Assembly: GCA_019359395.1 (NCBI GenBank)
Contig: JAHHHK010000021.1
Coordinates: 1-64,000, forward strand
Reading direction: 5' to 3'
DNA length: 64,000 nt
DNA from: Komarekiella atlantica HA4396-MV6
Lineage (GTDB): Bacteria > Cyanobacteriota > Cyanobacteriia > Cyanobacteriales > Nostocaceae
This document shows, piece after piece, positions 1-64,000 of the stretch. The notes under the pieces were generated by a model. It was not told where the DNA came from and did not search any database. It saw only the letters and a list, made by a program, of their open reading frames with translations. How positions within the stretch are numbered: the first letter of the stretch is position 1; the number at the start of each line of letters is the position of its first letter. Both the position numbers and the translations under genes were made by a program.

Positions 1-100
1 CGCAGTTAGTACAGATGTGATTTTGTTTACCTCTCCGCTTTCCATTCTTTCTAATTTCCGTAGACCCACAGTATGGACATTGCACAGTAGATGACCTCAA
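1..100 (-). mobile_element. IS1-type transposase, N-terminal fragment cut by window edge
   Basis: The minus-strand translation gives a CPYC...CTNC zinc ribbon followed by a basic stretch (RKNGKRRGKQ). This is the typical start of IS1-family transposase ORF A in cyanobacteria. A TAG stop lies just upstream in frame, so the frame must begin at the TTG at 98-100 or the GTG at 83-85. The remainder lies outside the window, so it cannot be judged intact or broken. No terminal inverted repeat was recognised here. Confidence 0.6.
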
Positions 101-151
101 TTCATCCCTCTATTATGCAATGCCAAAAAAAGAATGTGACAGATAGACCAT

Positions 152-180
152 GTAGAGACGTTGCAATGCAACGTCTCTAC
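152..180. repeat. 29-bp palindrome, GTAGAGACGT family, copy 1
   Basis: Near-perfect palindrome with arms GTAGAGACGTTGC and GCAACGTCTCTAC around AAT. The same family occurs at 10314-10340, 12969-12992, 18749-18777 and 62857-62885, always between genes. It can form a strong hairpin on either strand. It has no T-run, so it is better called a dispersed repeat than a terminator. Confidence 0.9.
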
Positions 181-333
181 CAAAGGATTTGTTACAATCA
201 TTAATTGAATCGGTATAAGAAAAAAGAATTTCTTCCCAATCCCCAGTCCCTTGACCCCTACCAATATTTTTCCTCGTTCAGTGTATAAAGAAACCAGCCA
301 AATTGGCTACATGCCTTTGACTGTCTCTGTTAA

Positions 334-480
334 AGTATTAAAAGTCAATTACTTGTGGGCTATATATACCGAGGTTTACTATATTTTCAAAAGCATTTAG
401 CAAAGTCTGCTCATTTTGCTAGGCTAGCGGAACAACGTAAATTGCTGGTGTATTTATTACAGCAGCAACAAGTAAAATGA
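334..480 (+). pseudogene. Possible 3' remnant of an unidentified gene
   Basis: An open frame with no start codon runs from a TAA (331-333) to TGA (478-480) and encodes about 48 residues ending in a Leu/Gln-rich helix-like tail. A good rho-independent terminator follows within 20 bp, which is what one expects if this was once the end of a transcribed gene. I do not recognise the family. The rest of 181-333 shows nothing interpretable. The frame may also be chance. Confidence 0.25.
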
Positions 481-497
481 TCAGTTTTGGTTGATTT

Positions 498-532
498 ACC
501 TCGCCTATGTTAACGAAGGCGAGGTATTTTTT
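498..532 (+). terminator. Rho-independent terminator
   Basis: Stem ACCTCGCC (498-505) pairs with GGCGAGGT (518-525) and is followed by a T-rich run on the plus strand (527-532). It abuts the 3' end of the convergent SMR gene. No T-run follows it on the minus strand, so it mainly serves plus-strand transcription. Confidence 0.75.
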
Positions 533-851
533 ATTTACCTGAATTTATACCGATTACACCCATGATTATCAAGGCAATTGATACAAGCTTTATGAATGTG
601 GCAGATTCACGGAACCAAATAATACCAATGGTAGCAACTAGAATAGTCCCCAATCCAGCCCAGACAGAATAAGCTACACTTACTTCTAGCCTTTTGAGGG
701 AAAACGTCAAAAAAGTAAAACAAAGTCCATAGAAGACAAATATTAATACTGAAGGGACTATTCTAGTAAATCCTTGCGATAATTTCATACAAGTTGTGCC
801 TGAAACTTCAAAAACGATCGCTGCAATTAAGTAAACCCAACTTATTAACAT
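531..851 (-). CDS. SMR-family multidrug exporter (EmrE/QacE type)
   Basis: A 106-residue, four-helix inner-membrane protein of the small multidrug resistance family, which work as dimers exchanging protons for cationic drugs or guanidinium. The essential membrane Glu is present at position 15 in the first helix (IVFEVSGTT, compare EmrE Glu14). It is followed by the family signature CMKLSQGFTR and the AYSVWAGLG motif in helix 3. Length is normal for the family. It is a single gene with its 3' end against a plus-strand terminator. Whether it belongs to the drug-exporting or the guanidinium-exporting subtype cannot be decided from the sequence alone. Confidence 0.9.
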   Translation of the reverse strand: MLISWVYLIAAIVFEVSGTTCMKLSQGFTRIVPSVLIFVFYGLCFTFLTFSLKRLEVSVAYSVWAGLGTILVATIGIIWFRESATFIKLVSIALIIMGVIGINSGK

Positions 852-1648
852 ATATTATGAACGGTTGCTGATGAGTCTTTTATTATCTCTATCAAAATAA
901 AAAAAAGCAATAAGTTCAACTATTACTATTACTTGCATAAGTTTCTCAATATTTTGCTCATAATAGCAAATTGGGATACTTTATATTATATAGCCGTCGT
1001 CACATAGGTTAGGACAGTGTTGGTTGCTCAAAGCTCTGAAGCAACTGGGTTTCTACAAGCTAAACGCTCCGCTACCGCTCTAAGCGCAGCCATGCCCGCA
1101 GGGCTTTACAGCACTCAGCACTTTGCTATACTTCTTGCAAAAATCAGAATAAGACGAAAATAAACCACAGCGAAAAGTTTGCGCGTCCGGGTTTCCCGGC
1201 GCAAAACTTTTCAAGACAGATAAACACAGATGAACACCGATATTTATCTGTATTTATCAGTGTTTATCTGTGGTTATATTTAACAAATCTCGACTTATGC
1301 AAGAAATCTATTGTTTCACATAAAACGGCGCTAAATCCCACTCGTCAGAGTGGGTATTGTCAATCAAAAAGCCTTTTTGAGCCACCGCTTAAGGCATAGT
1401 TTATCTGCGTTTATTCACCATACCTAAAAACCACATTAATATTTCAAGTCTAATTTTGTCGAGTTTACCGAACCAGAAATATTTCAGATTACCGTACCTT
1501 CAATAATGTTCGGAAATCATCATCAACGAAGTGATAAAAACCGAATTTACCTCACTATTATTTCTTATTACTATGAGAACAAAGCAAGGAATTAAATCCT
1601 GAATTGGTTGGTCACAAAAATACTCATCAAATTATACGAGGTAAAAAT
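852..1648. other. Intergenic region upstream of hsp20
   Basis: About 800 bp without a credible gene. It holds a GC-rich dispersed repeat around 1060-1110 and a copy of the AAAGTTTGCGCG...CTTTTCAAGACAG repeat at 1160-1275. A short hairpin CCCACTC-GTCA-GAGTGGG lies at 1337-1354. The last 150 bp is AT-rich and must carry the hsp20 promoter. I see no CIRCE element (TTAGCACTC-N9-GAGTGCTAA). Confidence 0.6.
1160..1275. repeat. Dispersed repeat related to 48430-48520 and about 4000-4215
   Basis: It contains GCGAAAAGTTTGCGCGTC, a GGGTTTCCC core and CTTTTCAAGACAGATAAACA, followed by direct repeats of TTTATCTG. The reverse complement of 48430-48520 carries the same blocks in the same order. A more diverged version lies at about 3985-4215. 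It is non-coding and probably a mobile or formerly mobile repeat. Confidence 0.75.
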
Positions 1649-2098
1649 ATGACATTAGTACGTTGGAACCCTTGGCAAGAATTTAACGTAATGCAACGTC
1701 AAATCAATCGCTTATTTGATGAAGACACTTTACCATCCGCATTTGTTGAAAGAAGCTTCTCTAGAGTTCCCGCTGCTGAGTTAAAAGAGACAGAAGATGC
1801 TATTCATCTTAAACTAGAACTTCCAGGAATTGAAGCCAAAGACTTGGATTTACAAGTTACACAAAATGCCGTATATCTGAGTGGTGAGCGGAAGTCTGAA
1901 GCTAAAACTGAAGATAAAGGTGTAATCAAGAGCGAATTTCACTATGGTAAATTCCAACGTGTAATTCCTTTATCTGTTCGGATTCAAAATACCAATGTCA
2001 CCGCAGAATATAAAGATGGCATCTTGAATCTAACGCTACCCAAAGCTGAAGAAGAAAAGAACAAAGTTGTCAAAGTTAATTTGGCATCAGCTGGCTAA
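1649..2098 (+). CDS. hspA: Small heat shock protein, Hsp20/alpha-crystallin family
   Basis: A 149-residue ATP-independent chaperone. The start is taken as the ATG at 1649 because an ACGAGG ribosome-binding sequence lies 7-12 bp upstream and the protein then begins MTLVRWNPWQEF, the usual Hsp20 start. An open frame extends further upstream but has no family-like residues. The alpha-crystallin domain covers about residues 40-140, with the ELPGIEAKDL and GILNLTLPK strands that typify the fold. A strong terminator follows. Regulation by heat or light is expected from the family, but no operator is visible. Confidence 0.93.
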   Translation: MTLVRWNPWQEFNVMQRQINRLFDEDTLPSAFVERSFSRVPAAELKETEDAIHLKLELPGIEAKDLDLQVTQNAVYLSGERKSEAKTEDKGVIKSEFHYGKFQRVIPLSVRIQNTNVTAEYKDGILNLTLPKAEEEKNKVVKVNLASAG

Positions 2099-2141
2099 TT
2101 TGCAGTTTGATATCTAATCAATGCCGTTGAACTAAATTAAC

Positions 2142-2169
2142 AGCGCTCTCCTTTTGGAGAGCGCTTTTT
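2142..2169 (+). terminator. Rho-independent terminator of hsp20
   Basis: Perfect 10-bp stem AGCGCTCTCC / GGAGAGCGCT with a TTTT loop (2152-2155) and a T-run at 2165-2169, 44 bp after the hsp20 stop codon. Confidence 0.93.
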
Positions 2170-2199
2170 AGTGAGAATTATTGTGCTTGTACAGACTTG

Positions 2200-2499
2200 T
2201 TAGTTTAGCGCATCCTCTCGATGGGTTTCGATGGTGCAGTCTGAAGTGGGATAAGCATAACAGGTTAGGACATTCCCGTCGGCAATTTGATCGTCATCTA
2301 AGAAGTTTTGGTCTGACTGATCAACTGAACCTGAAATTAGCTTACCGTTGCAGCTAGAACAAGAACCAGAGCGACACGAGTACGGTAAGTCTAAACCTTG
2401 TTCTTCGGCAGCGTCTAGGATGTACTCATCATCAGCAACTTCAATTGTTTCATCTATCCCTTCAGCTTTGTTAAATAATCTGACCTTATAAGTTGCCAT
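2200..2499 (-). CDS. Plant-type [2Fe-2S] ferredoxin
   Basis: A 99-residue soluble electron carrier. The four cluster ligands are Cys42, Cys47, Cys50 and Cys80 (CRSGSCSSC and LTCYAYP). The acidic segment [13 protein letters not shown] is the usual docking surface. The overall pattern matches photosynthetic PetF. However, the loop reads SGSCSSC and the C-terminus TSDCTIETH, which I recall as closer to heterocyst-type FdxH than to vegetative PetF. The exact paralogue is therefore left open and no symbol is given. It is monocistronic, with a short spacer before its start. Confidence 0.93.
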
Positions 2500-2605
2500 G
2501 CAACAATCCCGCTCTTACATAAACTCCATTTTCGATACTACGGGTTTACGTGCTACTAGTCTAGACTTTACTGCTCGACATTTAGAAACGGTTAGTAGAG
2601 ATAGT

Positions 2606-2866
2606 TTACCTGTACTTGATTTTCAGCACCAAAATCACAGTAGCCAGAACTAAAGTGACGACATTAGCCGCAATAATGGGTACATCATGGACAGAAGTAC
2701 CATAAACTAACCATAAAATAATACCTGTACACAGAATAATTAACATACTCCAAGAAAGGTCGTGAGCTGATTTTGACTGCCAAGTTTTAATGAGTTGAGG
2801 TACATAGGCGATAGTCGTCAGTACTCCTGCTACTAGCCCAAGAGTGGTTGTAAAATCAAATTCCAT
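2606..2866 (-). CDS. SemiSWEET / PQ-loop transporter
   Basis: An 86-residue protein with three predicted transmembrane helices, the size of bacterial SemiSWEETs, which dimerise to carry sugars. The PQ-loop is clear at residues 22-24 (AYVPQLIKTW), followed by the conserved SAHDLSW. The substrate is not predictable. It stands alone between the ferredoxin and hemD-like genes, all on the same strand but with spacers of about 100 bp. Confidence 0.88.
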   Translation of the reverse strand: MEFDFTTTLGLVAGVLTTIAYVPQLIKTWQSKSAHDLSWSMLIILCTGIILWLVYGTSVHDVPIIAANVVTLVLATVILVLKIKYR

Positions 2867-2953
2867 TTTTGTTCGCTACCTCATGTTTTTCAGATAAGTC
2901 AGATTATACGGGCACAGAGATATCTGATTGAAAACTACCATACTCTGGCTTTT

Positions 2954-3826
2954 TTATCTGGAAGCCAGAGTGAAGAATTCTGCGATCGCCTCAGCAAATC
3001 CCTCAAATGAACTATAATCTTTTGACACGATAGAGACATTTACACTTAACTTTTGGGCATTGGCAGTTGTATAAGGGCCAAAACAACCAACAACACAATG
3101 TTCATAATCATTTTTTGAGTTGACCATTGTCAAAAAACTTTCCACTTCTGCCGTGCTACTAAAAGCAATTACATCTATCATTCCTTGACGAATTAGGTTT
3201 AATTCAACACCATACATATTTTTGTCTAAACTCTGTGTAATATATGTGGGGATACGAGTTGCTTGTATACCCAATTTTTGCAATTCTGAAATCAAGTTTG
3301 GTATGACATCAGGCTCAGGCAAACCAACAACTTCAGGAGCCGGTATTAGCACTTTTTGCTGATTAATTTGGGGAATTTTTGCTAATTCTGCCACAATTCC
3401 GGCTGGGCTAGATTCTGTCGGTATCAAATCCACCTGGCCACAAAAAGATAATAAGCTTTCTGAGTCTTTTCCTAGAGCACACAACTGACAATTTTGCAAC
3501 ACAGATGTGGGAATCTGTAAATCATTCATCCGGTCAAAAAATGCAGTGATGCCGTTTCTACTAGTAAAGAGAATCCAGTCGAATGTATCTATTTTTCTAA
3601 GAGCAGTATCTAACTCAGTGCAGTTTAATAGATGACAGGTTTCGATAGTTGGCATGATAACTGGAAGTCCACCTTTTTTAATGATTTGCTCAGAGAATCT
3701 AGAAGCATAGTTTCTTGGTGCTGTGACTAAAATTCTTTTGCCGTATAAAGGTAAATTGCTAGATGGAGTTAGCAGATTTATTTCTTTAGATTTGGAGTTA
3801 AGGGCAGATTCATTGAGGTTTATCAT
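2954..3826 (-). CDS. Uroporphyrinogen-III synthase family protein (HemD-like)
   Basis: A 290-residue protein with the HemD two-lobe layout. The first lobe starts GKRILVTAPRNYASRF and contains the ILFTSRNGI motif around residue 88. The second lobe contains IAFSSTAEVESF and ends with GPYTTANAQKL. HemD closes and inverts the linear tetrapyrrole to uroporphyrinogen III. A 25-residue N-terminal extension precedes the fold. No other tetrapyrrole gene is near, so this could be the housekeeping enzyme or a paralogue. Confidence 0.82.
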   Translation of the reverse strand: MINLNESALNSKSKEINLLTPSSNLPLYGKRILVTAPRNYASRFSEQIIKKGGLPVIMPTIETCHLLNCTELDTALRKIDTFDWILFTSRNGITAFFDRMNDLQIPTSVLQNCQLCALGKDSESLLSFCGQVDLIPTESSPAGIVAELAKIPQINQQKVLIPAPEVVGLPEPDVIPNLISELQKLGIQATRIPTYITQSLDKNMYGVELNLIRQGMIDVIAFSSTAEVESFLTMVNSKNDYEHCVVGCFGPYTTANAQKLSVNVSIVSKDYSSFEGFAEAIAEFFTLASR

Positions 3827-4456
3827 ATTTTTGCTTAGTTTGTTCTTATTTTAAAAGCAATGCTCTATTTTCCTCATCTCAGTTAGAGAAGGTTTGAGGA
3901 TTTAGGGATTTCAAAGAAAAGTAAACAGTAAACAGTAAACAGTAAACTCAATTATCTAATAAACGTAGACATGGAGCGGCTTGCCGCAGCGAAAAGTTCT
4001 GTAGGCACAGAGAAGTCTGAGCGGAGCGCAAAGTCTGAGCGGAGGTTTCCGACGCTCCTACGTCGCTAACGCTGCGCTATCCGTTGGTGCAGCCCGCCGC
4101 AGGCATCAGAACTTTGTAACAGAGGTTTCCTCCGTTGGTGCAGCCCGCCAAGAGCGAAAAGTTCTGCGGGAGGGTTTCCCTGGGCAGGAAACTTTTCAAG
4201 ACAGGCTACCACAGAGACACGGAGAACGCGGAGAAATGAGGAATAGAGAGGTTTGTTGCATCAGTTTTTGGGATATTTTTTATTTGCTAGTCCCTTATGC
4301 TACTAAGTACGCAAATTAAAGCTTTGGTGCAATACGCTTGGTATTAAACCCAAAAAATAAATTATGTAGGTTGTTTGAGTTAATTAAGTTTTAGACTACC
4401 AAGAAGGTCATAATTACATAGTTCGATATTGTCAAGCTGTAATCAAAGGACTTAAT
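3827..4456. other. Repeat-rich intergenic region
   Basis: It contains four tandem AGTAAAC heptamers (3920-3947). Then comes about 230 bp of GC-rich dispersed repeat (3975-4215) in which GCGAAAAGTTCT and TCCGTTGGTGCAGCCCGCC each occur twice, ending in CTTTTCAAGACAG and a CACAGAGACACGGAG block. The final 230 bp is AT-rich leader for the HAD gene. No gene is seen. Confidence 0.7.
3920..3947. repeat. STRR heptanucleotide repeat, 4 x AGTAAAC
   Basis: Four perfect tandem copies of AGTAAAC. The reverse complement of the same heptamer recurs as four copies at 10390-10417 and, with one mismatch, at 30004-30031. Such short tandemly repeated repetitive sequences are known from heterocystous cyanobacteria. 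Confidence 0.9.
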
Positions 4457-5146
4457 GTGTCACCAAATTTCCGAGCCGCAATTTTTGACATGGATGGTCT
4501 GCTTTTTGATACGGAAAGTATTGCTCGATGGGCTTGGAAGCAGGCCCTAGAAAATCATGGCTATGTTATGAGTGACAATTTTTATAATGAGTTTGTCGGT
4601 CGAGATTTATCATGGCGAGAAAAAATACTAAAAAAAAGATATGGTGAAAGCTTCCCTTTTGTGTCAGTGACAGCACAACGGATTAAAATTGGCGATGAGC
4701 GAGAAATGCAAGAAGGTCTGCCAGTAAAAGTCGGTGTATTAGATGTACTCAACAAACTAAATAACCTAGGAGTAATTATTGGATTGGGAACTGGGACATC
4801 TCGAATTAGAACAATCCGACGTTTAACCAACGCAGGTATTCGGCAATATTTCACGACTATTGTAACGAGCGAAGATGTTGCCGAGGGCAAGCCTGCTCCA
4901 GATATTTTTCTAGAAGTTAGTCGCAGACTTAATGTTGTTCCTTTGCAGTGTATAGTTTTTGAAGATTCATCTGTAGGAGTAAAAGCTGCTTTTACGGCTG
5001 GGATGTGTGTAATTATGGTTCCTGATATAGAATTTCCATCTCCTGAAACAGCGCGTTTGGCTTACCGAGTGTTGAGTTCTTTAGAGCATACAGGCGAATT
5101 ATTAGACGAGCTATTTGAGGAAATAATCGAAGAAAAGCTGATATAA
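4457..5146 (+). CDS. HAD-superfamily hydrolase, beta-phosphoglucomutase-like
   Basis: A 229-residue cytosolic phosphatase or phosphomutase. Motif I is FDMDGLLFDTE with the nucleophile and acid/base aspartates near residues 11-13. Motif II is the GLGTGTS segment. The motif III lysine is in EGKPAPDIF, and motif IV is VFEDSSVGVKAA. A helical cap lies between motifs I and II (about residues 16-95). The GTG start is preferred because AAAGGA sits 6 bp upstream and the next ATG falls inside motif I. The substrate is unknown and the gene is monocistronic. Confidence 0.88.
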   Translation: MSPNFRAAIFDMDGLLFDTESIARWAWKQALENHGYVMSDNFYNEFVGRDLSWREKILKKRYGESFPFVSVTAQRIKIGDEREMQEGLPVKVGVLDVLNKLNNLGVIIGLGTGTSRIRTIRRLTNAGIRQYFTTIVTSEDVAEGKPAPDIFLEVSRRLNVVPLQCIVFEDSSVGVKAAFTAGMCVIMVPDIEFPSPETARLAYRVLSSLEHTGELLDELFEEIIEEKLI

Positions 5147-5161
5147 AAAAGAGGGGAAAGG

Positions 5162-5368
5162 TTAAAGGATGTTTCTAAAGTCCAAGATAGTATAAAAATG
5201 TCATTCTGTAGACGCTTCTGCGGCTTCCCGCAGGGTGTGGAGCAAAGCGTAAGGAAGAATCTAGGTTTTTGGCCACATATTGAGATGTTTCATTTCGCTA
5301 CGCTGCATACCCTGCGGGAAGCAAGCTACAACATGACAGACAAAGACCCTTTTAAAACATCCTCTTAA
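5162..5368. mobile_element. MITE-like element 1 (about 205 bp)
   Basis: It is bounded by imperfect inverted repeats of about 20 bp with the perfect core AGGATGTTT (5166-5174) / AAACATCCT (5355-5363). Inside are a second inverted pair, GGCTTCCCGCAGGGT / ACCCTGCGGGAAGC, and a CATTCTG...CATGACA core. That core, read on the opposite strand, resembles the one in the element at 6329-6453. There is no coding capacity. The remaining 5369-5607 shows only a short leader before exoD. Confidence 0.55.
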
Positions 5369-5607
5369 AGGGATGAACTCAACGCGACTTACAAGGTAAT
5401 GGGGCATGGGTGGTTTATCTATGTCGTAGTGTACTAGACATTTTCTGATTCAGTGACTTTTTACTCCCTGGAGGGCAGTGGAAGGGAATCAAAAGTCTTA
5501 CTATGGGCTGGGATTGAAGCCTCAATATAGGATATAGAATTCAGTAGTTAACTCTGTTCTTAATCCTTAATAGCGATCGCACCCTTTTCAATACAGACTA
5601 TCAAAGC

Positions 5608-6225
5608 ATGTCAAAACAAGAATTGCAGACCTCTAAATTACTGCGAGACTTCTTAGAACGCCATTCAGGAGAGCGCCTATACTTCAGAGATTTATTAGAT
5701 GATATGGCCGATCGCGCCTTTGCTCCTGTCTTACTTTTTTGTGCATTACCAGAAGCTTTGCCGCTACCTATCGCTGGAGTCTCTGCAATTATCGGTCTAC
5801 CTTTAATGATAGTTTCCATACAGTTGCTCTTAGGTTTTACCAAACCTCGGCTACCAAATTGGATAGCTAATCGCTCGTTAAAACGCAAAGATTTTGAGAA
5901 ACTGATAAATAAAATTCTTTTAATCCTAGAAAAATTTGAGAGTGTAGTTCGTCCCCGCTGGAAATTTGTCGCTTCACCTCTGGGACAACGCCTTTTGGGA
6001 CTATTGTTTCTCATCCTTGCTATTGTCATTGCACTACCGATACCTTTTGGTAATCTACCCCCTGCTGTTGCCATAGTTGTAATTAGTTTAGGCATGATTG
6101 AGCAAGATGGGGTAGTGATAGTTTTGGGAGCTTTAGGCGCTTGCGTGGTTCTGGCAATTATGGCAAGTGTAATTGCAGCGTTATTCTCCGCAGGATTTAC
6201 AGCTATTCAACGGCATTTCAAATAG
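5608..6225 (+). CDS. ExoD-family membrane protein (exopolysaccharide synthesis)
   Basis: A 205-residue integral membrane protein. The N-terminal domain (residues 1-40, RDFLERHSGERLYFRDLLDDM) is followed by ALPEALPLPIAGVSAIIGLPL, the PRLPNW loop, and three further hydrophobic segments (about 125-200). This layout fits the ExoD family, named for a Rhizobium gene needed for exopolysaccharide and alkali tolerance; its biochemical role is unclear. It is monocistronic and a MITE-like element follows the stop by about 100 bp. Confidence 0.85.
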   Translation: MSKQELQTSKLLRDFLERHSGERLYFRDLLDDMADRAFAPVLLFCALPEALPLPIAGVSAIIGLPLMIVSIQLLLGFTKPRLPNWIANRSLKRKDFEKLINKILLILEKFESVVRPRWKFVASPLGQRLLGLLFLILAIVIALPIPFGNLPPAVAIVVISLGMIEQDGVVIVLGALGACVVLAIMASVIAALFSAGFTAIQRHFK

Positions 6226-6328
6226 GCTGGGGATTGGGGACTGGGGAACTTGTACTGAGTTTCGACTTCGCTCAACTGCCGCGTAGTCGAAACTCAGTGC
6301 ATCGCTGGGGACTGGGAAAGAAAATTAT

Positions 6329-6453
6329 TAGACCTCTTGCATAAATGCTTAAATTGTCATGTTGAGCGGAGCGAAACATCTCGGAGATTCTTCCCTCCAC
6401 TACGTTCTGGTCAGAATGACACTAATAGTTTTCGGACTTTTGCAAGAGGTCTA
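6329..6453. mobile_element. MITE-like element 2 (125 bp, perfect 13-bp terminal repeats)
   Basis: The ends are perfect 13-bp inverted repeats, TAGACCTCTTGCA (6329-6341) and TGCAAGAGGTCTA (6441-6453). The interior carries a TGTCATGTTGAGCGGAGCG...AGAATGACA hairpin core. If the TIR is taken as GACCTCTTGCA, each end is flanked by TA, which would suit a TA-targeting transposase. There is no ORF of its own, so it would move in trans. Confidence 0.65.
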
Positions 6454-6604
6454 TTCTTTTGCTCCCCCTGCTCCCTGTTCCCTACTCCCCCTACTTTCTT
6501 ACCTAGCTATTTTTCTAGGGTGAATTCTGCCCATTTTTCTGATGTCAGCTGTAAGGAGAAAACGGCAAGATATGAGCATCTAGGAACGTTTGCAAAGAAA
6601 TCTT

Positions 6605-7507
6605 ATGTCTTCATTACTGGCTCTGTCTAATAGTTTAGCTGACACCGTAGAGCAAGCTGGGACTGCTGTGGTTGCTGTGAATGCGGGTAGACGTGTTTCT
6701 CCAAGTGGTATTCACTGGCGTAATGGGATCATTGTTACTTCTGATGAGTCGCTTCAGCGCTATGACGAAATCACCATTACCCTATCAGGTGGGCGCACTG
6801 TACCCATGACACCTATTGGTCATGACTCTAGCACCGATATAGCTGTCTTCAAACTCCAAGATGAAGAAATTCCTGTAGCAAAAATTGGCGATACTAAAAC
6901 GCTCAAAGTCGGTCATCTGGTACTGGGACTAGCAAGAAGTAGCGAAGGTGACTTAAGAGCGACGATGGGTGCGGTGAGTGTAGTTAGTGGTGCTTGGCGG
7001 AGCATGAGCGGTGGTAATATTGACCAGTTTATTCGCCCAGACATCACCCTTTACTCTGGCTTTGCAGGTGGGCCCCTCGTAGATGCTGCTGGTTATGTAG
7101 TAGGCATGAATACATCAGGGCGGCGCGGTACTGCTCTGACTATTCCCGTTGCTACAATTGATCGCATCGTTGACCAATTGGTAGCAAAAGGACGTATTTC
7201 CAAGGGTTACTTAGGTGTAGGTATGCAACCTGTACGCTTACCAAAAAATCTCAAAACTGCTCTCAATTTAAATTCTGCTAGCGGAGTAATTGTCGTCAAC
7301 GTCGAACCCTCCGGCCCCGCTGACAACGCAGGTGTGTTGCTTGGAGATGTCTTAGTAACATTTGATGGTGCTACATTAAGTGATACTGGTGATGTGCTAG
7401 CACTTCTTAATAGTAGCGATCGCATTGGTCAAACCGTCAAAGTCCAACTTGTACGCGGTGGAGTATTAGTTGAGTTAGCGATCGCAGTCGGCGAACGACC
7501 ATTGTAA
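6605..7507 (+). CDS. Catalytically dead HtrA/DegP-like protein (trypsin fold + PDZ)
   Basis: 300 residues from the ATG at 6605 (a TTG at 6590 is the alternative). A trypsin-like domain covers about residues 10-195 and a PDZ domain about 200-295 (GYLGVGMQPV, SGVIVVNVEPSGPADNAG). Two triad residues are missing. The TNxHV histidine segment reads GIIVTSDESL, and the serine motif GNSGGP reads GFAGGP. The Asp segment DSSTDIAVFKL survives. It is therefore probably a pseudoprotease that binds peptides or regulates. It has no signal peptide. An intact paralogue follows after a tandem repeat, suggesting the two interact or have divided functions. Confidence 0.85.
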   Translation: MSSLLALSNSLADTVEQAGTAVVAVNAGRRVSPSGIHWRNGIIVTSDESLQRYDEITITLSGGRTVPMTPIGHDSSTDIAVFKLQDEEIPVAKIGDTKTLKVGHLVLGLARSSEGDLRATMGAVSVVSGAWRSMSGGNIDQFIRPDITLYSGFAGGPLVDAAGYVVGMNTSGRRGTALTIPVATIDRIVDQLVAKGRISKGYLGVGMQPVRLPKNLKTALNLNSASGVIVVNVEPSGPADNAGVLLGDVLVTFDGATLSDTGDVLALLNSSDRIGQTVKVQLVRGGVLVELAIAVGERPL

Positions 7508-7559
7508 TTCGTAATTTAGAACTTCGACCTTTTTACTCGAACGTTGAGCTTCAGAACAC

Positions 7560-7748
7560 CAAACTCCGAGTTCAGAACACGAAACTCCGAGTTCAGAACA
7601 CCAAACTCCGAGTTCAGAACACAAAACTTCGAGTTCAGAACACGAAACTCCAAGCTCAGAACACGAAACTCCGAGTTCAGAACACGAAACTCCAAGCTCA
7701 GAACACGAAACTCCAAGCTCAGAACACGAAACTCCAAGCTCAGAACAC
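7560..7748. repeat. Tandem repeat, 9 x 21 bp
   Basis: Nine contiguous 21-bp units with consensus GAAACTCCGAGTTCAGAACAC. Variants alternate GAGTT/AAGCT and the first base changes. Because 21 is a multiple of three, open frames with RTRNSKL-like repeats appear on both strands, but they have no start context or family resemblance. The array separates the HtrA-like pseudoprotease from the active HtrA, within the gap 7508-7832. It ends close to a CTTTGCGCCTTTGCGCGAG repeat. Confidence 0.95.
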
Positions 7749-7832
7749 CTTTGCTTAAAACCTTAGCAAATCGAGCCTAAAAACTAGACTCCTCTTTGCG
7801 TCTTTGCGCCTTTGCGCGAGAAAAAAATATCT

Positions 7833-8696
7833 ATGCCAGCAACAAAACCGCATAACATGGCAAACACAACATTTACCAACATAGCCACCGAATTAACAGC
7901 ACTAGCTACTAAACTACGCCATAGCACCGTTAAAATAAACAGCGGTTCTCTAGGAATCGGTTCCGGTGTAATATGGCAACCTAACGGAGTAATTATCACT
8001 AATGCCCACGTAGCAACCAGCAACAGCGCAACTGTGGAATTATCCGATGGACGAAAATTTGACGCACTACGTACACACTTTAACCCACAACAAGATTTAG
8101 CAGCCCTAAAAATTGCTGCCACTGACTTAACTGCTGCAAAAATTGGTAATTCTGAAGCGCTACGAGTCGGCGAATTAGTCTTAGCAGTAGGTAATCCTTT
8201 TGCAGACAGTGGTGCTGTAACTACCGGGATTATCTGTGCTAATAATTCGCGGGCAGTTATGGCAGATTTGCGGCTGTATCCTGGTAATTCTGGGGGGCCA
8301 CTTGCTGACTGTCTCGGTCGAGTTGTGGGCATTAACACTATGATTGCCAATGGTTTAGCTGTAGCAGTTCCTAGCAACACTGTAGACCGTTTTTTGAGCG
8401 GTAATACTCGCCCACAACTGGGGGTAACACTACAACCTGTGCTTTTAGACAGACGCGCTTTGGGTTTACTAGTGTTATCAATTTTACCTGGTGGTGTAGC
8501 AGAAACCGCTGGAGTCAAAATTGGTGATGTGTTAATTGGAGTTGCAGGGCGTTTGTTTACTAACCCCAACGACTTAGCTAAATATCTCCATCAAAGCAAC
8601 AATAACCAATCACTTCCTCTACAAGTACTGCGCGGTGGACAGCAATTTGTTGTGTATGTTGCGGTGCAGAGTGGGAATCCTGTGGAGGCGACATGA
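7833..8696 (+). CDS. HtrA/DegP-like serine protease with PDZ domain
   Basis: 287 residues from the ATG at 7833; an alternative ATG at 7857 is equally plausible because no clear ribosome-binding site exists. The trypsin-like domain has an intact triad: His in TNAHV, Asp in PQQDLAALKI, and Ser in GNSGGP. A PDZ domain follows (PQLGVTLQPV...GVAETAGVKIGD). No signal peptide or membrane anchor is visible, unlike classical periplasmic DegP, so a cytoplasmic site is likely. The stop overlaps the next start by 4 bp (ATGA), so it is translationally coupled to the response regulator. It is probably quality control or regulated proteolysis. Confidence 0.9.
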   Translation: MPATKPHNMANTTFTNIATELTALATKLRHSTVKINSGSLGIGSGVIWQPNGVIITNAHVATSNSATVELSDGRKFDALRTHFNPQQDLAALKIAATDLTAAKIGNSEALRVGELVLAVGNPFADSGAVTTGIICANNSRAVMADLRLYPGNSGGPLADCLGRVVGINTMIANGLAVAVPSNTVDRFLSGNTRPQLGVTLQPVLLDRRALGLLVLSILPGGVAETAGVKIGDVLIGVAGRLFTNPNDLAKYLHQSNNNQSLPLQVLRGGQQFVVYVAVQSGNPVEAT

Positions 8697-9322
8697 TCCG
8701 AGTCATGGTAGTTGCTACTTCCCCCGTGGTGCGGGCAGGGTTATCAGCAGTGGTGACTAGCAATCCCACGCTGACGGTTGTGGGAAGTGCATCCGATTTG
8801 GATGTACTAACAAGGGAAGTTGGGCTACAACCCGATGTAGTGCTACTAGATTTGAGCGGGAATCTTCAACAATCGGTGTGGGAAAAATTGCTGCTGATTC
8901 AAGAGGAGCAATACCCATTGATAATCATAGTAATTGTTGAGGAACTTGACAGTATCGACTTGGAAATGGCTTTACGTTCTGGTGTCCGGGGTATATTACC
9001 CAGCACTAGTACAGAGTCGGAAATTGTCGCTGCTGTTGAGGCGATCGCTTTTGGTTTAGTGGTGCTACATCCAGATTTTTTGGAGTTGCTTTCTGTGCGA
9101 GAAAAAGTTGTGGTAAATCCTGTGCAAACCTTGACACCACGGGAAATCGAGGTTTTAGGAATGCTCGGTTCTGGGTTGGGAAATAAAGCGATCGCTAAAG
9201 GTTTGCATATATCTGAGCATACAGTTAAATTTCATCTTTCATCCATTTTTCAAAAGCTCGGTGTCTCCACCCGCACTGAGGCTGTTGCTGTAGGTGTGCG
9301 ACTAGGTTTAATTATGCTGTGA
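8693..9322 (+). CDS. NarL/FixJ-type response regulator with atypical receiver
   Basis: 209 residues. The C-terminal LuxR-type HTH (about 145-205) is textbook: LTPREIEVLGMLGSG, NKAIAKGLHISEHTVKFHLSSI. The receiver keeps the phospho-acceptor-like Asp53 (VVLLDLSG). The N-terminal acidic pair that binds Mg is replaced (VVATSP), and the conserved Lys near the end of the domain is absent (GILPSTST). Phosphorylation by a normal kinase is therefore doubtful. It overlaps the htrA stop by 4 bp, which points to a protease-linked regulatory unit. Confidence 0.88.
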   Translation: MIRVMVVATSPVVRAGLSAVVTSNPTLTVVGSASDLDVLTREVGLQPDVVLLDLSGNLQQSVWEKLLLIQEEQYPLIIIVIVEELDSIDLEMALRSGVRGILPSTSTESEIVAAVEAIAFGLVVLHPDFLELLSVREKVVVNPVQTLTPREIEVLGMLGSGLGNKAIAKGLHISEHTVKFHLSSIFQKLGVSTRTEAVAVGVRLGLIML

Positions 9323-9346
9323 TTCTCTTGACTATCCTATTATTCC

Positions 9347-10222
9347 TCAACATCTCGCAGAACGCGGCAGCATAAATTTCTCTCCCTCCGCTGCAAATGT
9401 ACCGCGAACCATCAGCACAGTTTCATCCAATTTATGAGGGAATGACTCCACATCTCTGACATCAAGACGTTCAGGACTAAAGTAGATTACTACCTCTGCA
9501 ATGGGTTGAGGTATTCTAACCAGAATTTCCTTTAAAGAGCATATCTGCGTTGCGACTAGATCAAAAAGATGAAGTCTGCTATCTTCAATCTCCATACAAG
9601 CGATTAAATCTAAATCCTCCGCATAGTATAAGGGACGGCTTCCTTCATTGACGCAGAATACAGGTTTTTCCTTTACTACCCCAACTACATTAGATACAGG
9701 TGTGCGTGTTTCCAAAAGTCTGTGTAGCAATGTGAAATCCTTGATATCTGCAAAATTTAGAGTTCTCAAGCCATCAGTGCCACCTATAGAGTCACACTTG
9801 GCTTTAAAAATGTATTCTTCGATAACACGAAAGCCAAAAGGTAAGTAAAACTCTGGTTGCGGTGTCGTTAGTACCAGTGTTTCATAACGTTGGTCGCAAT
9901 ATTCTAGAACTTCCTCCATCACTTGACGGTAATAGCCTCTTCTGCGAAATTCCGCACGGGTAGCTACTGCATGAACTCCCCCCACAGTTAACCTTTGTTC
10001 CATGATTTGCATAGGAATTTCTAATACTCCCACATGAGTAATCGCTATATCATCATGAAAGCGAATAAACGGCGTCGAAGCTGTTTCCCAAGATGCACCT
10101 AGTTTTCTCCCACATTCTGCCAGACTGCTGAGTCCGGGAAATGTATCTTCTACCAAGTCAAAAAGCTTATCGCTTAAAGTGGGGTCAGCAGAGAATGACT
10201 GTTTGAAATGATACTGGCTCAT
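9347..10222 (-). CDS. GNAT-family N-acetyltransferase
   Basis: 291 residues. The acetyl-CoA motif A is clear around residues 85-110 (GGVHAVATRAEFRRRGYYRQVMEEVL), followed by the motif B segment YLPFGFRV. The extra 130-residue C-terminal domain makes it longer than simple GNATs, a layout seen in Eis-like and other two-domain acetyltransferases. The acceptor is unknown. It converges on the response regulator with a 24-bp gap, and no terminator is obvious there. Confidence 0.82.
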   Translation of the reverse strand: MSQYHFKQSFSADPTLSDKLFDLVEDTFPGLSSLAECGRKLGASWETASTPFIRFHDDIAITHVGVLEIPMQIMEQRLTVGGVHAVATRAEFRRRGYYRQVMEEVLEYCDQRYETLVLTTPQPEFYLPFGFRVIEEYIFKAKCDSIGGTDGLRTLNFADIKDFTLLHRLLETRTPVSNVVGVVKEKPVFCVNEGSRPLYYAEDLDLIACMEIEDSRLHLFDLVATQICSLKEILVRIPQPIAEVVIYFSPERLDVRDVESFPHKLDETVLMVRGTFAAEGEKFMLPRSARC

Positions 10223-10313
10223 GTATTATTCTAAGTTCAATATCTGACACTACAGATACTACAACATAAATTCCAGTAAATCTAATACCAATTTCAAAAA
10301 ATAATGCGACAGC

Positions 10314-10340
10314 TAGAGACGTTGCATTGCAACGTCTCTA
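10314..10340. repeat. 27-bp palindrome, GTAGAGACGT family, copy 2
   Basis: Arms TAGAGACGTTGCA / TGCAACGTCTCTA around a central T. It sits between the GNAT gene and the STRR array. Confidence 0.9.
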
Positions 10341-10389
10341 CACCCTGCACCCCTGCTACTTCTCTCGCCGCACTCTTCCACGTTCACTA

Positions 10390-10417
10390 TTTACTGTTTA
10401 CTGTTTACTGTTTACTG
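10390..10417. repeat. STRR heptanucleotide repeat, 4 x TTTACTG
   Basis: Four perfect tandem copies of TTTACTG, the reverse complement of the AGTAAAC repeats at 3920. The array runs into the 3' end of the DUF389 gene and supplies that gene's stop codon. Confidence 0.92.
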
Positions 10418-11405
10418 AAGATCGCCGTACTTCTTCCACTTCGCCAACTTGGAAAATTAAAGTGAAAGGTTGTCCCATTTCTCGCTCAATAAACTCTTCC
10501 AATAATTGCACTTGCCGAGGGGTTACAGGTTCCTTTGCCCGCACATTTAAACGGATTTGTGGTGGATTAGTTAGCCAATTTGTTTGATTTGTCAGTAACT
10601 CTAATCTTTGAAAAGTAACAGTTCTGTTTAATAAGGCTCGTCTGACACTGATTTCTAGCTGAGATTGCCGTACAAGTCGGAAGAAGCTTACACCCAAAGG
10701 AATAAGCAGAATTGCGGTTAAAGCTAAAGTCCAAGTGAGGGGTTTTCGTGCTCGACGCATGGATGTGTAACCTGCTATCAGAAATGTGAGCATACACGAA
10801 AGAGTGATGCCTAGCAGGTTAGTTAGGTAAAGTAGAGTTGCTCCGAAACTAAGTGAGAAATTTGCCTGCGACAACCCTAAACCAATCACACAAACAGGAG
10901 GCATGAGTGCAACGGCAATTGCAGTTCCCGCCAAACTTCCAGAAATTTTTGGCTCAACTTTAGCGTAGCCGCTGATACTTCCAGCTGCTACGGCTATCCC
11001 TAAATCTAATAGTGTTGGTTCGGAACGTGCTAGGATTTCACTACCAAAGGTAGGAAGACGTGTAAACAATCCTAAACTGTAGGCGATCGCTATTGCAGCA
11101 ATTGTTCCTACTACTACAGAAATTATTCCTTGGCGAAATAAGGGAACATTCCCTTGCAAAGCACCAAAAGCGAAAGCTCGAATTGGCAGCATCAGAGGTG
11201 CAATGATCATAGCGCCGATGATTACTGCACTACTGTTGGACAATAAACCAAAAGTAGCTATAGCACAGGAGCCAAAAATCAAAACTAGGTAGGATGAATC
11301 TAACATTGATTCTGCTAACAACTCTATTTCTAGCTGTTGGATTTTGACAGGCTCAGCCACTTTTTTTCTAAAATTCCGAAAGCGGTTTTGCAATTTATCT
11401 ATCAC
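10398..11405 (-). CDS. DUF389 / TIGR00341 family membrane protein
   Basis: 335 residues with at least six hydrophobic helices between about 35 and 240. The family motif SNSSAVIIGAMIIAPLMLPIRAF-type region lies around residues 55-78, and a soluble C-terminal part covers about 250-335. The function of DUF389 proteins is unknown. The last codons (SSVNSKQ-stop) are read straight from the heptamer repeat array, so the current stop was created or moved by the repeat. It is followed upstream by the AI-2E gene on the same strand. Confidence 0.85.
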   Translation of the reverse strand: MIDKLQNRFRNFRKKVAEPVKIQQLEIELLAESMLDSSYLVLIFGSCAIATFGLLSNSSAVIIGAMIIAPLMLPIRAFAFGALQGNVPLFRQGIISVVVGTIAAIAIAYSLGLFTRLPTFGSEILARSEPTLLDLGIAVAAGSISGYAKVEPKISGSLAGTAIAVALMPPVCVIGLGLSQANFSLSFGATLLYLTNLLGITLSCMLTFLIAGYTSMRRARKPLTWTLALTAILLIPLGVSFFRLVRQSQLEISVRRALLNRTVTFQRLELLTNQTNWLTNPPQIRLNVRAKEPVTPRQVQLLEEFIEREMGQPFTLIFQVGEVEEVRRSSVNSKQ

Positions 11406-11452
11406 AACGCCTTCCTACCCCATTATTCGCTAATTTGTCTAGATAATTTTGG

Positions 11453-12496
11453 TTAGTAAGAACCTGATGAAGGAACTTGCCGCCACTTATCTAAAATATC
11501 TTTAAATAACACTTCTTGTATCCAAATCTTGGCAATTACCGCCAGCGGGATCGCCATCAGTAATCCCAAAGCGCCAAAAAGAGTAACGAAAACAATTTGC
11601 GCCGTTAGTGTCATCGCAGGTAATAGCGCTACCTGTTTTGCCATCACGGTTGGGGTCAGCCAGTAGCTTTCAATGTTTTGAATGATTACATATAAAATTA
11701 TTACGGCCCCGGCTTTCCAAGGTGCATCAAGAAAAGCTATTGCCATTGGCAACACTACACTCAAAGTTGGGCCAATATTTGGAATAAAATTGAGTAATCC
11801 TGCTAAGACTGCATGAGCTAGTACAAGTGGTACTTGTAAAATCCATAACCCAAGTCCGCAAAGAACACCAATAAATACCATTTCAATCAAAGCGCCGATT
11901 GTCCAAGCGCCCAAACCTTCAGCGCAACGGGAGAGAATTTCCTCAACTCTCGAACGGTAGAAGCCAGGGAAGACGCGTACAAAAGCTCTACGGTAGGGCT
12001 GCGGATTAACAAGTAGCATTAAAGTGAGAACTATAACTAGTAGAAACTCTAAGATTGCAGTTATAGAAGTAGAGAATAGAGCGATCGCTCGTTGTAATAA
12101 ATTTGTAACCCAAGGCTGTATTTGTTCAATTAAACCATTGATATCAGGAATTTCCGGTAAATAAATTTGGGGGATGCGTTCCTCTAACCAGTTGATACCC
12201 CGTTGAATTTGATCTACTCCAGTTGGTAAAAGCACTACCAATTCCTGAAACTGCTGGATAAATGGCGGCACAATCAACAAGAAAACACCAACTAGCAGTG
12301 TCACGATCATACCTAAACTCAACCAAACAGCCCAAACACGTTTAACTCCAGACTGCTGAAATCGCCAAACTAGCTGATTAATCGCCACCGCCAGCACTAC
12401 AGCCGTGAATAACAGCAATACTAACTGCCGAATTTGCCAAAGGATGTAGAGCGAAAAAAATAGTGCCAGTAACCCCAAGCCTTGCCCTAGTTTCAT
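11453..12496 (-). CDS. AI-2E family transporter (PerM-like)
   Basis: 347 residues from the ATG at 12494-12496, chosen because it makes an ATGA overlap with the upstream gene's stop; a 14-residue longer start exists. About seven to eight membrane helices are arranged as in the AI-2E exporter family. They include the LNFIPNIGPTLSVVLPMAIAF-type segment near residue 250 and the VMAKQVALLPAM region. The substrate is unknown. Translational coupling with the 98-residue membrane protein suggests the two act together. A short degraded copy of nucleotides 11735-11813 lies downstream at 13145-13223. Confidence 0.88.
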   Translation of the reverse strand: MKLGQGLGLLALFFSLYILWQIRQLVLLLFTAVVLAVAINQLVWRFQQSGVKRVWAVWLSLGMIVTLLVGVFLLIVPPFIQQFQELVVLLPTGVDQIQRGINWLEERIPQIYLPEIPDINGLIEQIQPWVTNLLQRAIALFSTSITAILEFLLVIVLTLMLLVNPQPYRRAFVRVFPGFYRSRVEEILSRCAEGLGAWTIGALIEMVFIGVLCGLGLWILQVPLVLAHAVLAGLLNFIPNIGPTLSVVLPMAIAFLDAPWKAGAVIILYVIIQNIESYWLTPTVMAKQVALLPAMTLTAQIVFVTLFGALGLLMAIPLAVIAKIWIQEVLFKDILDKWRQVPSSGSY

Positions 12497-12789
12497 CTTG
12501 TTCTTCTCCTGTGCCGCCTGGGCTTTTGTTTTAACCAAAGTCCGATAAAACCAATAGCAGCCGCTACGATCAGTAAAAACAAAGGATTGAAGGCAATTAC
12601 ATAACTAGCATCTGGTTCATATCGCCAACGCAATAACCAAAATGTGTCATTGCCAATCATCAAAGAAGGCACTTTCAGAATAGTGAACAATACAAGCAGC
12701 AGTAAAGCGATCGCACTCAACAACAAGAATGCTGATAAAGTAATTTTTAACCAAAACCAGAAAATAGCATAGAGCTTTTGTGCTGACAT
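12493..12789 (-). CDS. Small two-helix membrane protein coupled to the AI-2E transporter
   Basis: 98 residues with hydrophobic helices at about 12-37 and 66-86 and a very basic tail (KQKPRRHRRRTR). Its TGA overlaps the ATG of the AI-2E gene. I do not recognise a family. It may be a subunit or assembly partner of the transporter, inferred from coupling only. Confidence 0.75.
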   Translation of the reverse strand: MSAQKLYAIFWFWLKITLSAFLLLSAIALLLLVLFTILKVPSLMIGNDTFWLLRWRYEPDASYVIAFNPLFLLIVAAAIGFIGLWLKQKPRRHRRRTR

Positions 12790-12968
12790 ATATTAATAAA
12801 GCAATTTTTCATAAGTAAAGTTCGTCAAATTGAAAAACTCAGAATACTTGCCTATTTTCAGACTGCATCTTAAATGTGAGTATAAAGTGACAGCCTCAGC
12901 TGCGGCTGCAATTGTGAGAATGAATCAAATTCGCTACGATAGCATCCGAAAATAAAAATTGTACCCTT

Positions 12969-12992
12969 GTAGAGACGTAGCTACGTCTCTGG
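12969..12992. repeat. Palindrome, GTAGAGACGT family, copy 3
   Basis: Perfect 20-bp palindrome AGAGACGTAG/CTACGTCTCT at 12971-12990 with flanking GT and GG. It is a shorter variant of the family. Confidence 0.88.
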
Positions 12993-13017
12993 ATAATGTA
13001 TATTTAATTTCTGGAGA

Positions 13018-13143
13018 TGTCTAATATTAGATGAAGCCATATCTGCGGTGGATAATGAGACGGAAGCACCTATCCAGCGCCCTTTAGAAAAGATTACCGT
13101 GAATCTGATTAACAATTGCGATCGTGTAGCGTATCGTAGGTAA
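13018..13143 (+). pseudogene. Remnant of an ABC-transporter ATPase domain
   Basis: The frame encodes CLILDEAISAVDNETE, then PIQRPLEKITVN and a short tail ending CDRVAYRR-stop. This is the Walker B plus D-loop region of an exporter-type ABC ATPase (usual form LILDEATSAVDNETEAAIQ). No Walker A, no signature motif and no start codon are present. The H-loop region after VN is deleted. It is a dead fragment. Confidence 0.7.
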
Positions 13144-13144
13144 T

Positions 13145-13223
13145 AGCTATTGCCATTGGCAACACTACACTCAAAGTTGAGCCAATATAGGGAATAAAGT
13201 TGAGTAATTCTGCTAAGACTGCA
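13145..13223 (-). pseudogene. Duplicated fragment of the AI-2E transporter gene
   Basis: Bases 13145-13223 match 11735-11813, inside the AI-2E gene, with only about half a dozen differences over about 79 bp (for example AGCTATTGCCATTGGCAACA is identical). The fragment is in the same orientation and 1410 bp away. It is too short to encode anything useful. Confidence 0.85.
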
Positions 13224-13282
13224 AAATTTCTAATTGCTTACTCCAACCCCAGTTTACTTTCTCATTTCAGTAGATCGCGCAT

Positions 13283-13978
13283 TTATTTTGCGATGTTTTG
13301 CAAGCCAAGCTGATGATATTCAAGGCGGAGTTGTTTAATATGAGCTTTATCTGACTCAAAGAATAAAATACGGCTAACTTCGTTTAATCCCAACCCGTTA
13401 AACTGAGCAAGTTCGGAGTTAGACAATGCCCAAGGAGGGCCATCGGGTTCTGCTTCAGTGTCCCGAAACCGAGTAATTATCAATAAGGTTCCCCCCACTG
13501 CAACCATAGAGGCAACCGACTCAATGACTGTTGAGCGTATACTCAAGGGTAAGGCTTGGATATTCCGAGATTCTACAACTAAGTCAAAACCCTGATCCCA
13601 TTGCGTAGGAACTGCCAATAAATCTGCAACTATGTAGTTGACACGAGAATCAGGAAATCGTTGCTGACACCAAGCGACAGCAGTGGGGGAAATATCAAAA
13701 GCAGTCACCTGAAATCCCCTCTGTGCTAAAGCTTCCGCATCATCTCCCAAACCACAACCAATTACCAGCGCTGAGCGCCCCTCACCTTGAGGAGCATGAG
13801 TTAACCAATCTTGAAGATAGGGGTGCGGCGCTAACTTTGCCCAAGGGATTTGAGTTACATCGCCATTAGATTCGGCATATAAAACATCAAACCATGCTGA
13901 TGGGTTTGATTGTTGTACTGCTTGGGTGGCTAACTGTTTAACTCTCTGCTGTAAGGTTTCTGGTGGTTTTTCATTCAT
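13283..13978 (-). CDS. SAM-dependent class I methyltransferase
   Basis: 231 residues. The SAM-binding motif I is ALVIGCGLGDDAEALAQRG (about residues 70-88), followed by the acidic end of strand 2 (VTAFDIS) and the motif II region NYIVADLL. A LLIITRF strand follows at about 165. The small-molecule acceptor is unknown. The gene precedes the Rieske ferredoxin gene but is separated from it by about 108 bp of low-complexity spacer, so an operon is uncertain. Confidence 0.85.
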   Translation of the reverse strand: MNEKPPETLQQRVKQLATQAVQQSNPSAWFDVLYAESNGDVTQIPWAKLAPHPYLQDWLTHAPQGEGRSALVIGCGLGDDAEALAQRGFQVTAFDISPTAVAWCQQRFPDSRVNYIVADLLAVPTQWDQGFDLVVESRNIQALPLSIRSTVIESVASMVAVGGTLLIITRFRDTEAEPDGPPWALSNSELAQFNGLGLNEVSRILFFESDKAHIKQLRLEYHQLGLQNIAK

Positions 13979-14086
13979 AAGCTAATTGATATTTAAGCTG
14001 TGTGTTGAAGAGATAAAAGACGAAAGACAGGAGACAGGAGTTATAAAAATTCCCCTGCTCCCTTACTCCCTCACTCCACCTACCTA

Positions 14087-14446
14087 TTATTCCTCTTGCA
14101 AATCAATCCAGATACTACCTTCTTCTACACGAACAGGAAACACTGGCAATGTTTTTTCTTGTGAAACCAACGAGAGCATCTTGCCTACACCAGGCGGCCA
14201 GGGACACCAGTCTTGTACTTCACCGGTACGCAAGTCGTAAGCACTACGATGAAAGGGACAAACGATCGCACCTGCTTCATTGATTTTCCCCTTTTTCAAA
14301 GGCAAATTTAAGTGAGGACAAGAGCTATTTACAGCATAAAACTGATTTTCGTGGTTTAAAAGCAGTATATTCTGGTTGCCAACTTTCACCACTTGTCGCG
14401 CACCTGGGGAAAGCGCTTCAACTGCAAGAACTTTAGTCCAGCTCAT
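14087..14446 (-). CDS. Rieske-type [2Fe-2S] ferredoxin
   Basis: 119 residues, the size of a stand-alone Rieske ferredoxin (NirD/BphF-like). Cluster ligands are Cys43 and His45 (SSCPHL), and Cys63 and His66 (VCPFHRSAYD). It carries one electron in the cytosol, probably to an oxygenase or reductase not located here. No partner oxygenase is adjacent; the nearest Rieske oxygenase is 34 kb away in the NRPS cluster. Confidence 0.9.
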   Translation of the reverse strand: MSWTKVLAVEALSPGARQVVKVGNQNILLLNHENQFYAVNSSCPHLNLPLKKGKINEAGAIVCPFHRSAYDLRTGEVQDWCPWPPGVGKMLSLVSQEKTLPVFPVRVEEGSIWIDLQEE

Positions 14447-14659
14447 TAGTGTTCTCTTTTTCTAATAGATCTGTTTTCAGTTTCCCGCAATTGTTACCAC
14501 TGCGATCGGGTAGTTAAGAGATAGGAGACAGGAGTTAGGAGTAGTGTAAGAAGTAGAAAATATTTTATTTACATTCCCCTACTTCTGTGCTACCCCACTC
14601 CCTCACTCACCTACGTTCCATAATAGATTTGAGAGTCTCGTCTTCAGGACTGCTTCCCG

Positions 14660-15448
14660 ATGTATCAAACCGACCCGCCACGTTCTCCAAAAGAAGTATT
14701 GCCGACCATGTATGATCTTCCCAGTGAAGACCCAGAGGAACCTGGTTTGCCTGATCAGTTTCATTTATTACAACCTCGTCTTTTGGACGAAAGCTTTTGT
14801 CCGCCAAATTATCCTAGCAACGAGATTTTTGTTGCTAGTGATTTAAATTTGTATTACGATTCGCGCAATCCGTTATGGCATAAGCGACCAGATTGGTTTG
14901 CTGTCTTGGGGGTTTCCCGTCTCTATGAACAAAGAGACTTACGCTTAAGTTATGTGGTTTGGCAAGAGGGAGTTTATCCTTTTATTGCGGTTGAGTTGCT
15001 GTCTCCCGGCACAGAAAAAGAAGACTTGGGGCAAACATTGCGGGATATTGAGCAACCGCCAGGAAAGTGGGAAGTGTATGAGCAAATTTTGCGAATTCCC
15101 TATTATGCTGTATTTGACCGCTACAAATATGAATTCAGGGTGTTTAAGTTAGATGGCGGACGTTATGCTGAGGTAGCCTTGTCAGAACCACGCTTCTGGA
15201 TACCAGAACTAGAATTAGGTTTGGGTGTATGGCAGGGACGCTATCAAGATATTGAGCAGCCTTGGTTACGTTGGTATGATGGGACAGGCAACTGGGTATT
15301 AACTTCTACAGAACAAGAAAAACAACGCGCAGAACAAGAAAGACGACGTGCAGAACAAGAAAGACGACGTGCAGAACAAGAAAGACGACGTGCAGAACGG
15401 TTAATAGCACAGTTGCGATCGCTCGGCGTTGAACCCGATTTAGATTAG
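14660..15448 (+). CDS. Uma2 family (DUF820) putative endonuclease
   Basis: 262 residues. The Uma2 core with a PD-(D/E)XK-like fold spans about 40-195, with the RPDWFAVLGV and FIAVELLSPGTEKED segments that carry the expected acidic residues. The C-terminus (about 215-255) is a charged coiled coil built from near-perfect AEQERRR heptads, often seen appended to Uma2 proteins. The family is hugely expanded in cyanobacteria and its function is unproven. It is convergent with the next gene, separated by 5 bp. Confidence 0.85.
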   Translation: MYQTDPPRSPKEVLPTMYDLPSEDPEEPGLPDQFHLLQPRLLDESFCPPNYPSNEIFVASDLNLYYDSRNPLWHKRPDWFAVLGVSRLYEQRDLRLSYVVWQEGVYPFIAVELLSPGTEKEDLGQTLRDIEQPPGKWEVYEQILRIPYYAVFDRYKYEFRVFKLDGGRYAEVALSEPRFWIPELELGLGVWQGRYQDIEQPWLRWYDGTGNWVLTSTEQEKQRAEQERRRAEQERRRAEQERRRAERLIAQLRSLGVEPDLD

Positions 15449-15453
15449 CTGTC

Positions 15454-16953
15454 TCAAGAGATCAGATGTAGTTCCAATATGTTGAGTAACTTGGGCATAT
15501 CTTTCTGGGAAACCTTACGTGTATCCGTCTCTACCGCATCAACCCAAGAAATACTTTTACCCATTGTTGATGCAAAAAATGCTCTAGACCAGCCTTTGGT
15601 TTTTCTAGCTTCTCTAATAACATTACCAGTTGGAGGCTGAATATTGTCTTTGCTTGGCTGACTTGAGTTCATCAAGCGTTCTTGCACTTCTGCTGGTACA
15701 TGAAAATGCCATTTAGTATTTAGTAATTCATTCCAGTAGCCTATTGGTCTTTTAGTGTGACTACTACTTATTAACCAAGCTGCTTCTGTTTCTAAATCTA
15801 CTTGCCATCCTGCTTCTTTGACAACTTTCAAGTCAGTTTCAAAGTCATCAGCTATTTGTCGTCTCAACTGATTGTCTTGCTCCACTGTTGACAATTTGTC
15901 TGCGCCATAAGCAATTTCCATTAGAGTTTTGCCCATTACGCAATTCTGATATCCTGGTTGAATTTGAAAGGTTAGCCAGACTAGCATTCTAGCTGCACCA
16001 GCATTTTGCTTGCCAATGCTAAATAGTTTCTGTACAGTTTTCTTTGTGATAATTCCAGTATTACTGTAATAGTTAGACTTGTTGAAAAAGTATTTTGTCC
16101 ATGCTCCAGGCTGACCTATGACTTTTAACCCCGCAAGCTTGCTATTACCAGCTTTATCTGTTTTAAAATCTCTGATTATACTAACGTCCCAAATCTTTAA
16201 ATCAGCAACAGTAAAGTCTCCTACTTTCCCTCTTTTGGGCCATGCAATACAAGCTAGTATTTGAGCAGGTTGCCGCAACAAGTTGTACAAAATACTCAGC
16301 TTTTCATGCTTGCATAAATCTCTACGTTTGACAAGCCCTGTATATTCAAGTAACTGCTTGTCATCAATGACAAAATTGCCTTCCCAAGGTTTTTCTAAGT
16401 TGGCTACTAAAGCACAGTAAATTAGGTGAATAGCACATGCTCTTGGATCAAATTGGTCTATAACAACTAAGGCAGTTTCTTCAGCCAGAGTTTCTGGTTG
16501 TGGGTTTTCGGGATTATCCGTTACATAGTAAAAGATTTTTTCTTTAGTGCCTTCAACTTCTTTTTCATAGCTGAAAGTCCTACTTATTCGAGTTTTCCAA
16601 GACAGATTCATTTTTTGAGATAAGACATCAGCAACTCCATGCAAAATTAGAGATAAAGCAGCAATATTAGTCTTACCATCAGGGAATAATGAAGCTTTTT
16701 TGAATTGTTGGGGTTTTAACGAAACCTGTTGGTAAGCTGATACTGATTTGGGAACATTTTCATCTTTCTTAAATTTGACCTTAAAAAGGATTTGCTTTTT
16801 GAAGTTAGCAGTCTGGTTTTCTATAAATCTTTCATCTTCAGCAATATTATCACTATGATTAGAATTACTATGAATGATATTTTTTAATATTTTCTGAAAT
16901 CGGTGAAAAATTTTACTTTTCAACATTTCTAATAACTTATTAAAGATTTGCAC
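15454..16953 (-). CDS. Large protein with C-terminal XRE-like HTH, function unknown
   Basis: 499 residues. The N-terminal 75 residues are basic and low-complexity. Residues 90-430 form a soluble domain that I cannot assign. Residues about 445-495 look like a lambda-repressor/XRE HTH (REARKTKGWSRAFFASTMG...ISWVDAVETDTRKVSQ). The mix of a long unknown domain and a terminal HTH could fit a plasmid or phage replication or regulatory protein, but no origin or iterons are visible. The AT-rich 500-bp leader is unlike its neighbours and transfer is possible. Confidence 0.6.
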   Translation of the reverse strand: MQIFNKLLEMLKSKIFHRFQKILKNIIHSNSNHSDNIAEDERFIENQTANFKKQILFKVKFKKDENVPKSVSAYQQVSLKPQQFKKASLFPDGKTNIAALSLILHGVADVLSQKMNLSWKTRISRTFSYEKEVEGTKEKIFYYVTDNPENPQPETLAEETALVVIDQFDPRACAIHLIYCALVANLEKPWEGNFVIDDKQLLEYTGLVKRRDLCKHEKLSILYNLLRQPAQILACIAWPKRGKVGDFTVADLKIWDVSIIRDFKTDKAGNSKLAGLKVIGQPGAWTKYFFNKSNYYSNTGIITKKTVQKLFSIGKQNAGAARMLVWLTFQIQPGYQNCVMGKTLMEIAYGADKLSTVEQDNQLRRQIADDFETDLKVVKEAGWQVDLETEAAWLISSSHTKRPIGYWNELLNTKWHFHVPAEVQERLMNSSQPSKDNIQPPTGNVIREARKTKGWSRAFFASTMGKSISWVDAVETDTRKVSQKDMPKLLNILELHLIS

Positions 16954-17461
16954 TCTTACGTTTAGTTAAATTAATCAGTAGATCTATTTTATGTATTTAT
17001 AGATATGCCAAAGATTAGTTGCTGATATGTTAACTTTTAACTGCTTTATTTTAAATGATCTATTTAAATTAGATTGTAACTGATAATTTTTGTGCTTTTA
17101 CTAACCGCAAGAGGGAGATTAAAAACTCTAAATAGCAAGATATCTGTTTAATCTATTTTTGTCTTTGGACATAGATAATTAAATATTAGTTTAATTCATT
17201 ACTTAAGGAGGATGAGAAAAAAGAGCAATTATGTATAAAGCCCTGGTTAAAGATACATAAAAATATCTTTATTTGATGGAAATATAATAGCTAAACAGAT
17301 AAGTTGATCATTCTTCTTTGCGTGGGTGAACTGTAAAATTTTTATCTATAATAGTTGAGATAAGCATTTTATTTTAAAGTAGTAATGCGATCGCTTGCCA
17401 AGTGGCTCTGATATAAGCGATATTAAAGGACTAACTTAACCGAACTAATATATATTGATTT
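16954..17461. other. AT-rich divergent intergenic region
   Basis: 508 bp between two divergent genes, so it must hold both promoters. It is clearly AT-rich with one GCGATCGC octamer near 17388. I see no convincing operator, repeat array or hairpin. Confidence 0.5.
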
Positions 17462-18682
17462 ATGCAAGATTTTAGTCACTTGCTGTCAGAAAAAGTTGAT
17501 GCGATCGCTCAACAGTGGGTTGAAGCAGTAATTCAAGACCAACAAATTAAAAGTACTAATAATCTCTCAAAAACAGCTATTCGAGATCATGTTCCTCATG
17601 TTCTTACTGCTTTGGTGACAGTACTGGCTAAAGCTCAAGCAAGTGATATTAAAACGATTGTCGAAGCTAGCTTAGAACATGGTTTGCTAAGAGCAGAACA
17701 AGGCTTTGACCCCACAGAAGTTGTGCGAGAATATCACTTACTCCGTACCATTATCTTTGCTAATCTGCGTGCAGAATTGTTACAGGGAACCGTAGAGGAA
17801 GTATTACGGTCAGTATCGCTGATTGATGCAGTTGTGGATGAAGCGATCGCTCAGTGTTTTCAAAGCTATGTCAAAGAAAGGTTAAATGAACTAGAGCAAC
17901 TGCAAAACCAATTAATTTTAACTGTTGAAGAATTGAGGCGGTTAATTCGCACTAGCCAAGAAAACCTGAATATGCTAGCACATGAACTCAAAACACCGCT
18001 TACCTCAATTATTGGCTACTCAGAACTGTTCATTCGTCAACAGCGCTCCCCCGAACTCAAAGATACTGTTACTAGCGTTGAGCATATCGAGCGTGTGTTG
18101 CGTAGCGGTCGTCAACTCCTGCATATAATTAATGATTCGCTAGAGCTTTCTCGCTATGAATCAGGTAATATGCACTTACACCTTGCAACAACAGATGTAC
18201 ACTCTATCATTGACACTGTTGTAGAAACTATGCAGCCTTTAGCAGATAAGCAAGGACTTAAGCTACTGCTGAACTGTGAAGACGCACCAGTGCAAGTATT
18301 AACAGATCCATTACGACTGCAACAGATTTTGACCAATCTAGTTAGTAATGCTATTCGCTACACAGAAACAGGCTGCGTGACCATTGAGTGTCATTCATTT
18401 ATCAACAATCAATGGGCGATCGCAGTTACAGATACAGGAATTGGCATAGCACTTGAAGACCAAGAGCGCATTTTTGAACCCTTTGCTCGTGTTGATCATT
18501 CCCAAAAACTGCATCCTCCAGATAGCACAGGGTTGGGACTGGCGATCGTTGCACGTATGGTAAAGCTGTTACAAGGCGAAATCAATCTTACTTCTGAGGT
18601 GGAAGTTGGTTCCACATTTACAGTAATTCTACCATTGGAAGTAACAACCGAGGTAGAGGTTATGGCAAAAACGTTTCAGTAG
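17462..18682 (+). CDS. Soluble sensor histidine kinase with RsbRD-like N-terminus
   Basis: 406 residues and no membrane helix. Residues 1-140 are an all-helical domain (LLSEKVDAIAQQWVEAV..., EYHLLRTIIFANL) resembling the RsbR/RsbT antagonist N-terminal sensor fold. A coiled coil follows at about 140-165. The HisKA domain carries the phospho-accepting His174 in MLAHELKTPLTSIIGYSE. The HATPase_c domain has the N box (NLVSNAIRYTE), G1 (VTDTGIGI), F (IFEPFARV) and G2 (STGLGLAI). No response regulator is adjacent, so it is an orphan kinase. The signal is unknown. Confidence 0.9.
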   Translation: MQDFSHLLSEKVDAIAQQWVEAVIQDQQIKSTNNLSKTAIRDHVPHVLTALVTVLAKAQASDIKTIVEASLEHGLLRAEQGFDPTEVVREYHLLRTIIFANLRAELLQGTVEEVLRSVSLIDAVVDEAIAQCFQSYVKERLNELEQLQNQLILTVEELRRLIRTSQENLNMLAHELKTPLTSIIGYSELFIRQQRSPELKDTVTSVEHIERVLRSGRQLLHIINDSLELSRYESGNMHLHLATTDVHSIIDTVVETMQPLADKQGLKLLLNCEDAPVQVLTDPLRLQQILTNLVSNAIRYTETGCVTIECHSFINNQWAIAVTDTGIGIALEDQERIFEPFARVDHSQKLHPPDSTGLGLAIVARMVKLLQGEINLTSEVEVGSTFTVILPLEVTTEVEVMAKTFQ

Positions 18683-18748
18683 CCTAGAGCCAGTAAAGTA
18701 ACCTAAAGATTTCTCAATGGCATATCAGGGCGTAATTGTGGATGTATA

Positions 18749-18777
18749 GTAGAGACGTTGCAATGCAACGTCTCTAC
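18749..18777. repeat. 29-bp palindrome, GTAGAGACGT family, copy 4
   Basis: Identical in its arms to the copy at 152-180. It lies between two convergent genes, 67 bp after the kinase stop. Confidence 0.92.
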
Positions 18778-18842
18778 AGTCAACGATAATTGGTCATTTT
18801 ACCGAAAATAAATCGGTTTTTTGCGATTACTGAATCGATGCT

Positions 18843-19547
18843 CTAGCGGTACGGTTGGTCAGCAGGATCACCGTAGGGGTCTTCGCTAGCTGGGCGGACG
18901 TTGCCATACTGTCCGTAATCTGCCGGATCACCGTAGGGGTCTTCGCTAGCTGGGCGGACATGACCATACTGTCCGTAATCTGCCGGATCACCGTAGGGGT
19001 CTTCACTAGCTGGGCGGACGTTACCATACTGTCCGTAATTTGCTTGATTGCTTCCTTGCATCAACTTCTTGAGGGCTAGAGCCGCGATACCCGCCATCGC
19101 TCCCTTCGCTAAGGGATTGCTCATAATGTTACCACCTTGACTACCTGTAGATCTCCCCGTAACACCACCCAAAATTTGACTGAGTATATCTGGTTGTTGT
19201 TGGTGAATCCGACCTGTTGTTTGAGCAAGATAATTTGGGTCTTGAAAGCGATCGTCTATACCATCTTGGTTCAAATCAGGAAAATTCAAGTTTGAAGAAC
19301 GTGTCTGCTGTTGAAGATATCGACCAAACTGCATCCGCTCTTGTGGTGACATCCGATTAAAAGCTTCTTGTGCAGATTCCTGATAAAGTTCTGGAGGTAA
19401 CTGTCTAGATACTTGCTGATAACGGTTTAAAACTTCTTCATCAGAGTATCCCTCATGGGGTAAACCCTGCTCGTAACGATTCACAAAATTGCGGTAGTCA
19501 TTTTGTTCTGCCTGTCCACCACCAAAGAGTTTTTCTAATAAATTCAT
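18843..19547 (-). CDS. Gly/Tyr-rich repeat protein, unknown function
   Basis: 234 residues. The N-terminal helical part (1-95) contains EEVLNRYQQVSRQLPPELYQ and MSPQERMQFGRYLQQQ. A Gln-rich linker follows, then a glycine/alanine hydrophobic segment (PLAKGAMAGIAALALKKLMQG, about 145-165). The tail has three near-identical 20-residue repeats with core GNVRPASEDPYGDP. The layout of helical domain plus short hydrophobic anchor is shared with the protein at 24261-24782. It has a good GGAGG-like leader. Function is unknown; a role at membranes is an inference. Confidence 0.75.
   Translation of the reverse strand: MNLLEKLFGGGQAEQNDYRNFVNRYEQGLPHEGYSDEEVLNRYQQVSRQLPPELYQESAQEAFNRMSPQERMQFGRYLQQQTRSSNLNFPDLNQDGIDDRFQDPNYLAQTTGRIHQQQPDILSQILGGVTGRSTGSQGGNIMSNPLAKGAMAGIAALALKKLMQGSNQANYGQYGNVRPASEDPYGDPADYGQYGHVRPASEDPYGDPADYGQYGNVRPASEDPYGDPADQPYR
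18865..19044. repeat. In-frame tandem repeat, 3 x 60 bp
   Basis: Three near-identical 60-bp units inside the preceding gene, each starting GGATCACCGTAGGGGTCTTC on the plus strand. They encode the 20-residue protein repeat. The high nucleotide identity indicates recent expansion. Confidence 0.95.
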
Positions 19548-19839
19548 TTGTTCCTCCTAAAGTTTTAATTCAATCAACTATTAACGGTCAAGTAATTACT
19601 TCTAGGATATTAATCGCTTTATTTTTTTAATAGCATCTATCAAAAGGTATCATTATATTTAAATTTGTAATACTTTAATTTCTTATATAAAATTTCTATT
19701 TTATTATGAGTAATCCAGGAATCAAATCGGATTACTACAATATTATATTGATTGTTGAATTTAAATGTAAAAATATTTCATATTAAACATAAAAATAGAA
19801 TGACAGGTACATGCCATCTATTTTTAATGTTTGCAACAA

Positions 19840-20322
19840 TTAATATGTCTGAACAGGAGCCTGACCCAAACCCCTCAAATCGCGCCCTGTAGGACTATTA
19901 TTATATCCTTGAAAGTCGCGGTATTGTCGTGCTTCCTCTTCTGGAATACGAATACCCCCTTGTGGTGGTGTTACCCAGATAGGGCGACCTTGAGCATCTC
20001 GATAGTAAACACGCCCATTTTTAGAAAGATAGTATTTACCTTGCGCTCCCGTTCCTTGGGCATTTTTGCGCTGATTATAAAGGTAGTAAAGTGCAGCGGC
20101 TCCTCCCAAGATTGCCACTTTTTGTCCTGTACTTAATCCCCTCTTAGCTTGAGGTTGATTTACGGGGGGACGATTATTTAAATTTCTACCAACACTATCG
20201 TTAATCGGAGGTGGCGCGGCATTTTGGGAACCTCCGCCGCAGCTATTTAGCAGCGGTACTGTTAGTAATGTTGAAAGAAATACTGCTGCGGGAAGCGAAG
20301 CTAGTTTATGAACCTTCATCAT
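19840..20322 (-). CDS. Putative lipoprotein
   Basis: 160 residues. A signal peptide (residues 1-28) ends in the lipobox-like LLNSC, with Cys28 followed by GGG. The mature part is Pro/Asn-rich, with a short hydrophobic stretch (VAILGGAAALYYLYN, about 68-83) and a WW-like segment, KYYLSKNGRVYYRDAQGRP. No family was recognised. It is likely attached to a membrane facing the periplasm. The 292-bp gap upstream is AT-rich with no feature seen. Confidence 0.7.
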   Translation of the reverse strand: MMKVHKLASLPAAVFLSTLLTVPLLNSCGGGSQNAAPPPINDSVGRNLNNRPPVNQPQAKRGLSTGQKVAILGGAAALYYLYNQRKNAQGTGAQGKYYLSKNGRVYYRDAQGRPIWVTPPQGGIRIPEEEARQYRDFQGYNNSPTGRDLRGLGQAPVQTY

Positions 20323-20369
20323 ATTTCCTTTTTCCCTGAATTAGATGGTGCAGTGTTATGGGCTATTAG

Positions 20370-20412
20370 ATCCCCGACTTCTTAAAATCGGGAATCTGAA
20401 AGAAGTCGGGGA
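20370..20412. repeat. Hairpin repeat TCCCCGACTTCTT, copy 1
   Basis: Arms TCCCCGACTTCTT (20370-20382) and AAGAAGTCGGGGA (20400-20412) lie just downstream of the CAAD gene. The same arms form the perfect palindrome at 24812-24846. No T-run follows, so it is a dispersed repeat that may also end transcripts. Confidence 0.85.
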
Positions 20413-20426
20413 CTACCATACTGCGG

Positions 20427-20882
20427 TTAGCTTAAAGTTTCTGACTCTTGTCTGCCTAGAGTTTGTTTTTGAATTAAGCGAATTTCTGCTGCTAATTCTT
20501 GCCGAGTAGAATCTTTGAGCAAATAACGGAAAGTAAACCAAGTTGTGTAACCAAGTCCAATTAACTGTAGAATTGGGGAAACTAGTGGAATATCATTGAT
20601 TGCGCTCAGCACCGCTAGAAAAATTCTCAGTGCCGTAACTGCTATCACAAGCAAAGCAAAGCTAAGAATAGGTAGCTTATATTCTTGGTAAAACTTACCT
20701 ATATACTCAGGTAGTTTTGCCAAAAATACAGAAATCTGTCTACCAATTCTTTGCCATTGTTCTTCATTTTGCGAAGCTGGTGGTAACATTGCCAAGTTTC
20801 CAGTTTCAGAACCTTTAAGTGCTTCTATCTGGTTTTGGGAAGCAGCATCGGTGTATTGCTGTTGCTGTAATTCGGTTTCCAT
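20427..20882 (-). CDS. CAAD-domain membrane protein
   Basis: 151 residues from the ATG at 20882, chosen because AGGAGA lies 5 bp upstream; a 22-residue longer frame exists. The CAAD domain has two helices: YKLPILSFALLVIAVTALRIFLA and PLVSPILQLIGLGYTTWFTFRYLL. The conserved amphipathic end is DSTRQELAAEI. CAAD domains anchor aminoacyl-tRNA synthetases to cyanobacterial thylakoids, but stand-alone versions such as this are common and related to plastid CURT1-type proteins. A role in membrane organisation is an inference. Confidence 0.85.
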   Translation of the reverse strand: METELQQQQYTDAASQNQIEALKGSETGNLAMLPPASQNEEQWQRIGRQISVFLAKLPEYIGKFYQEYKLPILSFALLVIAVTALRIFLAVLSAINDIPLVSPILQLIGLGYTTWFTFRYLLKDSTRQELAAEIRLIQKQTLGRQESETLS

Positions 20883-21038
20883 AATTCTCTCCTGATTTTT
20901 TGCAATGAGAACAGTTTTATCGTTTGATGTTGTTATCAACTTTGGCAACGGTTATGATAACTACAATTTTTAACGCCTTTTATTTCCTTAGTTAAAGGTT
21001 CAATTTTAGCTAACTGCTGCGTTAGTACTAATAGATAG

Positions 21039-22133
21039 TTAAACAGTTTCATCCCGGCGGTCAACTATAATCACAGTAGGGTCTTCACTATTGTAAGTAT
21101 TATCAAAAATCGCTGTTTGTTGATAAACTCCTTGGTCGTAACTTTCAGAGGTATCATTAGCATAATTATGACTTGTAGAGCTGATTAACGTCGGGTCATA
21201 AATTTGCCACTCTTGAATTCCATGTCTGCTAACAATAGAGGCAGCTTGACGAAGCTGATCATCTGTGCCATTGATGATAATTACATAATCTCCTTGAGTG
21301 ATGCGATCGCTGAAGAAACGCGCACGCTCATCTGGTAGTCCCAACCTCATAGCATCAAAGCGATCGCTTACAGCAAAACTTGTCAACCGTTCTGATTGAG
21401 AAAAGTCTCTGTGAACTAAAGAAATTTGACTCAAAGGAAAACCCGCCGCCCGCAAATCATTAATTGCTACTTCGGCATCACTAAGTTTACTGAAGTGACC
21501 GACAGCGTTTTTGGTTAAGCTATTACCCCGATTTAGAATAGCAGTTTTGGGAGTAGTTCTAGTAACATCGATAGTCTCACGCTGGCGATCGGGATGATCA
21601 TAAATGCCAAACTCTTCAATACCCCGATGTTGTAAAATTGCCTCTGCTTTAGCAATTTCTGTATCTGTGCCATCAATAATGACTAAGTAGTGTCCGCGCT
21701 CCACTCGTTCGTTGTAAACTCTAGCTCGTTCTTCAGGAATTCCCAAACCAATCAATGCGCCAAGTAAACCACCAGCAGCAGCACCAATACCCACGCCTGC
21801 AACAGTTGTAGCTAAGGCGGTTGCTGTTGCACCAGCAAGCATAATTGGGCCAATACCAGGAATCGCTAGAGTACCAAGACCAACCAATAAACCAGTCAAA
21901 CCACCCAAAGCGCCACCGGAAAGTGCTCCCAATGTTGCACCTTCATCAGCTTTATCACCAACGCGCTCCCTAACTTCAGCACCAGCAATATCATCATTGT
22001 GGTTTGCATCCTGCACAACCACAGAAACTCTATCCATTGCAAAGCCTGAATCTCTCAACTCATGCAACGCGTGCTCTGCATTCCGACGATGAGTAAATAC
22101 GCCTACAGCACGCCGATGTATACCTATAACCAT
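21039..22133 (-). CDS. General stress protein with two YflT-like domains around a Gly-rich hydrophobic segment
   Basis: 364 residues from the ATG at 22133, preceded by AAGGAGCAATA. Two copies of a small alpha/beta domain are visible. One is at about 5-55 plus its partner strands at about 135-185 (AVGVFTHRRNAEHALHEL...HYLVIIDGTDTEIAKAEAIL). The other is at about 210-310 (AVGHFSKLSDAEVAINDL...DYVIIINGTDDQLRQA). A Gly/Ala hydrophobic region (about 68-130) interrupts the first. This is the general stress protein 17M/YflT-like family found in cyanobacterial stress loci. Function unknown. Confidence 0.8.
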   Translation of the reverse strand: MVIGIHRRAVGVFTHRRNAEHALHELRDSGFAMDRVSVVVQDANHNDDIAGAEVRERVGDKADEGATLGALSGGALGGLTGLLVGLGTLAIPGIGPIMLAGATATALATTVAGVGIGAAAGGLLGALIGLGIPEERARVYNERVERGHYLVIIDGTDTEIAKAEAILQHRGIEEFGIYDHPDRQRETIDVTRTTPKTAILNRGNSLTKNAVGHFSKLSDAEVAINDLRAAGFPLSQISLVHRDFSQSERLTSFAVSDRFDAMRLGLPDERARFFSDRITQGDYVIIINGTDDQLRQAASIVSRHGIQEWQIYDPTLISSTSHNYANDTSESYDQGVYQQTAIFDNTYNSEDPTVIIVDRRDETV

Positions 22134-22650
22134 TATTGCTCCTTGCAGCAAAAGAAAATTATTGATTTACAAAATTATTGAGACGTTAATAACATTTAGG
22201 CATTTTGAGATTAACTTCTCCTCAATCTCTTGGAATAAATTCTGTCTTTCTCAAGAGTGACTAAATAAGTATTACCAGCAAAACAATCAAAGCTAAAAAA
22301 TGAAGGGTTTATTTAATTATTATATGTAAGGTATTAATTCAAATCTTTAATTAGTATAAATCCCTGGAAACATCTAGGCTTGCTTAACTTCAAGCCTTAC
22401 ATCTAGTACTAGAATCTAGTCATAAAAATGCTAGTAACTAGTCACAAAAATATTAAAACCAATTTTTATTTTACTAAGTACATAAATACTATAATCAGGT
22501 TTGAAATAATTTTTAACTTATTTAATTACACGTAATTAATACCTTTGGTTAATGATCAAAGTGATTGAAGTCAATCTTCAGAGAGAAGATTTATATGAAC
22601 TAATTTCTTAGTCTAGTAATGAACAGTAAAACTTTTTAGGGAATAAAATA
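22134..22650. promoter_or_regulatory. Divergent promoter region between two stress genes
   Basis: 517 bp, AT-rich, between the YflT-like gene (-) and the PRC/DUF2382 gene (+), so both promoters must lie here. Short CTAGT-containing repeats occur at about 22400-22450 (CTAGTCATAAAAATGCTAGT and CTAGTCACAAAAAT), which could be binding sites. No consensus operator is recognised. Confidence 0.4.
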
Positions 22651-23544
22651 ATGCCACTCCATAGAATAAGTGAATTCGACCCAGATTATCACAATACTAT
22701 TCAAGGTAAAGACATCAAAGGAATGGGTGTCTATGTCCGAGGAACTGATGAGAAGATTGGCACAATCAGTGATGCTGTAGTAGACGACGAAGGTGCGTTC
22801 CGTTATTTAATCGTTGACATAGGCTTTTGGATTTTTGGCAAGAAAGTATTGCTACCAATAGGTAAAGCACAAATTGACTCTAGAGCAGACCGTGTTTATG
22901 TCGTTGGGATCACAAGAGAGCAAGCGGAAAATCTACCTGAATATCAAGAGCATACAGCGCTTGACTACGACTATGAAGAACGGGTGCGTGGAGGATATCG
23001 CACACAGTCTGTAGAAAACTCAGCGCCTCTGGATGCAACATCTACAGCTGCGGTAGCATCGACAGCTGGGTACAGCGCTCCTAGTTATGATCGCAACAAC
23101 TACACCTACGCACAAGAGCCAGATCTATATGATGTTAGCTCTCACGAAGACCAAACCTTCAAACTCTACGAAGAAAGACTGGTTGCTAACAAAAAGCGTC
23201 GGAAAACCGGAGAAGTAGCAATTGGTAAGCACGTTGAAACTGAAACTGCAAGAGTTGCTGTTCCAGTAGAAAAAGAGCGAATCGTGATTGAGCGAGTTAC
23301 TCCTCAAGATGCAGGTAAAGTTGTGTCTCCTGGAACAGCTAACTTCCGTGAAGGTGAAGTAGCACACATGGAAATCTATGAAGAAGTTGCTGACGTTCGT
23401 AAAGAAGCTTTCGTGCGTGAAGAAGTTAGAGTACAAAAAGTTGTAGAACAAGAAATAGTTGAAGCTCAAGAAACCATTCGACGCGAAGAATTAGATGTTG
23501 ACACGGATGGAACGCCAATAGTCAACAAAAATGACCGGATTTAA
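22651..23544 (+). CDS. PRC-barrel / DUF2382 stress protein
   Basis: 297 residues. The PRC-barrel domain (about 15-95) has GKDIKGMGVYVRGTDEKIG and YLIVDIGFWIFGKKVLLP. A low-complexity linker follows (about 105-165). The DUF2382 domain (about 165-290) is recognised by EERLVANKKRRKTGEVAIGK and the repeated E/V/R pattern ending EEVRVQKVVEQEIV. Such proteins are common in desiccation-tolerant bacteria and cyanobacteria. The molecular role is unknown. It is divergent from the YflT-like gene. Confidence 0.88.
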   Translation: MPLHRISEFDPDYHNTIQGKDIKGMGVYVRGTDEKIGTISDAVVDDEGAFRYLIVDIGFWIFGKKVLLPIGKAQIDSRADRVYVVGITREQAENLPEYQEHTALDYDYEERVRGGYRTQSVENSAPLDATSTAAVASTAGYSAPSYDRNNYTYAQEPDLYDVSSHEDQTFKLYEERLVANKKRRKTGEVAIGKHVETETARVAVPVEKERIVIERVTPQDAGKVVSPGTANFREGEVAHMEIYEEVADVRKEAFVREEVRVQKVVEQEIVEAQETIRREELDVDTDGTPIVNKNDRI

Positions 23545-23585
23545 GTTAACTAAATCACGTACGTTTCAATATCTTTCGGTTAAAT

Positions 23586-23627
23586 GGAAAAAGAGCAAGG
23601 CTGAAATTTACCCTTTACTCTTTTTCC
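23586..23627 (+). terminator. Possible terminator hairpin
   Basis: GGAAAAAGAG (23586-23595) pairs with CTCTTTTTCC (23618-23627) across a 22-base loop, 40 bp after the PRC/DUF2382 stop. The stem is AT-rich and the loop long, so activity is uncertain. Confidence 0.4.
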
Positions 23628-23760
23628 AAAGCACAAAACAGATAAGAAAAGTATTGGATGACGTTTTAGTTAGTAGGAGTAGGTTATCTACTTACTTCTT
23701 GGCAAAGTATTTTGAGTAAATTGATGCTGCAAAAGATAGTGTTTAGGTGAGGAAGTCAAA

Positions 23761-24198
23761 ATGAAAATAATTCAACAGTTTCGTCGGATTTTAACAGCTT
23801 TGGTCTTGGTGTTAGTACTAACAACAACAGCCGCCTGTAGTGGTACAGTTCAAGCTAAACAACCTACTCAATTACCGCCAGGAATCAGTCGTAGTGGAGA
23901 CTATGCTCTGCTAGAACGCGGTAACAGTGTACAGGGTCAAGATTTTGGTAATTGGGTTATTGGTACAGCCAAGGGAATTGTTCAAGATGCTTACGTACGT
24001 GACAACAACAAGTTAGGTGTTGTGATTACGCCTCAAGTTCGTCCTACAGAAGTAAAACCATTGGCAAAATCCTTACTCCAAGGTTTTCACAAGAATTTCC
24101 CTAATCAAGACTTAACAGTTTTGGTGTATGCACCAGATAAAAAACTGATTTTGACGGGTCAGTATGATGTGCAATCAAATCAAATTGAGTACAAGTAA
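23761..24198 (+). CDS. Putative lipoprotein
   Basis: 145 residues. The signal peptide (residues 1-26) is highly hydrophobic and ends in the lipobox TAAC with Cys26. The mature domain (about 40-145) is a small alpha/beta unit with VRPTEVKPLAKSLLQGFHKNFPNQDLTVLVYAPDKKLILTG-type strands. I recognise no named family. AGGTGAGGAAG upstream is a good ribosome-binding region. It sits in the stress/envelope block and may be co-transcribed with the next gene 62 bp on. Confidence 0.75.
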   Translation: MKIIQQFRRILTALVLVLVLTTTAACSGTVQAKQPTQLPPGISRSGDYALLERGNSVQGQDFGNWVIGTAKGIVQDAYVRDNNKLGVVITPQVRPTEVKPLAKSLLQGFHKNFPNQDLTVLVYAPDKKLILTGQYDVQSNQIEYK

Positions 24199-24260
24199 TT
24201 ACTCAATTTTCAAAATTCCAAAAGCAGATTGACGTTGTTTTAGAAAAGGAAACAATAAAA

Positions 24261-24782
24261 ATGAGTAGCAGTGACAAATACAAACGCGAAATCATGAACG
24301 AGTTGGCTCATGGGAATACAGAATCTTTAGATGATGTTGCATCTGATCCAACCAAAGATTACCAAAACTTCGACGATTTTGCTCAGCGCTCATCCCACGA
24401 AGAACGCCGTAAATTATTTGGTCGGTCTTTAAATCACGATCGCATACCTCCCAGCCAGATGGAGCCAGAATTGCAAAAAGCGATCGCGCAGATTAAGCCT
24501 AACGAACGCGATGATGTCGCACGAGCATTTTTCAAGCACTTAAAGGAAAGAGGTCTAGATGATCGCCATTTAGAGCGCACCTTGGGACTTTCTACCCATA
24601 ACCCCAACCGGATGAATGCTGATGATGTGAGCAAACTTGCAGCTTTTGCTTATCACAATCATCCCGACATCTTCCAAGAAGTAATGGCTGAACAACCAGC
24701 AATTCTGAAGTTTCTGAGCAACCCAGTGGTAGGAGCAGCTTTAGGAGCGATCGCAGCTAAGTGGTTTGGTGGTCGTAAATAA
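24261..24782 (+). CDS. Helical protein with short hydrophobic C-terminus, unknown function
   Basis: 173 residues. The N-terminus is charged and helical (SSSDKYKREIMNELAHGN; FDDFAQRSSHEERRKLFGRSL). A middle part is FFKHLKERGLDDRHLERTLGL. The C-terminal segment is PVVGAALGAIAAKWFGGRK, a short hydrophobic end. The general plan resembles the protein at 18843-19547. The leader AAAAGGAAACAATAAAA contains a ribosome-binding site. No function is assigned. Confidence 0.7.
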   Translation: MSSSDKYKREIMNELAHGNTESLDDVASDPTKDYQNFDDFAQRSSHEERRKLFGRSLNHDRIPPSQMEPELQKAIAQIKPNERDDVARAFFKHLKERGLDDRHLERTLGLSTHNPNRMNADDVSKLAAFAYHNHPDIFQEVMAEQPAILKFLSNPVVGAALGAIAAKWFGGRK

Positions 24783-24811
24783 ACCTTCATCGCCGGATTT
24801 AGATCCCCTTC

Positions 24812-24846
24812 TAGATCCCCGACTTCTTCAAGAAGTCGGGGATCTA
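24812..24846. repeat. Perfect 35-bp palindrome, TCCCCGACTTCTT family, copy 2
   Basis: Arms of 17 bp (TAGATCCCCGACTTCTT / AAGAAGTCGGGGATCTA) surround a single C. It lies 30 bp upstream of the start of the 1053-residue protein. In the transcript it would form a very stable hairpin just before the ribosome-binding site AACGAGGAAAA. Confidence 0.95.
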
Positions 24847-24875
24847 AACAGCACCGTTTTAACGAGGAAAATACT

Positions 24876-27800
24876 ATGATTCAAAGTGCATTAATTGCTT
24901 TGAAATTGTCTTTCTTGCAGTTGGGATTAGCACAAATTCCAGTAACAAGTGAAGTTTTAACTCCAGAACAAGCATCACTTGTTTTTTCAGGGCCGAAATT
25001 TTTGGTAGCATTGCTTGCTGGTATATTGATGGCATTTGCCTTTCAATTACTATTAACAAACTTCTCGGTAGCTGTCGGAATTTCCGCTTTAGGCGGTAGC
25101 TCAAGTTCTGATGAATCTGAAAGCTTGGGTGGTACGATTCGCAAAGTTGAAACAACTGCCGGGATTTGGGCGCTTGTTACCGCAACCATTGCTTTATTCA
25201 GTGCTTGCTTTTTAGCAGTTAAGCTCAGCTTAATTGAGAGTACACTTTTAGGAGCAATTATCGGTGTAGTCATCTGGTCTGCCTTTTTCACAGTCATAGC
25301 GTGGCTAGGTTCGAGTGCAGTCGGCTCCTTAATTGGTTCTGTTGCTAGTACCGTTACAAGTGGTATGCAAGGAATCATGGGTACAGCAAGCGCGGCTTTG
25401 GGTGCTAATGCTGCTAAAAACCAAATGGTTTCTACCGCTGAAGAAATCACCGCCGCTGTCCGTCGGGAACTGACATCAGGTTTTGACCCAGATAGTATCA
25501 AAAATACACTACAAAGCTCTTTATCTGCGGTACAGTTACCACAGCTTGATACTAAACAAATTCGCTCTCAATTTGAGAAGCTATTAAAAGAAGGAGACTT
25601 ACAATCGGTTGCTGATAGTGACCTCCTAAAAAATGTTAATCGCCAAACATTTGTCGATTTAATTAGCTCTCGTACAGACTTCTCGAAATCAGATATTAAT
25701 GGAATCGCCGACCAGCTACAAGGTGCTTGGAACCAAGTTGTGAAAGGGCAAAATCCCACCGACCAAGTAATTAATTTACTCCAACAAGCTTCTCCAGAAG
25801 AACTGCAATCTGAGCAATTAACTGAGAGAATTCAACAACTGGCGACAGTCGGCGGTGGAAATGGTAAGCAAAGCAATGGAGTAGTCAAGCAAGTTATTGA
25901 AGTCGGCTTAGGTGCGGCTTTACCTGCGGTGTTAAAGCGGGTAGACTTTGCAGAAATAGATGTAGATAAAGTTACCCATCAGCTACAACAACTGTCAGGA
26001 AAAGTTCAGGAAATAGATGTAGATAAAATTACGCAGCAGCTACAACAACTTAAAGACCAAGCAACCCAGCAAGCAACTAAAGTTGGTAGTTCCGTAGCTC
26101 AAACATTGCCTGCACTTCCGAATAATACCATCAAGGCAGATATAGAAGAATACATCTTGAATTCCTTCCCTTGGCATTTTAACCGCATCACAATTAAAGA
26201 TGAATTCAAAGAAGTTATCTATGACCCAAATGCTAACCCAGGAACCGTAAGACGGCAATTGGAGGAAATAAATTTAGATTATTTCACCAACTTGCTCAAG
26301 CAACGGGGAGATATTAGCGAAGCAAAAGTCAAAGATATTTCCGAGCAGATGGAAAGCATTCGCACGGAAGTTTTAGAAACTGTTAAACAGGCGGATACAA
26401 AAGAAAAATCGCAAAGTCTCCGCACCCGTCTAGAAGATTACCTACGTTCGACTGGGAAGGAAGAACTCAACCCAGAAGGTATTGAGCGAGACTTGACAAA
26501 GTTGCTGGAAGATCCAGAAGCGGGAATTGAAGATTTAAGTCAGAGATTTTCGGAAATTGACCGCGATACTTTAGTTAAGCTACTGGCTTCCCGCGAAGAT
26601 ATTAACGAAGAGGAAGCTAATAATATTGTTGGTCAATTTGAGCGCACTCGCGATAATGTCTTAAATCGGGCCCAAGAACTACAAGAACAAGCTAGAGCGA
26701 AAGCTGATGAATTGCGGCAAAGGGTAGAAGAATATCTGCGAAATACTAACAAAGATGAACTTAATCCTGAAGGTATTAAGCGTGATTTTGGAATGCTGCT
26801 AGAAGACCCACAAGCAGGACTTTATGCCTTAAGAGGAAGATTATCACAGTTTGACCGTGATACTTTGGTTAAATTACTGAGTCAGCGGCAAGATTTGAGC
26901 GAGGAACAGGTAAATCAAACCATTGACCAACTGCTGACGGTACGAGATAACGTTTTGCAAGCTCCGCAAAAAGCAGCCCAGACAGCAAAACAGCAGTACG
27001 AAAAAACTACGAGTGCGATTAGTGAATATCTTCGCAATACTAATTTGGAGGAACTTAATCCTGAAGGTATTCAACAAGACTTGCAAAAATTACTGGCTGA
27101 CCCCAGAGAGGGCGCTGATGCATTCAGAGAGCGGCTTTCGCAAGTAGATCGAGAAACTTTAGTCAAGCTGCTCACACAACGAGGAGACTTGAGTGAGGAG
27201 CAAGTCAATCGTACCATTGACTCAACACAACAAGCCATTAATAATATTGTCAAAGCACCGCAACGCTTAGCAAACCGTGCTACTCAAAGAGCGCAGGAGT
27301 TTGAAGCGAATCTAGAAAACTATCTGCGGAACACCAATAAAGAAGAACTTAACCCAGATAGTATCAAACGCGATTTGCAATTGTTGCTGTCTTCTCCTCG
27401 TGCTGGAGCGTCTTCTTTAAGTGAGCGTGTCTCTAAATTCGATCGCTCGACACTTGTGGCTTTGCTGTCTCAGCGTGAGGATATCTCAGAAGAAGAAGCT
27501 AACCGGATTGTGGATCAAATCGATTCTGTGCGTAACTCGATTCTCGAACAATACCAGCAGATTCAGCAAAGGGTGCAATCAGCACTTGATGGTGTTTTCG
27601 GCTCGATTCGCAACTACCTCAACTCACTGGAGCGTCCTGAACTCAATTATGAAGGTATCCAGCAAGACTTTGCCAAATTGTTTGATGACCCACAAACAGG
27701 ATTTGAGGCTTTGCGCGATCGCCTATCTTCTTTCGACCGTGATACCCTAGTTGCTGTCCTCAGTTCACGTGAAGATATTTCCGAAGCGCAAGCTAACAAG

Positions 27801-28037
27801 ATTATCGACCAAATCGAAGGCGCACGCGATACTGTACTGCGCCGAGCCGAACGCATTCAGAAAGAAACTCAAAAACGCCTTCAGGCAATCAAAGAGCAAG
27901 CACAAAAACAAGGAGTTGAAACCAAAAAAGCAGTTGCGGGTGCTGCTTGGTGGTTGTTTAACACAGCTTTTGTTTCTTTGGCGGCTTCAGCTTTAGCCGG
28001 GGCTTTGGCTGTATCAGGTTTTGACCTATTTGGTTAA
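24876..28037 (+). CDS. 1053-residue membrane-anchored protein with about seven 98-residue repeats
   Basis: N-terminal membrane helices occur at about 42-70, 88-112 and 120-155. A long soluble helical region follows, and a last helix near the C-terminus (about 1025-1050). The soluble part is built of repeats of about 98 residues. Five to six clear copies run from about residue 430 to 1010, each with a YLRNTNKEELNPEGI helix and a second motif, FDRDTLVKLLSQREDISEEQ. A diverged copy is at about 195-300. Between copies are coiled-coil linkers. I know no named function. The size and two membrane ends suggest a structural or membrane-bridging role. It is followed by a strong terminator. Confidence 0.85.
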   Translation: MIQSALIALKLSFLQLGLAQIPVTSEVLTPEQASLVFSGPKFLVALLAGILMAFAFQLLLTNFSVAVGISALGGSSSSDESESLGGTIRKVETTAGIWALVTATIALFSACFLAVKLSLIESTLLGAIIGVVIWSAFFTVIAWLGSSAVGSLIGSVASTVTSGMQGIMGTASAALGANAAKNQMVSTAEEITAAVRRELTSGFDPDSIKNTLQSSLSAVQLPQLDTKQIRSQFEKLLKEGDLQSVADSDLLKNVNRQTFVDLISSRTDFSKSDINGIADQLQGAWNQVVKGQNPTDQVINLLQQASPEELQSEQLTERIQQLATVGGGNGKQSNGVVKQVIEVGLGAALPAVLKRVDFAEIDVDKVTHQLQQLSGKVQEIDVDKITQQLQQLKDQATQQATKVGSSVAQTLPALPNNTIKADIEEYILNSFPWHFNRITIKDEFKEVIYDPNANPGTVRRQLEEINLDYFTNLLKQRGDISEAKVKDISEQMESIRTEVLETVKQADTKEKSQSLRTRLEDYLRSTGKEELNPEGIERDLTKLLEDPEAGIEDLSQRFSEIDRDTLVKLLASREDINEEEANNIVGQFERTRDNVLNRAQELQEQARAKADELRQRVEEYLRNTNKDELNPEGIKRDFGMLLEDPQAGLYALRGRLSQFDRDTLVKLLSQRQDLSEEQVNQTIDQLLTVRDNVLQAPQKAAQTAKQQYEKTTSAISEYLRNTNLEELNPEGIQQDLQKLLADPREGADAFRERLSQVDRETLVKLLTQRGDLSEEQVNRTIDSTQQAINNIVKAPQRLANRATQRAQEFEANLENYLRNTNKEELNPDSIKRDLQLLLSSPRAGASSLSERVSKFDRSTLVALLSQREDISEEEANRIVDQIDSVRNSILEQYQQIQQRVQSALDGVFGSIRNYLNSLERPELNYEGIQQDFAKLFDDPQTGFEALRDRLSSFDRDTLVAVLSSREDISEAQANKIIDQIEGARDTVLRRAERIQKETQKRLQAIKEQAQKQGVETKKAVAGAAWWLFNTAFVSLAASALAGALAVSGFDLFG

Positions 28038-28060
28038 GTGTTTTACCAACTCATGGTTAA

Positions 28061-28085
28061 GCCTCTCGACAGAGAGGCTTTTTTT
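28061..28085 (+). terminator. Rho-independent terminator
   Basis: Stem GCCTCTC / GAGAGGC with a GACA loop and a run of seven T at 28079-28085, 24 bp after the repeat-protein stop. Confidence 0.95.
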
Positions 28086-28152
28086 ATTGGCGTTGCTGAT
28101 TATCAATGCTAATTTACCCTTACCCTTTACCCATTAACCTTTTCCCTAACTT

Positions 28153-29529
28153 CTAGGCATACTCCTTAAGACGCGGTAGTAGTCCAAGTAGGCTTAAAAG
28201 AGCGATCGCACTCAGCACTACCGGGGTAGTAATCTCAAAACCATCTAAATCCTGGAAGCCTTGTTTAATTGATTTGTCGAAGGCTGCTTGGTTAATGTCG
28301 AATGCCTTTTGGTTAGCTTTTCTGAACTCCTCAAACGCCCAGTTCGATTGTCCTGGGTTGTTACCGATGCAAAGTGCGATCGCTTCTTGGTGTTTACCAC
28401 TTTGCTCTAACTGGCGCAGCTGTTGATCGATAGTCAGATAAGTTCCCAAAATCCGAAGGTTGGCGATTAAAGCTTCTCGCTCTCCAGCAAAAGTCATACT
28501 GTTCAATTCTTGGGCCAAGTAACCTGTGAACCCATTTACCTTTTTGCCTTCTATTGTGTACGCTGCTGCTACTGTCTCGAATGTTTGACCATTGGGCAGT
28601 TTGGCGATTTCGGCTATATTCTTCAAGAAAGCTTGTTCATGATTGCTGGCAAAGGCCGGGTCAAGCAGGTAGCGGCTTTCGGCAGCATTAGCAATGTAAG
28701 TTAAAGCACGAGCTTGTCGCAACCCATGTATCGACATAAAGGCATCCTCTGTGGCAATCCTTAAATGCTGAGAAGCGGAAAGAAACGCCCCGACTGTATA
28801 ATTCAAAAAGCCAATAGCGATCGCACTCGCCACCAATAACCAAGGATTAAAGGTACGGCGCATCCTCCGAGCGAGAAATAGCTGAAGTGCTACCAGTATG
28901 CTGATTAGTAGTACACCAGAAATGACAATCAAAAATAAAAATTTACTAGAAGTAAACTTTTCTTGATTGTAAGTGTTCTCTATAGCTCGCAAGTTCACAT
29001 TATCCAGTGCCTCGGCTGCTGGTAGGAGCTTGTTATCCATAATTTCGGCTGCTGCTCGATAAGCAACCAAAACAGCATTAGCATCACTCCGTGTGTGAGC
29101 GTCTCGCGCCTGCTGAATTTTAGCAACGTATTTACCAAACTCCAGTTGCATAGTTTCAATGGGTTTTCGCTCTTTGTCGCCATAAGAGATATTTTCGGCA
29201 GCAGCAACCAGCCTTTCGGCAACTCTTTGATATCGTTCCTCAGAACCTTTGACAGCATTTTGGTTCTGTCCAGGTGGAACTAGCAGTTCTTTAACGACAT
29301 AAGCATCCATACCTGCTAAAGCATCCTTGAGACGCTGAGCAGTGACAATACTTGGTGTTGAGTCCTCACCAACTGTTTTGATTGCGTTCCGTTGCCCTTG
29401 AATTCCGATGATAACTGCAATTAGCATTAATACACTTGCAACCCAAGTTAAGTACAAACCACCCTTGAGGAGTTGAGGGGTATTGAGTTTGCTAATTGCT
29501 TTTGTTGAAACTGAAATTATTTGACTCAT
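28153..29529 (-). CDS. Membrane protein with two chemoreceptor-like four-helix-bundle segments, no output domain
   Basis: 458 residues. Helix 1 (about 24-44) is followed by an extracytoplasmic helical region (45-195) like the 4HB_MCP sensor. A hairpin of two helices comes next (about 197-218 and 230-252). A second helical sensor-like region (255-430) and a last helix near the C-terminus (about 434-452) complete it. There is no HAMP, kinase, GGDEF or MCP signalling domain, so it cannot signal alone by the usual route. A partner protein or a structural role is possible. The gene is monocistronic. Confidence 0.75.
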   Translation of the reverse strand: MSQIISVSTKAISKLNTPQLLKGGLYLTWVASVLMLIAVIIGIQGQRNAIKTVGEDSTPSIVTAQRLKDALAGMDAYVVKELLVPPGQNQNAVKGSEERYQRVAERLVAAAENISYGDKERKPIETMQLEFGKYVAKIQQARDAHTRSDANAVLVAYRAAAEIMDNKLLPAAEALDNVNLRAIENTYNQEKFTSSKFLFLIVISGVLLISILVALQLFLARRMRRTFNPWLLVASAIAIGFLNYTVGAFLSASQHLRIATEDAFMSIHGLRQARALTYIANAAESRYLLDPAFASNHEQAFLKNIAEIAKLPNGQTFETVAAAYTIEGKKVNGFTGYLAQELNSMTFAGEREALIANLRILGTYLTIDQQLRQLEQSGKHQEAIALCIGNNPGQSNWAFEEFRKANQKAFDINQAAFDKSIKQGFQDLDGFEITTPVVLSAIALLSLLGLLPRLKEYA

Positions 29530-29558
29530 ATTTTAATAATGTTAGGTTGAGTACACCC

Positions 29559-29804
29559 GTAGGGGCACTGCCCTGCCCATTAGTGTTAACTTAACGTGAA
29601 ACTTATTTCCCGCAAGGAACTCAAGTTCCTTGCTCATAGCAAAAGTCATCTGAAGATGACTAAAATATTTCCCAAAAATCCTCAGTCTACTTCAGTAGAC
29701 TTTCGCTCACCCGCCAGAGAATTCATTCTCTGGCGGGTGAGGAGGCCAACAGTAAAGCTATTTATAACTGAAGTTGACACCAATGGGCACTGCCGTGCCC
29801 CTAC
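29559..29804. repeat. Composite element: about 34-bp inverted repeats enclosing four palindromes
   Basis: The outer arms (29559-29592 and 29771-29804) share GTAGGGGCAC...GCCCATTNGTG with about 80% identity in inverted orientation. Inside, in a row, are perfect palindromes at 29612-29633 (GCAAGGAACT arms), 29644-29661 (AGTCATCT arms), 29684-29701 (AGTCTACT arms) and 29707-29740 (16-bp arms starting TCACCCGCC). Each has a 2-base centre. No credible protein is encoded. It looks like a mobile structured element nested in an older repeat. It occupies the gap 29530-30074. Confidence 0.85.
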
Positions 29805-29872
29805 ACCTGGCGATGTAATGTTGTGCCGCATCTGAATGAGAACCGCTATAATAAACACCAAATTTGGAGTTC

Positions 29873-29935
29873 TAATCTCAAAATTCCGGGTTCCAATCTC
29901 GGAGTTTGGTGTTCCAATCTCGAAGTTTTAAGTTT
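29873..29935. repeat. Degenerate 21-bp tandem repeat, 3 units
   Basis: Three units of 21 bp, each beginning TTCTAATCTC or TTCCAATCTC. The period equals that of the array at 7560-7748 but the sequence differs. Flanking AT-rich sequence shows no gene. Confidence 0.7.
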
Positions 29936-30003
29936 AAAAGTCAAAGTTTGATGTTCATAGCTTTGAGTGCCAAGTTAACAGTAATCAGTTTTTTCTGACC
30001 ACT

Positions 30004-30031
30004 GTTTACTGTTTACTGTTTACTGTTCACT
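30004..30031. repeat. STRR heptanucleotide repeat, GTTTACT x 4
   Basis: Three perfect GTTTACT units and a fourth with one mismatch (GTTCACT). It belongs to the same family as 3920-3947 and 10390-10417, and lies downstream of the FHA gene. Confidence 0.88.
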
Positions 30032-30074
30032 GTTTTAAATCGAATTTTTGAATATACGCAACCTCCTACCTGCT

Positions 30075-30725
30075 TTAACCAACAGCCTTGACTGTAATTC
30101 GCGTCCAGTGTCCGAGAGTAAATTCATCTCCATCTTGCAATTGGGTATCCAGCATTGGCGTCAATTCAACCCCATTCAGCTTTGTACCATTAGCAGAATC
30201 GATGTCGCGTAGAGTTAACGTACCATCCGCTTGACAGTTGAGCAAAGCATGGCGGCGTGAGACGGCATCATCAAAGTCCAGTGGAACTTCTGGATGAATG
30301 CCCCGTATCTCACTACGACGACCAATCAGATTGCTGTCTTTTTCTAACCGGAAAATAACAGGTGGTTGATTGATTGGTGCTTCTGGACTTTCTAAATTGC
30401 GTAGAGATGGGTCAATTGTCACAATCACCTCCCAAACTATTGGGGATTGGGGGGCTGGGGACTGGGGGCTGGGAATTCCTCCCTCTGCTTCCCCTACGGG
30501 TAATTCACCATGTACACCGGTGACGAAGTTGTAACCGCAAATCTCACAAAAATCTCCACTGTTGGGTTCACGGGGAGCACTGCAAGCTGGGCAGGTTTCC
30601 AGCACTGTTGAAGGAATGATATTTACAACAAACGCTTGTTCAGGTATCCCAAGAATTTTGACACCACATTCTGAACAAAAATCTGATTCAGTTGATTCGT
30701 GTCCTTTTAAACATTGATAAGTCAT
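30075..30725 (-). CDS. FHA-domain protein with two N-terminal zinc ribbons
   Basis: 216 residues. The first zinc ribbon uses Cys residues in CLKGHE...FCSECG (about 5-24). The second is CPACSAP...FCEICGYNF (about 45-66). A Pro-rich linker follows. The FHA domain (about 120-216) has GRRSEIRGIHPE, SRRHALL and NGTKLNG, the phosphothreonine-binding loops. It should bind phosphopeptides made by the PknG-like kinase encoded in the same locus. It is the last gene of a minus-strand series and is separated by 255 bp from the vWA gene. Confidence 0.9.
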   Translation of the reverse strand: MTYQCLKGHESTESDFCSECGVKILGIPEQAFVVNIIPSTVLETCPACSAPREPNSGDFCEICGYNFVTGVHGELPVGEAEGGIPSPQSPAPQSPIVWEVIVTIDPSLRNLESPEAPINQPPVIFRLEKDSNLIGRRSEIRGIHPEVPLDFDDAVSRRHALLNCQADGTLTLRDIDSANGTKLNGVELTPMLDTQLQDGDEFTLGHWTRITVKAVG

Positions 30726-30828
30726 TTGTATTTACGGCATTGCACAAACAAAGGATGAAATTGATGTACCGAGATCTAAAACTCCTAATTCTCTCTGCGC
30801 CTCCGCGTCCACCGTTCGCCTTTGGCGT

Positions 30829-30866
30829 CTTCCCTTCTCTACGAGACGCTACGCGAAGGGAGAAGC
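30829..30866. repeat. GC-rich dispersed repeat with hairpin
   Basis: Within the 255-bp spacer between the FHA and vWA genes. TCCCTTC (30831-30837) pairs with GAAGGGA (30855-30861), flanked by further GC-rich repeat sequence (about 30790-30915) and a CTCTGCGCCTCCGCG block. No gene is seen. Confidence 0.55.
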
Positions 30867-30980
30867 TTTGATGCCTACGGCGGGCTACGCCAACGGCGGA
30901 AGCCGCCGCTCAAACTTCTCTCTGCGTGATATAAATCATCCCGCTTTCTCCGCAACGCCATATTTATCAATAATTAATAA

Positions 30981-32264
30981 CTAACTCTGAGATTTAGGAA
31001 TACGAGTAGTCTTAGTAGAACGAGTCTCCAACGCCATCGCGTCCACTTTCGCCACTTCGCGTTTCAGCTTTACTGTACCCGTCGGCGCATCTTGGATATC
31101 AACTACAGTTTTCAGCAATTTAGCAGTTGCCTCGTTACCAGATTCGTGAGCAAGTTTAACCGCTTTGCCTAACTTAGCTGTGGCAACCTCAATATCACCT
31201 TTAGCACGAGCTTCCAACCCTTCCTGTATAGACTGGGCAAGTTCTGCCTGTCCAGTATAATGAGCAACCCGTCTGTCAATTTTGGTAGACTTGGCTTCAT
31301 CATCTGTCCAGGTTGCCAAAATGCGTGCTTCGGCAATTTTAGTTTCTGTGCCGTTGAGTGTGTAAACTAGGCTGGCCCTACCCGCTAGCATTTCATCACC
31401 AACGTTTCCCGGATTAACTTCAATACAGAAGTGGTAATCACGGGATTCCTTATTGCCCCAAGCACCAGTAGGGTAATCAACTACCTGGGGCTTCATGGGT
31501 TTAGCGCGGTGGGTGAGGTCAACAATATCAGGACTCACCTGTTTGCAGAACAATACTTTCGCCCCTTGGGGTGTCCACAGACGCATATTTACGTCGCTGA
31601 CATCTTTGCTCATGGCTTTTTCAAGAATGGCTCGAAAGTCAGCTTCAATCATTGAGGCATTAGGGATAATGTCGGTTGTACCTAAGAGCTTATTTGCAAT
31701 TTGCTGGAGTTGGGCGACGCGCCAATCAGTACCTACACCCCGGCAATCGCATTGAAAAACCCCTTCACATTGCTGTAAAATCGTCTTCAGTTTTTGTTCA
31801 TCAGAGTCATCGTTCTGCCCATCTGTGAGCAGTAATGCTTGACGGACTGCATTGGGCATCTTTTTGAATTGCGTTAAGGACTCAGTCAACCAGGTAGACA
31901 TGAGTGTGCCACCATTAGCACTGATATTTTTGATGGATGCGATCGCCTGCTGCTTCTTTTCACTTGTAGCCTGCGATACAGGAAAAACAACACTGGCTTT
32001 ACTAGCACCTGTAACGATAAAGAAGTGGGCATCTTCTGGCAGTAAGTTTACGAGTTGGGCGATCGCATCTTTAGCCGCGTGAATCTTACCACCTCCCATT
32101 GAACCGGAGGTATCACAGATGACGCCAAATAGTCTGTCACGGCTGGGAGATGTGGTTGCACTATCACCCCCTTCGACGCTGATGGTCATGATGGCGTTGA
32201 CTTCTTTAGTACCTTGGGGGAGGAATTGGTTTTGAAAGACTTCGGCTTTGAATTGGTTAGGCAT
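30981..32264 (-). CDS. vWA-domain protein (TerY-like)
   Basis: 427 residues. The von Willebrand A domain (about 40-215) has an intact MIDAS: DTSGSM near residue 52, the downstream Thr in GGTLMSTW, and LLTDGQND. A beta-rich domain (about 225-330) and a helical C-terminal region (about 330-427) follow. There is no signal peptide, so it is cytosolic. Its place beside PP2C and kinase genes matches TerY of the TerY-P triad, in which the vWA protein is thought to act as a metal-dependent adaptor. Confidence 0.88.
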   Translation of the reverse strand: MPNQFKAEVFQNQFLPQGTKEVNAIMTISVEGGDSATTSPSRDRLFGVICDTSGSMGGGKIHAAKDAIAQLVNLLPEDAHFFIVTGASKASVVFPVSQATSEKKQQAIASIKNISANGGTLMSTWLTESLTQFKKMPNAVRQALLLTDGQNDDSDEQKLKTILQQCEGVFQCDCRGVGTDWRVAQLQQIANKLLGTTDIIPNASMIEADFRAILEKAMSKDVSDVNMRLWTPQGAKVLFCKQVSPDIVDLTHRAKPMKPQVVDYPTGAWGNKESRDYHFCIEVNPGNVGDEMLAGRASLVYTLNGTETKIAEARILATWTDDEAKSTKIDRRVAHYTGQAELAQSIQEGLEARAKGDIEVATAKLGKAVKLAHESGNEATAKLLKTVVDIQDAPTGTVKLKREVAKVDAMALETRSTKTTRIPKSQS

Positions 32265-32360
32265 GATGCTTTTTAATAACAGTATGAATTTGGATTAACG
32301 AACCGCAGAGGCGCAGAGAGCGCAGAGAAAAGGAGAATACTTAAAGTATGAAAATTTGGT

Positions 32361-33299
32361 TTATAAACAGAGAACTGCAACGGTGATGTTGTCATGTCCG
32401 CCACAATTGTAGGCAAACTCGACTAGTGAATGGGAAATGGCGATCGCATCTGTATTTGATGTCTGCTGTATAATTTTTGCCAACTGCGAAGCTTCAGGTG
32501 CATAGTTCCACAATCCATCGGTACATAGCAGTAAATATCCTGAACCAGGAATAGTAAAGTGTACAATCGAGGGGAGATTATTTTCGGTTGCATCTGCCCC
32601 TAGCCAGCGGGTAATCGCATGAGCATGAGGCGATTGTCTAGCTTCTGCTTCGGTCATTTCCCCGGCTGCTACCACCTCCCTGAGCCAGGAATCATCTTTA
32701 GTCAATTGTTGGGAATCGTTGGCAGAAATCCAATAAGCGCGGCTGTCACCAAGCCAACCAATAGTAGCGGTACGGTCTTGTACAAGAGCGGCAACAATTG
32801 TGGTTGATGGATACTCCGAATTTATACTATTTATACAAGGGATATTACATACACATTGTAAAGCAGTAGCAAAGGCTGATTTCATTGCTGACTCTGGATT
32901 TTCGCCTTTTTCCCAAGCAGTAGCTAGGGCTAGACACGCACTTTCAGCAGCCGTTTGGGCTGCTACATCAGGTTGATCGGAACTGGAAACTCCATCGCAA
33001 ACCACAAGGATATTTACTTGAGAGCCATTTAAATGTTTTAGGGTCAGGAAATCTTCATTACGGTTGTGTTTGAGTCCGCGATCGCTTATACCTGCTAAGT
33101 GCGAGTCAATTATTACTTCTACTTGCTCTCTCTCCCGCATTTCTCTACGGAATCCACAATGATTGCAGAATCCTTCATCATCAATTGCCTCGATTCCAGC
33201 ACCGCATTTTTCACAGCCGTCAGCTGTTAGAGATATCCCACATTCTTCACAGAATTTATCACCTAGTAAAACGGAAGCACCACAGTTTGAGCATTGCAT
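32361..33299 (-). CDS. PP2C-type Ser/Thr phosphatase with N-terminal zinc ribbons
   Basis: 312 residues from the ATG at 33299. The open frame continues upstream only because the adjacent 39-bp repeats keep it open. The start is fixed by MQCSNCGASVLLGDKFCEECG, a zinc ribbon, followed by a second (CEKCGAG...FCNHCG). PP2C motifs are ISDRGLKHNRNEDF, VVCDGVSSSD, GWLGDSRAYW, LLLCTDGLW and GGHDNITVAV, so the metal-binding aspartates are present. It should reverse phosphorylation by the neighbouring kinase. Confidence 0.92.
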   Translation of the reverse strand: MQCSNCGASVLLGDKFCEECGISLTADGCEKCGAGIEAIDDEGFCNHCGFRREMREREQVEVIIDSHLAGISDRGLKHNRNEDFLTLKHLNGSQVNILVVCDGVSSSDQPDVAAQTAAESACLALATAWEKGENPESAMKSAFATALQCVCNIPCINSINSEYPSTTIVAALVQDRTATIGWLGDSRAYWISANDSQQLTKDDSWLREVVAAGEMTEAEARQSPHAHAITRWLGADATENNLPSIVHFTIPGSGYLLLCTDGLWNYAPEASQLAKIIQQTSNTDAIAISHSLVEFAYNCGGHDNITVAVLCL

Positions 33300-33312
33300 A
33301 ATACACTTGACC

Positions 33313-33507
33313 CTTGACCCTTGTACAGACGTGATTAATCGCGTCTCTACTCTTGACCCTTGTACAGACGTGATGAATCGCGTCTCTACTCTTGACTCTT
33401 GTACAGACGCGATGAATTGCGTCTCTACTCTTGACCCTTGTACAGACGTGATGAATCGCGTCTCTACTCTTGACCCTTGTACAGACGTGATGAATCGCGT
33501 CTCTACT
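33313..33507. repeat. Tandem repeat, 5 x 39 bp
   Basis: Five contiguous 39-bp units, each starting CTTGACCCTTGTACAGACG (third bases vary). Each contains a GACGTGATGAATCGCGTC half-palindrome related to the GTAGAGACGT family. It lies exactly between the kinase and phosphatase genes. A 39-bp period keeps frames open on both strands, but these are not genes. There are no spacers, so it is not a CRISPR. Confidence 0.95.
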
Positions 33508-33525
33508 CTTGACTCTTGACAATTA

Positions 33526-35700
33526 TCAAAACAAACTTCTAGGACGCACTCTATTTGCCTCATCAACCAAGCGGATTTTTTCATTGCCATTTGCGAGGTG
33601 TGCCAGATCGCGCAAAGCTTTTTCTAGCCCTTTTCTTAAATGCACTTCTTGAAATGGTTGTCCCAAAATTGTTAAGTCAGAAGCAGCTTGTAACTGCCGC
33701 GAAGTCAGCAAGTTCAGGGCAGTATCCAAGACTTGTTGAGTCAGCCGATAGCGATCTATCCCTTCCAATGTGAGTGCTTCAATTGCCGTTGAAGCTGCCT
33801 GGAGTTCTTGGGTTCCGGGAACAGAACGATCGCGGTTAATTAAAGTCCGGGCAATTTCTACGCGCGATCGCGTAAACAAATTAGAAGTTTGAGGTATACG
33901 TTCTAACGCCGCTACTGCACCGTTGCGATCGCCCATAGCACAAAGGCAACGAGCCAACCCAAACGCCGCTGATACATAACCAGGATCGGTACGAGATACT
34001 AAGTCATACATGTTAATTGCTAATTGGTAATTTTGCGCCTGCTCCGCCGCCAGCCCCAAAGCTAGTTTAGGAGCTACTTCCCCCGGTAGGTCAAAATAAA
34101 CCTGGTCAAATGCTAACTGTGCTTCTTGAAATTTACCCTGTGCCATCAGCGCTCGACCCCGATACCAGAATATTCGCCAGTCCCAAGGGTCTTTAGCTTC
34201 GACAGTTGCTAAAGCTTGCTCTATATCGCTGTATTCATTCATTTCAATGAGAGTATTTGCCAAGCGGAACCATGCTTCACTGGTATTAGCAACTTGCTTA
34301 GCAACAACCTCTAAACTAACAGCCCGCTTGACTGGATCGGCGATCGCACTGGCATTGAGTACTGCATTGAAGCCAGGATCGCTAGAGTCTAAAATCGGTA
34401 CAGGCAATTGCTGGTAGTCAATTTTTATCGGTTCAAAATCACCACTATTTGTTAGAGCCAGCATATCTCCACCAAATAAGTTACTGGCAGATGGACGAGG
34501 GATATTAGTTGAGACAGCCACGACTTCTCGCAGCACACCCAACAATTGATCTGCCATTTCATCCGCCAACTGAAAACGATCATCGGGATTTTCAGCCGTT
34601 ACTTTAATCAGGAATCGATAAAGTGACTCTTGCTGAGCAAACAAAGATTCTTCTTGGGGACTAGGCAGCTTATAAAGATGTTCTTTGTTAAAACCTCGAA
34701 TATCAGTCAGCAACACTGCCAAAGTTCTACCTACGGTAAATAGATCCGAGACGACTGTAGGGCCTTCACCTGCTTCGGGAGCGCTGTAGCCCATAGTACC
34801 GTAGATATCACCATCGGGGTCATCGATGCGGCGGACACCACCTAAGTCAATTAACTTCACGTCGCCACCCTCGACCATGATGTTATCTGGCTTGAAGTCG
34901 CAGTATACTAAGCCCAAGGAATGCAGATAAGCAAATGCGCTAAGGATGCGGTGAATATAGGCGATCGCCTCCGCTACTGGTAACGGCCCGCGACTCTTGC
35001 GAATTTCCCTCAAAGTTTTACCACCGACATACTCCATGACGATAAAACCCTCACTATCGTGGTTAACAAAGTTATAAATACCAACGATATTGGGGTGTTT
35101 CACTGCTGCGAGAAATTGCCTTTCTGCTACGGCGACGGCTGCACTAGATGCATCTTCAGTATTTAGCAGTCCCTTAAGAACAACGTAACGAGATAGAGTT
35201 TTATCAAAGCCCAAGTAGATCCAACCTAAACCACCATAAGCGATCGCTCCTTTAACTTCATATTGACCCACCACTAAATCACCAGGATGGAGAGTAGGAA
35301 TGAACGAAAACTTCTGTCCGCACTTACTGCAAAATCCCTTTTCTCGTCGCAGTTGGTTATTGCAATTCGAGCAGAAGCGTTTATTCTCCGGTACTTTCGG
35401 GTCAAGTATAATGGCTTTTTCTGGCTCCGTTGAAGGCAGATCCGGCACAGAAACGAGTCCGGCCCCTAACTGCTTGCGACTACTGCGGGCAGAAGTGCTA
35501 CTAGTACGCCGTGAACCTTGGGAACGTTTAGTTAGCGGCGAGGAACCAGTACCCGTAGTAATGGGTGAACTCCTACTTGTGTTAGCCGTGCTTTGCTTCT
35601 GGCTAACCAACGTTTTCACCGCTGCAAGTCCGCAGACATTACAGTAATCATCTTCGATAATACCAGTACATCCATTTCTTGAGCAGGTTAAGCCTTCCAT
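33526..35700 (-). CDS. PknG-like Ser/Thr protein kinase with zinc ribbons and TPR tail
   Basis: 724 residues. An N-terminal zinc-ribbon-like CSRNGC...YCNVCG is followed by a Ser/Thr-rich linker and a second ribbon (FCSNCNNQ...FCSKCGQ, about 107-128). The kinase domain (about 145-395) has the glycine loop AYGGLGWIYLG, the lysine in VVLKGLL, the catalytic loop VYCDFKPDN and IDLGGVRR. It uses CDF instead of HRD, and the metal motif is DLG, both as in mycobacterial PknG. TPR-like helices fill about 460-720. It is the kinase partner of the PP2C, vWA and FHA genes downstream. Confidence 0.92.
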   Translation of the reverse strand: MEGLTCSRNGCTGIIEDDYCNVCGLAAVKTLVSQKQSTANTSRSSPITTGTGSSPLTKRSQGSRRTSSTSARSSRKQLGAGLVSVPDLPSTEPEKAIILDPKVPENKRFCSNCNNQLRREKGFCSKCGQKFSFIPTLHPGDLVVGQYEVKGAIAYGGLGWIYLGFDKTLSRYVVLKGLLNTEDASSAAVAVAERQFLAAVKHPNIVGIYNFVNHDSEGFIVMEYVGGKTLREIRKSRGPLPVAEAIAYIHRILSAFAYLHSLGLVYCDFKPDNIMVEGGDVKLIDLGGVRRIDDPDGDIYGTMGYSAPEAGEGPTVVSDLFTVGRTLAVLLTDIRGFNKEHLYKLPSPQEESLFAQQESLYRFLIKVTAENPDDRFQLADEMADQLLGVLREVVAVSTNIPRPSASNLFGGDMLALTNSGDFEPIKIDYQQLPVPILDSSDPGFNAVLNASAIADPVKRAVSLEVVAKQVANTSEAWFRLANTLIEMNEYSDIEQALATVEAKDPWDWRIFWYRGRALMAQGKFQEAQLAFDQVYFDLPGEVAPKLALGLAAEQAQNYQLAINMYDLVSRTDPGYVSAAFGLARCLCAMGDRNGAVAALERIPQTSNLFTRSRVEIARTLINRDRSVPGTQELQAASTAIEALTLEGIDRYRLTQQVLDTALNLLTSRQLQAASDLTILGQPFQEVHLRKGLEKALRDLAHLANGNEKIRLVDEANRVRPRSLF

Positions 35701-35769
35701 TAGGACATTCCTACGATTTTGGATTGGTCATTTGTCATTGATTATCCTTTCTCCCCCTGCCCCTGCTTA

Positions 35770-37005
35770 CTATTTGCTATTCAACCTTTTTTCATACTTG
35801 GATACTAATTCAGCAGCTTGATCTAGAGGAGTTGGTCGCGTGTGGAGCAGTTGCTTTGCTTCCTCGGCTAATTCAGCTAGGATGACATCTTCTATCAATC
35901 CTCGTGCTTGGGCTTTGGCTTTGAGGGCATCGAGGCGTCCGCGTAGTTCTCGACGAGTTTCTAGGGGAGTGGTATTAGCTACACATGTTTGTTTTTCTGA
36001 TGTTATGTACTCTCTGGTTTTGATAGTCAAATTTTCTAAACCAACCATAACCGGATTCACCAAACCCTCCGCTAACTTAGTTTCTAATCTTGTTAGCCAT
36101 TGGCTGAGAGCATCGATTTGCACCTGAGTCAATGGAGTGGCCAGCATTGAATGATCCACGACTTTTTCCTGGCTTTCCGCAAAAGCTGCGATAGATTTTG
36201 AGTTGAGTTCTGTTAATTGCTGTAATAGGTCATGAGCGATCGCAAATTTCTCCCGTATTTGAGCCTGCTGTTTAGCCTCTTGCTCTAAAGCTACTTTCAC
36301 CTGTGCCAGCAATGGCTGAATTTGCTGCTCTACATCCTCACTCACTCCCAGAGGATCTTGCTCAATGCGATCGCGCAAGGAAGCGATCGTCTCACGAGCT
36401 AGAACAAGTTCATTGAAGGAATGTTGACCCAGCGATTCAGCTAATTGTTGCAGTGAGCGAATTTGATTTTCTGCATTTGTCAGCATCAAATCCAGATTTG
36501 TCCAAGCGGCTTCAACAGCCAGAAGTGTGTCCCTAGCCACAGAGAACGCGTCTGTCATCACTTCAACTAGCAATCTGGGAGTGATTTTATTTACATTCTG
36601 TGCCCCAGTCAATAGTCCTCTTTGTGCCAGTGGCGTTTCCACGGCAGGTAACTCAATTGAGGCTCCTGTTAGGAGTTGTTTAATCTCATCTATTTTTTGC
36701 TCACCCACCATCAAAAAACCAATTTTCTGCTCTCTGGGCAAAAAGCGCGGTAATTGTTGTCGCAGCTTTGTTGCTTGATTAACTGTTTGCACCAACAGAT
36801 CAAAGTATTGAAACAATTTGTTTACTGATTCCAGCGCTGGAGCAACTCGCGCCGCAGTGATTCCCGTCAAATGCGCTCCGGGAAAACCAGGGCTACCACA
36901 GAGGCGTTGATATGTTGGCAGTTCTTGCAATTCGAGAAGATTTTGACTAGCAATTTTGACCTTGTTTTTCCAGTCGGCTAAAAGTTGATCAATTTCAACT
37001 GCCAT
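35770..37005 (-). CDS. Long helical protein upstream of the PknG-like kinase, unknown function
   Basis: 411 residues from the ATG at 37005, chosen because AGGAGCGATCGCT precedes it; the open frame extends 17 codons further. The protein is almost entirely helical with heptad-like stretches (IRSLQQLAESLG, ASLRDRIEQDPL, QEKVVDHSML) and no membrane segment. I recognise no family. It is the first gene of the five-gene minus-strand phosphosignalling series, 69 bp from the kinase. It could be a scaffold or a substrate; this is inference. Confidence 0.75.
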   Translation of the reverse strand: MAVEIDQLLADWKNKVKIASQNLLELQELPTYQRLCGSPGFPGAHLTGITAARVAPALESVNKLFQYFDLLVQTVNQATKLRQQLPRFLPREQKIGFLMVGEQKIDEIKQLLTGASIELPAVETPLAQRGLLTGAQNVNKITPRLLVEVMTDAFSVARDTLLAVEAAWTNLDLMLTNAENQIRSLQQLAESLGQHSFNELVLARETIASLRDRIEQDPLGVSEDVEQQIQPLLAQVKVALEQEAKQQAQIREKFAIAHDLLQQLTELNSKSIAAFAESQEKVVDHSMLATPLTQVQIDALSQWLTRLETKLAEGLVNPVMVGLENLTIKTREYITSEKQTCVANTTPLETRRELRGRLDALKAKAQARGLIEDVILAELAEEAKQLLHTRPTPLDQAAELVSKYEKRLNSK

Positions 37006-37924
37006 AGCGATCGCTCCTATACAAAAGAGGTCTTCCCGGATATTGACAAGCAGCAAGGTAACTATGCAATTATATGTATATTTTTTTAATCGTCCTCTAA
37101 ATCAACATACTATTCTCGAACATTATAAAACCCGATAGCCGCTGGCTCCCTTGCTCGTACAGCACTCAAGAAGGAGATCGCTATATCTACAATTAGCTAA
37201 AACTCATTAATATAGCATAATTAGTCTCATATTTATCACAATATTTGAAAAACAGAGGTTAAAATATTTTTTGTGGCAGACTATGTAGCTGAGCTACAAA
37301 GAAGTTACAGTTGGTCATTATTATTTATTAACTGTTTGAAATATTTTAATTATTCGCTTAAGTGTCTTAAATGTCTTAAATGTCTACTTGATTATTTGCT
37401 AAGTGTCTTAAATGTCTTAAATGTCCACTTAGTTATTCACTTAAGTACCTTAACTAGCTTAATTGTCTACTAAGTATTGTCTTAATTGTCTTATCTGCTA
37501 TTGCGTTTTATTGATAAAACTGAGATTATTTGGAAGCTTGGTTAAACATGTCAGTTTAATATAGCGGTTATCATTTGAGTGAGGTGCAAAAAAAAGTAAT
37601 TAACCAATGATTGAGTATTTAAAAGGTTTAAGAGCTTAACTTAACATACTATATATAAACATTGTTTGAGCAAAAATTTACTGATAGTAGCCAGAGTAAA
37701 AATTTTATAGTCATATCAAGAGTTGATTGAGGATTATAAAATTTGGAGTAACAAAGAAATACTTACTAAAGTTTAAAGTTACGATAGTTTTTTTATCAGG
37801 AGTTACACAAATTTCAAGTTGTTGTTTGATTGACATATTATGATTCCTTATGTCAAACCTGATTGAGATTATCTTATCTAGCAGAAAGTACTGCTAAAAA
37901 AAGGAATTATTGAAAATAATTTTT
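37006..37924. other. AT-rich intergenic region upstream of the NRPS cluster
   Basis: About 920 bp between divergent genes. It carries the short direct repeats described at 37352-37495. Otherwise it is AT-rich with no gene. It must contain the promoter for the NRPS cluster and that of the minus-strand kinase locus. No clear -10/-35 pair or operator can be claimed. Confidence 0.6.
37352..37495. repeat. Direct repeats of TGTCTTAAA-type units upstream of NRPS 1
   Basis: About eight to ten units of AAGTGTCTTAAATGTCTTAA character, with periods of 9-11 and larger blocks of about 50 bp (CTTAAATGTCTTAAATGTC occurs twice). The array degenerates to CTTAATTGTCTTA at the right. It lies about 430-570 bp upstream of the NRPS start. 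It could be a simple-sequence expansion or a cluster of regulator sites. Confidence 0.75.
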
Positions 37925-40900
37925 ATGAGTACACAAAATTTTTTTAAACATATTTCTAAGCAAAATATTACTGTTACAGCTACATTTACAAGCGAACCAC
38001 TTGAGGATTCTCTATCGTATTGGCTTGAAGAAATAGGAGTTCCTTATTCAATAGAGTTTGCTCCTTATCATCAGGTATTTCAAGAACTGCTCAATCCAGC
38101 CAGCCTTCTAGCTAACAATCAAGATGGAGTAAATGTAGTTCTGGTTAGATTTGAGGATTGGGAAGTAAATAAGAACCGTCTACAACTAACCGTTGACGAT
38201 GATCTCAAAGCAGAAATTTTAGGCGATCGCACACTACACACTTTACCCAATCACTTAGAAATCGCTCACCTTAACCAGTACGAAACTGAGTATCTATATC
38301 AAGAAATTTTTGGCGACCGCGTCTATTTAAAGCATGGAATTGTCTTCAATGAAGACGACTGTATAATCGATGTCGGAGCAAATATTGGTTTATTCACTTT
38401 ATTTGCCCAGCAAAAATCACCAAAAAGCACTATTTACGCATTTGAGCCTGCACCTCACGCCTTTGACAAGTTACAGACTAATGCCAAGCTCTACTGTCAA
38501 AATACCCATCTTTTTAATTGCGGATTAGGTGGTGAATCCAGAGAAGAAACTTTCACTTTTTATCCTCGTTCTTCAGTTTTCTCAAGTTTTGCAGCTGATA
38601 CAGAGCAAGATGAAAAAGCTATTCGCTCAGTCATTATTAATATGCTGCAACGCGATAATTCTCTAGATGAAGAGTCGTTAGAGCGCTTAGCTGATGAATT
38701 TCTCAAGGATAGACTAGAGCGAGAAACTTATCAAGCTCAGCTGCGAACTCTTTCAGAAATTATCGAAGAATATAAGATTGAAAAGATTGATTTATTGAAA
38801 CTAGATGCTGAAAAAAGCGAGTTAGCAATTCTTCAAGGGATTAAAGACAATCACTGGTCATTGATTAAACAAATAGTCATAGAGGTGCATGACCAAGAAG
38901 GCAGTACGATTAAACAAGTCATGCGCTTACTTGAAGACAAAGGCTTTAAATTTGTTGTGGATGAAGAGTCTCTGCTGCATGGTTCGGGACTCTATAATAT
39001 CTACGCTACTCGCCTCAACCAAAAGCACAACCCAGGATCACAGCAATTAGAGAAAAATGTAGCCCAAATAGAGCAAACCGTCAGAGATTTTGGCAGTGCC
39101 TTGAAAACTGCAACAACACGCTCATCAAATCCCTACTTGGTCTGTATCTGTCCTCCATCTCCAACTACTGATACACCATCTAACATCTTACATGAAAGAA
39201 TGCAAGAACTGTTAGCAGCCGATCTCAAGAATGTCAGCGGTGTGTACCTGATAAAAAGTCAAGAACTGACTAGTACTTACCCAGTAGAAGAGTACTACGA
39301 CCCATACGGAGACGAACTAGGACATATTCCCTATACACCAACCTTTTTCTGCGCCCTTGGAACGATGCTGGCGCGGAAAATCTTTGCTTTAAAGAGCTAT
39401 CCCTATAAGGTGATTGCCCTTGACTGCGACCATACCTTATGGAACGGTGTTTGTGGCGAAGATGGAGTTGCTGGAGTGAAAATCGATCCACCATTGCGAT
39501 CGCTACAAGAATTTATCATAGGGCAGCAAGCAGCAGGAAAGTTGATTTGTTTGTGTAGTAAGAATCAAGAAGAAGATGTATTTGCAGTCTTTGACCAACA
39601 TCCAGATATGTTACTTAAGCGCCATCATCTCGTCAATTGGCGGATTAACTGGCGATCAAAATCGGAAAATCTCAAGTCTCTAGCTACCGAACTGCAACTG
39701 AGTTTAGAGAGCTTCATTTTCATTGATGACAATCCAGTTGAGTGTGCTGAAGTTAGAGCAAACTGTCCAGAAGTCCTGACCCTCCAACTTCCTCAAGAGT
39801 GCGACCACATCCCGCAATATTTAGAGCATATTTGGGCTTTCGACCAACTCCAAGCTACGCAAGAAGACCAACAAAGAACCAATCTCTATCAACAGAATGT
39901 CCAGCGCCAGCGTTTACAACAAGATTCTCTCTCCTTTACTGATTTCCTCACCCAACTGAACTTAGAAATTGAGATTTCCCCAATGCAAAACGAGCAACTT
40001 TCGCGGGTTGCTCAACTTACTCAACGCACCAATCAATTTAACCTCACAACAATCCGCCGATCTGAGTCTAAAATTCAACAACTTTGTAACTCAGGAAAAT
40101 TAGAGTGTCGAGTGGTTAAGGTCAAAGACCGTTTTGGAGATTATGGCTTAGTAGGTCTGCTCTTATTTGCAACTCAAGAAAATGCCCTAGTTGTAGACAC
40201 ATTTTTGCTTAGTTGTCGGGTACTTGGTCGGGGTGTAGAGCATAAAATGCTGTCCTATTTAGGAACTCTCGCTCAAGAAAGAGGATTGGAACGAGTCGAG
40301 CTTTTCTATACATCTACAAAGAAGAATCAACCAGCCTGGGATTTTCTAGCTAGTGTTGGTAGACAATTTCAGCAAAAGAAAGATGGTGGTTGGTTATTCG
40401 AGTTTCCATCTCAAACCGCATCTGAAAGTAGTTTTATATTTATATCTGATACAAATACAGTAGCTAATAAACCCGATCAAGAAGCGAAATCTATACAGGG
40501 AAGAATCGAACCGCAGAGGCGCAGAGAACACAGAGGAATAGGAGTTAGAGAGAAATTCGGCGTAAGTCCTGTATCTGATAGCCCAGTAAAAATAACCTCC
40601 GCCGCAGACTTTTTTGAACGCATTGCCCACAATCTATACAGTCCCGAACTCATCCTCAAAGAAATTACATCCCGACAACAACGCCAACGTCCTCAGTTAG
40701 ATATAGAATTTGTTGCTCCTCGCACCCCCATAGAAAAAGCGATCGCACATCTATTCGCAGAAGCCCTCAAACTTGACAGAGTGGGTATTAATGATAACTT
40801 CTTTGAATTAGGTGGCGATTCGATTCGGGGTGCTATTCTAATTAATAAACTGCAAGCGCAATTAAACGAGATTGTTCATTTCGTTGTTTTATTTGATACT

Positions 40901-43900
40901 AAAACAGTTGCTAGATTAGCAGCTTACATAGAAGAAAACTACCCACAAGCAGCAGCAAAACTCCTGGGTAAAGAAATAAATTCAACTATTGAGCTACCAC
41001 AAGAGCGCATCGATGAAGCTAAAGTTTTGCAAATGCGCTCTTTGATTCCCTCTATTGCACCCCCAGTAGATGACGACGCAAGCAAAAACCCGCCAGCTAT
41101 CTTTATCCTCTCGCCTCATCGTAGCGGTTCTACCTTACTGCGCGTCATTCTCGGAGGAAATCCGCAGTTGTTCGCGCCTCCAGAATTGGAACTGCTGACG
41201 TTTAATACTCTTCAAGAACGAAAAGCAGCATTTTCTGGACGTTACAGCTTTTGGGCGGAAGGGACGATTCGCACAATCATGCAAATTCAGGGGTGTAATG
41301 CAGAAGAGGCGATCGCACTTATGGAAGAATTGGAAGCGAGAAATCTCACCACCAAGCAATTCTATCGCCTTATACAGCAATCTCTGGGCGATAAAATCTT
41401 GGTAGACAAGACCCCCTCCTACTCTATAGATGTAGAAACCCTCAAACGGGCAGAAATAAACTTTCAAAACCCTCTCTACATCCATCTTGTGCGTCATCCT
41501 TATGCAACGATGCGCTCTTATGAAGAAGCCAGAGTAGAGCAAACATTTCCCTATCAACATCCCTTCAATAGGCGAGAACTCGCTGAACTCGTTTGGCTAA
41601 TTAGCCATCAAAATATTCTCGAATTCTTGCAACAAGTTCCCCAACACCGCCAATATCAAGTCAAGTTTGAAGACATCGTTAGCCAACCACAGACTAGTGT
41701 TGAGGGCTTATGCCAATTTTTAGGGCTAGAATTCCATCCTGATATGCTGCAACCTTATAAAGAGAAAAAGCAGCGAATGACCGATGGGATCTATGCCCAG
41801 TCGAGAATGGTGGGGGATGTGAAATTTCACGAACATCAGGGCATCAATGCTAACACCGCAGATAGTTGGAAACAGTATTACAGCAGCGACTTTTTAGGTA
41901 ATGTGACTTGGCAATTAGCAGAGTCTTTGGGATATCAAAAGAATAACGGTGCTATTGCGAAAGTGAGTCGGGGACATCAAACAGAATCTCAGACATTCCC
42001 TCTTTCTTTCGCCCAGCAACGCCTATGGGTTTTGGCGCAATTGGAGCCGGACAGCCCTTTTTACAATATGTTTAAGGCTGTTCGTCTGAACGGGCGTGTG
42101 AATATAGAAGTTTTAGAACGCAGTCTCAACGAGATTATCCGCCGTCACGAAGTTTTACGCACCACTTTTAGTGCAGTGGAGGGAACGCCTGTACAGGTAA
42201 TTGCTCCCCACGCAACTATGAAACTCTCGGTTGTAAACTTGCAAGGATTGTCAGGACAAGAACAGTCGCAACAATTGCAACTTTTAGCAACCCAGGATCA
42301 ATTACAGCCTTTTGACCTGACTAAAGGACTGTTGCTACGAGTCACTTTAGTACGGTTAAATAACGAACCACAGAGGCACGGAGAACACAGAGGAAGAGAA
42401 AGAGAGAAAGATTCTAAATTTTGGTTTACTCAGCAAAGTTGCTTTGACAAACCACTAGTAAAACTCAAGTCAGAGTCTTATGCTTTGTTATTGACTATGC
42501 ACCACATTATCGGTGATGGCTGGTCAATGGGAGTATTGATCAAAGAATTGTCGAGTTTGTATCGAGGCTTCTTGGTTGGTGATTCTTCTTCCCTCCCGGA
42601 GTTACCGATTCAATACGCAGATTTTACGATTTGGCAACGCCAATGGTTGCAAGGAAAAGCATTACAAACCCCAATCAATTACTGGAAGCAACAGTTAGCA
42701 GATGCACCACCTTTGTTGGAACTACCTACGGATAGACCGCGTCCTGCTGTGCAAACTTTCCGGGGTTGGTGTTTTTCCTTCCAGCTAGATGCAAAACTGA
42801 CGGAAAAGTTAAAAGAACTCAGCCACAAGTCGGGAACCACCCTATTTATGACTTTGATGGCGGCTTATGCTACTCTATTGTTCCGTTACAGTGGTCAAGA
42901 AGATATTCTGCTAGGAACACCGATCGCTAGCCGCAATCATCAGGATATAGAGGGGTTAATTGGCTTTTTTGTCAATACCTTGGTGATGCGAACTCGACTA
43001 GAAGGCAATCCCAGTTTCTCAAAGCTACTAATGCAAGCAGAACGCACTTGCATGGATGCCTATGCGAATCAAGATGTTCCTTTTGAACAGATTGTCGAAG
43101 CTTTGCAAATAGAGCGCAGTCTTAGCCATAGTCCGCTATTTCAGGTGATGTTTGCGTTGCAGAATGCCCCGATGGAGCAATTAGAAACCCCTGATTTAAC
43201 TATCGCACCCTTACATCTAGATAATGTCAATGCCAAGTTTGACCTCACATTACAGATGTGGGAAAACACAGACGAAGGAAACTCTCTACAAGGGTTTTGG
43301 CAATATAATACCGATTTGTTTGATGAAGACAGAATCGCTCGCATGACTGGTCATTTCCAGACATTATTAGCAGGAATTGTGGCGAATCCTGAAGAATCGG
43401 TCGGTACATTACCATTGCTAACTGAGCGTGAACGTCATCAATTATTAGTGGAATGGAATGATACTCACATACCATATCCCGATACTAAAACTATCCATCA
43501 AGTATTTGAGGAGCAAGTAGAACAAACACCCGATGCGATCGCACTGGTGTATGAGAATGAGTCTCTGACATATCGGGAATTGAACGATCGCGCCAATCAA
43601 TTAGCGCATTATCTGCAAAGCTTGGGAGTCGGGACAGAAGTACTGGTAGGGATTTGCGTTGAGCGATCACCACAGATGATTATCGGAATGCTGGCAATTC
43701 TCAAAGCAGGTGGTGCTTACGTTCCTCTAGACTCCAGCTATCCTCAAGAACGCTTGGCTTATATGCTGAATGATTCTCAGGTATCAATACTACTGACTCA
43801 AAAACAGTTAGTAGATCAGATACCGGAAACCAACGCTCAAATTGTATTTTTAGATACTGACTGGAAAGAAGTAATTAGCAAATATAGCCAGGAAAACCCC

Positions 43901-46684
43901 ACCAGTAAAGCATCAAATCATCACCTAGCTTATGTAATTTATACCTCTGGTTCTACAGGAAAGCCGAAAGGCATAACCGTGACTAATCAAGCTGTGAATC
44001 GGCTAGTGTGTAACACTAACTACGTAAAATTAACAGCTAATCACCGAGTTGCTCAAGCCTCGAATGCAGCTTTTGATGCTGCTACCTTTGAAATTTGGGG
44101 AGCTTTGCTTAATGGAGCGAGGTTAGTAGGTCTTACTAAAGAAGTCCTGCTTTCACCGCCACAACTCGCTACACAACTGCAAGAGCAGAAGATTGACTTT
44201 TTGTTTGTCACAACGGCTTTATTCAATCAGTTGGTAAGTCAAGTACCAGGAATCTTTAAAACTCTAGAAACCGTTCTATTTGGTGGAGAAGCGGTTGAAC
44301 CAAACTGGGTGAGAACATTATTGCAAAATCAACCTCCAAAGCGACTGCTGCACGTTTATGGGCCAACGGAAAATACTACTTTCTCTTCCTGGTATTTAGT
44401 CGAGGAAGTATCAGAAGGCGCAACAAATTTGCCAATTGGACAACCAATTGCTAATACTCAAATCTATATTCTGGATCGTCATCTCCAAGCTGTACCGATT
44501 GGCGTTCCTGGTGAATTATGTATTGGAGGTGATGGGTTAGCCAGAGGTTATCTCAACCGCCCAGATTTAACTGAAGACAAGTTTATTGCCAATCCTTTTG
44601 AGAAGGCAGAAGGGAGTAAATTATACAAAACAGGAGACTTAGCGCGGTACTTACCTGATGGGAATATTGAGTTTATTGGTCGCATTGATAACCAAGTTAA
44701 AATCCGTGGTTTCCGCATTGAACTTGCAGAAATTGAGGTTGTTCTAACTCAACATCCCCAGGTAGGAGATGCCATTGTAATTGCTAGGGAAGATAAGCCT
44801 GGTATTAAAAGTTTGGCAGCTTACGTTGTTTCAGAAGGAAAACAGCCCAGCGGTAGCGAGTTGCGATCGTTCCTGAAGGAAAAGCTTCCAGATTATATGG
44901 TTCCTGCATCTTTCACAGTTCTAGAGGCTTTGCCGATTACACCCAATGGTAAAGTTGACCGCCGTAGTTTACCAGTACCATTTGAGTTTAATGACTCGAC
45001 AACTGGCTTTGTCTCTCCCCGCACCGATGCTGAAAAAATCTTGGTACAAATTTGGCGTGATGTCTTACTATTAGAAAAAGTTTGTATTTACGACAACTTT
45101 TTTGAATTGGGTGGCGATTCCATTATTGGAATCCAAATTATCGCCAGAGCCAATCAAGCTGGATTAAAACTAACTCCAAAACAGCTATTTCAGCACCAAA
45201 CCATTGCGGAGTTAGCTGCTGTAGCTGTGACAACTACCTTTAAGGAGGCAGAACAAGGCTTAGTTAAGGGCATTGTTCCTCTAATACCAATTCAGCATTG
45301 GTTCTTTGAGCGAAATTTACCTGAACCCCATCACTTTAACCAATCTTTCCTGTTAGAAGTTCCGCCAAATATCCAACCGGAATTACTAGAGCAGGCGTTG
45401 CAGAAGTTACTGTACCATCATGATGCTTTACGGCTGCGGTTTGTGCAGCAAGCAACGCAATGGCAGCAGTACAACAGTGATGTGTGCGATGAAGTATCGT
45501 TAGTGATTGCTGATTTATCCAACCTTCCGCCAACAGAACAATCAAAGGCAATTGAGTTAAAGGCAGATGAAATCCAGCGATCGCTAAGTATAGCAGATGG
45601 GCCACTACTGCGAGTTGTTCTATTTAACTTAGGTCAATCTTCCCCTGGACGTTTGCTCATCGTCATCCATCACTTGGCTGTCGATGGGATTTCCTGGCGG
45701 ATTTTGCTAGAAGATTTATCTGCGGCATACAAACAATTAAATAGTGGGAATAACATTCAACTCCCTGCAAAAACGACTTCCTTTAAGGATTGGGCAATCC
45801 GATTGCAGGATTATGCAGTTACTCAAGAACTCCACTCAGAGCTAGACTACTGGCTGCACTCAAAGAAGTTTGCAGTTGCTCCTTTACCGTTGGATTTTCC
45901 TGCTGCGGCGTCACAAAACACTGTAGATTCAAGTTGCATTGTTTCTGTATCCCTGAGTGTAAAACAGACTCGCGCCCTGTTGCAGGATGTTCCTGGAGCC
46001 TACAACACCCAAATTAACGATGTGCTATTGACCGCATTAGTACAAAGTTTTGCTGGATGGACAGGCGATGATTCCCTACTGATTGAATTAGAAGCTCATG
46101 GACGGGAGGACTTGTTTGAGGATATAGACTTGTCCCGAACAGTAGGCTGGTTTACCAGTATATTCCCTGTTTGCTTAAAACTTGGAGGTCTTCGCCACCC
46201 TGGAGAGGCTCTTAAGTCGGTCAAGGAGCAACTACGACGCATCCCTAACCGAGGTATTGGTTATGGCATCCTGAGGTATCTAAGCCACGATACAACCATA
46301 CACAAGCAACTTGAGCTACTCTCTCAAGCTCAGGTGAGCTTCAACTACTTGGGTCAATTCGACCAAACGCACCTAGCACCCCTTGGTTGGAAATATGCCC
46401 AAGAGTCTAGCGGTTCTATTCACAGTCCCAAAGGACAGCGCCGTCATTTGTTGAATGTGAATGGATTAGTGATTGAAGGCAGATTGCAACTGGAGTGGAA
46501 ATATAGCGAGGCTTTCCATCACCAAGCTACTGTAGAAAACTTGGCTAACAACTATATGAAAGTTTTAGAAGCTATTATCGACCACTGTATATCAAAAGAA
46601 GCAGGAGGTTATACTCCTTCAGATTTCCCTGAAGTTGATTTGAGCCAAGAAACGTTGGACGAACTGCTAGCAGAAATTGAATGA
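37925..46684 (+). CDS. NRPS 1: FkbH(FkbM insert)-PCP-sulfotransferase-C-A-PCP-E
   Basis: 2919 residues from the ATG at 37925 (a TTG at 37910 lies closer to AAGGA). An FkbH domain starts at about 15, is interrupted by an FkbM methyltransferase (about 90-375, DVGANIG at about 150) and resumes with its HAD part (DCDHTLWNG at about 500). FkbH domains load glycerate from 1,3-bisphosphoglycerate. Next come PCP1 (GGDSI, Ser966), a sulfotransferase (HRSGSTLLR at about 1065, RHPYATMRS), a condensation domain (HHIIGDG at about 1526) and an adenylation domain (about 1857-2345; hand-read code D-A-F-F-L-G-V-T-F, Ile/Val-like). PCP2 (GGDSI, Ser2399) and an epimerisation domain (HHLAVDG at about 2582, NYLGQFD) end the protein. 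Predicted product: O-methyl, O-sulfo-glyceryl-D-Ile/Val. The product is inferred, not shown. Confidence 0.9.
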   Translation: MSTQNFFKHISKQNITVTATFTSEPLEDSLSYWLEEIGVPYSIEFAPYHQVFQELLNPASLLANNQDGVNVVLVRFEDWEVNKNRLQLTVDDDLKAEILGDRTLHTLPNHLEIAHLNQYETEYLYQEIFGDRVYLKHGIVFNEDDCIIDVGANIGLFTLFAQQKSPKSTIYAFEPAPHAFDKLQTNAKLYCQNTHLFNCGLGGESREETFTFYPRSSVFSSFAADTEQDEKAIRSVIINMLQRDNSLDEESLERLADEFLKDRLERETYQAQLRTLSEIIEEYKIEKIDLLKLDAEKSELAILQGIKDNHWSLIKQIVIEVHDQEGSTIKQVMRLLEDKGFKFVVDEESLLHGSGLYNIYATRLNQKHNPGSQQLEKNVAQIEQTVRDFGSALKTATTRSSNPYLVCICPPSPTTDTPSNILHERMQELLAADLKNVSGVYLIKSQELTSTYPVEEYYDPYGDELGHIPYTPTFFCALGTMLARKIFALKSYPYKVIALDCDHTLWNGVCGEDGVAGVKIDPPLRSLQEFIIGQQAAGKLICLCSKNQEEDVFAVFDQHPDMLLKRHHLVNWRINWRSKSENLKSLATELQLSLESFIFIDDNPVECAEVRANCPEVLTLQLPQECDHIPQYLEHIWAFDQLQATQEDQQRTNLYQQNVQRQRLQQDSLSFTDFLTQLNLEIEISPMQNEQLSRVAQLTQRTNQFNLTTIRRSESKIQQLCNSGKLECRVVKVKDRFGDYGLVGLLLFATQENALVVDTFLLSCRVLGRGVEHKMLSYLGTLAQERGLERVELFYTSTKKNQPAWDFLASVGRQFQQKKDGGWLFEFPSQTASESSFIFISDTNTVANKPDQEAKSIQGRIEPQRRREHRGIGVREKFGVSPVSDSPVKITSAADFFERIAHNLYSPELILKEITSRQQRQRPQLDIEFVAPRTPIEKAIAHLFAEALKLDRVGINDNFFELGGDSIRGAILINKLQAQLNEIVHFVVLFDTKTVARLAAYIEENYPQAAAKLLGKEINSTIELPQERIDEAKVLQMRSLIPSIAPPVDDDASKNPPAIFILSPHRSGSTLLRVILGGNPQLFAPPELELLTFNTLQERKAAFSGRYSFWAEGTIRTIMQIQGCNAEEAIALMEELEARNLTTKQFYRLIQQSLGDKILVDKTPSYSIDVETLKRAEINFQNPLYIHLVRHPYATMRSYEEARVEQTFPYQHPFNRRELAELVWLISHQNILEFLQQVPQHRQYQVKFEDIVSQPQTSVEGLCQFLGLEFHPDMLQPYKEKKQRMTDGIYAQSRMVGDVKFHEHQGINANTADSWKQYYSSDFLGNVTWQLAESLGYQKNNGAIAKVSRGHQTESQTFPLSFAQQRLWVLAQLEPDSPFYNMFKAVRLNGRVNIEVLERSLNEIIRRHEVLRTTFSAVEGTPVQVIAPHATMKLSVVNLQGLSGQEQSQQLQLLATQDQLQPFDLTKGLLLRVTLVRLNNEPQRHGEHRGREREKDSKFWFTQQSCFDKPLVKLKSESYALLLTMHHIIGDGWSMGVLIKELSSLYRGFLVGDSSSLPELPIQYADFTIWQRQWLQGKALQTPINYWKQQLADAPPLLELPTDRPRPAVQTFRGWCFSFQLDAKLTEKLKELSHKSGTTLFMTLMAAYATLLFRYSGQEDILLGTPIASRNHQDIEGLIGFFVNTLVMRTRLEGNPSFSKLLMQAERTCMDAYANQDVPFEQIVEALQIERSLSHSPLFQVMFALQNAPMEQLETPDLTIAPLHLDNVNAKFDLTLQMWENTDEGNSLQGFWQYNTDLFDEDRIARMTGHFQTLLAGIVANPEESVGTLPLLTERERHQLLVEWNDTHIPYPDTKTIHQVFEEQVEQTPDAIALVYENESLTYRELNDRANQLAHYLQSLGVGTEVLVGICVERSPQMIIGMLAILKAGGAYVPLDSSYPQERLAYMLNDSQVSILLTQKQLVDQIPETNAQIVFLDTDWKEVISKYSQENPTSKASNHHLAYVIYTSGSTGKPKGITVTNQAVNRLVCNTNYVKLTANHRVAQASNAAFDAATFEIWGALLNGARLVGLTKEVLLSPPQLATQLQEQKIDFLFVTTALFNQLVSQVPGIFKTLETVLFGGEAVEPNWVRTLLQNQPPKRLLHVYGPTENTTFSSWYLVEEVSEGATNLPIGQPIANTQIYILDRHLQAVPIGVPGELCIGGDGLARGYLNRPDLTEDKFIANPFEKAEGSKLYKTGDLARYLPDGNIEFIGRIDNQVKIRGFRIELAEIEVVLTQHPQVGDAIVIAREDKPGIKSLAAYVVSEGKQPSGSELRSFLKEKLPDYMVPASFTVLEALPITPNGKVDRRSLPVPFEFNDSTTGFVSPRTDAEKILVQIWRDVLLLEKVCIYDNFFELGGDSIIGIQIIARANQAGLKLTPKQLFQHQTIAELAAVAVTTTFKEAEQGLVKGIVPLIPIQHWFFERNLPEPHHFNQSFLLEVPPNIQPELLEQALQKLLYHHDALRLRFVQQATQWQQYNSDVCDEVSLVIADLSNLPPTEQSKAIELKADEIQRSLSIADGPLLRVVLFNLGQSSPGRLLIVIHHLAVDGISWRILLEDLSAAYKQLNSGNNIQLPAKTTSFKDWAIRLQDYAVTQELHSELDYWLHSKKFAVAPLPLDFPAAASQNTVDSSCIVSVSLSVKQTRALLQDVPGAYNTQINDVLLTALVQSFAGWTGDDSLLIELEAHGREDLFEDIDLSRTVGWFTSIFPVCLKLGGLRHPGEALKSVKEQLRRIPNRGIGYGILRYLSHDTTIHKQLELLSQAQVSFNYLGQFDQTHLAPLGWKYAQESSGSIHSPKGQRRHLLNVNGLVIEGRLQLEWKYSEAFHHQATVENLANNYMKVLEAIIDHCISKEAGGYTPSDFPEVDLSQETLDELLAEIE
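40506..40540 (+). repeat. Dispersed repeat inserted in frame in NRPS 1 (linker)
   Basis: Sequence of the GAACCGCAGAGGCGCAGAG family, found in non-coding DNA at 32297, 58941 and (inverted) 59095, here read in frame as EPQRRREHRG. It lies in the linker between the FkbH domain and PCP1 (about residues 860-872), where an insertion can be tolerated. Confidence 0.85.
42363..42396 (+). repeat. Dispersed repeat inserted in frame in NRPS 1 (condensation domain)
   Basis: Second in-frame copy, read as EPQRHGEHRG, in the same frame as the copy at 40506. It sits inside the condensation domain between LLRVTLVRL and the strand before HHIIGDG (about residues 1480-1491). With its downstream tail it lengthens a normally short loop by about 35 residues. 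Confidence 0.85.
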
Positions 46685-46774
46685 AGTTGTTCACAATTTA
46701 TCTCTTAATAGAGAAGAATTGCCCTCACTTTGTCCATTGTTTTAATTATTCCACACCAACCTTATTCATTGTTT

Positions 46775-47599
46775 ATGACAATCTCGAAAGCTACACTCAC
46801 AACCACGCGTGATCCAGGGATTTTAGTTAATAAGTTTGCTTCCAAAATTTCATGCATTTCCTATCAGAGTATGCGTCGGTCTAGCAGAGTATTGAGAGAA
46901 TTTGTACTTTATTATTTTCCAATTTATAACCTCTCAATGAATGACTTCTTTCGGTTTTATCCCATCTTAGGGTTTATTGAAGCTCTGGTTTATCAAACTG
47001 ATGATGAAGTTGAAAAAATTCAAAGTGAGGGCTATGAAAAACTGCACGCTTCTCCTTGGCATTCTAAGCAAGAAATGATCTTAGCTGTTTTAGAGGAGTA
47101 TAATCTCAAACATTGTCAAGTTGAATCATATATGCAAAAACTGGGAGAGTATTTTGAATTAGAAACCCAGATATTAGCTACATCTCATGTGACTCATGGA
47201 ATGATTAAAAAGGCGGCTGAGTTACGTTCTTCAGACTATCGAGTTTTACACTGTACTTTGCTCAAGATGTTAGGTTTAAATTACTCAGAGGATGAGTTAA
47301 ATGAAGAGTTGAGATTGATGTGGCCTTTAGAAGTTTTAAATGACATTGAAGATGATTTGATGTTTTATTCTGAGGATGTAGCAGCTAAGCATTATAATAC
47401 CTACAGAATGTTTGTGAAAGTTTATGGAGAAAAAGCCCCTTATTACTTAAAGAAAGAATTAGATTTTTATGAGAGCCTATTTCATAAACAGATAGGGAGA
47501 TTTTCAGGAATTAAACGAGAATCTTTCATCAAACCTTGGAATGCATATCGTCTTGATCATCCTGTACCAGCTATTCCTGAACCAATACTTGAAGATTAA
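46775..47599 (+). CDS. Class 1 isoprenoid-synthase-like protein
   Basis: 274 residues from the ATG at 46775; a TTG 15 codons upstream is the alternative. It is all-helical with two acidic motifs: YQTDDEVEK at about residues 74-82 and VLNDIEDDLMFYSEDV at about 187-202. The second is followed by HYNTYRMF. The spacing of Asp-rich motifs resembles proteins annotated as class 1 isoprenoid biosynthesis enzymes, but neither motif is a textbook DDxxD or NSE/DTE. It may be a terpenoid-type enzyme recruited to make an unusual side chain, or a protein that only shares the fold. It follows NRPS 1 by 90 bp on the same strand. Confidence 0.55.
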   Translation: MTISKATLTTTRDPGILVNKFASKISCISYQSMRRSSRVLREFVLYYFPIYNLSMNDFFRFYPILGFIEALVYQTDDEVEKIQSEGYEKLHASPWHSKQEMILAVLEEYNLKHCQVESYMQKLGEYFELETQILATSHVTHGMIKKAAELRSSDYRVLHCTLLKMLGLNYSEDELNEELRLMWPLEVLNDIEDDLMFYSEDVAAKHYNTYRMFVKVYGEKAPYYLKKELDFYESLFHKQIGRFSGIKRESFIKPWNAYRLDHPVPAIPEPILED

Positions 47600-47743
47600 T
47601 ATTAAGTATTGCTAATGGCTAATAACCAATTGCTAATTGTTTATTTATTGAAGCTATTGGTTATTAGCAACTTGATATGTACTCTGGAAAAAAAGGAAGA
47701 TTAAAACTCAAAATAAACTTTTTAGTAAAAGCGTAGGGGTAGA

Positions 47744-48322
47744 ATGCTGGAAAAACAGCGTGGTGTAACAATATGGTTAACTGGTTTGAGCGGTGCTGGC
47801 AAAACCACTATCTGCCGATTTTTGGAGACAGAACTGCGATCGCAAGGGTATAAAATTGAAGTACTGGACGGCGATGTAGTTCGCCAAAACTTAAGTAAGG
47901 GGTTAACTTTCAGCAAGGAGGATCGAGACGAAAATATTCGGCGAATTGGTTTTGTAGCTCAATTGCTAACTAGAAATAATGTCATTGTATTAGTTTCGGT
48001 CATCTCGCCATATCGAGCAATCCGTGAAGAAGTTAAAGAACGGATTGGAAATTTTATTGAGGTGTATGTTAATGCACCGTTAGAAGTTTGCGAACAGCGA
48101 GATGTCAAAGGTTTATATAAAAAAGCTAGAACTGGTGAAATCAAAAATTTTACTGGAATTGATGATTTATATGAAATACCTCTTAAGCCTGATGTTGAAT
48201 GCAAAACTAATCAAGAAAGTGTTGTTCAAAGCGCAAATAAAGTTTTAATTAGGTTGGAAGAATTGGGATACATCAATTCTCTGTTGTTGCCGCAATTTCA
48301 AAACAATTATTCGCGGATATAG
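47744..48322 (+). CDS. cysC: Adenylylsulfate (APS) kinase
   Basis: 192 residues, a normal length for CysC. The P-loop is GLSGAGKTT (residues 14-22). Also visible are VLDGDVVRQNLSKGL, RDENIRRIGFVAQLL, the active-site ISPYR and the lid region VKGLYKKARTGEIKNFTGIDD with YEIP. It phosphorylates APS to PAPS, the sulfate donor. Its place directly within the cluster suggests that it supplies the sulfotransferase domain of NRPS 1. The leader AGGGGTAG gives a ribosome-binding site. Confidence 0.95.
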   Translation: MLEKQRGVTIWLTGLSGAGKTTICRFLETELRSQGYKIEVLDGDVVRQNLSKGLTFSKEDRDENIRRIGFVAQLLTRNNVIVLVSVISPYRAIREEVKERIGNFIEVYVNAPLEVCEQRDVKGLYKKARTGEIKNFTGIDDLYEIPLKPDVECKTNQESVVQSANKVLIRLEELGYINSLLLPQFQNNYSRI

Positions 48323-48590
48323 CGCTCATGTTTTAGTTGTAAAGATTATTAAACCGCCAAGTCGCCAAGTCGCCAAGACAAGTAGTCTGAGAATCATTTA
48401 GAGTGTTTTCTAATCATCTGAGATACCAATTTATCTGTGTTTATCTGTCTTGAAAAATTTCCTAGGTTGGGAAACCCGGACGCGCAAACTTTTCGCTGTG
48501 TTCATCTGTGGTTAATTACTTCTTTTTTTACCTCGCTTAAGTGAAAACCGCTAAAAGACTGCTATATGATGGAGAGTAGGAAAAAATAAA
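48323..48590. repeat. Intergenic repeats: GCCAAGTC units and inverted copy of the 1160-1275 repeat
   Basis: CGCCAAGTCGCCAAGTCGCC-type direct repeats lie at about 48357-48378. At 48430-48520 is the reverse complement of the 1160-1275 repeat, containing GTCTTGAAAAAT, GGGAAACCC, GACGCGCAAACTTTTCGC and TTCATCTGTGGTTA. No gene is seen. Confidence 0.75.
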
Positions 48591-50744
48591 ATGATTTTAG
48601 TAAAAGAGAAGGAATTGTGTAAATTTTTTGTTGAAGTTGGACGACAGCAATATTCTCTTGCTGCGATGGGTACTAATTTTGCTAATAATGATGAAGTAGC
48701 ATGGAATAGTTTTGTTACCACTTTATTATCAGCAAGGGGTTATCCTGCTGTTGAAGCAGTCTATAAATATTTAGTAGATGCAGTTGTTGAATATAACAAA
48801 CGCAATAATACAGAAGTCAATATCAAAACTGTTTATAATTACTTTATTGCTAAAATTATTCGTTCCATCTTTGTTGAACCATCGGAACTAGAGAAAAACT
48901 GGTATTTTATTTGTCGCGCCGCAGAAATTCCTCAGCCGGGAGATTTTGTTACTGTTCAAATTTTTCAGGAACCGTTGGTGGCTGTACGCCAAGCAGACGG
49001 AACAATTCGCGTTTTCCTGAATGTCTGCACTCATCGCCAAGCACCAGTTTTTGAAGGTCACGGTTGTGTAGGTGTAGATAAAACGGCTCTTTGTCCTTAT
49101 CATGGATGGGCATTTAGTATAGATGGTCATTGCAAGAATGCACCAGGGGCAAATAGAGGCGAGTTTGGTGCTGATTTTGACTTGAAAAATTACAGTTTGC
49201 AGGAGTTTGAGGTCAAGATTGATGAAAATCAAGGGGTTTTTGCCAAGCTTTGCGAAAATAGTCACCTCAAGCAAGAATCACAACCTGAAAACCATCAAAA
49301 TATCGGGGTAGAAATTACCAATCTGCTCAATTGTGTGAGTCCAGGCTATGCAGATGGGGAAACAGCCACGCTTCCAGAACAAATCCGCCTCTGGTTGAGA
49401 ATTGGTTATTTAGAAGCAGAACTAATACAGCTAATTGCAGACATTAACCAAGGAGGAACAGGCGATAATCGCAAATTAATGTTGGAGTCATTGATTGGGG
49501 AACTTAAACAAGCTATCCTGACCGTCGATAGTGATGGGTCAACACCAGAACTCAATGAAGTGCTTCAACGAGTTTACAACAGCAGTGACGAGCAAAGGCA
49601 GTTTATTGAGTATCCTAAAATTGCTCCTGATGGCGTAGAGTATTCCGAATCATCTGAAAGAAGGCAAGCATTACCTATCTGGATTTATGGCGATGCAACG
49701 TTGTTTGCTCTGGAAGTTGAGCATTTAATTAAACCAACTTGGCAATTTGTTTGTCATATCAACGAAGTTCCGCAACCGGGTAATTTCACTTGGCTGGATA
49801 TTGTCGGTGAACGAGCCTACGTGATTCGGACTGCAAGCGGTGAATTGTTCGCTGGCAAACTTCAAGATGTCACACAACGGGGGAGCTATCCGAAATTTGG
49901 TTTACCCAACTACGGTTTAGAACCTATCGACATTGATATTTTTTATGGATTTATTTTCATTCGCTTTACTTGGGAAGGCTCAAGATTAGCCCAAAGTTGG
50001 TATCTACCTGGTTTATTAGAACCCTACCAACTGGAAAATATGCAACCCATTGGTGGAGTCGGTCAGTATGACATTAATGTGGAGGTGGATTACAAGCTGC
50101 TGTGGGAAAACTTCTTAGAAGATTATCACTTTCCCATGATGCACAAAGGTTTAACTCGTCGGTTTGGGGTGTCGAGTGATTGTGAAGGCATCAACGGCAT
50201 GATTATTCCCATGCGCGATCCGGCTTCACCCAGCTTAACGCCAATCGAGCGACAATACTATGATTGTGCCAAAGCGATCGCTCGACATTCTTGGGAACGC
50301 GAACAGCAATTACAAGATTTTGCCGCCCAAAACCATGCTTTGCCCGAAACCTTGTGTTACTCAGCCTTCTGCTCGATGTCGGCGCAAGAAGAAATCCCCA
50401 TGCCTTTTTCTTTGAGCGTATTTCCTGAACACGTCCAAACTTTTTCGTTAGTTCCCGCCGGGCCAAGAGAGTGTCGGTTTCACGTTCGCAGTTATGGACA
50501 TACCCTCAACCCCGATAACACCAACACTAAAGCTATTGAAGAGGCACGCATAGCGAACATCCAACTTCTTTTGGAATCATTACATGAGGACATTCGGGTT
50601 AATTACATCTGCCAAGACAGCGTTTCATCGCGGCTGTTCGAGAAAATCGGAGTATTCAGTATTGCCGAGTTTGATGTTGCTAAGTTTCAGGAGGCTATCC
50701 GCGCCAAGCTACCAATAACCAGCCACCAAAGAAAACCATTATGA
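48591..50744 (+). CDS. Rieske non-heme iron oxygenase with duplicated, degenerate second Rieske region
   Basis: 717 residues, well above the usual 350-450 for such oxygenases. Residues 1-90 are an added helical domain. The first Rieske domain has Cys146-x-His148 and Cys168-x2-His171 (CTHRQAP, CPYHGW). Residues about 220-360 are a helical linker. A second Rieske-like domain (about 380-465; WQFVCHINEVPQPGNFTWLDI repeats WYFICRAAEIPQPGDFVTVQ) has lost its ligands. The catalytic domain has the iron motif Asp511-x-His513-x4-His518 (EDYHFPMMH). It probably oxidises a cluster-specific precursor. The nearest possible electron carriers are the ferredoxins at 2200 and 14087. Confidence 0.88.
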   Translation: MILVKEKELCKFFVEVGRQQYSLAAMGTNFANNDEVAWNSFVTTLLSARGYPAVEAVYKYLVDAVVEYNKRNNTEVNIKTVYNYFIAKIIRSIFVEPSELEKNWYFICRAAEIPQPGDFVTVQIFQEPLVAVRQADGTIRVFLNVCTHRQAPVFEGHGCVGVDKTALCPYHGWAFSIDGHCKNAPGANRGEFGADFDLKNYSLQEFEVKIDENQGVFAKLCENSHLKQESQPENHQNIGVEITNLLNCVSPGYADGETATLPEQIRLWLRIGYLEAELIQLIADINQGGTGDNRKLMLESLIGELKQAILTVDSDGSTPELNEVLQRVYNSSDEQRQFIEYPKIAPDGVEYSESSERRQALPIWIYGDATLFALEVEHLIKPTWQFVCHINEVPQPGNFTWLDIVGERAYVIRTASGELFAGKLQDVTQRGSYPKFGLPNYGLEPIDIDIFYGFIFIRFTWEGSRLAQSWYLPGLLEPYQLENMQPIGGVGQYDINVEVDYKLLWENFLEDYHFPMMHKGLTRRFGVSSDCEGINGMIIPMRDPASPSLTPIERQYYDCAKAIARHSWEREQQLQDFAAQNHALPETLCYSAFCSMSAQEEIPMPFSLSVFPEHVQTFSLVPAGPRECRFHVRSYGHTLNPDNTNTKAIEEARIANIQLLLESLHEDIRVNYICQDSVSSRLFEKIGVFSIAEFDVAKFQEAIRAKLPITSHQRKPL

Positions 50745-50816
50745 CTGAAGGCATAGGAATTCGCTTATCTTCCCCCTTGCTCCCTGCTCCCCTGCCTCTT
50801 CTTAGGTACTCATAAC

Positions 50817-51722
50817 ATGAAACTAGATGACTGCAATCAACCCACGCAAAACGCCCTCCACATTCAGGGCATAATTGCGATCGCGATCGTCAGTTTAATA
50901 TGGGCGACGACCTTCCCACTTACCAAAGATGCAGTCACTAGCTTTTCGCCAGCTGTACTTACCGCCAGCCGTTTCAGCGTTGCAGCAGCGATATTTACCC
51001 CGTATTTACGCTCCTTAAACGTTCAAATATTACGCGATGGGGCCATTTTAGGACTTCTACTTTTCGCTTGCTTTGCCTTCCAAGCGATCGGGCTAGAAAC
51101 TGCCAATGCCAACCGGGGAGGATTTATTTTCAGCCTAAATGTGATTATTGTACCCCTGTTGGCAGCACTATTCGGTCAGCCATTGCTTCTTAAAACTCTA
51201 CTCGCCGCCGGAGTAGCCCTTACAGGTATCGGGATTATGTGCTGGGAAAATGGTTCTCTAGGCATAGGCGACTTGTTGTTGTTTGGCGAAACCTGCATTT
51301 ACGGGGTTTATATGCTCGTACTTCAAGGAACCGTGCAACGCCACTCAACCTTATCCCTGACTGCCATCCAACTATGGATTGTAGCAGTGTTAAGCGCCGT
51401 CTGGGCAGCGCCACAGATGGTCGGGCAATTCGAGACTCTAAGCAATAACTATGGCATTATCCTCTACCTCAGTCTGGTCGGGACTGCTGGCACTATCTGG
51501 TTAGAAACAATAGGACAGCAATGGATTTCAGCTTCCGAGGCGGCACTATTGTGTACTCTCGATCCGGTACTCACGTCCGTTTTTTCCTTTTGGCTACTCG
51601 GTGAGAAGTTTGGAGTACGCGGTTTGATTGGCACAGTTTTGGTACTAACTGCATTGATTTTAAGTCAGAGTAAATCTCAATATATAGATAAAAAATTAAT
51701 ATTTGGCGCAGAAGATATTTAA
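50817..51722 (+). CDS. EamA/DMT-family transporter
   Basis: 301 residues with about ten membrane helices in two EamA repeats (about 18-145 and 150-290). Signatures are LIWATTFPLTKDAV, FSPAVLTASRF, NVIIVPLLAALFG and, in the second half, ASEAALLCTLDPVLTSVFSFWLLGE-type residues. Its position within the NRPS cluster suggests export of the product or of an amino-acid-like precursor. The substrate is not predictable. Confidence 0.88.
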   Translation: MKLDDCNQPTQNALHIQGIIAIAIVSLIWATTFPLTKDAVTSFSPAVLTASRFSVAAAIFTPYLRSLNVQILRDGAILGLLLFACFAFQAIGLETANANRGGFIFSLNVIIVPLLAALFGQPLLLKTLLAAGVALTGIGIMCWENGSLGIGDLLLFGETCIYGVYMLVLQGTVQRHSTLSLTAIQLWIVAVLSAVWAAPQMVGQFETLSNNYGIILYLSLVGTAGTIWLETIGQQWISASEAALLCTLDPVLTSVFSFWLLGEKFGVRGLIGTVLVLTALILSQSKSQYIDKKLIFGAEDI

Positions 51723-51774
51723 AAATTAGTAATTTTAACTTGATTTTTTCTCCTATACGACCTTGGTTCAAATT

Positions 51775-52380
51775 ATGCTGAAGTTTTCGATTGAATTTCG
51801 ACCTCCTATTCCTCCTGCAAACACTTTGACTATAGGCACATTGGGGCCTAGTGGCACTAGTAGTGACTATGCTTCCAGCTATATAGTCAAACAATTAGAG
51901 TCAGAAGAATTGACTGGAAAAATTCAGTTATTTGATAGCTTTCCAGATGTCAAAGAAGCTTTGTTGCAAGACAAGGTAGATTTGGCTCTAGTTCCTCATG
52001 CTTATCAACTGATTAATGAGTTTTATATGGAGCCAAGTTTTGATTTAGGCTTCATTTTTATCTATCCAACTCCAGTTTATGGATTGGCTAAGAAGAAAAA
52101 TACAGAGGTAGTTTTCAAAGGAGCTAGAATTGTTACCCATCCTGCGCCTTTACCTTTGTTATCGAGACTCTTACCAGACTCCCAAGACCAATCGGAAATT
52201 CAGGTTGATTTGTCTCCTTCTACTAGCGATGCGGCAATTCAAGTACAGCAGGGTTTAGCTACTTTAGCTATTACTAATAAAAATGCTGTTGAAGCTTATG
52301 ATTTAGAATTTATTTCCACTTATGGAAAAATTCCTATGAGCTGGTCAATTTTTTATAAAAAAATAGCAGATCATGTCTAA
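51775..52380 (+). CDS. aerD: Prephenate decarboxylase, BacA/AerD family
   Basis: 201 residues from the ATG at 51775, close to the 204 of BacA (a TTG lies 4 codons upstream). Family signatures: GTLGPSGTSSDYAS near residue 23, LVPHAYQLINEFYM, TPVYGLA, IVTHPAPLPLLSRL and, at the end, IPMSWSIFYK. They match bacilysin BacA and aeruginosin AerD as I remember them. The enzyme decarboxylates prephenate without aromatisation, the first step to the Choi core. It overlaps aerE by 8 bp, so the two are co-translated. Confidence 0.92.
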   Translation: MLKFSIEFRPPIPPANTLTIGTLGPSGTSSDYASSYIVKQLESEELTGKIQLFDSFPDVKEALLQDKVDLALVPHAYQLINEFYMEPSFDLGFIFIYPTPVYGLAKKKNTEVVFKGARIVTHPAPLPLLSRLLPDSQDQSEIQVDLSPSTSDAAIQVQQGLATLAITNKNAVEAYDLEFISTYGKIPMSWSIFYKKIADHV

Positions 52381-53080
52381 ATTTTTTCCAACTCCCAAAA
52401 GCACAAAACTTAATTCCGATGTAGAGCTAATAGCTTATAAATGTGAAGACACGCTTGTGCAATTAGTGTATCTTGCTCCTGGAGCTAATTTTGCACTACA
52501 TAAACATTTAGAAAGTCAGATGGGGATGATAATTTCTGGTCGTTTAGAAATGAACGTCAACGGAATAAAAAAAATTATTGAACCACTGCAAGAAGCCTAC
52601 ATTGCTAATGCCTATGTTCCGCACGGTTCTGTAAATGTTTTTCCAGAAACAGCGCTAGTATTCGATGTAAAACGCATCATAAATTCCTTAACATCGGAAA
52701 ATACTGATGAAGTGTTTATCAAAGCATTGCCTACAAAAGATAAAATTACTGGCTGGTCATGCAAATCTATTGTTGCTTCTTGGTTTGAAATCGCAATTAC
52801 TGAAATTCCGCCAGGAGGTATTATCCCAATGCACCAATCTACTAGCGAACAGATGGGAATAATCCTCAATGGTCAGTTGATGATATCTATAGAAAACGAA
52901 CAGCAGCAACTAGCTTATGGTAAGATTTATTATGCTCCTGCTAATGTCTTTTGTGGAGGATATAATTCCTCTGATGAAGTAGTATCTTTGGTAAAAATTT
53001 TGATTCCACCTTGTTCTCATTTCTCTTACCAAAATGCTTCTTTTAATGAAAGAACTGCGCGATCGCTAACTACAACCTAG
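52373..53080 (+). CDS. aerE: Double-cupin isomerase, BacB/AerE family
   Basis: 235 residues, the length of BacB. There are two cupin halves. The first has His43-x-His45 and Gln49 (ALHKHLESQMGM) plus VPHGSVN. The second has IIPMHQSTSEQMGIILNG, in which one of the usual histidines is Gln. BacB-type enzymes shift the double bonds of the decarboxylated prephenate (dihydro-hydroxyphenylpyruvate). Its place between aerD and aerF fits that step. The missing second-site histidine may mean only one metal site is active. Confidence 0.9.
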   Translation: MSKFFPTPKSTKLNSDVELIAYKCEDTLVQLVYLAPGANFALHKHLESQMGMIISGRLEMNVNGIKKIIEPLQEAYIANAYVPHGSVNVFPETALVFDVKRIINSLTSENTDEVFIKALPTKDKITGWSCKSIVASWFEIAITEIPPGGIIPMHQSTSEQMGIILNGQLMISIENEQQQLAYGKIYYAPANVFCGGYNSSDEVVSLVKILIPPCSHFSYQNASFNERTARSLTTT

Positions 53081-53092
53081 AGGACTATTAAT

Positions 53093-53887
53093 ATGGATTT
53101 AGGACTAACAGGGAAAGTAGCTTTAGTGACAGGAGCGAGTGCTGGTATTGGTTATGCTATAGCCCAAAAGCTGGCAGCAGAAGGTTGTAATTTAGTAATT
53201 TGTGGAAGAAATGCAGACCGATTAGAACAAGCCTATCAAAGTCTGGTGAATTCTCCAGCAAAAATTATCACCTGCTTAGCTGATGTTCAAAATGCAATTG
53301 ATTCTGAGAAGTTAGTGCAGTCAGCCCTCAATCAATTTGGAAAAATTGATATTTTGGTAAATAATTCCGATGGGGCTAAATTTTCCAGCGTCGCCGTAGA
53401 AAACTTATCTGATGAAGATTGGGGAACTGTGTTTGAAGGAAAATTAATGGGCTATATCCGCATGACGAATCTGGTTTTACCTACTATGAAAAATCAGCAA
53501 TGGGGAAGGATTGTAAATATTATTGGCACATCCGGGAAAGAACCTTCCCCTCGTTTAATTAAATCAGGGGTGGCGAATGCAGCATTAATTAACTTTACTA
53601 AATCTGTAGCTACGCAAGTGGCCAAGTGGAATGTGTTAGTTAACTCTATTAATCCTGGTATTATTGATACACCAAGACATAGAGAATATCTAGAAGTATT
53701 TGCCCAAAAGGAAGACCAAAATATTGATGCGATCGCACAAACAATAGATAACACTATTCCTATAGGTCGTCGTGGTCTTTCTAGTGAAGTTGCTAATTTA
53801 GTGGCTTTTCTCAGTTCAGAATGTGCTAGTTATATTACTGGCGTAACTATTCCAGTTGATGGGGGATTATCTACGGCAGCTTTTTAA
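53093..53887 (+). CDS. aerF: SDR oxidoreductase, BacG/AerF-like, without Tyr/Lys dyad
   Basis: 264 residues. The Rossmann motif is VTGASAGIGYAIA (about residues 13-25) and the NNSDG motif is present. Where the usual YxxxK should stand, the sequence reads SGVANAALINFTKS, so both Tyr and Lys are absent. BacG of the bacilysin pathway, as I recall it, has the same kind of replacement (NSMMNAALIN) and is a conjugate reductase. This is therefore probably a subfamily trait. It should reduce the conjugated hydroxyphenylpyruvate on the way to Choi. It is 12 bp after aerE. Confidence 0.85.
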   Translation: MDLGLTGKVALVTGASAGIGYAIAQKLAAEGCNLVICGRNADRLEQAYQSLVNSPAKIITCLADVQNAIDSEKLVQSALNQFGKIDILVNNSDGAKFSSVAVENLSDEDWGTVFEGKLMGYIRMTNLVLPTMKNQQWGRIVNIIGTSGKEPSPRLIKSGVANAALINFTKSVATQVAKWNVLVNSINPGIIDTPRHREYLEVFAQKEDQNIDAIAQTIDNTIPIGRRGLSSEVANLVAFLSSECASYITGVTIPVDGGLSTAAF

Positions 53888-54053
53888 TAAAATTTTCTAT
53901 GAATATAGATAAACGAACCGCCAAGAACGCCAAGGAAGAGATGGAGCAATTAATTAGTGCAAGTTTCCAGACAAATTAATATTGCATTTTAACTCTGCGC
54001 TCTCTGCGTCTCTGTGGTTAATTAAAAAAATATATATTACAAACAACATAAAA

Positions 54054-57000
54054 ATGGTAGCTATACAAAATCAAAATAAAATAAAAGATATTGAAGCCAT
54101 CTACCCCCTTTCGCCAATGCAGCAGGGGATGCTATTTCATACTCTCTATCAGCCAGAATCAAGAATATACTTTGAGCAGTTTCGCTTCACTCTTCACGGC
54201 AATCTAAACAAGAGTGTCTTTGAGCAAGCTTGGCAACAAGTGGTACAGAGACACTCAGCTTTACGGACTATTTTTGTGTGGAAGAATCGCAAACAGCTAG
54301 TCCAAGTAGTGCGTAAACAGGTCAATGTACCTTGGATTAACAAAGACTTACGTTTGCTCTCGATTAATGAGCAGCGATCGCAAATTGATTCTTTCTTAAA
54401 TATAGATAGAGAGCAAAGTTTTGAACTTGACAAATCTCCCTTGATGCGCTTTGTCTTATTTCGGTTAACAGACGAAACTTATCATTTTGTTTGGAGCTTT
54501 CATCATATATTGCTTGATGGTTGGAGTTGGCCGATTCTCTTTAAAGAAATCTTTGCTATTTATGATTCTATAAATAACAATCAACAGTTATATTTAGCTC
54601 CATCTCGACCTTACCGAGACTACATTAATTGGTTGCAGCAGCAAGACTTATCTAGTGCAGAGGGATTTTGGCGGCGAACTCTTGAGGGTTTTACTGCTCC
54701 TACCCCTTTGGTTGTAGAACAAGCGGTAGCTCACCAAGAAAAAACTAGTTATATTCGACACCAGCATTTATCAGCCGAGGCAACCGTTAAATTAAAATCT
54801 TTTGCTCAACAGCATCATCTCACCCTTTCTACCTTAGTGCAGGCGGCTTGGGCGTTGTTACTGAGTCGCTACAGTGGTGAGTCTGATGTGGTATTTGGGG
54901 CTACGGTGTCTGGTCGTCCTCATAACTTATCTGGTGTAGAGTCGATGGTGGGGTTGTTTATTAATACCCTACCTGTACGGGTAAAAATCCCTGAAACAGC
55001 TGATTTATTGCCTTGGCTGGTGCAATTGCAACAAGAGCATATAGAACGGGAACAGTATTCATACAGTTCACTGGTAGATATTCAAGGTGCGAGTGAGATT
55101 CCTCGCAATCAACCTTTGTTTGAAAGCATTGTCGTATTTGAAAATTACCCTGTAAACGCCACGCTGCAAGCACTGCCGGGTAATTTAAGAATAAGCGATC
55201 GCCAAGCCATCGGAGAAACAAATTATCCCTTAACGATAGTTGCAATTCCTGGTGATGAACTAGTAATTAAAATCAACTATGATCGCAATCGCTTTGACGC
55301 AGATACCATTGATCGGATGATTGGTCATTTGCTCACACTGTTGCAGGGAATTGTTAACTTACCTCATCACCGTGCGGGAGAACTACCACTACTCACACCA
55401 GCAGAGCAAGATTTACTCCTAGTAGAGTGGAATGCTACCCAAGCAGCCCATCCTATCAATTATTGCATTCATCAATTATTTGAGGAGCAAGTCGAAAAAA
55501 CACCCGAATCAGTGGCGGTAGTGTATGACAACCAACAATTGACTTACCAGAAGTTAAACCAGCGTGCTAATCAACTAGCGCACCATCTGCAACGTTTGGG
55601 TGTTAAACCAGATGCACCTGTGGGGATTTGTCTGGAACGTTCTCTAGAAGCGGCAGTTGCCATATTAGGAACCCTCAAGGCTGGGGGAGTTTGCGTTCCA
55701 CTCGATCCTAGCTATCCCCCAGAGCGTTTAGCCTTCATGCTTAGCGATTCTCAAGCAGCAGTCGTCTTGACTCAAACACGTTGTAAATCATTGCTGCATG
55801 GCAACTTTGCTTATCATCTCATTGTGTTAGATGATGATTGGGACGAAATTGGCGAAGAATCTGAATTCAATCCGCAAGTTGAAGTAAAAGCTGATAATTT
55901 AGCGTACATAATCTATACTTCTGGGTCTACAGGAACTCCTAAAGGTACTCTTGTCCCCCATCGATCGCTCACCAATTTAGTAGAACACCATCAGGCGAAG
56001 ATGTTAACTGGTGTGGGTGTTCTTCAGTTTGCTTCCCTGAGCTTTGATGTCAGCTATCACGAAATGTTTGCGGCGTGGGGTTTGGGTGGCACACTATATA
56101 TGATTGCCGAAAGCGATCGCAAAGACTTAGATAAATTAATTCAGTTACTTGCTCAAAAACCAATTGCTAAAGTATTCCTTCCCGTCACTTTATGGCAACA
56201 ATTAGCAGAAATATACGGAGAAGAAGAACATTTATTTCAGAATATAAGAGAAGCGATCGCCTGTGGAGAACAACTCCAGATTACACAACCAATGATTAAG
56301 CTGTTTGGGCGTTTGGAGAATTGCAAGCTCTACAATTTATACGGCCCCACGGAAGCAGACTTAGTTACATCTTATGCATTTAGTAATCAACCAGAAGAGT
56401 GGCCGATTTATCCACCAATTGGTAAGCCTGCCGTTAACGTGCAAGTTTACCTGTTAGATCAAAATTATCGCCAACCCGTCCCTATAGGCGTTCCAGGGGA
56501 ACTCTATGTAAGTGGTGATGGTTTAGCTCGTGGCTACCTCAACCGCCCAGATTTGACAGACCAAAAATTTGTTCCAAATCCTTTGAGTAAGGATACTGAG
56601 TCACGACTGTATAAAACTGGCGACTTAGCTAAATACTTAAGCGATGGCAATATCGAATTTTTGGGAAGGATAGACGATTTAGTAAAAGTCCGGGGTTTTC
56701 GGGTTGAACTTGGCGAAGTTGAAGCAGTCTTGAGTAAACATCCCCAAATTAACCAAGCAGTCGCTAAGGTGTTTGGAGAAAATGCCAGAGAAAAATATTT
56801 AGTCGCTTACTTCGTACCAATTCAAGGACAGACAATCACCGTCGAACAGTTGCGTACTTTTCTGCAAGACCAGTTGCCAGATTACATGATTCCATCGGCT
56901 TTTGTACAGCTGGAGTCGTTTCCTCTGACACCCAACGGTAAAGTCAACCGTCGCGCTTTAAAAGAACCAACAACCAGCCGGCCAGAATTAGCTCAAACCT

Positions 57001-58910
57001 TTGTTGCACCCCGGACTCCCACTGAAGAAATTTTGGCAGGTATCTGGAGGGATGTTTTAGGGTTAGAACAAGTTGGGATTTACGACAACTTCTTTAATTT
57101 GGGTGGACATTCATTACTTGCTACCCAGGTGATTTCTCTGACTCGTAAAGCATTTAAGATAGAATTACCTTTGCGAAGTTTATTTGAATCTCCTGCGATC
57201 GCAACTTTAGCTAGAACAGTCGAGACAGCTACTAGGCAAGAACTTTCGCCAGAAATCATCCCATTTAAAGCCGTGCGTTCGTGTGATGGAGTACTGCCAA
57301 TCTCCTTAACTCAGTTAGAGTTTTGGTTTTTCGAGCAATTCTATCCTGGTAATCCTGTTTACAACTTGCCGCTAGTTTATCGCGTCAGCGGTGCGCTAGA
57401 TGTGAAGGCATTGAAACAGAGTTTGACGGAAATTGTGCGACGACATGAAACGTTGCGAAGTACCTTTAAGGTTGAGAACGGACAAGTGGTTTATACAATT
57501 TCTCCCGAACCTGTATTTGACTTCGCCGCAATAGACTCACAAGACATCCCGGAAACTGAAGCGAAACGACAAGCTGAGGAAGAAATTAAGCAGCCTTTCG
57601 ATTTAGCGCGGGGGCCATTACTGCGGAGTAAGCTTTGGCGTTTGAGTCAAACCGAGCATTTGCTAGTTGTCACTACGCACCATATTGTCGCCGACGGTTG
57701 GTCTTTTAGCGTGTTGACTCAAGAACTGGCAACCCTTTACGAAGCTTTTTCTCAAAATCAACCCTCCCCCCTGAAAGATTTACCCATCCAATATGCAGAC
57801 TTTGCTCAGTGGCAACGGCAATGGTTGCAGGGGCAAGTTTTAGAATCGCAGATGCAATTCTGGAAACAACATTTAGGTGTTACACCGCCAGTCTTGAAAC
57901 TACCAACCGACCATCCACGCCCGTCAGTACGAACCTTCGCGGGTGCGCGTCAACCGTTGGTAATCTCTAAAGACTTAACCAAAGCACTCAAAGCATTAAG
58001 TCAGCAGGAAGGCGTAACCTTATTTATGACCTTGTTAGCAGCACTCAAAACATTACTTTTCTGCTACACAGGGCAACCAGACATCATTGTCAGTAGTACC
58101 GTTGCTAATCGTACCCGCCCAGAAACAGAAAAACTGATTGGTTTCTTTGTCCACTTGCTGCCATTTTGCACCAACTTAGAAGGCAATCCCACCTTCCGAG
58201 AACTACTGCGGCGGGTGCGGGAAGTCGCTTTAGGAGTGTATGCACATCAGGAAATGCCCTTCATCAAACTAGTAGAAGAACTACAACCAATTAGAGATAG
58301 TTACACACTTTTAGCTCAGGTGATGTTTGTTTTCCAAAACACTCCAGAAGATGATTTAAAACTGGCAAATTTGACTTTAAAAGAGGAGTTCATTGCAACC
58401 GATACCAAAGACACAGCCGAATTTGATTTAAATTTGACACTCCAAGAAACATCAGAGGGGATTGAAGGCGCTTTAGTCTACAAAACCGATTTATTTGAAG
58501 CTGCCACTATTACCAGAATGGGTACAGTATTTCAAAATTTGCTTGAATACATTGTTACTAATCCTGACCAACGTATTAGTGAACTTCCCTTTTTATCTGA
58601 AGGAGAAAAATTACCAATTAAAAATTACAAATTACCAGTAGGTACGGAAACTTCTCACAATGATTTTACTGAACCTGCCAACCCGACAGAAGAAGCCGTG
58701 CTAGCTATTTGGAAAGAAGTTTTAGGGTTAGATCACATTAGTACTCAAGATAACTTCTTCGACCTTGGAGGACATTCTGCTCTAGTTCTGCAACTCATAT
58801 ACAAACTACAAAAAGTTTTGCAAATACAGTTACCTTTAGTTTCCCTATTTGAAAAAACTACTATAGTTCAACAAGCAGAGGCTATCCGCAATTTACTAAA
58901 TAGTTTATAG
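54054..58910 (+). CDS. NRPS 2: C-A-PCP-C-PCP, AerG-like, no thioesterase
   Basis: 1618 residues from the ATG at 54054; the frame is open 24 codons further upstream but without homology. C1 starts YPLSPMQQGMLFH (a DCL-type start, suited to the D-residue from NRPS 1) with HHILLDG at 150. The A domain runs about 465-970 (core A3 YTSGSTGTPKG at 621). The hand-read code is D-V-H-F-I-C-L-L-V, which I cannot match to a proteinogenic amino acid and which may specify the Choi-type residue. PCP1 is GGHSL (Ser1020). C2 (about 1065-1500) has HHIVADG at 1209. PCP2 is GGHSA (Ser1575). There is no TE or reductase. C2 may attach a terminal amine. Confidence 0.9.
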   Translation: MVAIQNQNKIKDIEAIYPLSPMQQGMLFHTLYQPESRIYFEQFRFTLHGNLNKSVFEQAWQQVVQRHSALRTIFVWKNRKQLVQVVRKQVNVPWINKDLRLLSINEQRSQIDSFLNIDREQSFELDKSPLMRFVLFRLTDETYHFVWSFHHILLDGWSWPILFKEIFAIYDSINNNQQLYLAPSRPYRDYINWLQQQDLSSAEGFWRRTLEGFTAPTPLVVEQAVAHQEKTSYIRHQHLSAEATVKLKSFAQQHHLTLSTLVQAAWALLLSRYSGESDVVFGATVSGRPHNLSGVESMVGLFINTLPVRVKIPETADLLPWLVQLQQEHIEREQYSYSSLVDIQGASEIPRNQPLFESIVVFENYPVNATLQALPGNLRISDRQAIGETNYPLTIVAIPGDELVIKINYDRNRFDADTIDRMIGHLLTLLQGIVNLPHHRAGELPLLTPAEQDLLLVEWNATQAAHPINYCIHQLFEEQVEKTPESVAVVYDNQQLTYQKLNQRANQLAHHLQRLGVKPDAPVGICLERSLEAAVAILGTLKAGGVCVPLDPSYPPERLAFMLSDSQAAVVLTQTRCKSLLHGNFAYHLIVLDDDWDEIGEESEFNPQVEVKADNLAYIIYTSGSTGTPKGTLVPHRSLTNLVEHHQAKMLTGVGVLQFASLSFDVSYHEMFAAWGLGGTLYMIAESDRKDLDKLIQLLAQKPIAKVFLPVTLWQQLAEIYGEEEHLFQNIREAIACGEQLQITQPMIKLFGRLENCKLYNLYGPTEADLVTSYAFSNQPEEWPIYPPIGKPAVNVQVYLLDQNYRQPVPIGVPGELYVSGDGLARGYLNRPDLTDQKFVPNPLSKDTESRLYKTGDLAKYLSDGNIEFLGRIDDLVKVRGFRVELGEVEAVLSKHPQINQAVAKVFGENAREKYLVAYFVPIQGQTITVEQLRTFLQDQLPDYMIPSAFVQLESFPLTPNGKVNRRALKEPTTSRPELAQTFVAPRTPTEEILAGIWRDVLGLEQVGIYDNFFNLGGHSLLATQVISLTRKAFKIELPLRSLFESPAIATLARTVETATRQELSPEIIPFKAVRSCDGVLPISLTQLEFWFFEQFYPGNPVYNLPLVYRVSGALDVKALKQSLTEIVRRHETLRSTFKVENGQVVYTISPEPVFDFAAIDSQDIPETEAKRQAEEEIKQPFDLARGPLLRSKLWRLSQTEHLLVVTTHHIVADGWSFSVLTQELATLYEAFSQNQPSPLKDLPIQYADFAQWQRQWLQGQVLESQMQFWKQHLGVTPPVLKLPTDHPRPSVRTFAGARQPLVISKDLTKALKALSQQEGVTLFMTLLAALKTLLFCYTGQPDIIVSSTVANRTRPETEKLIGFFVHLLPFCTNLEGNPTFRELLRRVREVALGVYAHQEMPFIKLVEELQPIRDSYTLLAQVMFVFQNTPEDDLKLANLTLKEEFIATDTKDTAEFDLNLTLQETSEGIEGALVYKTDLFEAATITRMGTVFQNLLEYIVTNPDQRISELPFLSEGEKLPIKNYKLPVGTETSHNDFTEPANPTEEAVLAIWKEVLGLDHISTQDNFFDLGGHSALVLQLIYKLQKVLQIQLPLVSLFEKTTIVQQAEAIRNLLNSL

Positions 58911-59169
58911 CAATCCTAAAATTGTAAAAATTATTTTTTAAACGAACCGCAGAGACGCAGAGAACACAGAGAGGAGGAACAGCAGAGGTTTTCACAAATA
59001 ATTTAGGACTGCTATATAACCTTAAATGGTTAATAACAATAGCCAACCTATTAGGAATTACATAAAAACTCTCTCAAACTCTTTCCTCTGCTTACTCTGC
59101 GCCTCTGCGGTTCGTATTATTCCTAGATCCTGTTCATTTAAAAATCACTCCCACTCAAACTAAACAACT
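58911..59169. repeat. Inverted pair of the GAACCGCAGAGGCGCAGAG repeat
   Basis: A plus-oriented copy at about 58941-58975 (AACGAACCGCAGAGACGCAG) and a minus-oriented copy at about 59091-59119 (TCTGCGCCTCTGCGGTTCG) face each other about 120 bp apart. They flank an AT-rich middle. This is the same family as the in-frame copies in NRPS 1. There is no gene. The next start (GTG 59170) has no strong ribosome-binding site. Confidence 0.8.
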
Positions 59170-59946
59170 GTGGAATCCTCCCTTTTTGATCTAACAGACA
59201 AAATTGCCATTATCACCGGCTCCGCACGAGGCATCGGCAAAGCAATAGCTCAAGGATTAGCATCTGTAGGCACAAAAGTTGTAATTGCCGATATTAAAGT
59301 AGCCGAATCAGAAAAAACTGCACAAATGATTCAAGCAGCTGGAGGAGAAGCGATCGCAATTCCCACCGATGTTAGAAATCGTCAAGATTGTTTAAGCCTA
59401 ATTGAGCAAACCGTAGCGCACTATCACAGGCTCGACATCATGGTGTGCAATGCCGGCATTGACATCATCAAATCGGCAACTGACTTAGAAGAATTGGAGT
59501 GGGATAACATCATCAACGTCAATTTAAAGGGATACTTCCACTGCGCTCAACTAGCGGCTCGACAAATGATTAAACAAGGCACAGGCGGCTCGATTATCAT
59601 GAACTCTTCAATCGGGGGTGTAGTGGGAATCAATGGCTCAGCGGCTTATACAGCAGCCAAAGGAGGGGTAAATTTACTAGTGCGATCGCTTGCATTGGAA
59701 TGGGCAGATCATCAAATTCGCGTCAATGCTTTTGCTCCTGGCTATATCGACAACATTATGGAAGGTACTGAAACATTTCGGCGATCGCTACAGGAAGATC
59801 AACAACATCTAAGTGCTGTGATTCCCATGCAGCGACGCGGTAAACCAGAGGAACTCGTCGGCCCGGTGATATTTCTCGCGTCTGAAGCAGCTTCTTATGT
59901 GACGGGGGCAGTTTTGATGGTGGATGGCGGATACAGCGCAATGTAG
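59170..59946 (+). CDS. SDR-family oxidoreductase (classical)
   Basis: 258 residues with a GTG start. The cofactor motif ITGSARGIGKAIA (about 14-26) and VCNAGID are present. The catalytic Ser (MNSSIGG), Tyr and Lys (AAYTAAKGG, about 158-162) are intact, unlike in the aerF-like gene. It ends GGYSAM, typical for the family. It is probably an NAD(P)-dependent ketone/alcohol step on the core residue or side chain. It is followed after 32 bp by the peptide-binding protein gene. Confidence 0.88.
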   Translation: MESSLFDLTDKIAIITGSARGIGKAIAQGLASVGTKVVIADIKVAESEKTAQMIQAAGGEAIAIPTDVRNRQDCLSLIEQTVAHYHRLDIMVCNAGIDIIKSATDLEELEWDNIINVNLKGYFHCAQLAARQMIKQGTGGSIIMNSSIGGVVGINGSAAYTAAKGGVNLLVRSLALEWADHQIRVNAFAPGYIDNIMEGTETFRRSLQEDQQHLSAVIPMQRRGKPEELVGPVIFLASEAASYVTGAVLMVDGGYSAM

Positions 59947-59978
59947 AGCAGGTAAAAGAAGTTTCCTGGAGTACAACT

Positions 59979-61766
59979 ATGCGAAGATTAACTACATTTA
60001 CTGCTATTCGCCGTCGGAGAGCGCCAGCTATCATCGGATTTATTCTGGCGATTGTCCTAGTTAGTTGTGTCCAAACTAACTTGCTCCATAAAGCAGTAGC
60101 CGGATCTCAAATCATCGTTAGTAGTTCTATCGAACCCAACACTTTTAACCCTCAGTTGATGGAGCAGGGAGTAGGGATTTTATCTTTACTCTATGAAGGA
60201 CTGATTCGTGAAAATGGTAGAGGAAAAATTGAACCAGCGTTAGCACGATCGTGGGAGATTTCTGAAAACCAAAAGCGAGTTATTTTTACGTTGAGGAAAG
60301 GACTCAAATGGTCAGATGGTCAACCGCTGACTGCTGATGATGTAGTGTTTACTTATAAAGATATTTATACTAATTCCGCCATTCCTTCTTATGCCAAAGA
60401 TTTTTTGCAAATAGGCAAAACTCGTAGTTTTCCTACAGTCAAAAAACTAGATAATTGGCGGATTGAGTTCACTCTTCCAGAACCTTTTGCTCCCTTTATT
60501 CGTACAACAAAACTAGAAATTTTACCCGCTCATATTCTGCGATCGTCCATCACTACGAAAGACTCCGCAGGTAGACCGCTATTTCTGTCAACTTGGGGTA
60601 CAAATACTCCACCCAATCAAATTATTAGCAACGGTGCTTATAAATTAGAATCTTATGTTCCAGGTGAACGGATCACCTTTCGCAAAAATCCCTATTACTG
60701 GCGTAAAGATGGTCAAAGTCACACTCAGCCCTATATTGATCGCATTGTTCAGAGTACAGTCAGTAATAATGATACAGCGTTAATCCAATTTCGTTCTGGA
60801 AGTCTTGATTTTATTGATGTAAATCCTAATTATTTTTCATTATTGAAACAAGAAGAAAAAAGGGGGAAATTCACACTTTACAATGGCGGTTCCCAAAGAG
60901 GAACCACGGCTATAATGTTTAATTTGAACACAGGCCGTAGAAATGGTAAGCCTCTGGTTGATCCCATTAAGTCTCGCTGGTTCAATACAGTAGAATTCCG
61001 TCAAGCCGTTGCTTATAGCATCAATCGCCCACGTATGCTCAATAATATCTTTGCGGGGGTAGGAGCGTTGCAAAATTCAGCGATCGCAGTCCAAAGTCCT
61101 TACTATCTATCTCAAAAAGCGGGTTTACCAGTCTATAGCCATAACCTTCAGAAGGCAAAAACGTTACTTCTCAAAGCAGGATTTCGATACAACAATCAAG
61201 GTGAGTTATTCGATGTTGATGGTAATCGAGTTCGATTTACGCTGACTGCCAATGTCGGTAATAAGGTGTTGCAAAACATGGCTCCACTTATTCAAGACGA
61301 TTTGAATCAGATCGGAATTCAGGTAGATTTGAATTTAATTGCAGTGGGATTAGTTGTAGACAAGTTAACAAATCGTCTGGATTGGGATTGCCAAATTCTT
61401 GATGGTTTCCCAATGACAATAGAACCCAATGAAGCAGTGAATATTTGGTCTACAGTCGGGAACTGGCACTTTTTTAATCGCCAACCCCAAGCCGGACAAA
61501 AGCCAATTACTGGGCAGCAGATAGCAGATTGGGAGCAAAAAATTGCCGATCTCTACATTCAAGGTGCAGAAGCTAATGAAGCACAGCGACAACAAATTTA
61601 TGCAGAAACTCAAAGGCTGAGTCAGGAATATTTACCGTTTATTTATCTAGTTAATTCATTATCAATGGTGTCTGTGCGAAATCGCATTCAGGGGGTGAAA
61701 CACTCGGCTTTACAAGGAACATTTTGGAATGTTTACGAATTGAAAACTAATTCTATCAATAATTAA
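59979..61766 (+). CDS. Peptide/oligopeptide-binding lipoprotein (SBP family 5)
   Basis: 595 residues. The signal peptide has a basic start (RRRR) and ends in the lipobox LVSC (Cys about 31). The SBP_bac_5 fold follows: SSIEPNTFNPQLMEQGVGIL, LARSWEISENQKRVIFTLRKGLKWSDGQPLTADDVVF-type strands, and VEFRQAVAYSINRPRMLNN. No ABC permease or ATPase genes are next to it, so it either uses a system elsewhere or binds the cluster's peptide for sensing, uptake or release. It is embedded in the cluster on the same strand. Confidence 0.88.
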   Translation: MRRLTTFTAIRRRRAPAIIGFILAIVLVSCVQTNLLHKAVAGSQIIVSSSIEPNTFNPQLMEQGVGILSLLYEGLIRENGRGKIEPALARSWEISENQKRVIFTLRKGLKWSDGQPLTADDVVFTYKDIYTNSAIPSYAKDFLQIGKTRSFPTVKKLDNWRIEFTLPEPFAPFIRTTKLEILPAHILRSSITTKDSAGRPLFLSTWGTNTPPNQIISNGAYKLESYVPGERITFRKNPYYWRKDGQSHTQPYIDRIVQSTVSNNDTALIQFRSGSLDFIDVNPNYFSLLKQEEKRGKFTLYNGGSQRGTTAIMFNLNTGRRNGKPLVDPIKSRWFNTVEFRQAVAYSINRPRMLNNIFAGVGALQNSAIAVQSPYYLSQKAGLPVYSHNLQKAKTLLLKAGFRYNNQGELFDVDGNRVRFTLTANVGNKVLQNMAPLIQDDLNQIGIQVDLNLIAVGLVVDKLTNRLDWDCQILDGFPMTIEPNEAVNIWSTVGNWHFFNRQPQAGQKPITGQQIADWEQKIADLYIQGAEANEAQRQQIYAETQRLSQEYLPFIYLVNSLSMVSVRNRIQGVKHSALQGTFWNVYELKTNSINN

Positions 61767-61875
61767 ATAACCATCATTAACTGCTTTATTTGTGTCTTCG
61801 TGACTTTGTGTTTCAAGATTTTTTACCACTAAGACACTAAGTCACTAAGTATTTTCAAGAAGGAATTTTTTAACA

Positions 61876-62838
61876 ATGAACCCAATCAAAGAACGTGAAC
61901 CCCAGATAATTGTTACCACGCCGATTCCTGTCATCGATTTTCATCCGTTTATGGTCGGTGATACCACTACCAAGGAAGCAGTTGCCGATCGCATTTCATC
62001 TGCTATTCAAGAAACTGGATGTTTTTACCTCGAAAATTGTGTAACCCAAACCTTAGTTGATCAGGTATTTGCTCAAGCGCAGAGTTTTTTCGCATTACCA
62101 GATGAGGATAAAAACCAAGTAAAACTTGCTCCAGGAACTAGCCGAGGCTACGTTGCTCGTGGTAAAGAGCGGGTATTGCTGGAAGCATTCAATTTTGGTT
62201 TAGATGTTGCACCGGATGAAGCGGGTGTAACTCACCAGAGGTTTGGTGAACCAAATCGATGGCCTGAAGACCAAAAAGAGTTTCGCCAAGTGCTATTGGA
62301 ATTTTTTAGAACTTGTCGTGATGCGTCTTTTAATATACTACAAGCGATGGCGATCGCCTTAAAACTACCAGAGTCCTATTTCACCGATTTCCATATTGAG
62401 CGCAATTTCAACACCTCCATAAATCACTATCCATCAGTGAGCCAACCTCTTTCTCCCGCAGAGACTCGATTTGCTGAACATACAGATTACGGCAGTATTA
62501 CCTTAATATTTCAAGATGAGACAGCTGGACTAGAAGTTTGCACCAATGCAGGGGAATGGATTGCAGCGCCCTACCTCCCTGGTAAAGTTCTGGTTATCCT
62601 CGCAGATTTAATGCAGCGCTGGACAAACGACAAGTTTCCCGCCACTAAACATCGAGTTCCCCTACCCTCCAAATTCCCCACCAATCCCAGATACTCGATT
62701 ATCTATTTTGAATCTCCTGATTACGATGCCGAAATTACTTGCTTAGAGGAAAATGCAACTTCCAACTATCCACCAATTCGTACCCATGAATATATCAATC
62801 AAGTCGCAACAGGAGGCTATACATCTGAAAAAAAATAG
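61876..62838 (+). CDS. 2-oxoglutarate/Fe(II)-dependent oxygenase 1 (IPNS-like)
   Basis: 320 residues. The N-terminal DIOX_N-type start is PIPVIDFHPFMVGD and GCFYLENCV. The iron triad is His202-x-Asp204 (EHTDYGSIT) and His259 (KHRVPLP). The 2OG-binding Arg-x-Ser is RYSI. The fold matches plant-like and IPNS-like oxygenases. It is about half identical by eye to the next oxygenase, so the two arose by tandem duplication. Likely roles are hydroxylation, desaturation or oxidative cyclisation of a precursor in the NRPS pathway. Confidence 0.9.
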   Translation: MNPIKEREPQIIVTTPIPVIDFHPFMVGDTTTKEAVADRISSAIQETGCFYLENCVTQTLVDQVFAQAQSFFALPDEDKNQVKLAPGTSRGYVARGKERVLLEAFNFGLDVAPDEAGVTHQRFGEPNRWPEDQKEFRQVLLEFFRTCRDASFNILQAMAIALKLPESYFTDFHIERNFNTSINHYPSVSQPLSPAETRFAEHTDYGSITLIFQDETAGLEVCTNAGEWIAAPYLPGKVLVILADLMQRWTNDKFPATKHRVPLPSKFPTNPRYSIIYFESPDYDAEITCLEENATSNYPPIRTHEYINQVATGGYTSEKK

Positions 62839-62856
62839 ACATCTCCCACAAAAAAT

Positions 62857-62885
62857 GTAGAGACGTAGTAGTGCTACGTCTCTAC
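62857..62885. repeat. 29-bp palindrome, GTAGAGACGT family, copy 5
   Basis: Arms GTAGAGACGTAG / CTACGTCTCTAC around TAGTG, between the two oxygenase genes. Confidence 0.92.
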
Positions 62886-62934
62886 TCCACATCCTGATTC
62901 ATACATCAATTATCATTTCTAAAAATTTTTAACG

Positions 62935-63924
62935 ATGATCTCAATAAACGAACTTTCAAAAACATCTATTGTTTCAACGCCGATTCCCGTCATTGACTTT
63001 CATCTATTCTTGATGGGTGACACGGTTGCTAAAGAATTAATTGCCAATCAAATCGCCAGTGCTTTACAGGAGATGGGATGTTTCTACCTGAAAAATCATA
63101 GTATAAGTGCAACTTTAATTGCTCAAACCTTTGCCGAAGCCAAGCATTTTTTTGCACTGCCGTTAGAAGAGAAAAAACAGATATCTTTAACACAAAAGTG
63201 TCACCGAGGATATATCCCTATGGGGATGTCAAGCATACTCAGCGAACAATTTTACTTTGGTAGAGAAATGAAACCAGAAGAATTGGGTGCGCTAGATCAT
63301 CCTTTTCACCAACCTAACCAATGGCTGCAAAATCAATCAGAGTTTCGTGAGGCGATGTTGCAATTTTTCACAGCTTGTCACACAAGTACACTGAAGGTTC
63401 TTGAAGCCTTAGCCATTGCTTTGAAACTGCCAAAGTCTTATTTTGCCGAGTTACATTCTGAGCAAAATCATGCTATGGGTTTGCATCACTATTCTGCTGC
63501 ATCTGAACCTGCCAAAACCCAAAACATTCGCCTAGGAGAACATACAGATGGAAATACTATTACTTATGTGTTTCAGCATGAAGTAGAAGGGTTAGAAATT
63601 TGTACCAAAACTGGAGAGCGAGTTCCAGTTCCTCTAATTCCTGATACGGTAGTCGTGATGGCAGGAGAAATTTTGCAACGATGGACGAATGATAAAGTTT
63701 ATGCCACAAAACATCAAGTTGCAATACCGTATACATCCCAAGGTATCAAACCAAGATATTCATTTGCTTTTTTTGCATCTCCTAATAATAGTGCCGAAAT
63801 TGCCTTTCCTGAGAGTTTTTTAGGTGCAAATGAAACTGCAAAATATCCTCCCATTCTCACAAGCGAGTTTTATACTCAAAGAAATAATAACAATACATCA
63901 ATTTTAAGATCCTCCAACAATTAA
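62935..63924 (+). CDS. 2-oxoglutarate/Fe(II)-dependent oxygenase 2 (IPNS-like)
   Basis: 329 residues with the same start (TPIPVIDFHLFLMGD). Iron ligands are His203-x-Asp205 (EHTDGNTIT) and His260 (KHQVAIP), and the 2OG ligands are in RYSF. The active-site neighbourhood differs from copy 1: HTDGN replaces HTDYG, and the helix after GCFYLKNHS differs. Different substrates or consecutive steps are therefore likely. It is 96 bp after copy 1, with a palindrome in the gap. Confidence 0.9.
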   Translation: MISINELSKTSIVSTPIPVIDFHLFLMGDTVAKELIANQIASALQEMGCFYLKNHSISATLIAQTFAEAKHFFALPLEEKKQISLTQKCHRGYIPMGMSSILSEQFYFGREMKPEELGALDHPFHQPNQWLQNQSEFREAMLQFFTACHTSTLKVLEALAIALKLPKSYFAELHSEQNHAMGLHHYSAASEPAKTQNIRLGEHTDGNTITYVFQHEVEGLEICTKTGERVPVPLIPDTVVVMAGEILQRWTNDKVYATKHQVAIPYTSQGIKPRYSFAFFASPNNSAEIAFPESFLGANETAKYPPILTSEFYTQRNNNNTSILRSSNN

Positions 63925-63990
63925 ATATATTCATTTATGCGTTTCTGCGTAATAAAAAAATCAGGGCTTTATTTTCAAGGTAATCTGACA

Positions 63991-64000
63991 ATGAATGTAG
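63991..64000 (+). CDS. Possible start of a further gene at the window edge
   Basis: An ATG at 63991 begins the codons ATG AAT GTA. AAGG lies 12 bp upstream. Only three codons are visible, so nothing can be said about the product. Confidence 0.2.

Follow-up and report, generated by a model that had tools for sequence, protein, structure and literature searches.

A predicted suomilide-type biosynthetic gene cluster in Komarekiella atlantica HA4396-MV6: candidate enzymes for the azabicyclononane core and a possible split-site design of AerC

The analyzed window, a stretch of 64,000 nucleotides, runs from base 1 to base 64000 of a contig 129,564 bases long in the Komarekiella atlantica HA4396-MV6 genome (7.78 Mb). 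A biosynthetic gene cluster with two nonribosomal peptide synthetases (NRPS) was found in its right-hand part (Table 1). ORF calls confirmed that the genes lie from position 37925 to the end of the second 2OG oxygenase at 63924, as proposed in an earlier sequence-only reading, which had also expected the cluster to continue past the right edge; it extends to about contig position 81,300. The domains proposed for both NRPSs, CysC, and AerD-AerE-AerF were recovered by Pfam and motif searches, with FkbM preceding FkbH. AerB, AerD, AerE, AerF, and AerG, described as common to all aeruginosin-superfamily clusters (PMC8609519), were all present in this one cluster. Relatives of AerE were detected at E<=1e-40 in 31 of 388 genomes of the order.

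Table 1. Features of the cluster inside the window and beyond its right edge (contig coordinates, identical to window coordinates up to 64,000).
Feature	Coordinates	Strand	Evidence
SuoB/DysB-like NRPS, 2924 aa	37910 (TTG) or 37925 (in-frame ATG)..46684	+	ORF call, Pfam, motifs
Module 1 A domain, pocket code DAFFLGVTFK (last K assumed)	43505..44953	+	A-domain alignment
Aer3/BslB-like agmatine N-prenyltransferase candidate, 289 aa	46730..47599	+	Alignment of 15 homologues; function from PMC13122637
APS kinase (CysC)	47744..48322	+	PF01583 E=4e-66
AerC/BslD-like Rieske oxygenase, 717 aa, possible fused pseudo-dimer	48591..50744	+	Pfam, alignments
AerC N-terminal Rieske domain, CxH...CxxH intact (C146, H148, C168, H171)	48897..49157	+	PF00355
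AerC second, cluster-less Rieske-fold segment, residues 340-480	49608..50030	+	hhalign 98.5% to ordinary Rieske oxygenases
AerC catalytic domain, residues 489-707	50055..50711	+	PF00848
EamA-family transporter	50817..51722	+	PF00892
AerD, prephenate decarboxylase-like	51763..52380	+	PF00800 prephenate-dehydratase-like (weak); adjoins AerE in loci compared
AerE, double cupin	52373..53080	+	PF07883
AerF, SDR	53093..53887	+	Pfam
SuoG/AerG-like NRPS C-A-PCP-C-PCP, A code DVHFICLLVK (last K assumed)	53982..58910	+	Pfam, alignment, motifs
Second SDR (SDR2)	59170..59946	+	Pfam
Family 5 solute-binding protein	59979..61766	+	PF00496
2OG oxygenase OG1 (Abn candidate)	61876..62838	+	Pfam, tree, motifs
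2OG oxygenase OG2 (Abn candidate)	62935..63924	+	Pfam, tree, motifs
Protein without Pfam match, presumably DltD-like	63937-65106
MBOAT acyltransferase	65200-66735		Pfam
Methyltransferase candidate	66770-67480		Pfam match below curated cut-offs only
Carbamoyltransferase	67508-69346		Pfam
SxtJ	69346-69759		Pfam
54-aa ORF in SxtK position	69759-69923
GDSL proteins, two (GDSL1, GDSL2)	69934-71223 and 71341-72417		Pfam
DUF346 repeat proteins PLL1, PLL2	72483-73448 and 73491-74378		Pfam
Radical SAM	74448-75128		Pfam
2OG oxygenase OG3	75157-76224		Pfam, tree
2OG oxygenase OG4	76295-77245		Pfam, tree
Aldo-keto reductase (AKR)	77341-78174	-	Pfam
Glycosyltransferase (GT)	78468-79703		Pfam
MFS transporter	79894-81300		Pfam

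The first NRPS showed the domain order FkbM-FkbH-PCP-sulfotransferase-C-A-PCP-E, with Pfam matches to FkbM (residues 154-348), PCP, sulfotransferase (1062-1276), C, A, PCP, and a final Condensation-family domain corresponding to E. The FkbH part gave no Pfam match and was placed by the sequence LDCDHTLW at residue 504, which we take to be the HAD motif. The enzyme is predicted to load glycerate as the starter, to O-methylate and sulfate it, and then to add D-allo-Ile; CysC probably supplies PAPS to the sulfotransferase. Pocket codes were read as nine columns of one A-domain alignment anchored on the window, the tenth residue (K) being assumed. The module 1 code of the window was identical to DAFFLGVTFK, which is printed for suomilide A and others as an Ile code (PMC13122637).

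In motif searches across both NRPSs, HHxxxDG in the three C domains and the E domain, the four PCP serines, and the sulfotransferase P-loop were intact; the second NRPS showed no GxSxG beyond residue 1500. The first NRPS bears repeat-like in-frame insertions, one in the FkbH-PCP linker and another, 36 aa long, immediately preceding the condensation HHxxxDG. This second insertion occurs in a shorter form in the same-genus relative G347 and is absent from the other nine of the 11 loci with the matched stretch. These insertions might point to a silent or damaged cluster that yields no product, but all searched motifs are intact, the listed cluster genes are open, and the pre-HHxxxDG insertion persists in G347, so that we consider such a loss of function unlikely.

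A profile scan of genome contigs with the AerC alignment returned 31 loci, 17 of them partial. The 14 loci covering most of AerC (L105-L118) were all cyanobacterial and included Nostoc sp. KVJ20, the published producer of suomilides B-E, G, and H, with its bsl cluster (PMC10157211, PMC13122637). Nineteen genes of the bsl cluster, from SDR2 to MFS, share order and strand with the window cluster and are 76-94% identical, and a second contig carries the first NRPS, Aer3, CysC, AerC, EamA, AerD, AerE, AerF, and AerG up to residue 604. The first NRPS of KVJ20, which is split over two frames in the draft, is 87-88% identical to that of the window and has the same module 1 Ile code. KVJ20 was compared via its draft genome contigs rather than the reassembled record MT269816; because the draft splits the cluster over two contigs, cuts AerG after residue 604, and has a frame change between the sulfotransferase and C domains of the first NRPS, the comparison is imperfect and covers the module 1 code of the two A codes. 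The window cluster differs in its strain and in the insertions in the first NRPS. The suomilides of KVJ20 contain Mgs, Ile, Abn, and Aaep, together with a hexose that is methylated and carbamoylated and bears short acyl esters (PMC10157211), and each of these building blocks has a candidate gene in the window cluster.

The suo cluster of Nodularia sphaerocarpa UHCC 0038, responsible for suomilide A, is described as a 43.7 kb region with two NRPS genes, SuoD/E/F, four oxygenases, a carbamoyltransferase, a glycosyltransferase, MBOAT, and SuoI (PMC8609519). As judged from the published text and genome G292, its gene kinds are those of the window cluster, although the methyltransferase candidate, GDSL1, the radical SAM gene, and CysC are missing from the G292 cluster.

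The sequence-only reading had assigned the locus to the aeruginosin superfamily, with a glycerate starter and a suomilide, banyaside, or dysinosin type, and had proposed a comparison with known suomilide clusters. This assignment was right, and it can be narrowed to suomilide because, over the compared parts, every gene has its counterpart in the KVJ20 cluster, and because the cluster carries the isoleucine code. An FkbH/FkbM/sulfotransferase loading module (FkbH by motif only), the Ile code (last K assumed) with an epimerase, and the set of four oxygenases, carbamoyltransferase, MBOAT, and glycosyltransferase were all found. The cluster is therefore of a known kind, a nearly gene-for-gene counterpart of the published suomilide cluster with a predicted product, and it very probably functions as a suomilide-type cluster along the scheme proposed below. 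We infer that the Komarekiella strain itself makes a suomilide-type product.

Ten clusters with the oxygenase cassette were compared (the window, G347, G292, KVJ20, Nostoc B(2019), MG11, NIES-4073, Komarekiella, LEGE 12450, and FACHB-152). OG1-OG4, each in one copy, the carbamoyltransferase, SxtJ, GDSL2, PLL1, and PLL2 were present in all ten, as was the second SDR, which also occurred in the varlaxin-like genomes G111 and G035. The methyltransferase, GDSL1, and CysC were found in nine of ten (absent from G292) and the radical SAM gene in eight (absent from G292 and G347). AKR, GT, and MFS were present in all nine clusters that could be followed, the G347 contig stopping before them. The set of four 2OG oxygenases was absent from 12 other aer genomes (G111, G035, G126, G084, G231, G180, G096, G327, G383, G342, G273, and G298), according to their 20-60 kb aer stretches and whole-genome OG1 searches, and the same stretches showed no GDSL, PLL, or AKR. 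At E<=1e-30, the window's genome contained four OG1 relatives and seven other cassette genomes four or five; among the 12, none was detected in G111, G342, G298, G273, and G096, one in G035, G327, G084, G126, G231, and G180, and three in G383. A tree built from 45 oxygenases placed the OG1, OG2, OG3, and OG4 sequences of the ten clusters each in a group of its own at 100/100, and four separate enzymes are therefore maintained.

In the tree of Aer3, AerC, AerD, AerE, and AerF (16 loci), FACHB-152, which has the cassette, was sister to G035, which does not (100/100), and two changes of the cassette label were needed. A single clade of cassette clusters, defined by gene content before the tree was built, was rejected for the concatenated proteins (p-AU 3e-49), for which recombination between clusters is another possible cause. 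From the sister pair, the two changes, and the rejection of one clade, it follows that the cassette was gained or lost among close relatives, giving natural pairs.

The route to the azabicyclononane (Abn) core of suomilide is stated to be still unknown (PMC13122637). Since the set of four oxygenases is a marker of azabicyclononane-type clusters, the core predicted from the gene content is most likely Abn rather than the Choi-type core named in the sequence-only reading, and OG1-OG4 would be the enzymes that build it. A glycerate aeruginosin with a Choi core, of the dysinosin or varlaxin type, with the extra oxygenases acting elsewhere on the molecule, would agree with AerD/E/F being published Choi enzymes (PMC8609519) and with the second A pocket, which clusters lacking the cassette share. 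It appears improbable, since KVJ20, a strain with Abn-bearing products, has the same gene order and content, and since G111 and G035 share the core genes without the cassette. These two varlaxin-like loci (60 kb) have the core NRPS, Aer3, CysC, AerC, AerD-F, MBOAT, and GT in common with the window. Their core proteins are 71-90% identical to those of the window, and their first NRPSs fall, with those of the other cassette clusters, within 76-89% identity to the window's (identities refer to the best single piece in the cluster-to-cluster protein comparison). They lack OG1-4, carbamoyltransferase, SxtJ, methyltransferase, GDSL, PLL, radical SAM, and AKR. Their module 1 code, in contrast to DAFFLGVTFK of the window, is DALWMGGVFK, printed as the varlaxin l-allo-Ile code (PMC13122637); it was also read in NIES-4073, FACHB-152, and G084. 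The dysinosin-type (dys) cluster of Hormoscilla (PMC6520454; L093/L094), whose published products contain the Choi core (PMC6520454), shares the glycerate-sulfate loading, Aer3, and AerC to AerG with the window. Its first NRPS is 58% identical and no oxygenase set occurs in the stretch, one 38% relative lying further off.

The second A pocket was rejected as a marker of Abn clusters. DVHFIC[L/F]LVK was found in the nine cassette clusters that could be read (that of KVJ20 being cut off) and, without the cassette, in G111, G035, G327, G383, and G342. As it does not discriminate, this pocket does not show Abn as the loaded unit, and module 2 may instead load a common Choi-like unit, with Abn formed later.

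A banyaside-type cluster, with Leu instead of Ile at position 2, is an improbable reading, for although G347 has the module 1 code DAWFLGNVVK, which we take to be a Leu code and which would fit a banyaside-like product in that relative, the window has the printed Ile code and Leu at position 2 is not what it predicts. The banyasides share Abn, Aaep, glucose, and hexanoate with the suomilides, and banyaside A also the carbamate (PMC10157211).

For the suomilide-type cluster proposed here, the role of the carbamoyltransferase can be narrowed. It has been suggested to take part in Abn formation (PMC8609519). The carbamoyltransferase and SxtJ were also found beside the aer genes of G273, a genome without the cassette and with no OG1 relative at E<=1e-30, and for this reason neither is an Abn marker. 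On the basis of the G273 gene content and the NMR placement of the carbamate on the hexose in KVJ20 products (PMC10157211), a role as an Abn enzyme is disfavored and the carbamoyltransferase is assigned to the hexose, which argues against the role suggested in PMC8609519.

The Rieske oxygenase and the isoprenoid-like enzyme had been regarded as additions outside the classical aer genes, but the 717-aa and 289-aa proteins correspond to AerC and Aer3, as judged by homology to aer clusters of Planktothrix and others and by their place in the cluster, so that they were rejected as a novelty. Full-length identity of AerC to its counterparts in other aer clusters is 55-94% (the G180 copy being frame-broken), and AerC adjoins Aer3 in Aaep-type clusters. 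At the thresholds applied, searches of Pfam, NCBIfam, and the PDB with the Aer3-like protein gave no match; the protein carries DDEVE and NDIEDD, presumably class I isoprenoid-type motifs. For the BslB/BslD homologues Aer3/AerC, formation of the pyrroline ring by agmatine N-prenylation and oxidative carbocyclization has been reported (PMC13122637, citing Zhang et al. 2025), and aerC correlates perfectly with Aeap in Planktothrix (PMC10744761). By analogy with these homologues, Aer3 and AerC of the window would turn agmatine into Aaep. The predicted terminal amine can accordingly be kept and specified as Aaep (PMC13122637), because the two enzymes match the Aaep-making AerC and Aer3. A near full-length AerC relative was present in 11 of 388 genomes of the order (in two frames in G180), and a fragment in G298. 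Hormoscilla GUM202 has an AerC homologue beside an Orn/Lys/Arg decarboxylase; Aer3 was not found in its genome.

Pfam detected one Rieske domain (103-189, PF00355) and one catalytic domain (489-707 only, PF00848) in AerC, the N-terminal Rieske domain not being followed by a catalytic domain of its own. Taken by themselves, residues 340-717 aligned to the full length of an ordinary Rieske oxygenase (hhalign 99.1%, 304 columns), but the cluster-binding stretch of this template had no counterpart in AerC; there, Pfam matched only the first half of the Rieske profile (positions 1-39 of 88), at a sub-threshold E=0.032. The comparison used six ordinary Rieske oxygenases that passed the motif filter among 34 loci, five of them cyanobacterial and of near-equal length. 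We take H513, H518, and D667, by the family motif, to be the catalytic iron residues. C146, H148, C168, and H171 as well as E510, H513, H518, and D667 were invariant in 17 of 17 aligned homologues, and none of the 17 had CxH or CxxH in the second Rieske-like segment. The alignment held 17 of 18 near full-length copies, the frame-broken L118 of Hormoscilla GM7 being omitted. The GM7 reading frame breaks at the loop that remains in the second Rieske segment.

The motif distribution and the hhalign result are read as a tandem duplication with complementary loss: the first half would keep the [2Fe-2S] domain without a catalytic domain, and the second the catalytic iron without the cluster-binding stretch of the Rieske fold. 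We tentatively suggest, at somewhat less than even confidence, that AerC is a fused pseudo-dimer whose two metal sites are split between the duplicated halves, with electron transfer running from one half to the other within a single chain, or between chains in a fixed arrangement, and not between identical subunits. This conserved design would serve an unusual C-C ring closure, with the GUM202 homologue hinting at a second pathway. A literature search for proteins with more than one Rieske domain, or with a degenerate or fused one, returned one match, on respiratory complex III; the primary AerC study lay outside this search, and the design may be in print.

The following pathway is proposed from gene content, gene order, pocket codes, and intact motifs, with the release onto Aaep, the KVJ20 chemistry, and the roles of Aer3 and AerC taken from the literature (PMC13122637, PMC10157211). 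Module 1 would load glycerate, O-methylate and sulfate it to Mgs, and add D-allo-Ile. AerD/E/F would convert prephenate to a Choi-like precursor for loading by module 2, and the four 2OG oxygenases, perhaps with the aldo-keto reductase, would reshape the precursor to Abn at a stage that may follow loading. Aaep would be made from agmatine by the Aer3-like prenyltransferase and AerC, and the terminal C domain may release the chain onto this free amine. The glycosyltransferase, MBOAT acyltransferase, carbamoyltransferase, and candidate methyltransferase would decorate the hexose.

Suomilides are sulfated, sugar-decorated trypsin inhibitors, and suomilide inhibits human trypsins at nanomolar concentrations (PMC8609519). 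With a cluster of known kind, the remaining interest lies in the natural pairs, as evidence on the Abn enzymes, and in the split-site AerC. Sister clusters with and without the cassette form a natural experiment that nominates a short, testable list of candidates for Abn formation, namely OG1-OG4 and AKR, alongside GDSL2, PLL1, and PLL2. The split design of AerC, if true, would be a clean case for electron passage in Rieske oxygenases.

Two DUF346/lectin-like repeat proteins were retained in all ten cassette clusters, which carry the four 2OG oxygenases OG1-OG4; the aer stretches compared from 12 further genomes yielded neither protein. In the varlaxin-like clusters of G111 (L077) and G035 (L083), an additional adenylating domain, whose pocket residues gave an unusual reading, was encoded between the DltD-like gene and the MBOAT acyltransferase gene.

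The first NRPS of the window contained in-frame, repeat-like insertions with the units EPQRRREHRG and EPQRHGEHRG. The second insertion directly preceded the condensation motif HHxxxDG, and among the 11 loci matched at this place, an insertion was carried, besides the window, only by the same-genus relative G347.

A 2.2 kb stretch of G298 held pieces of the fused Rieske oxygenase AerC (562-717, 83%), the second NRPS AerG (123-259), and the GDSL protein GDSL2. These fragments represent a suomilide-type cluster that has decayed.

Coordinates of the features described
Feature	Location	Remark
DUF346/lectin-like repeat proteins (two)	contig 72483-74378 (= L009:12483-14378)	
In-frame repeat-like insertions, first NRPS	window ~40512 and ~42356-42460	
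Cluster pieces in G298	L101:7915-10076	AerC, AerG, GDSL2 fragments
AerC homologue locus, Hormoscilla sp. GUM202	L115:7719-12289	44% identical

The AerC homologue of Hormoscilla sp. GUM202 adjoined genes for an Orn/Lys/Arg decarboxylase and a cupin/JmjC protein. The surrounding 40 kb yielded no further match to the proteins encoded by the window cluster, and no homologue of Aer3, the candidate agmatine N-prenyltransferase, was found in the genome; an AerG-like piece (63%) was located elsewhere in the genome. The AerC locus of this strain may constitute a separate agmatine-modifying pathway.
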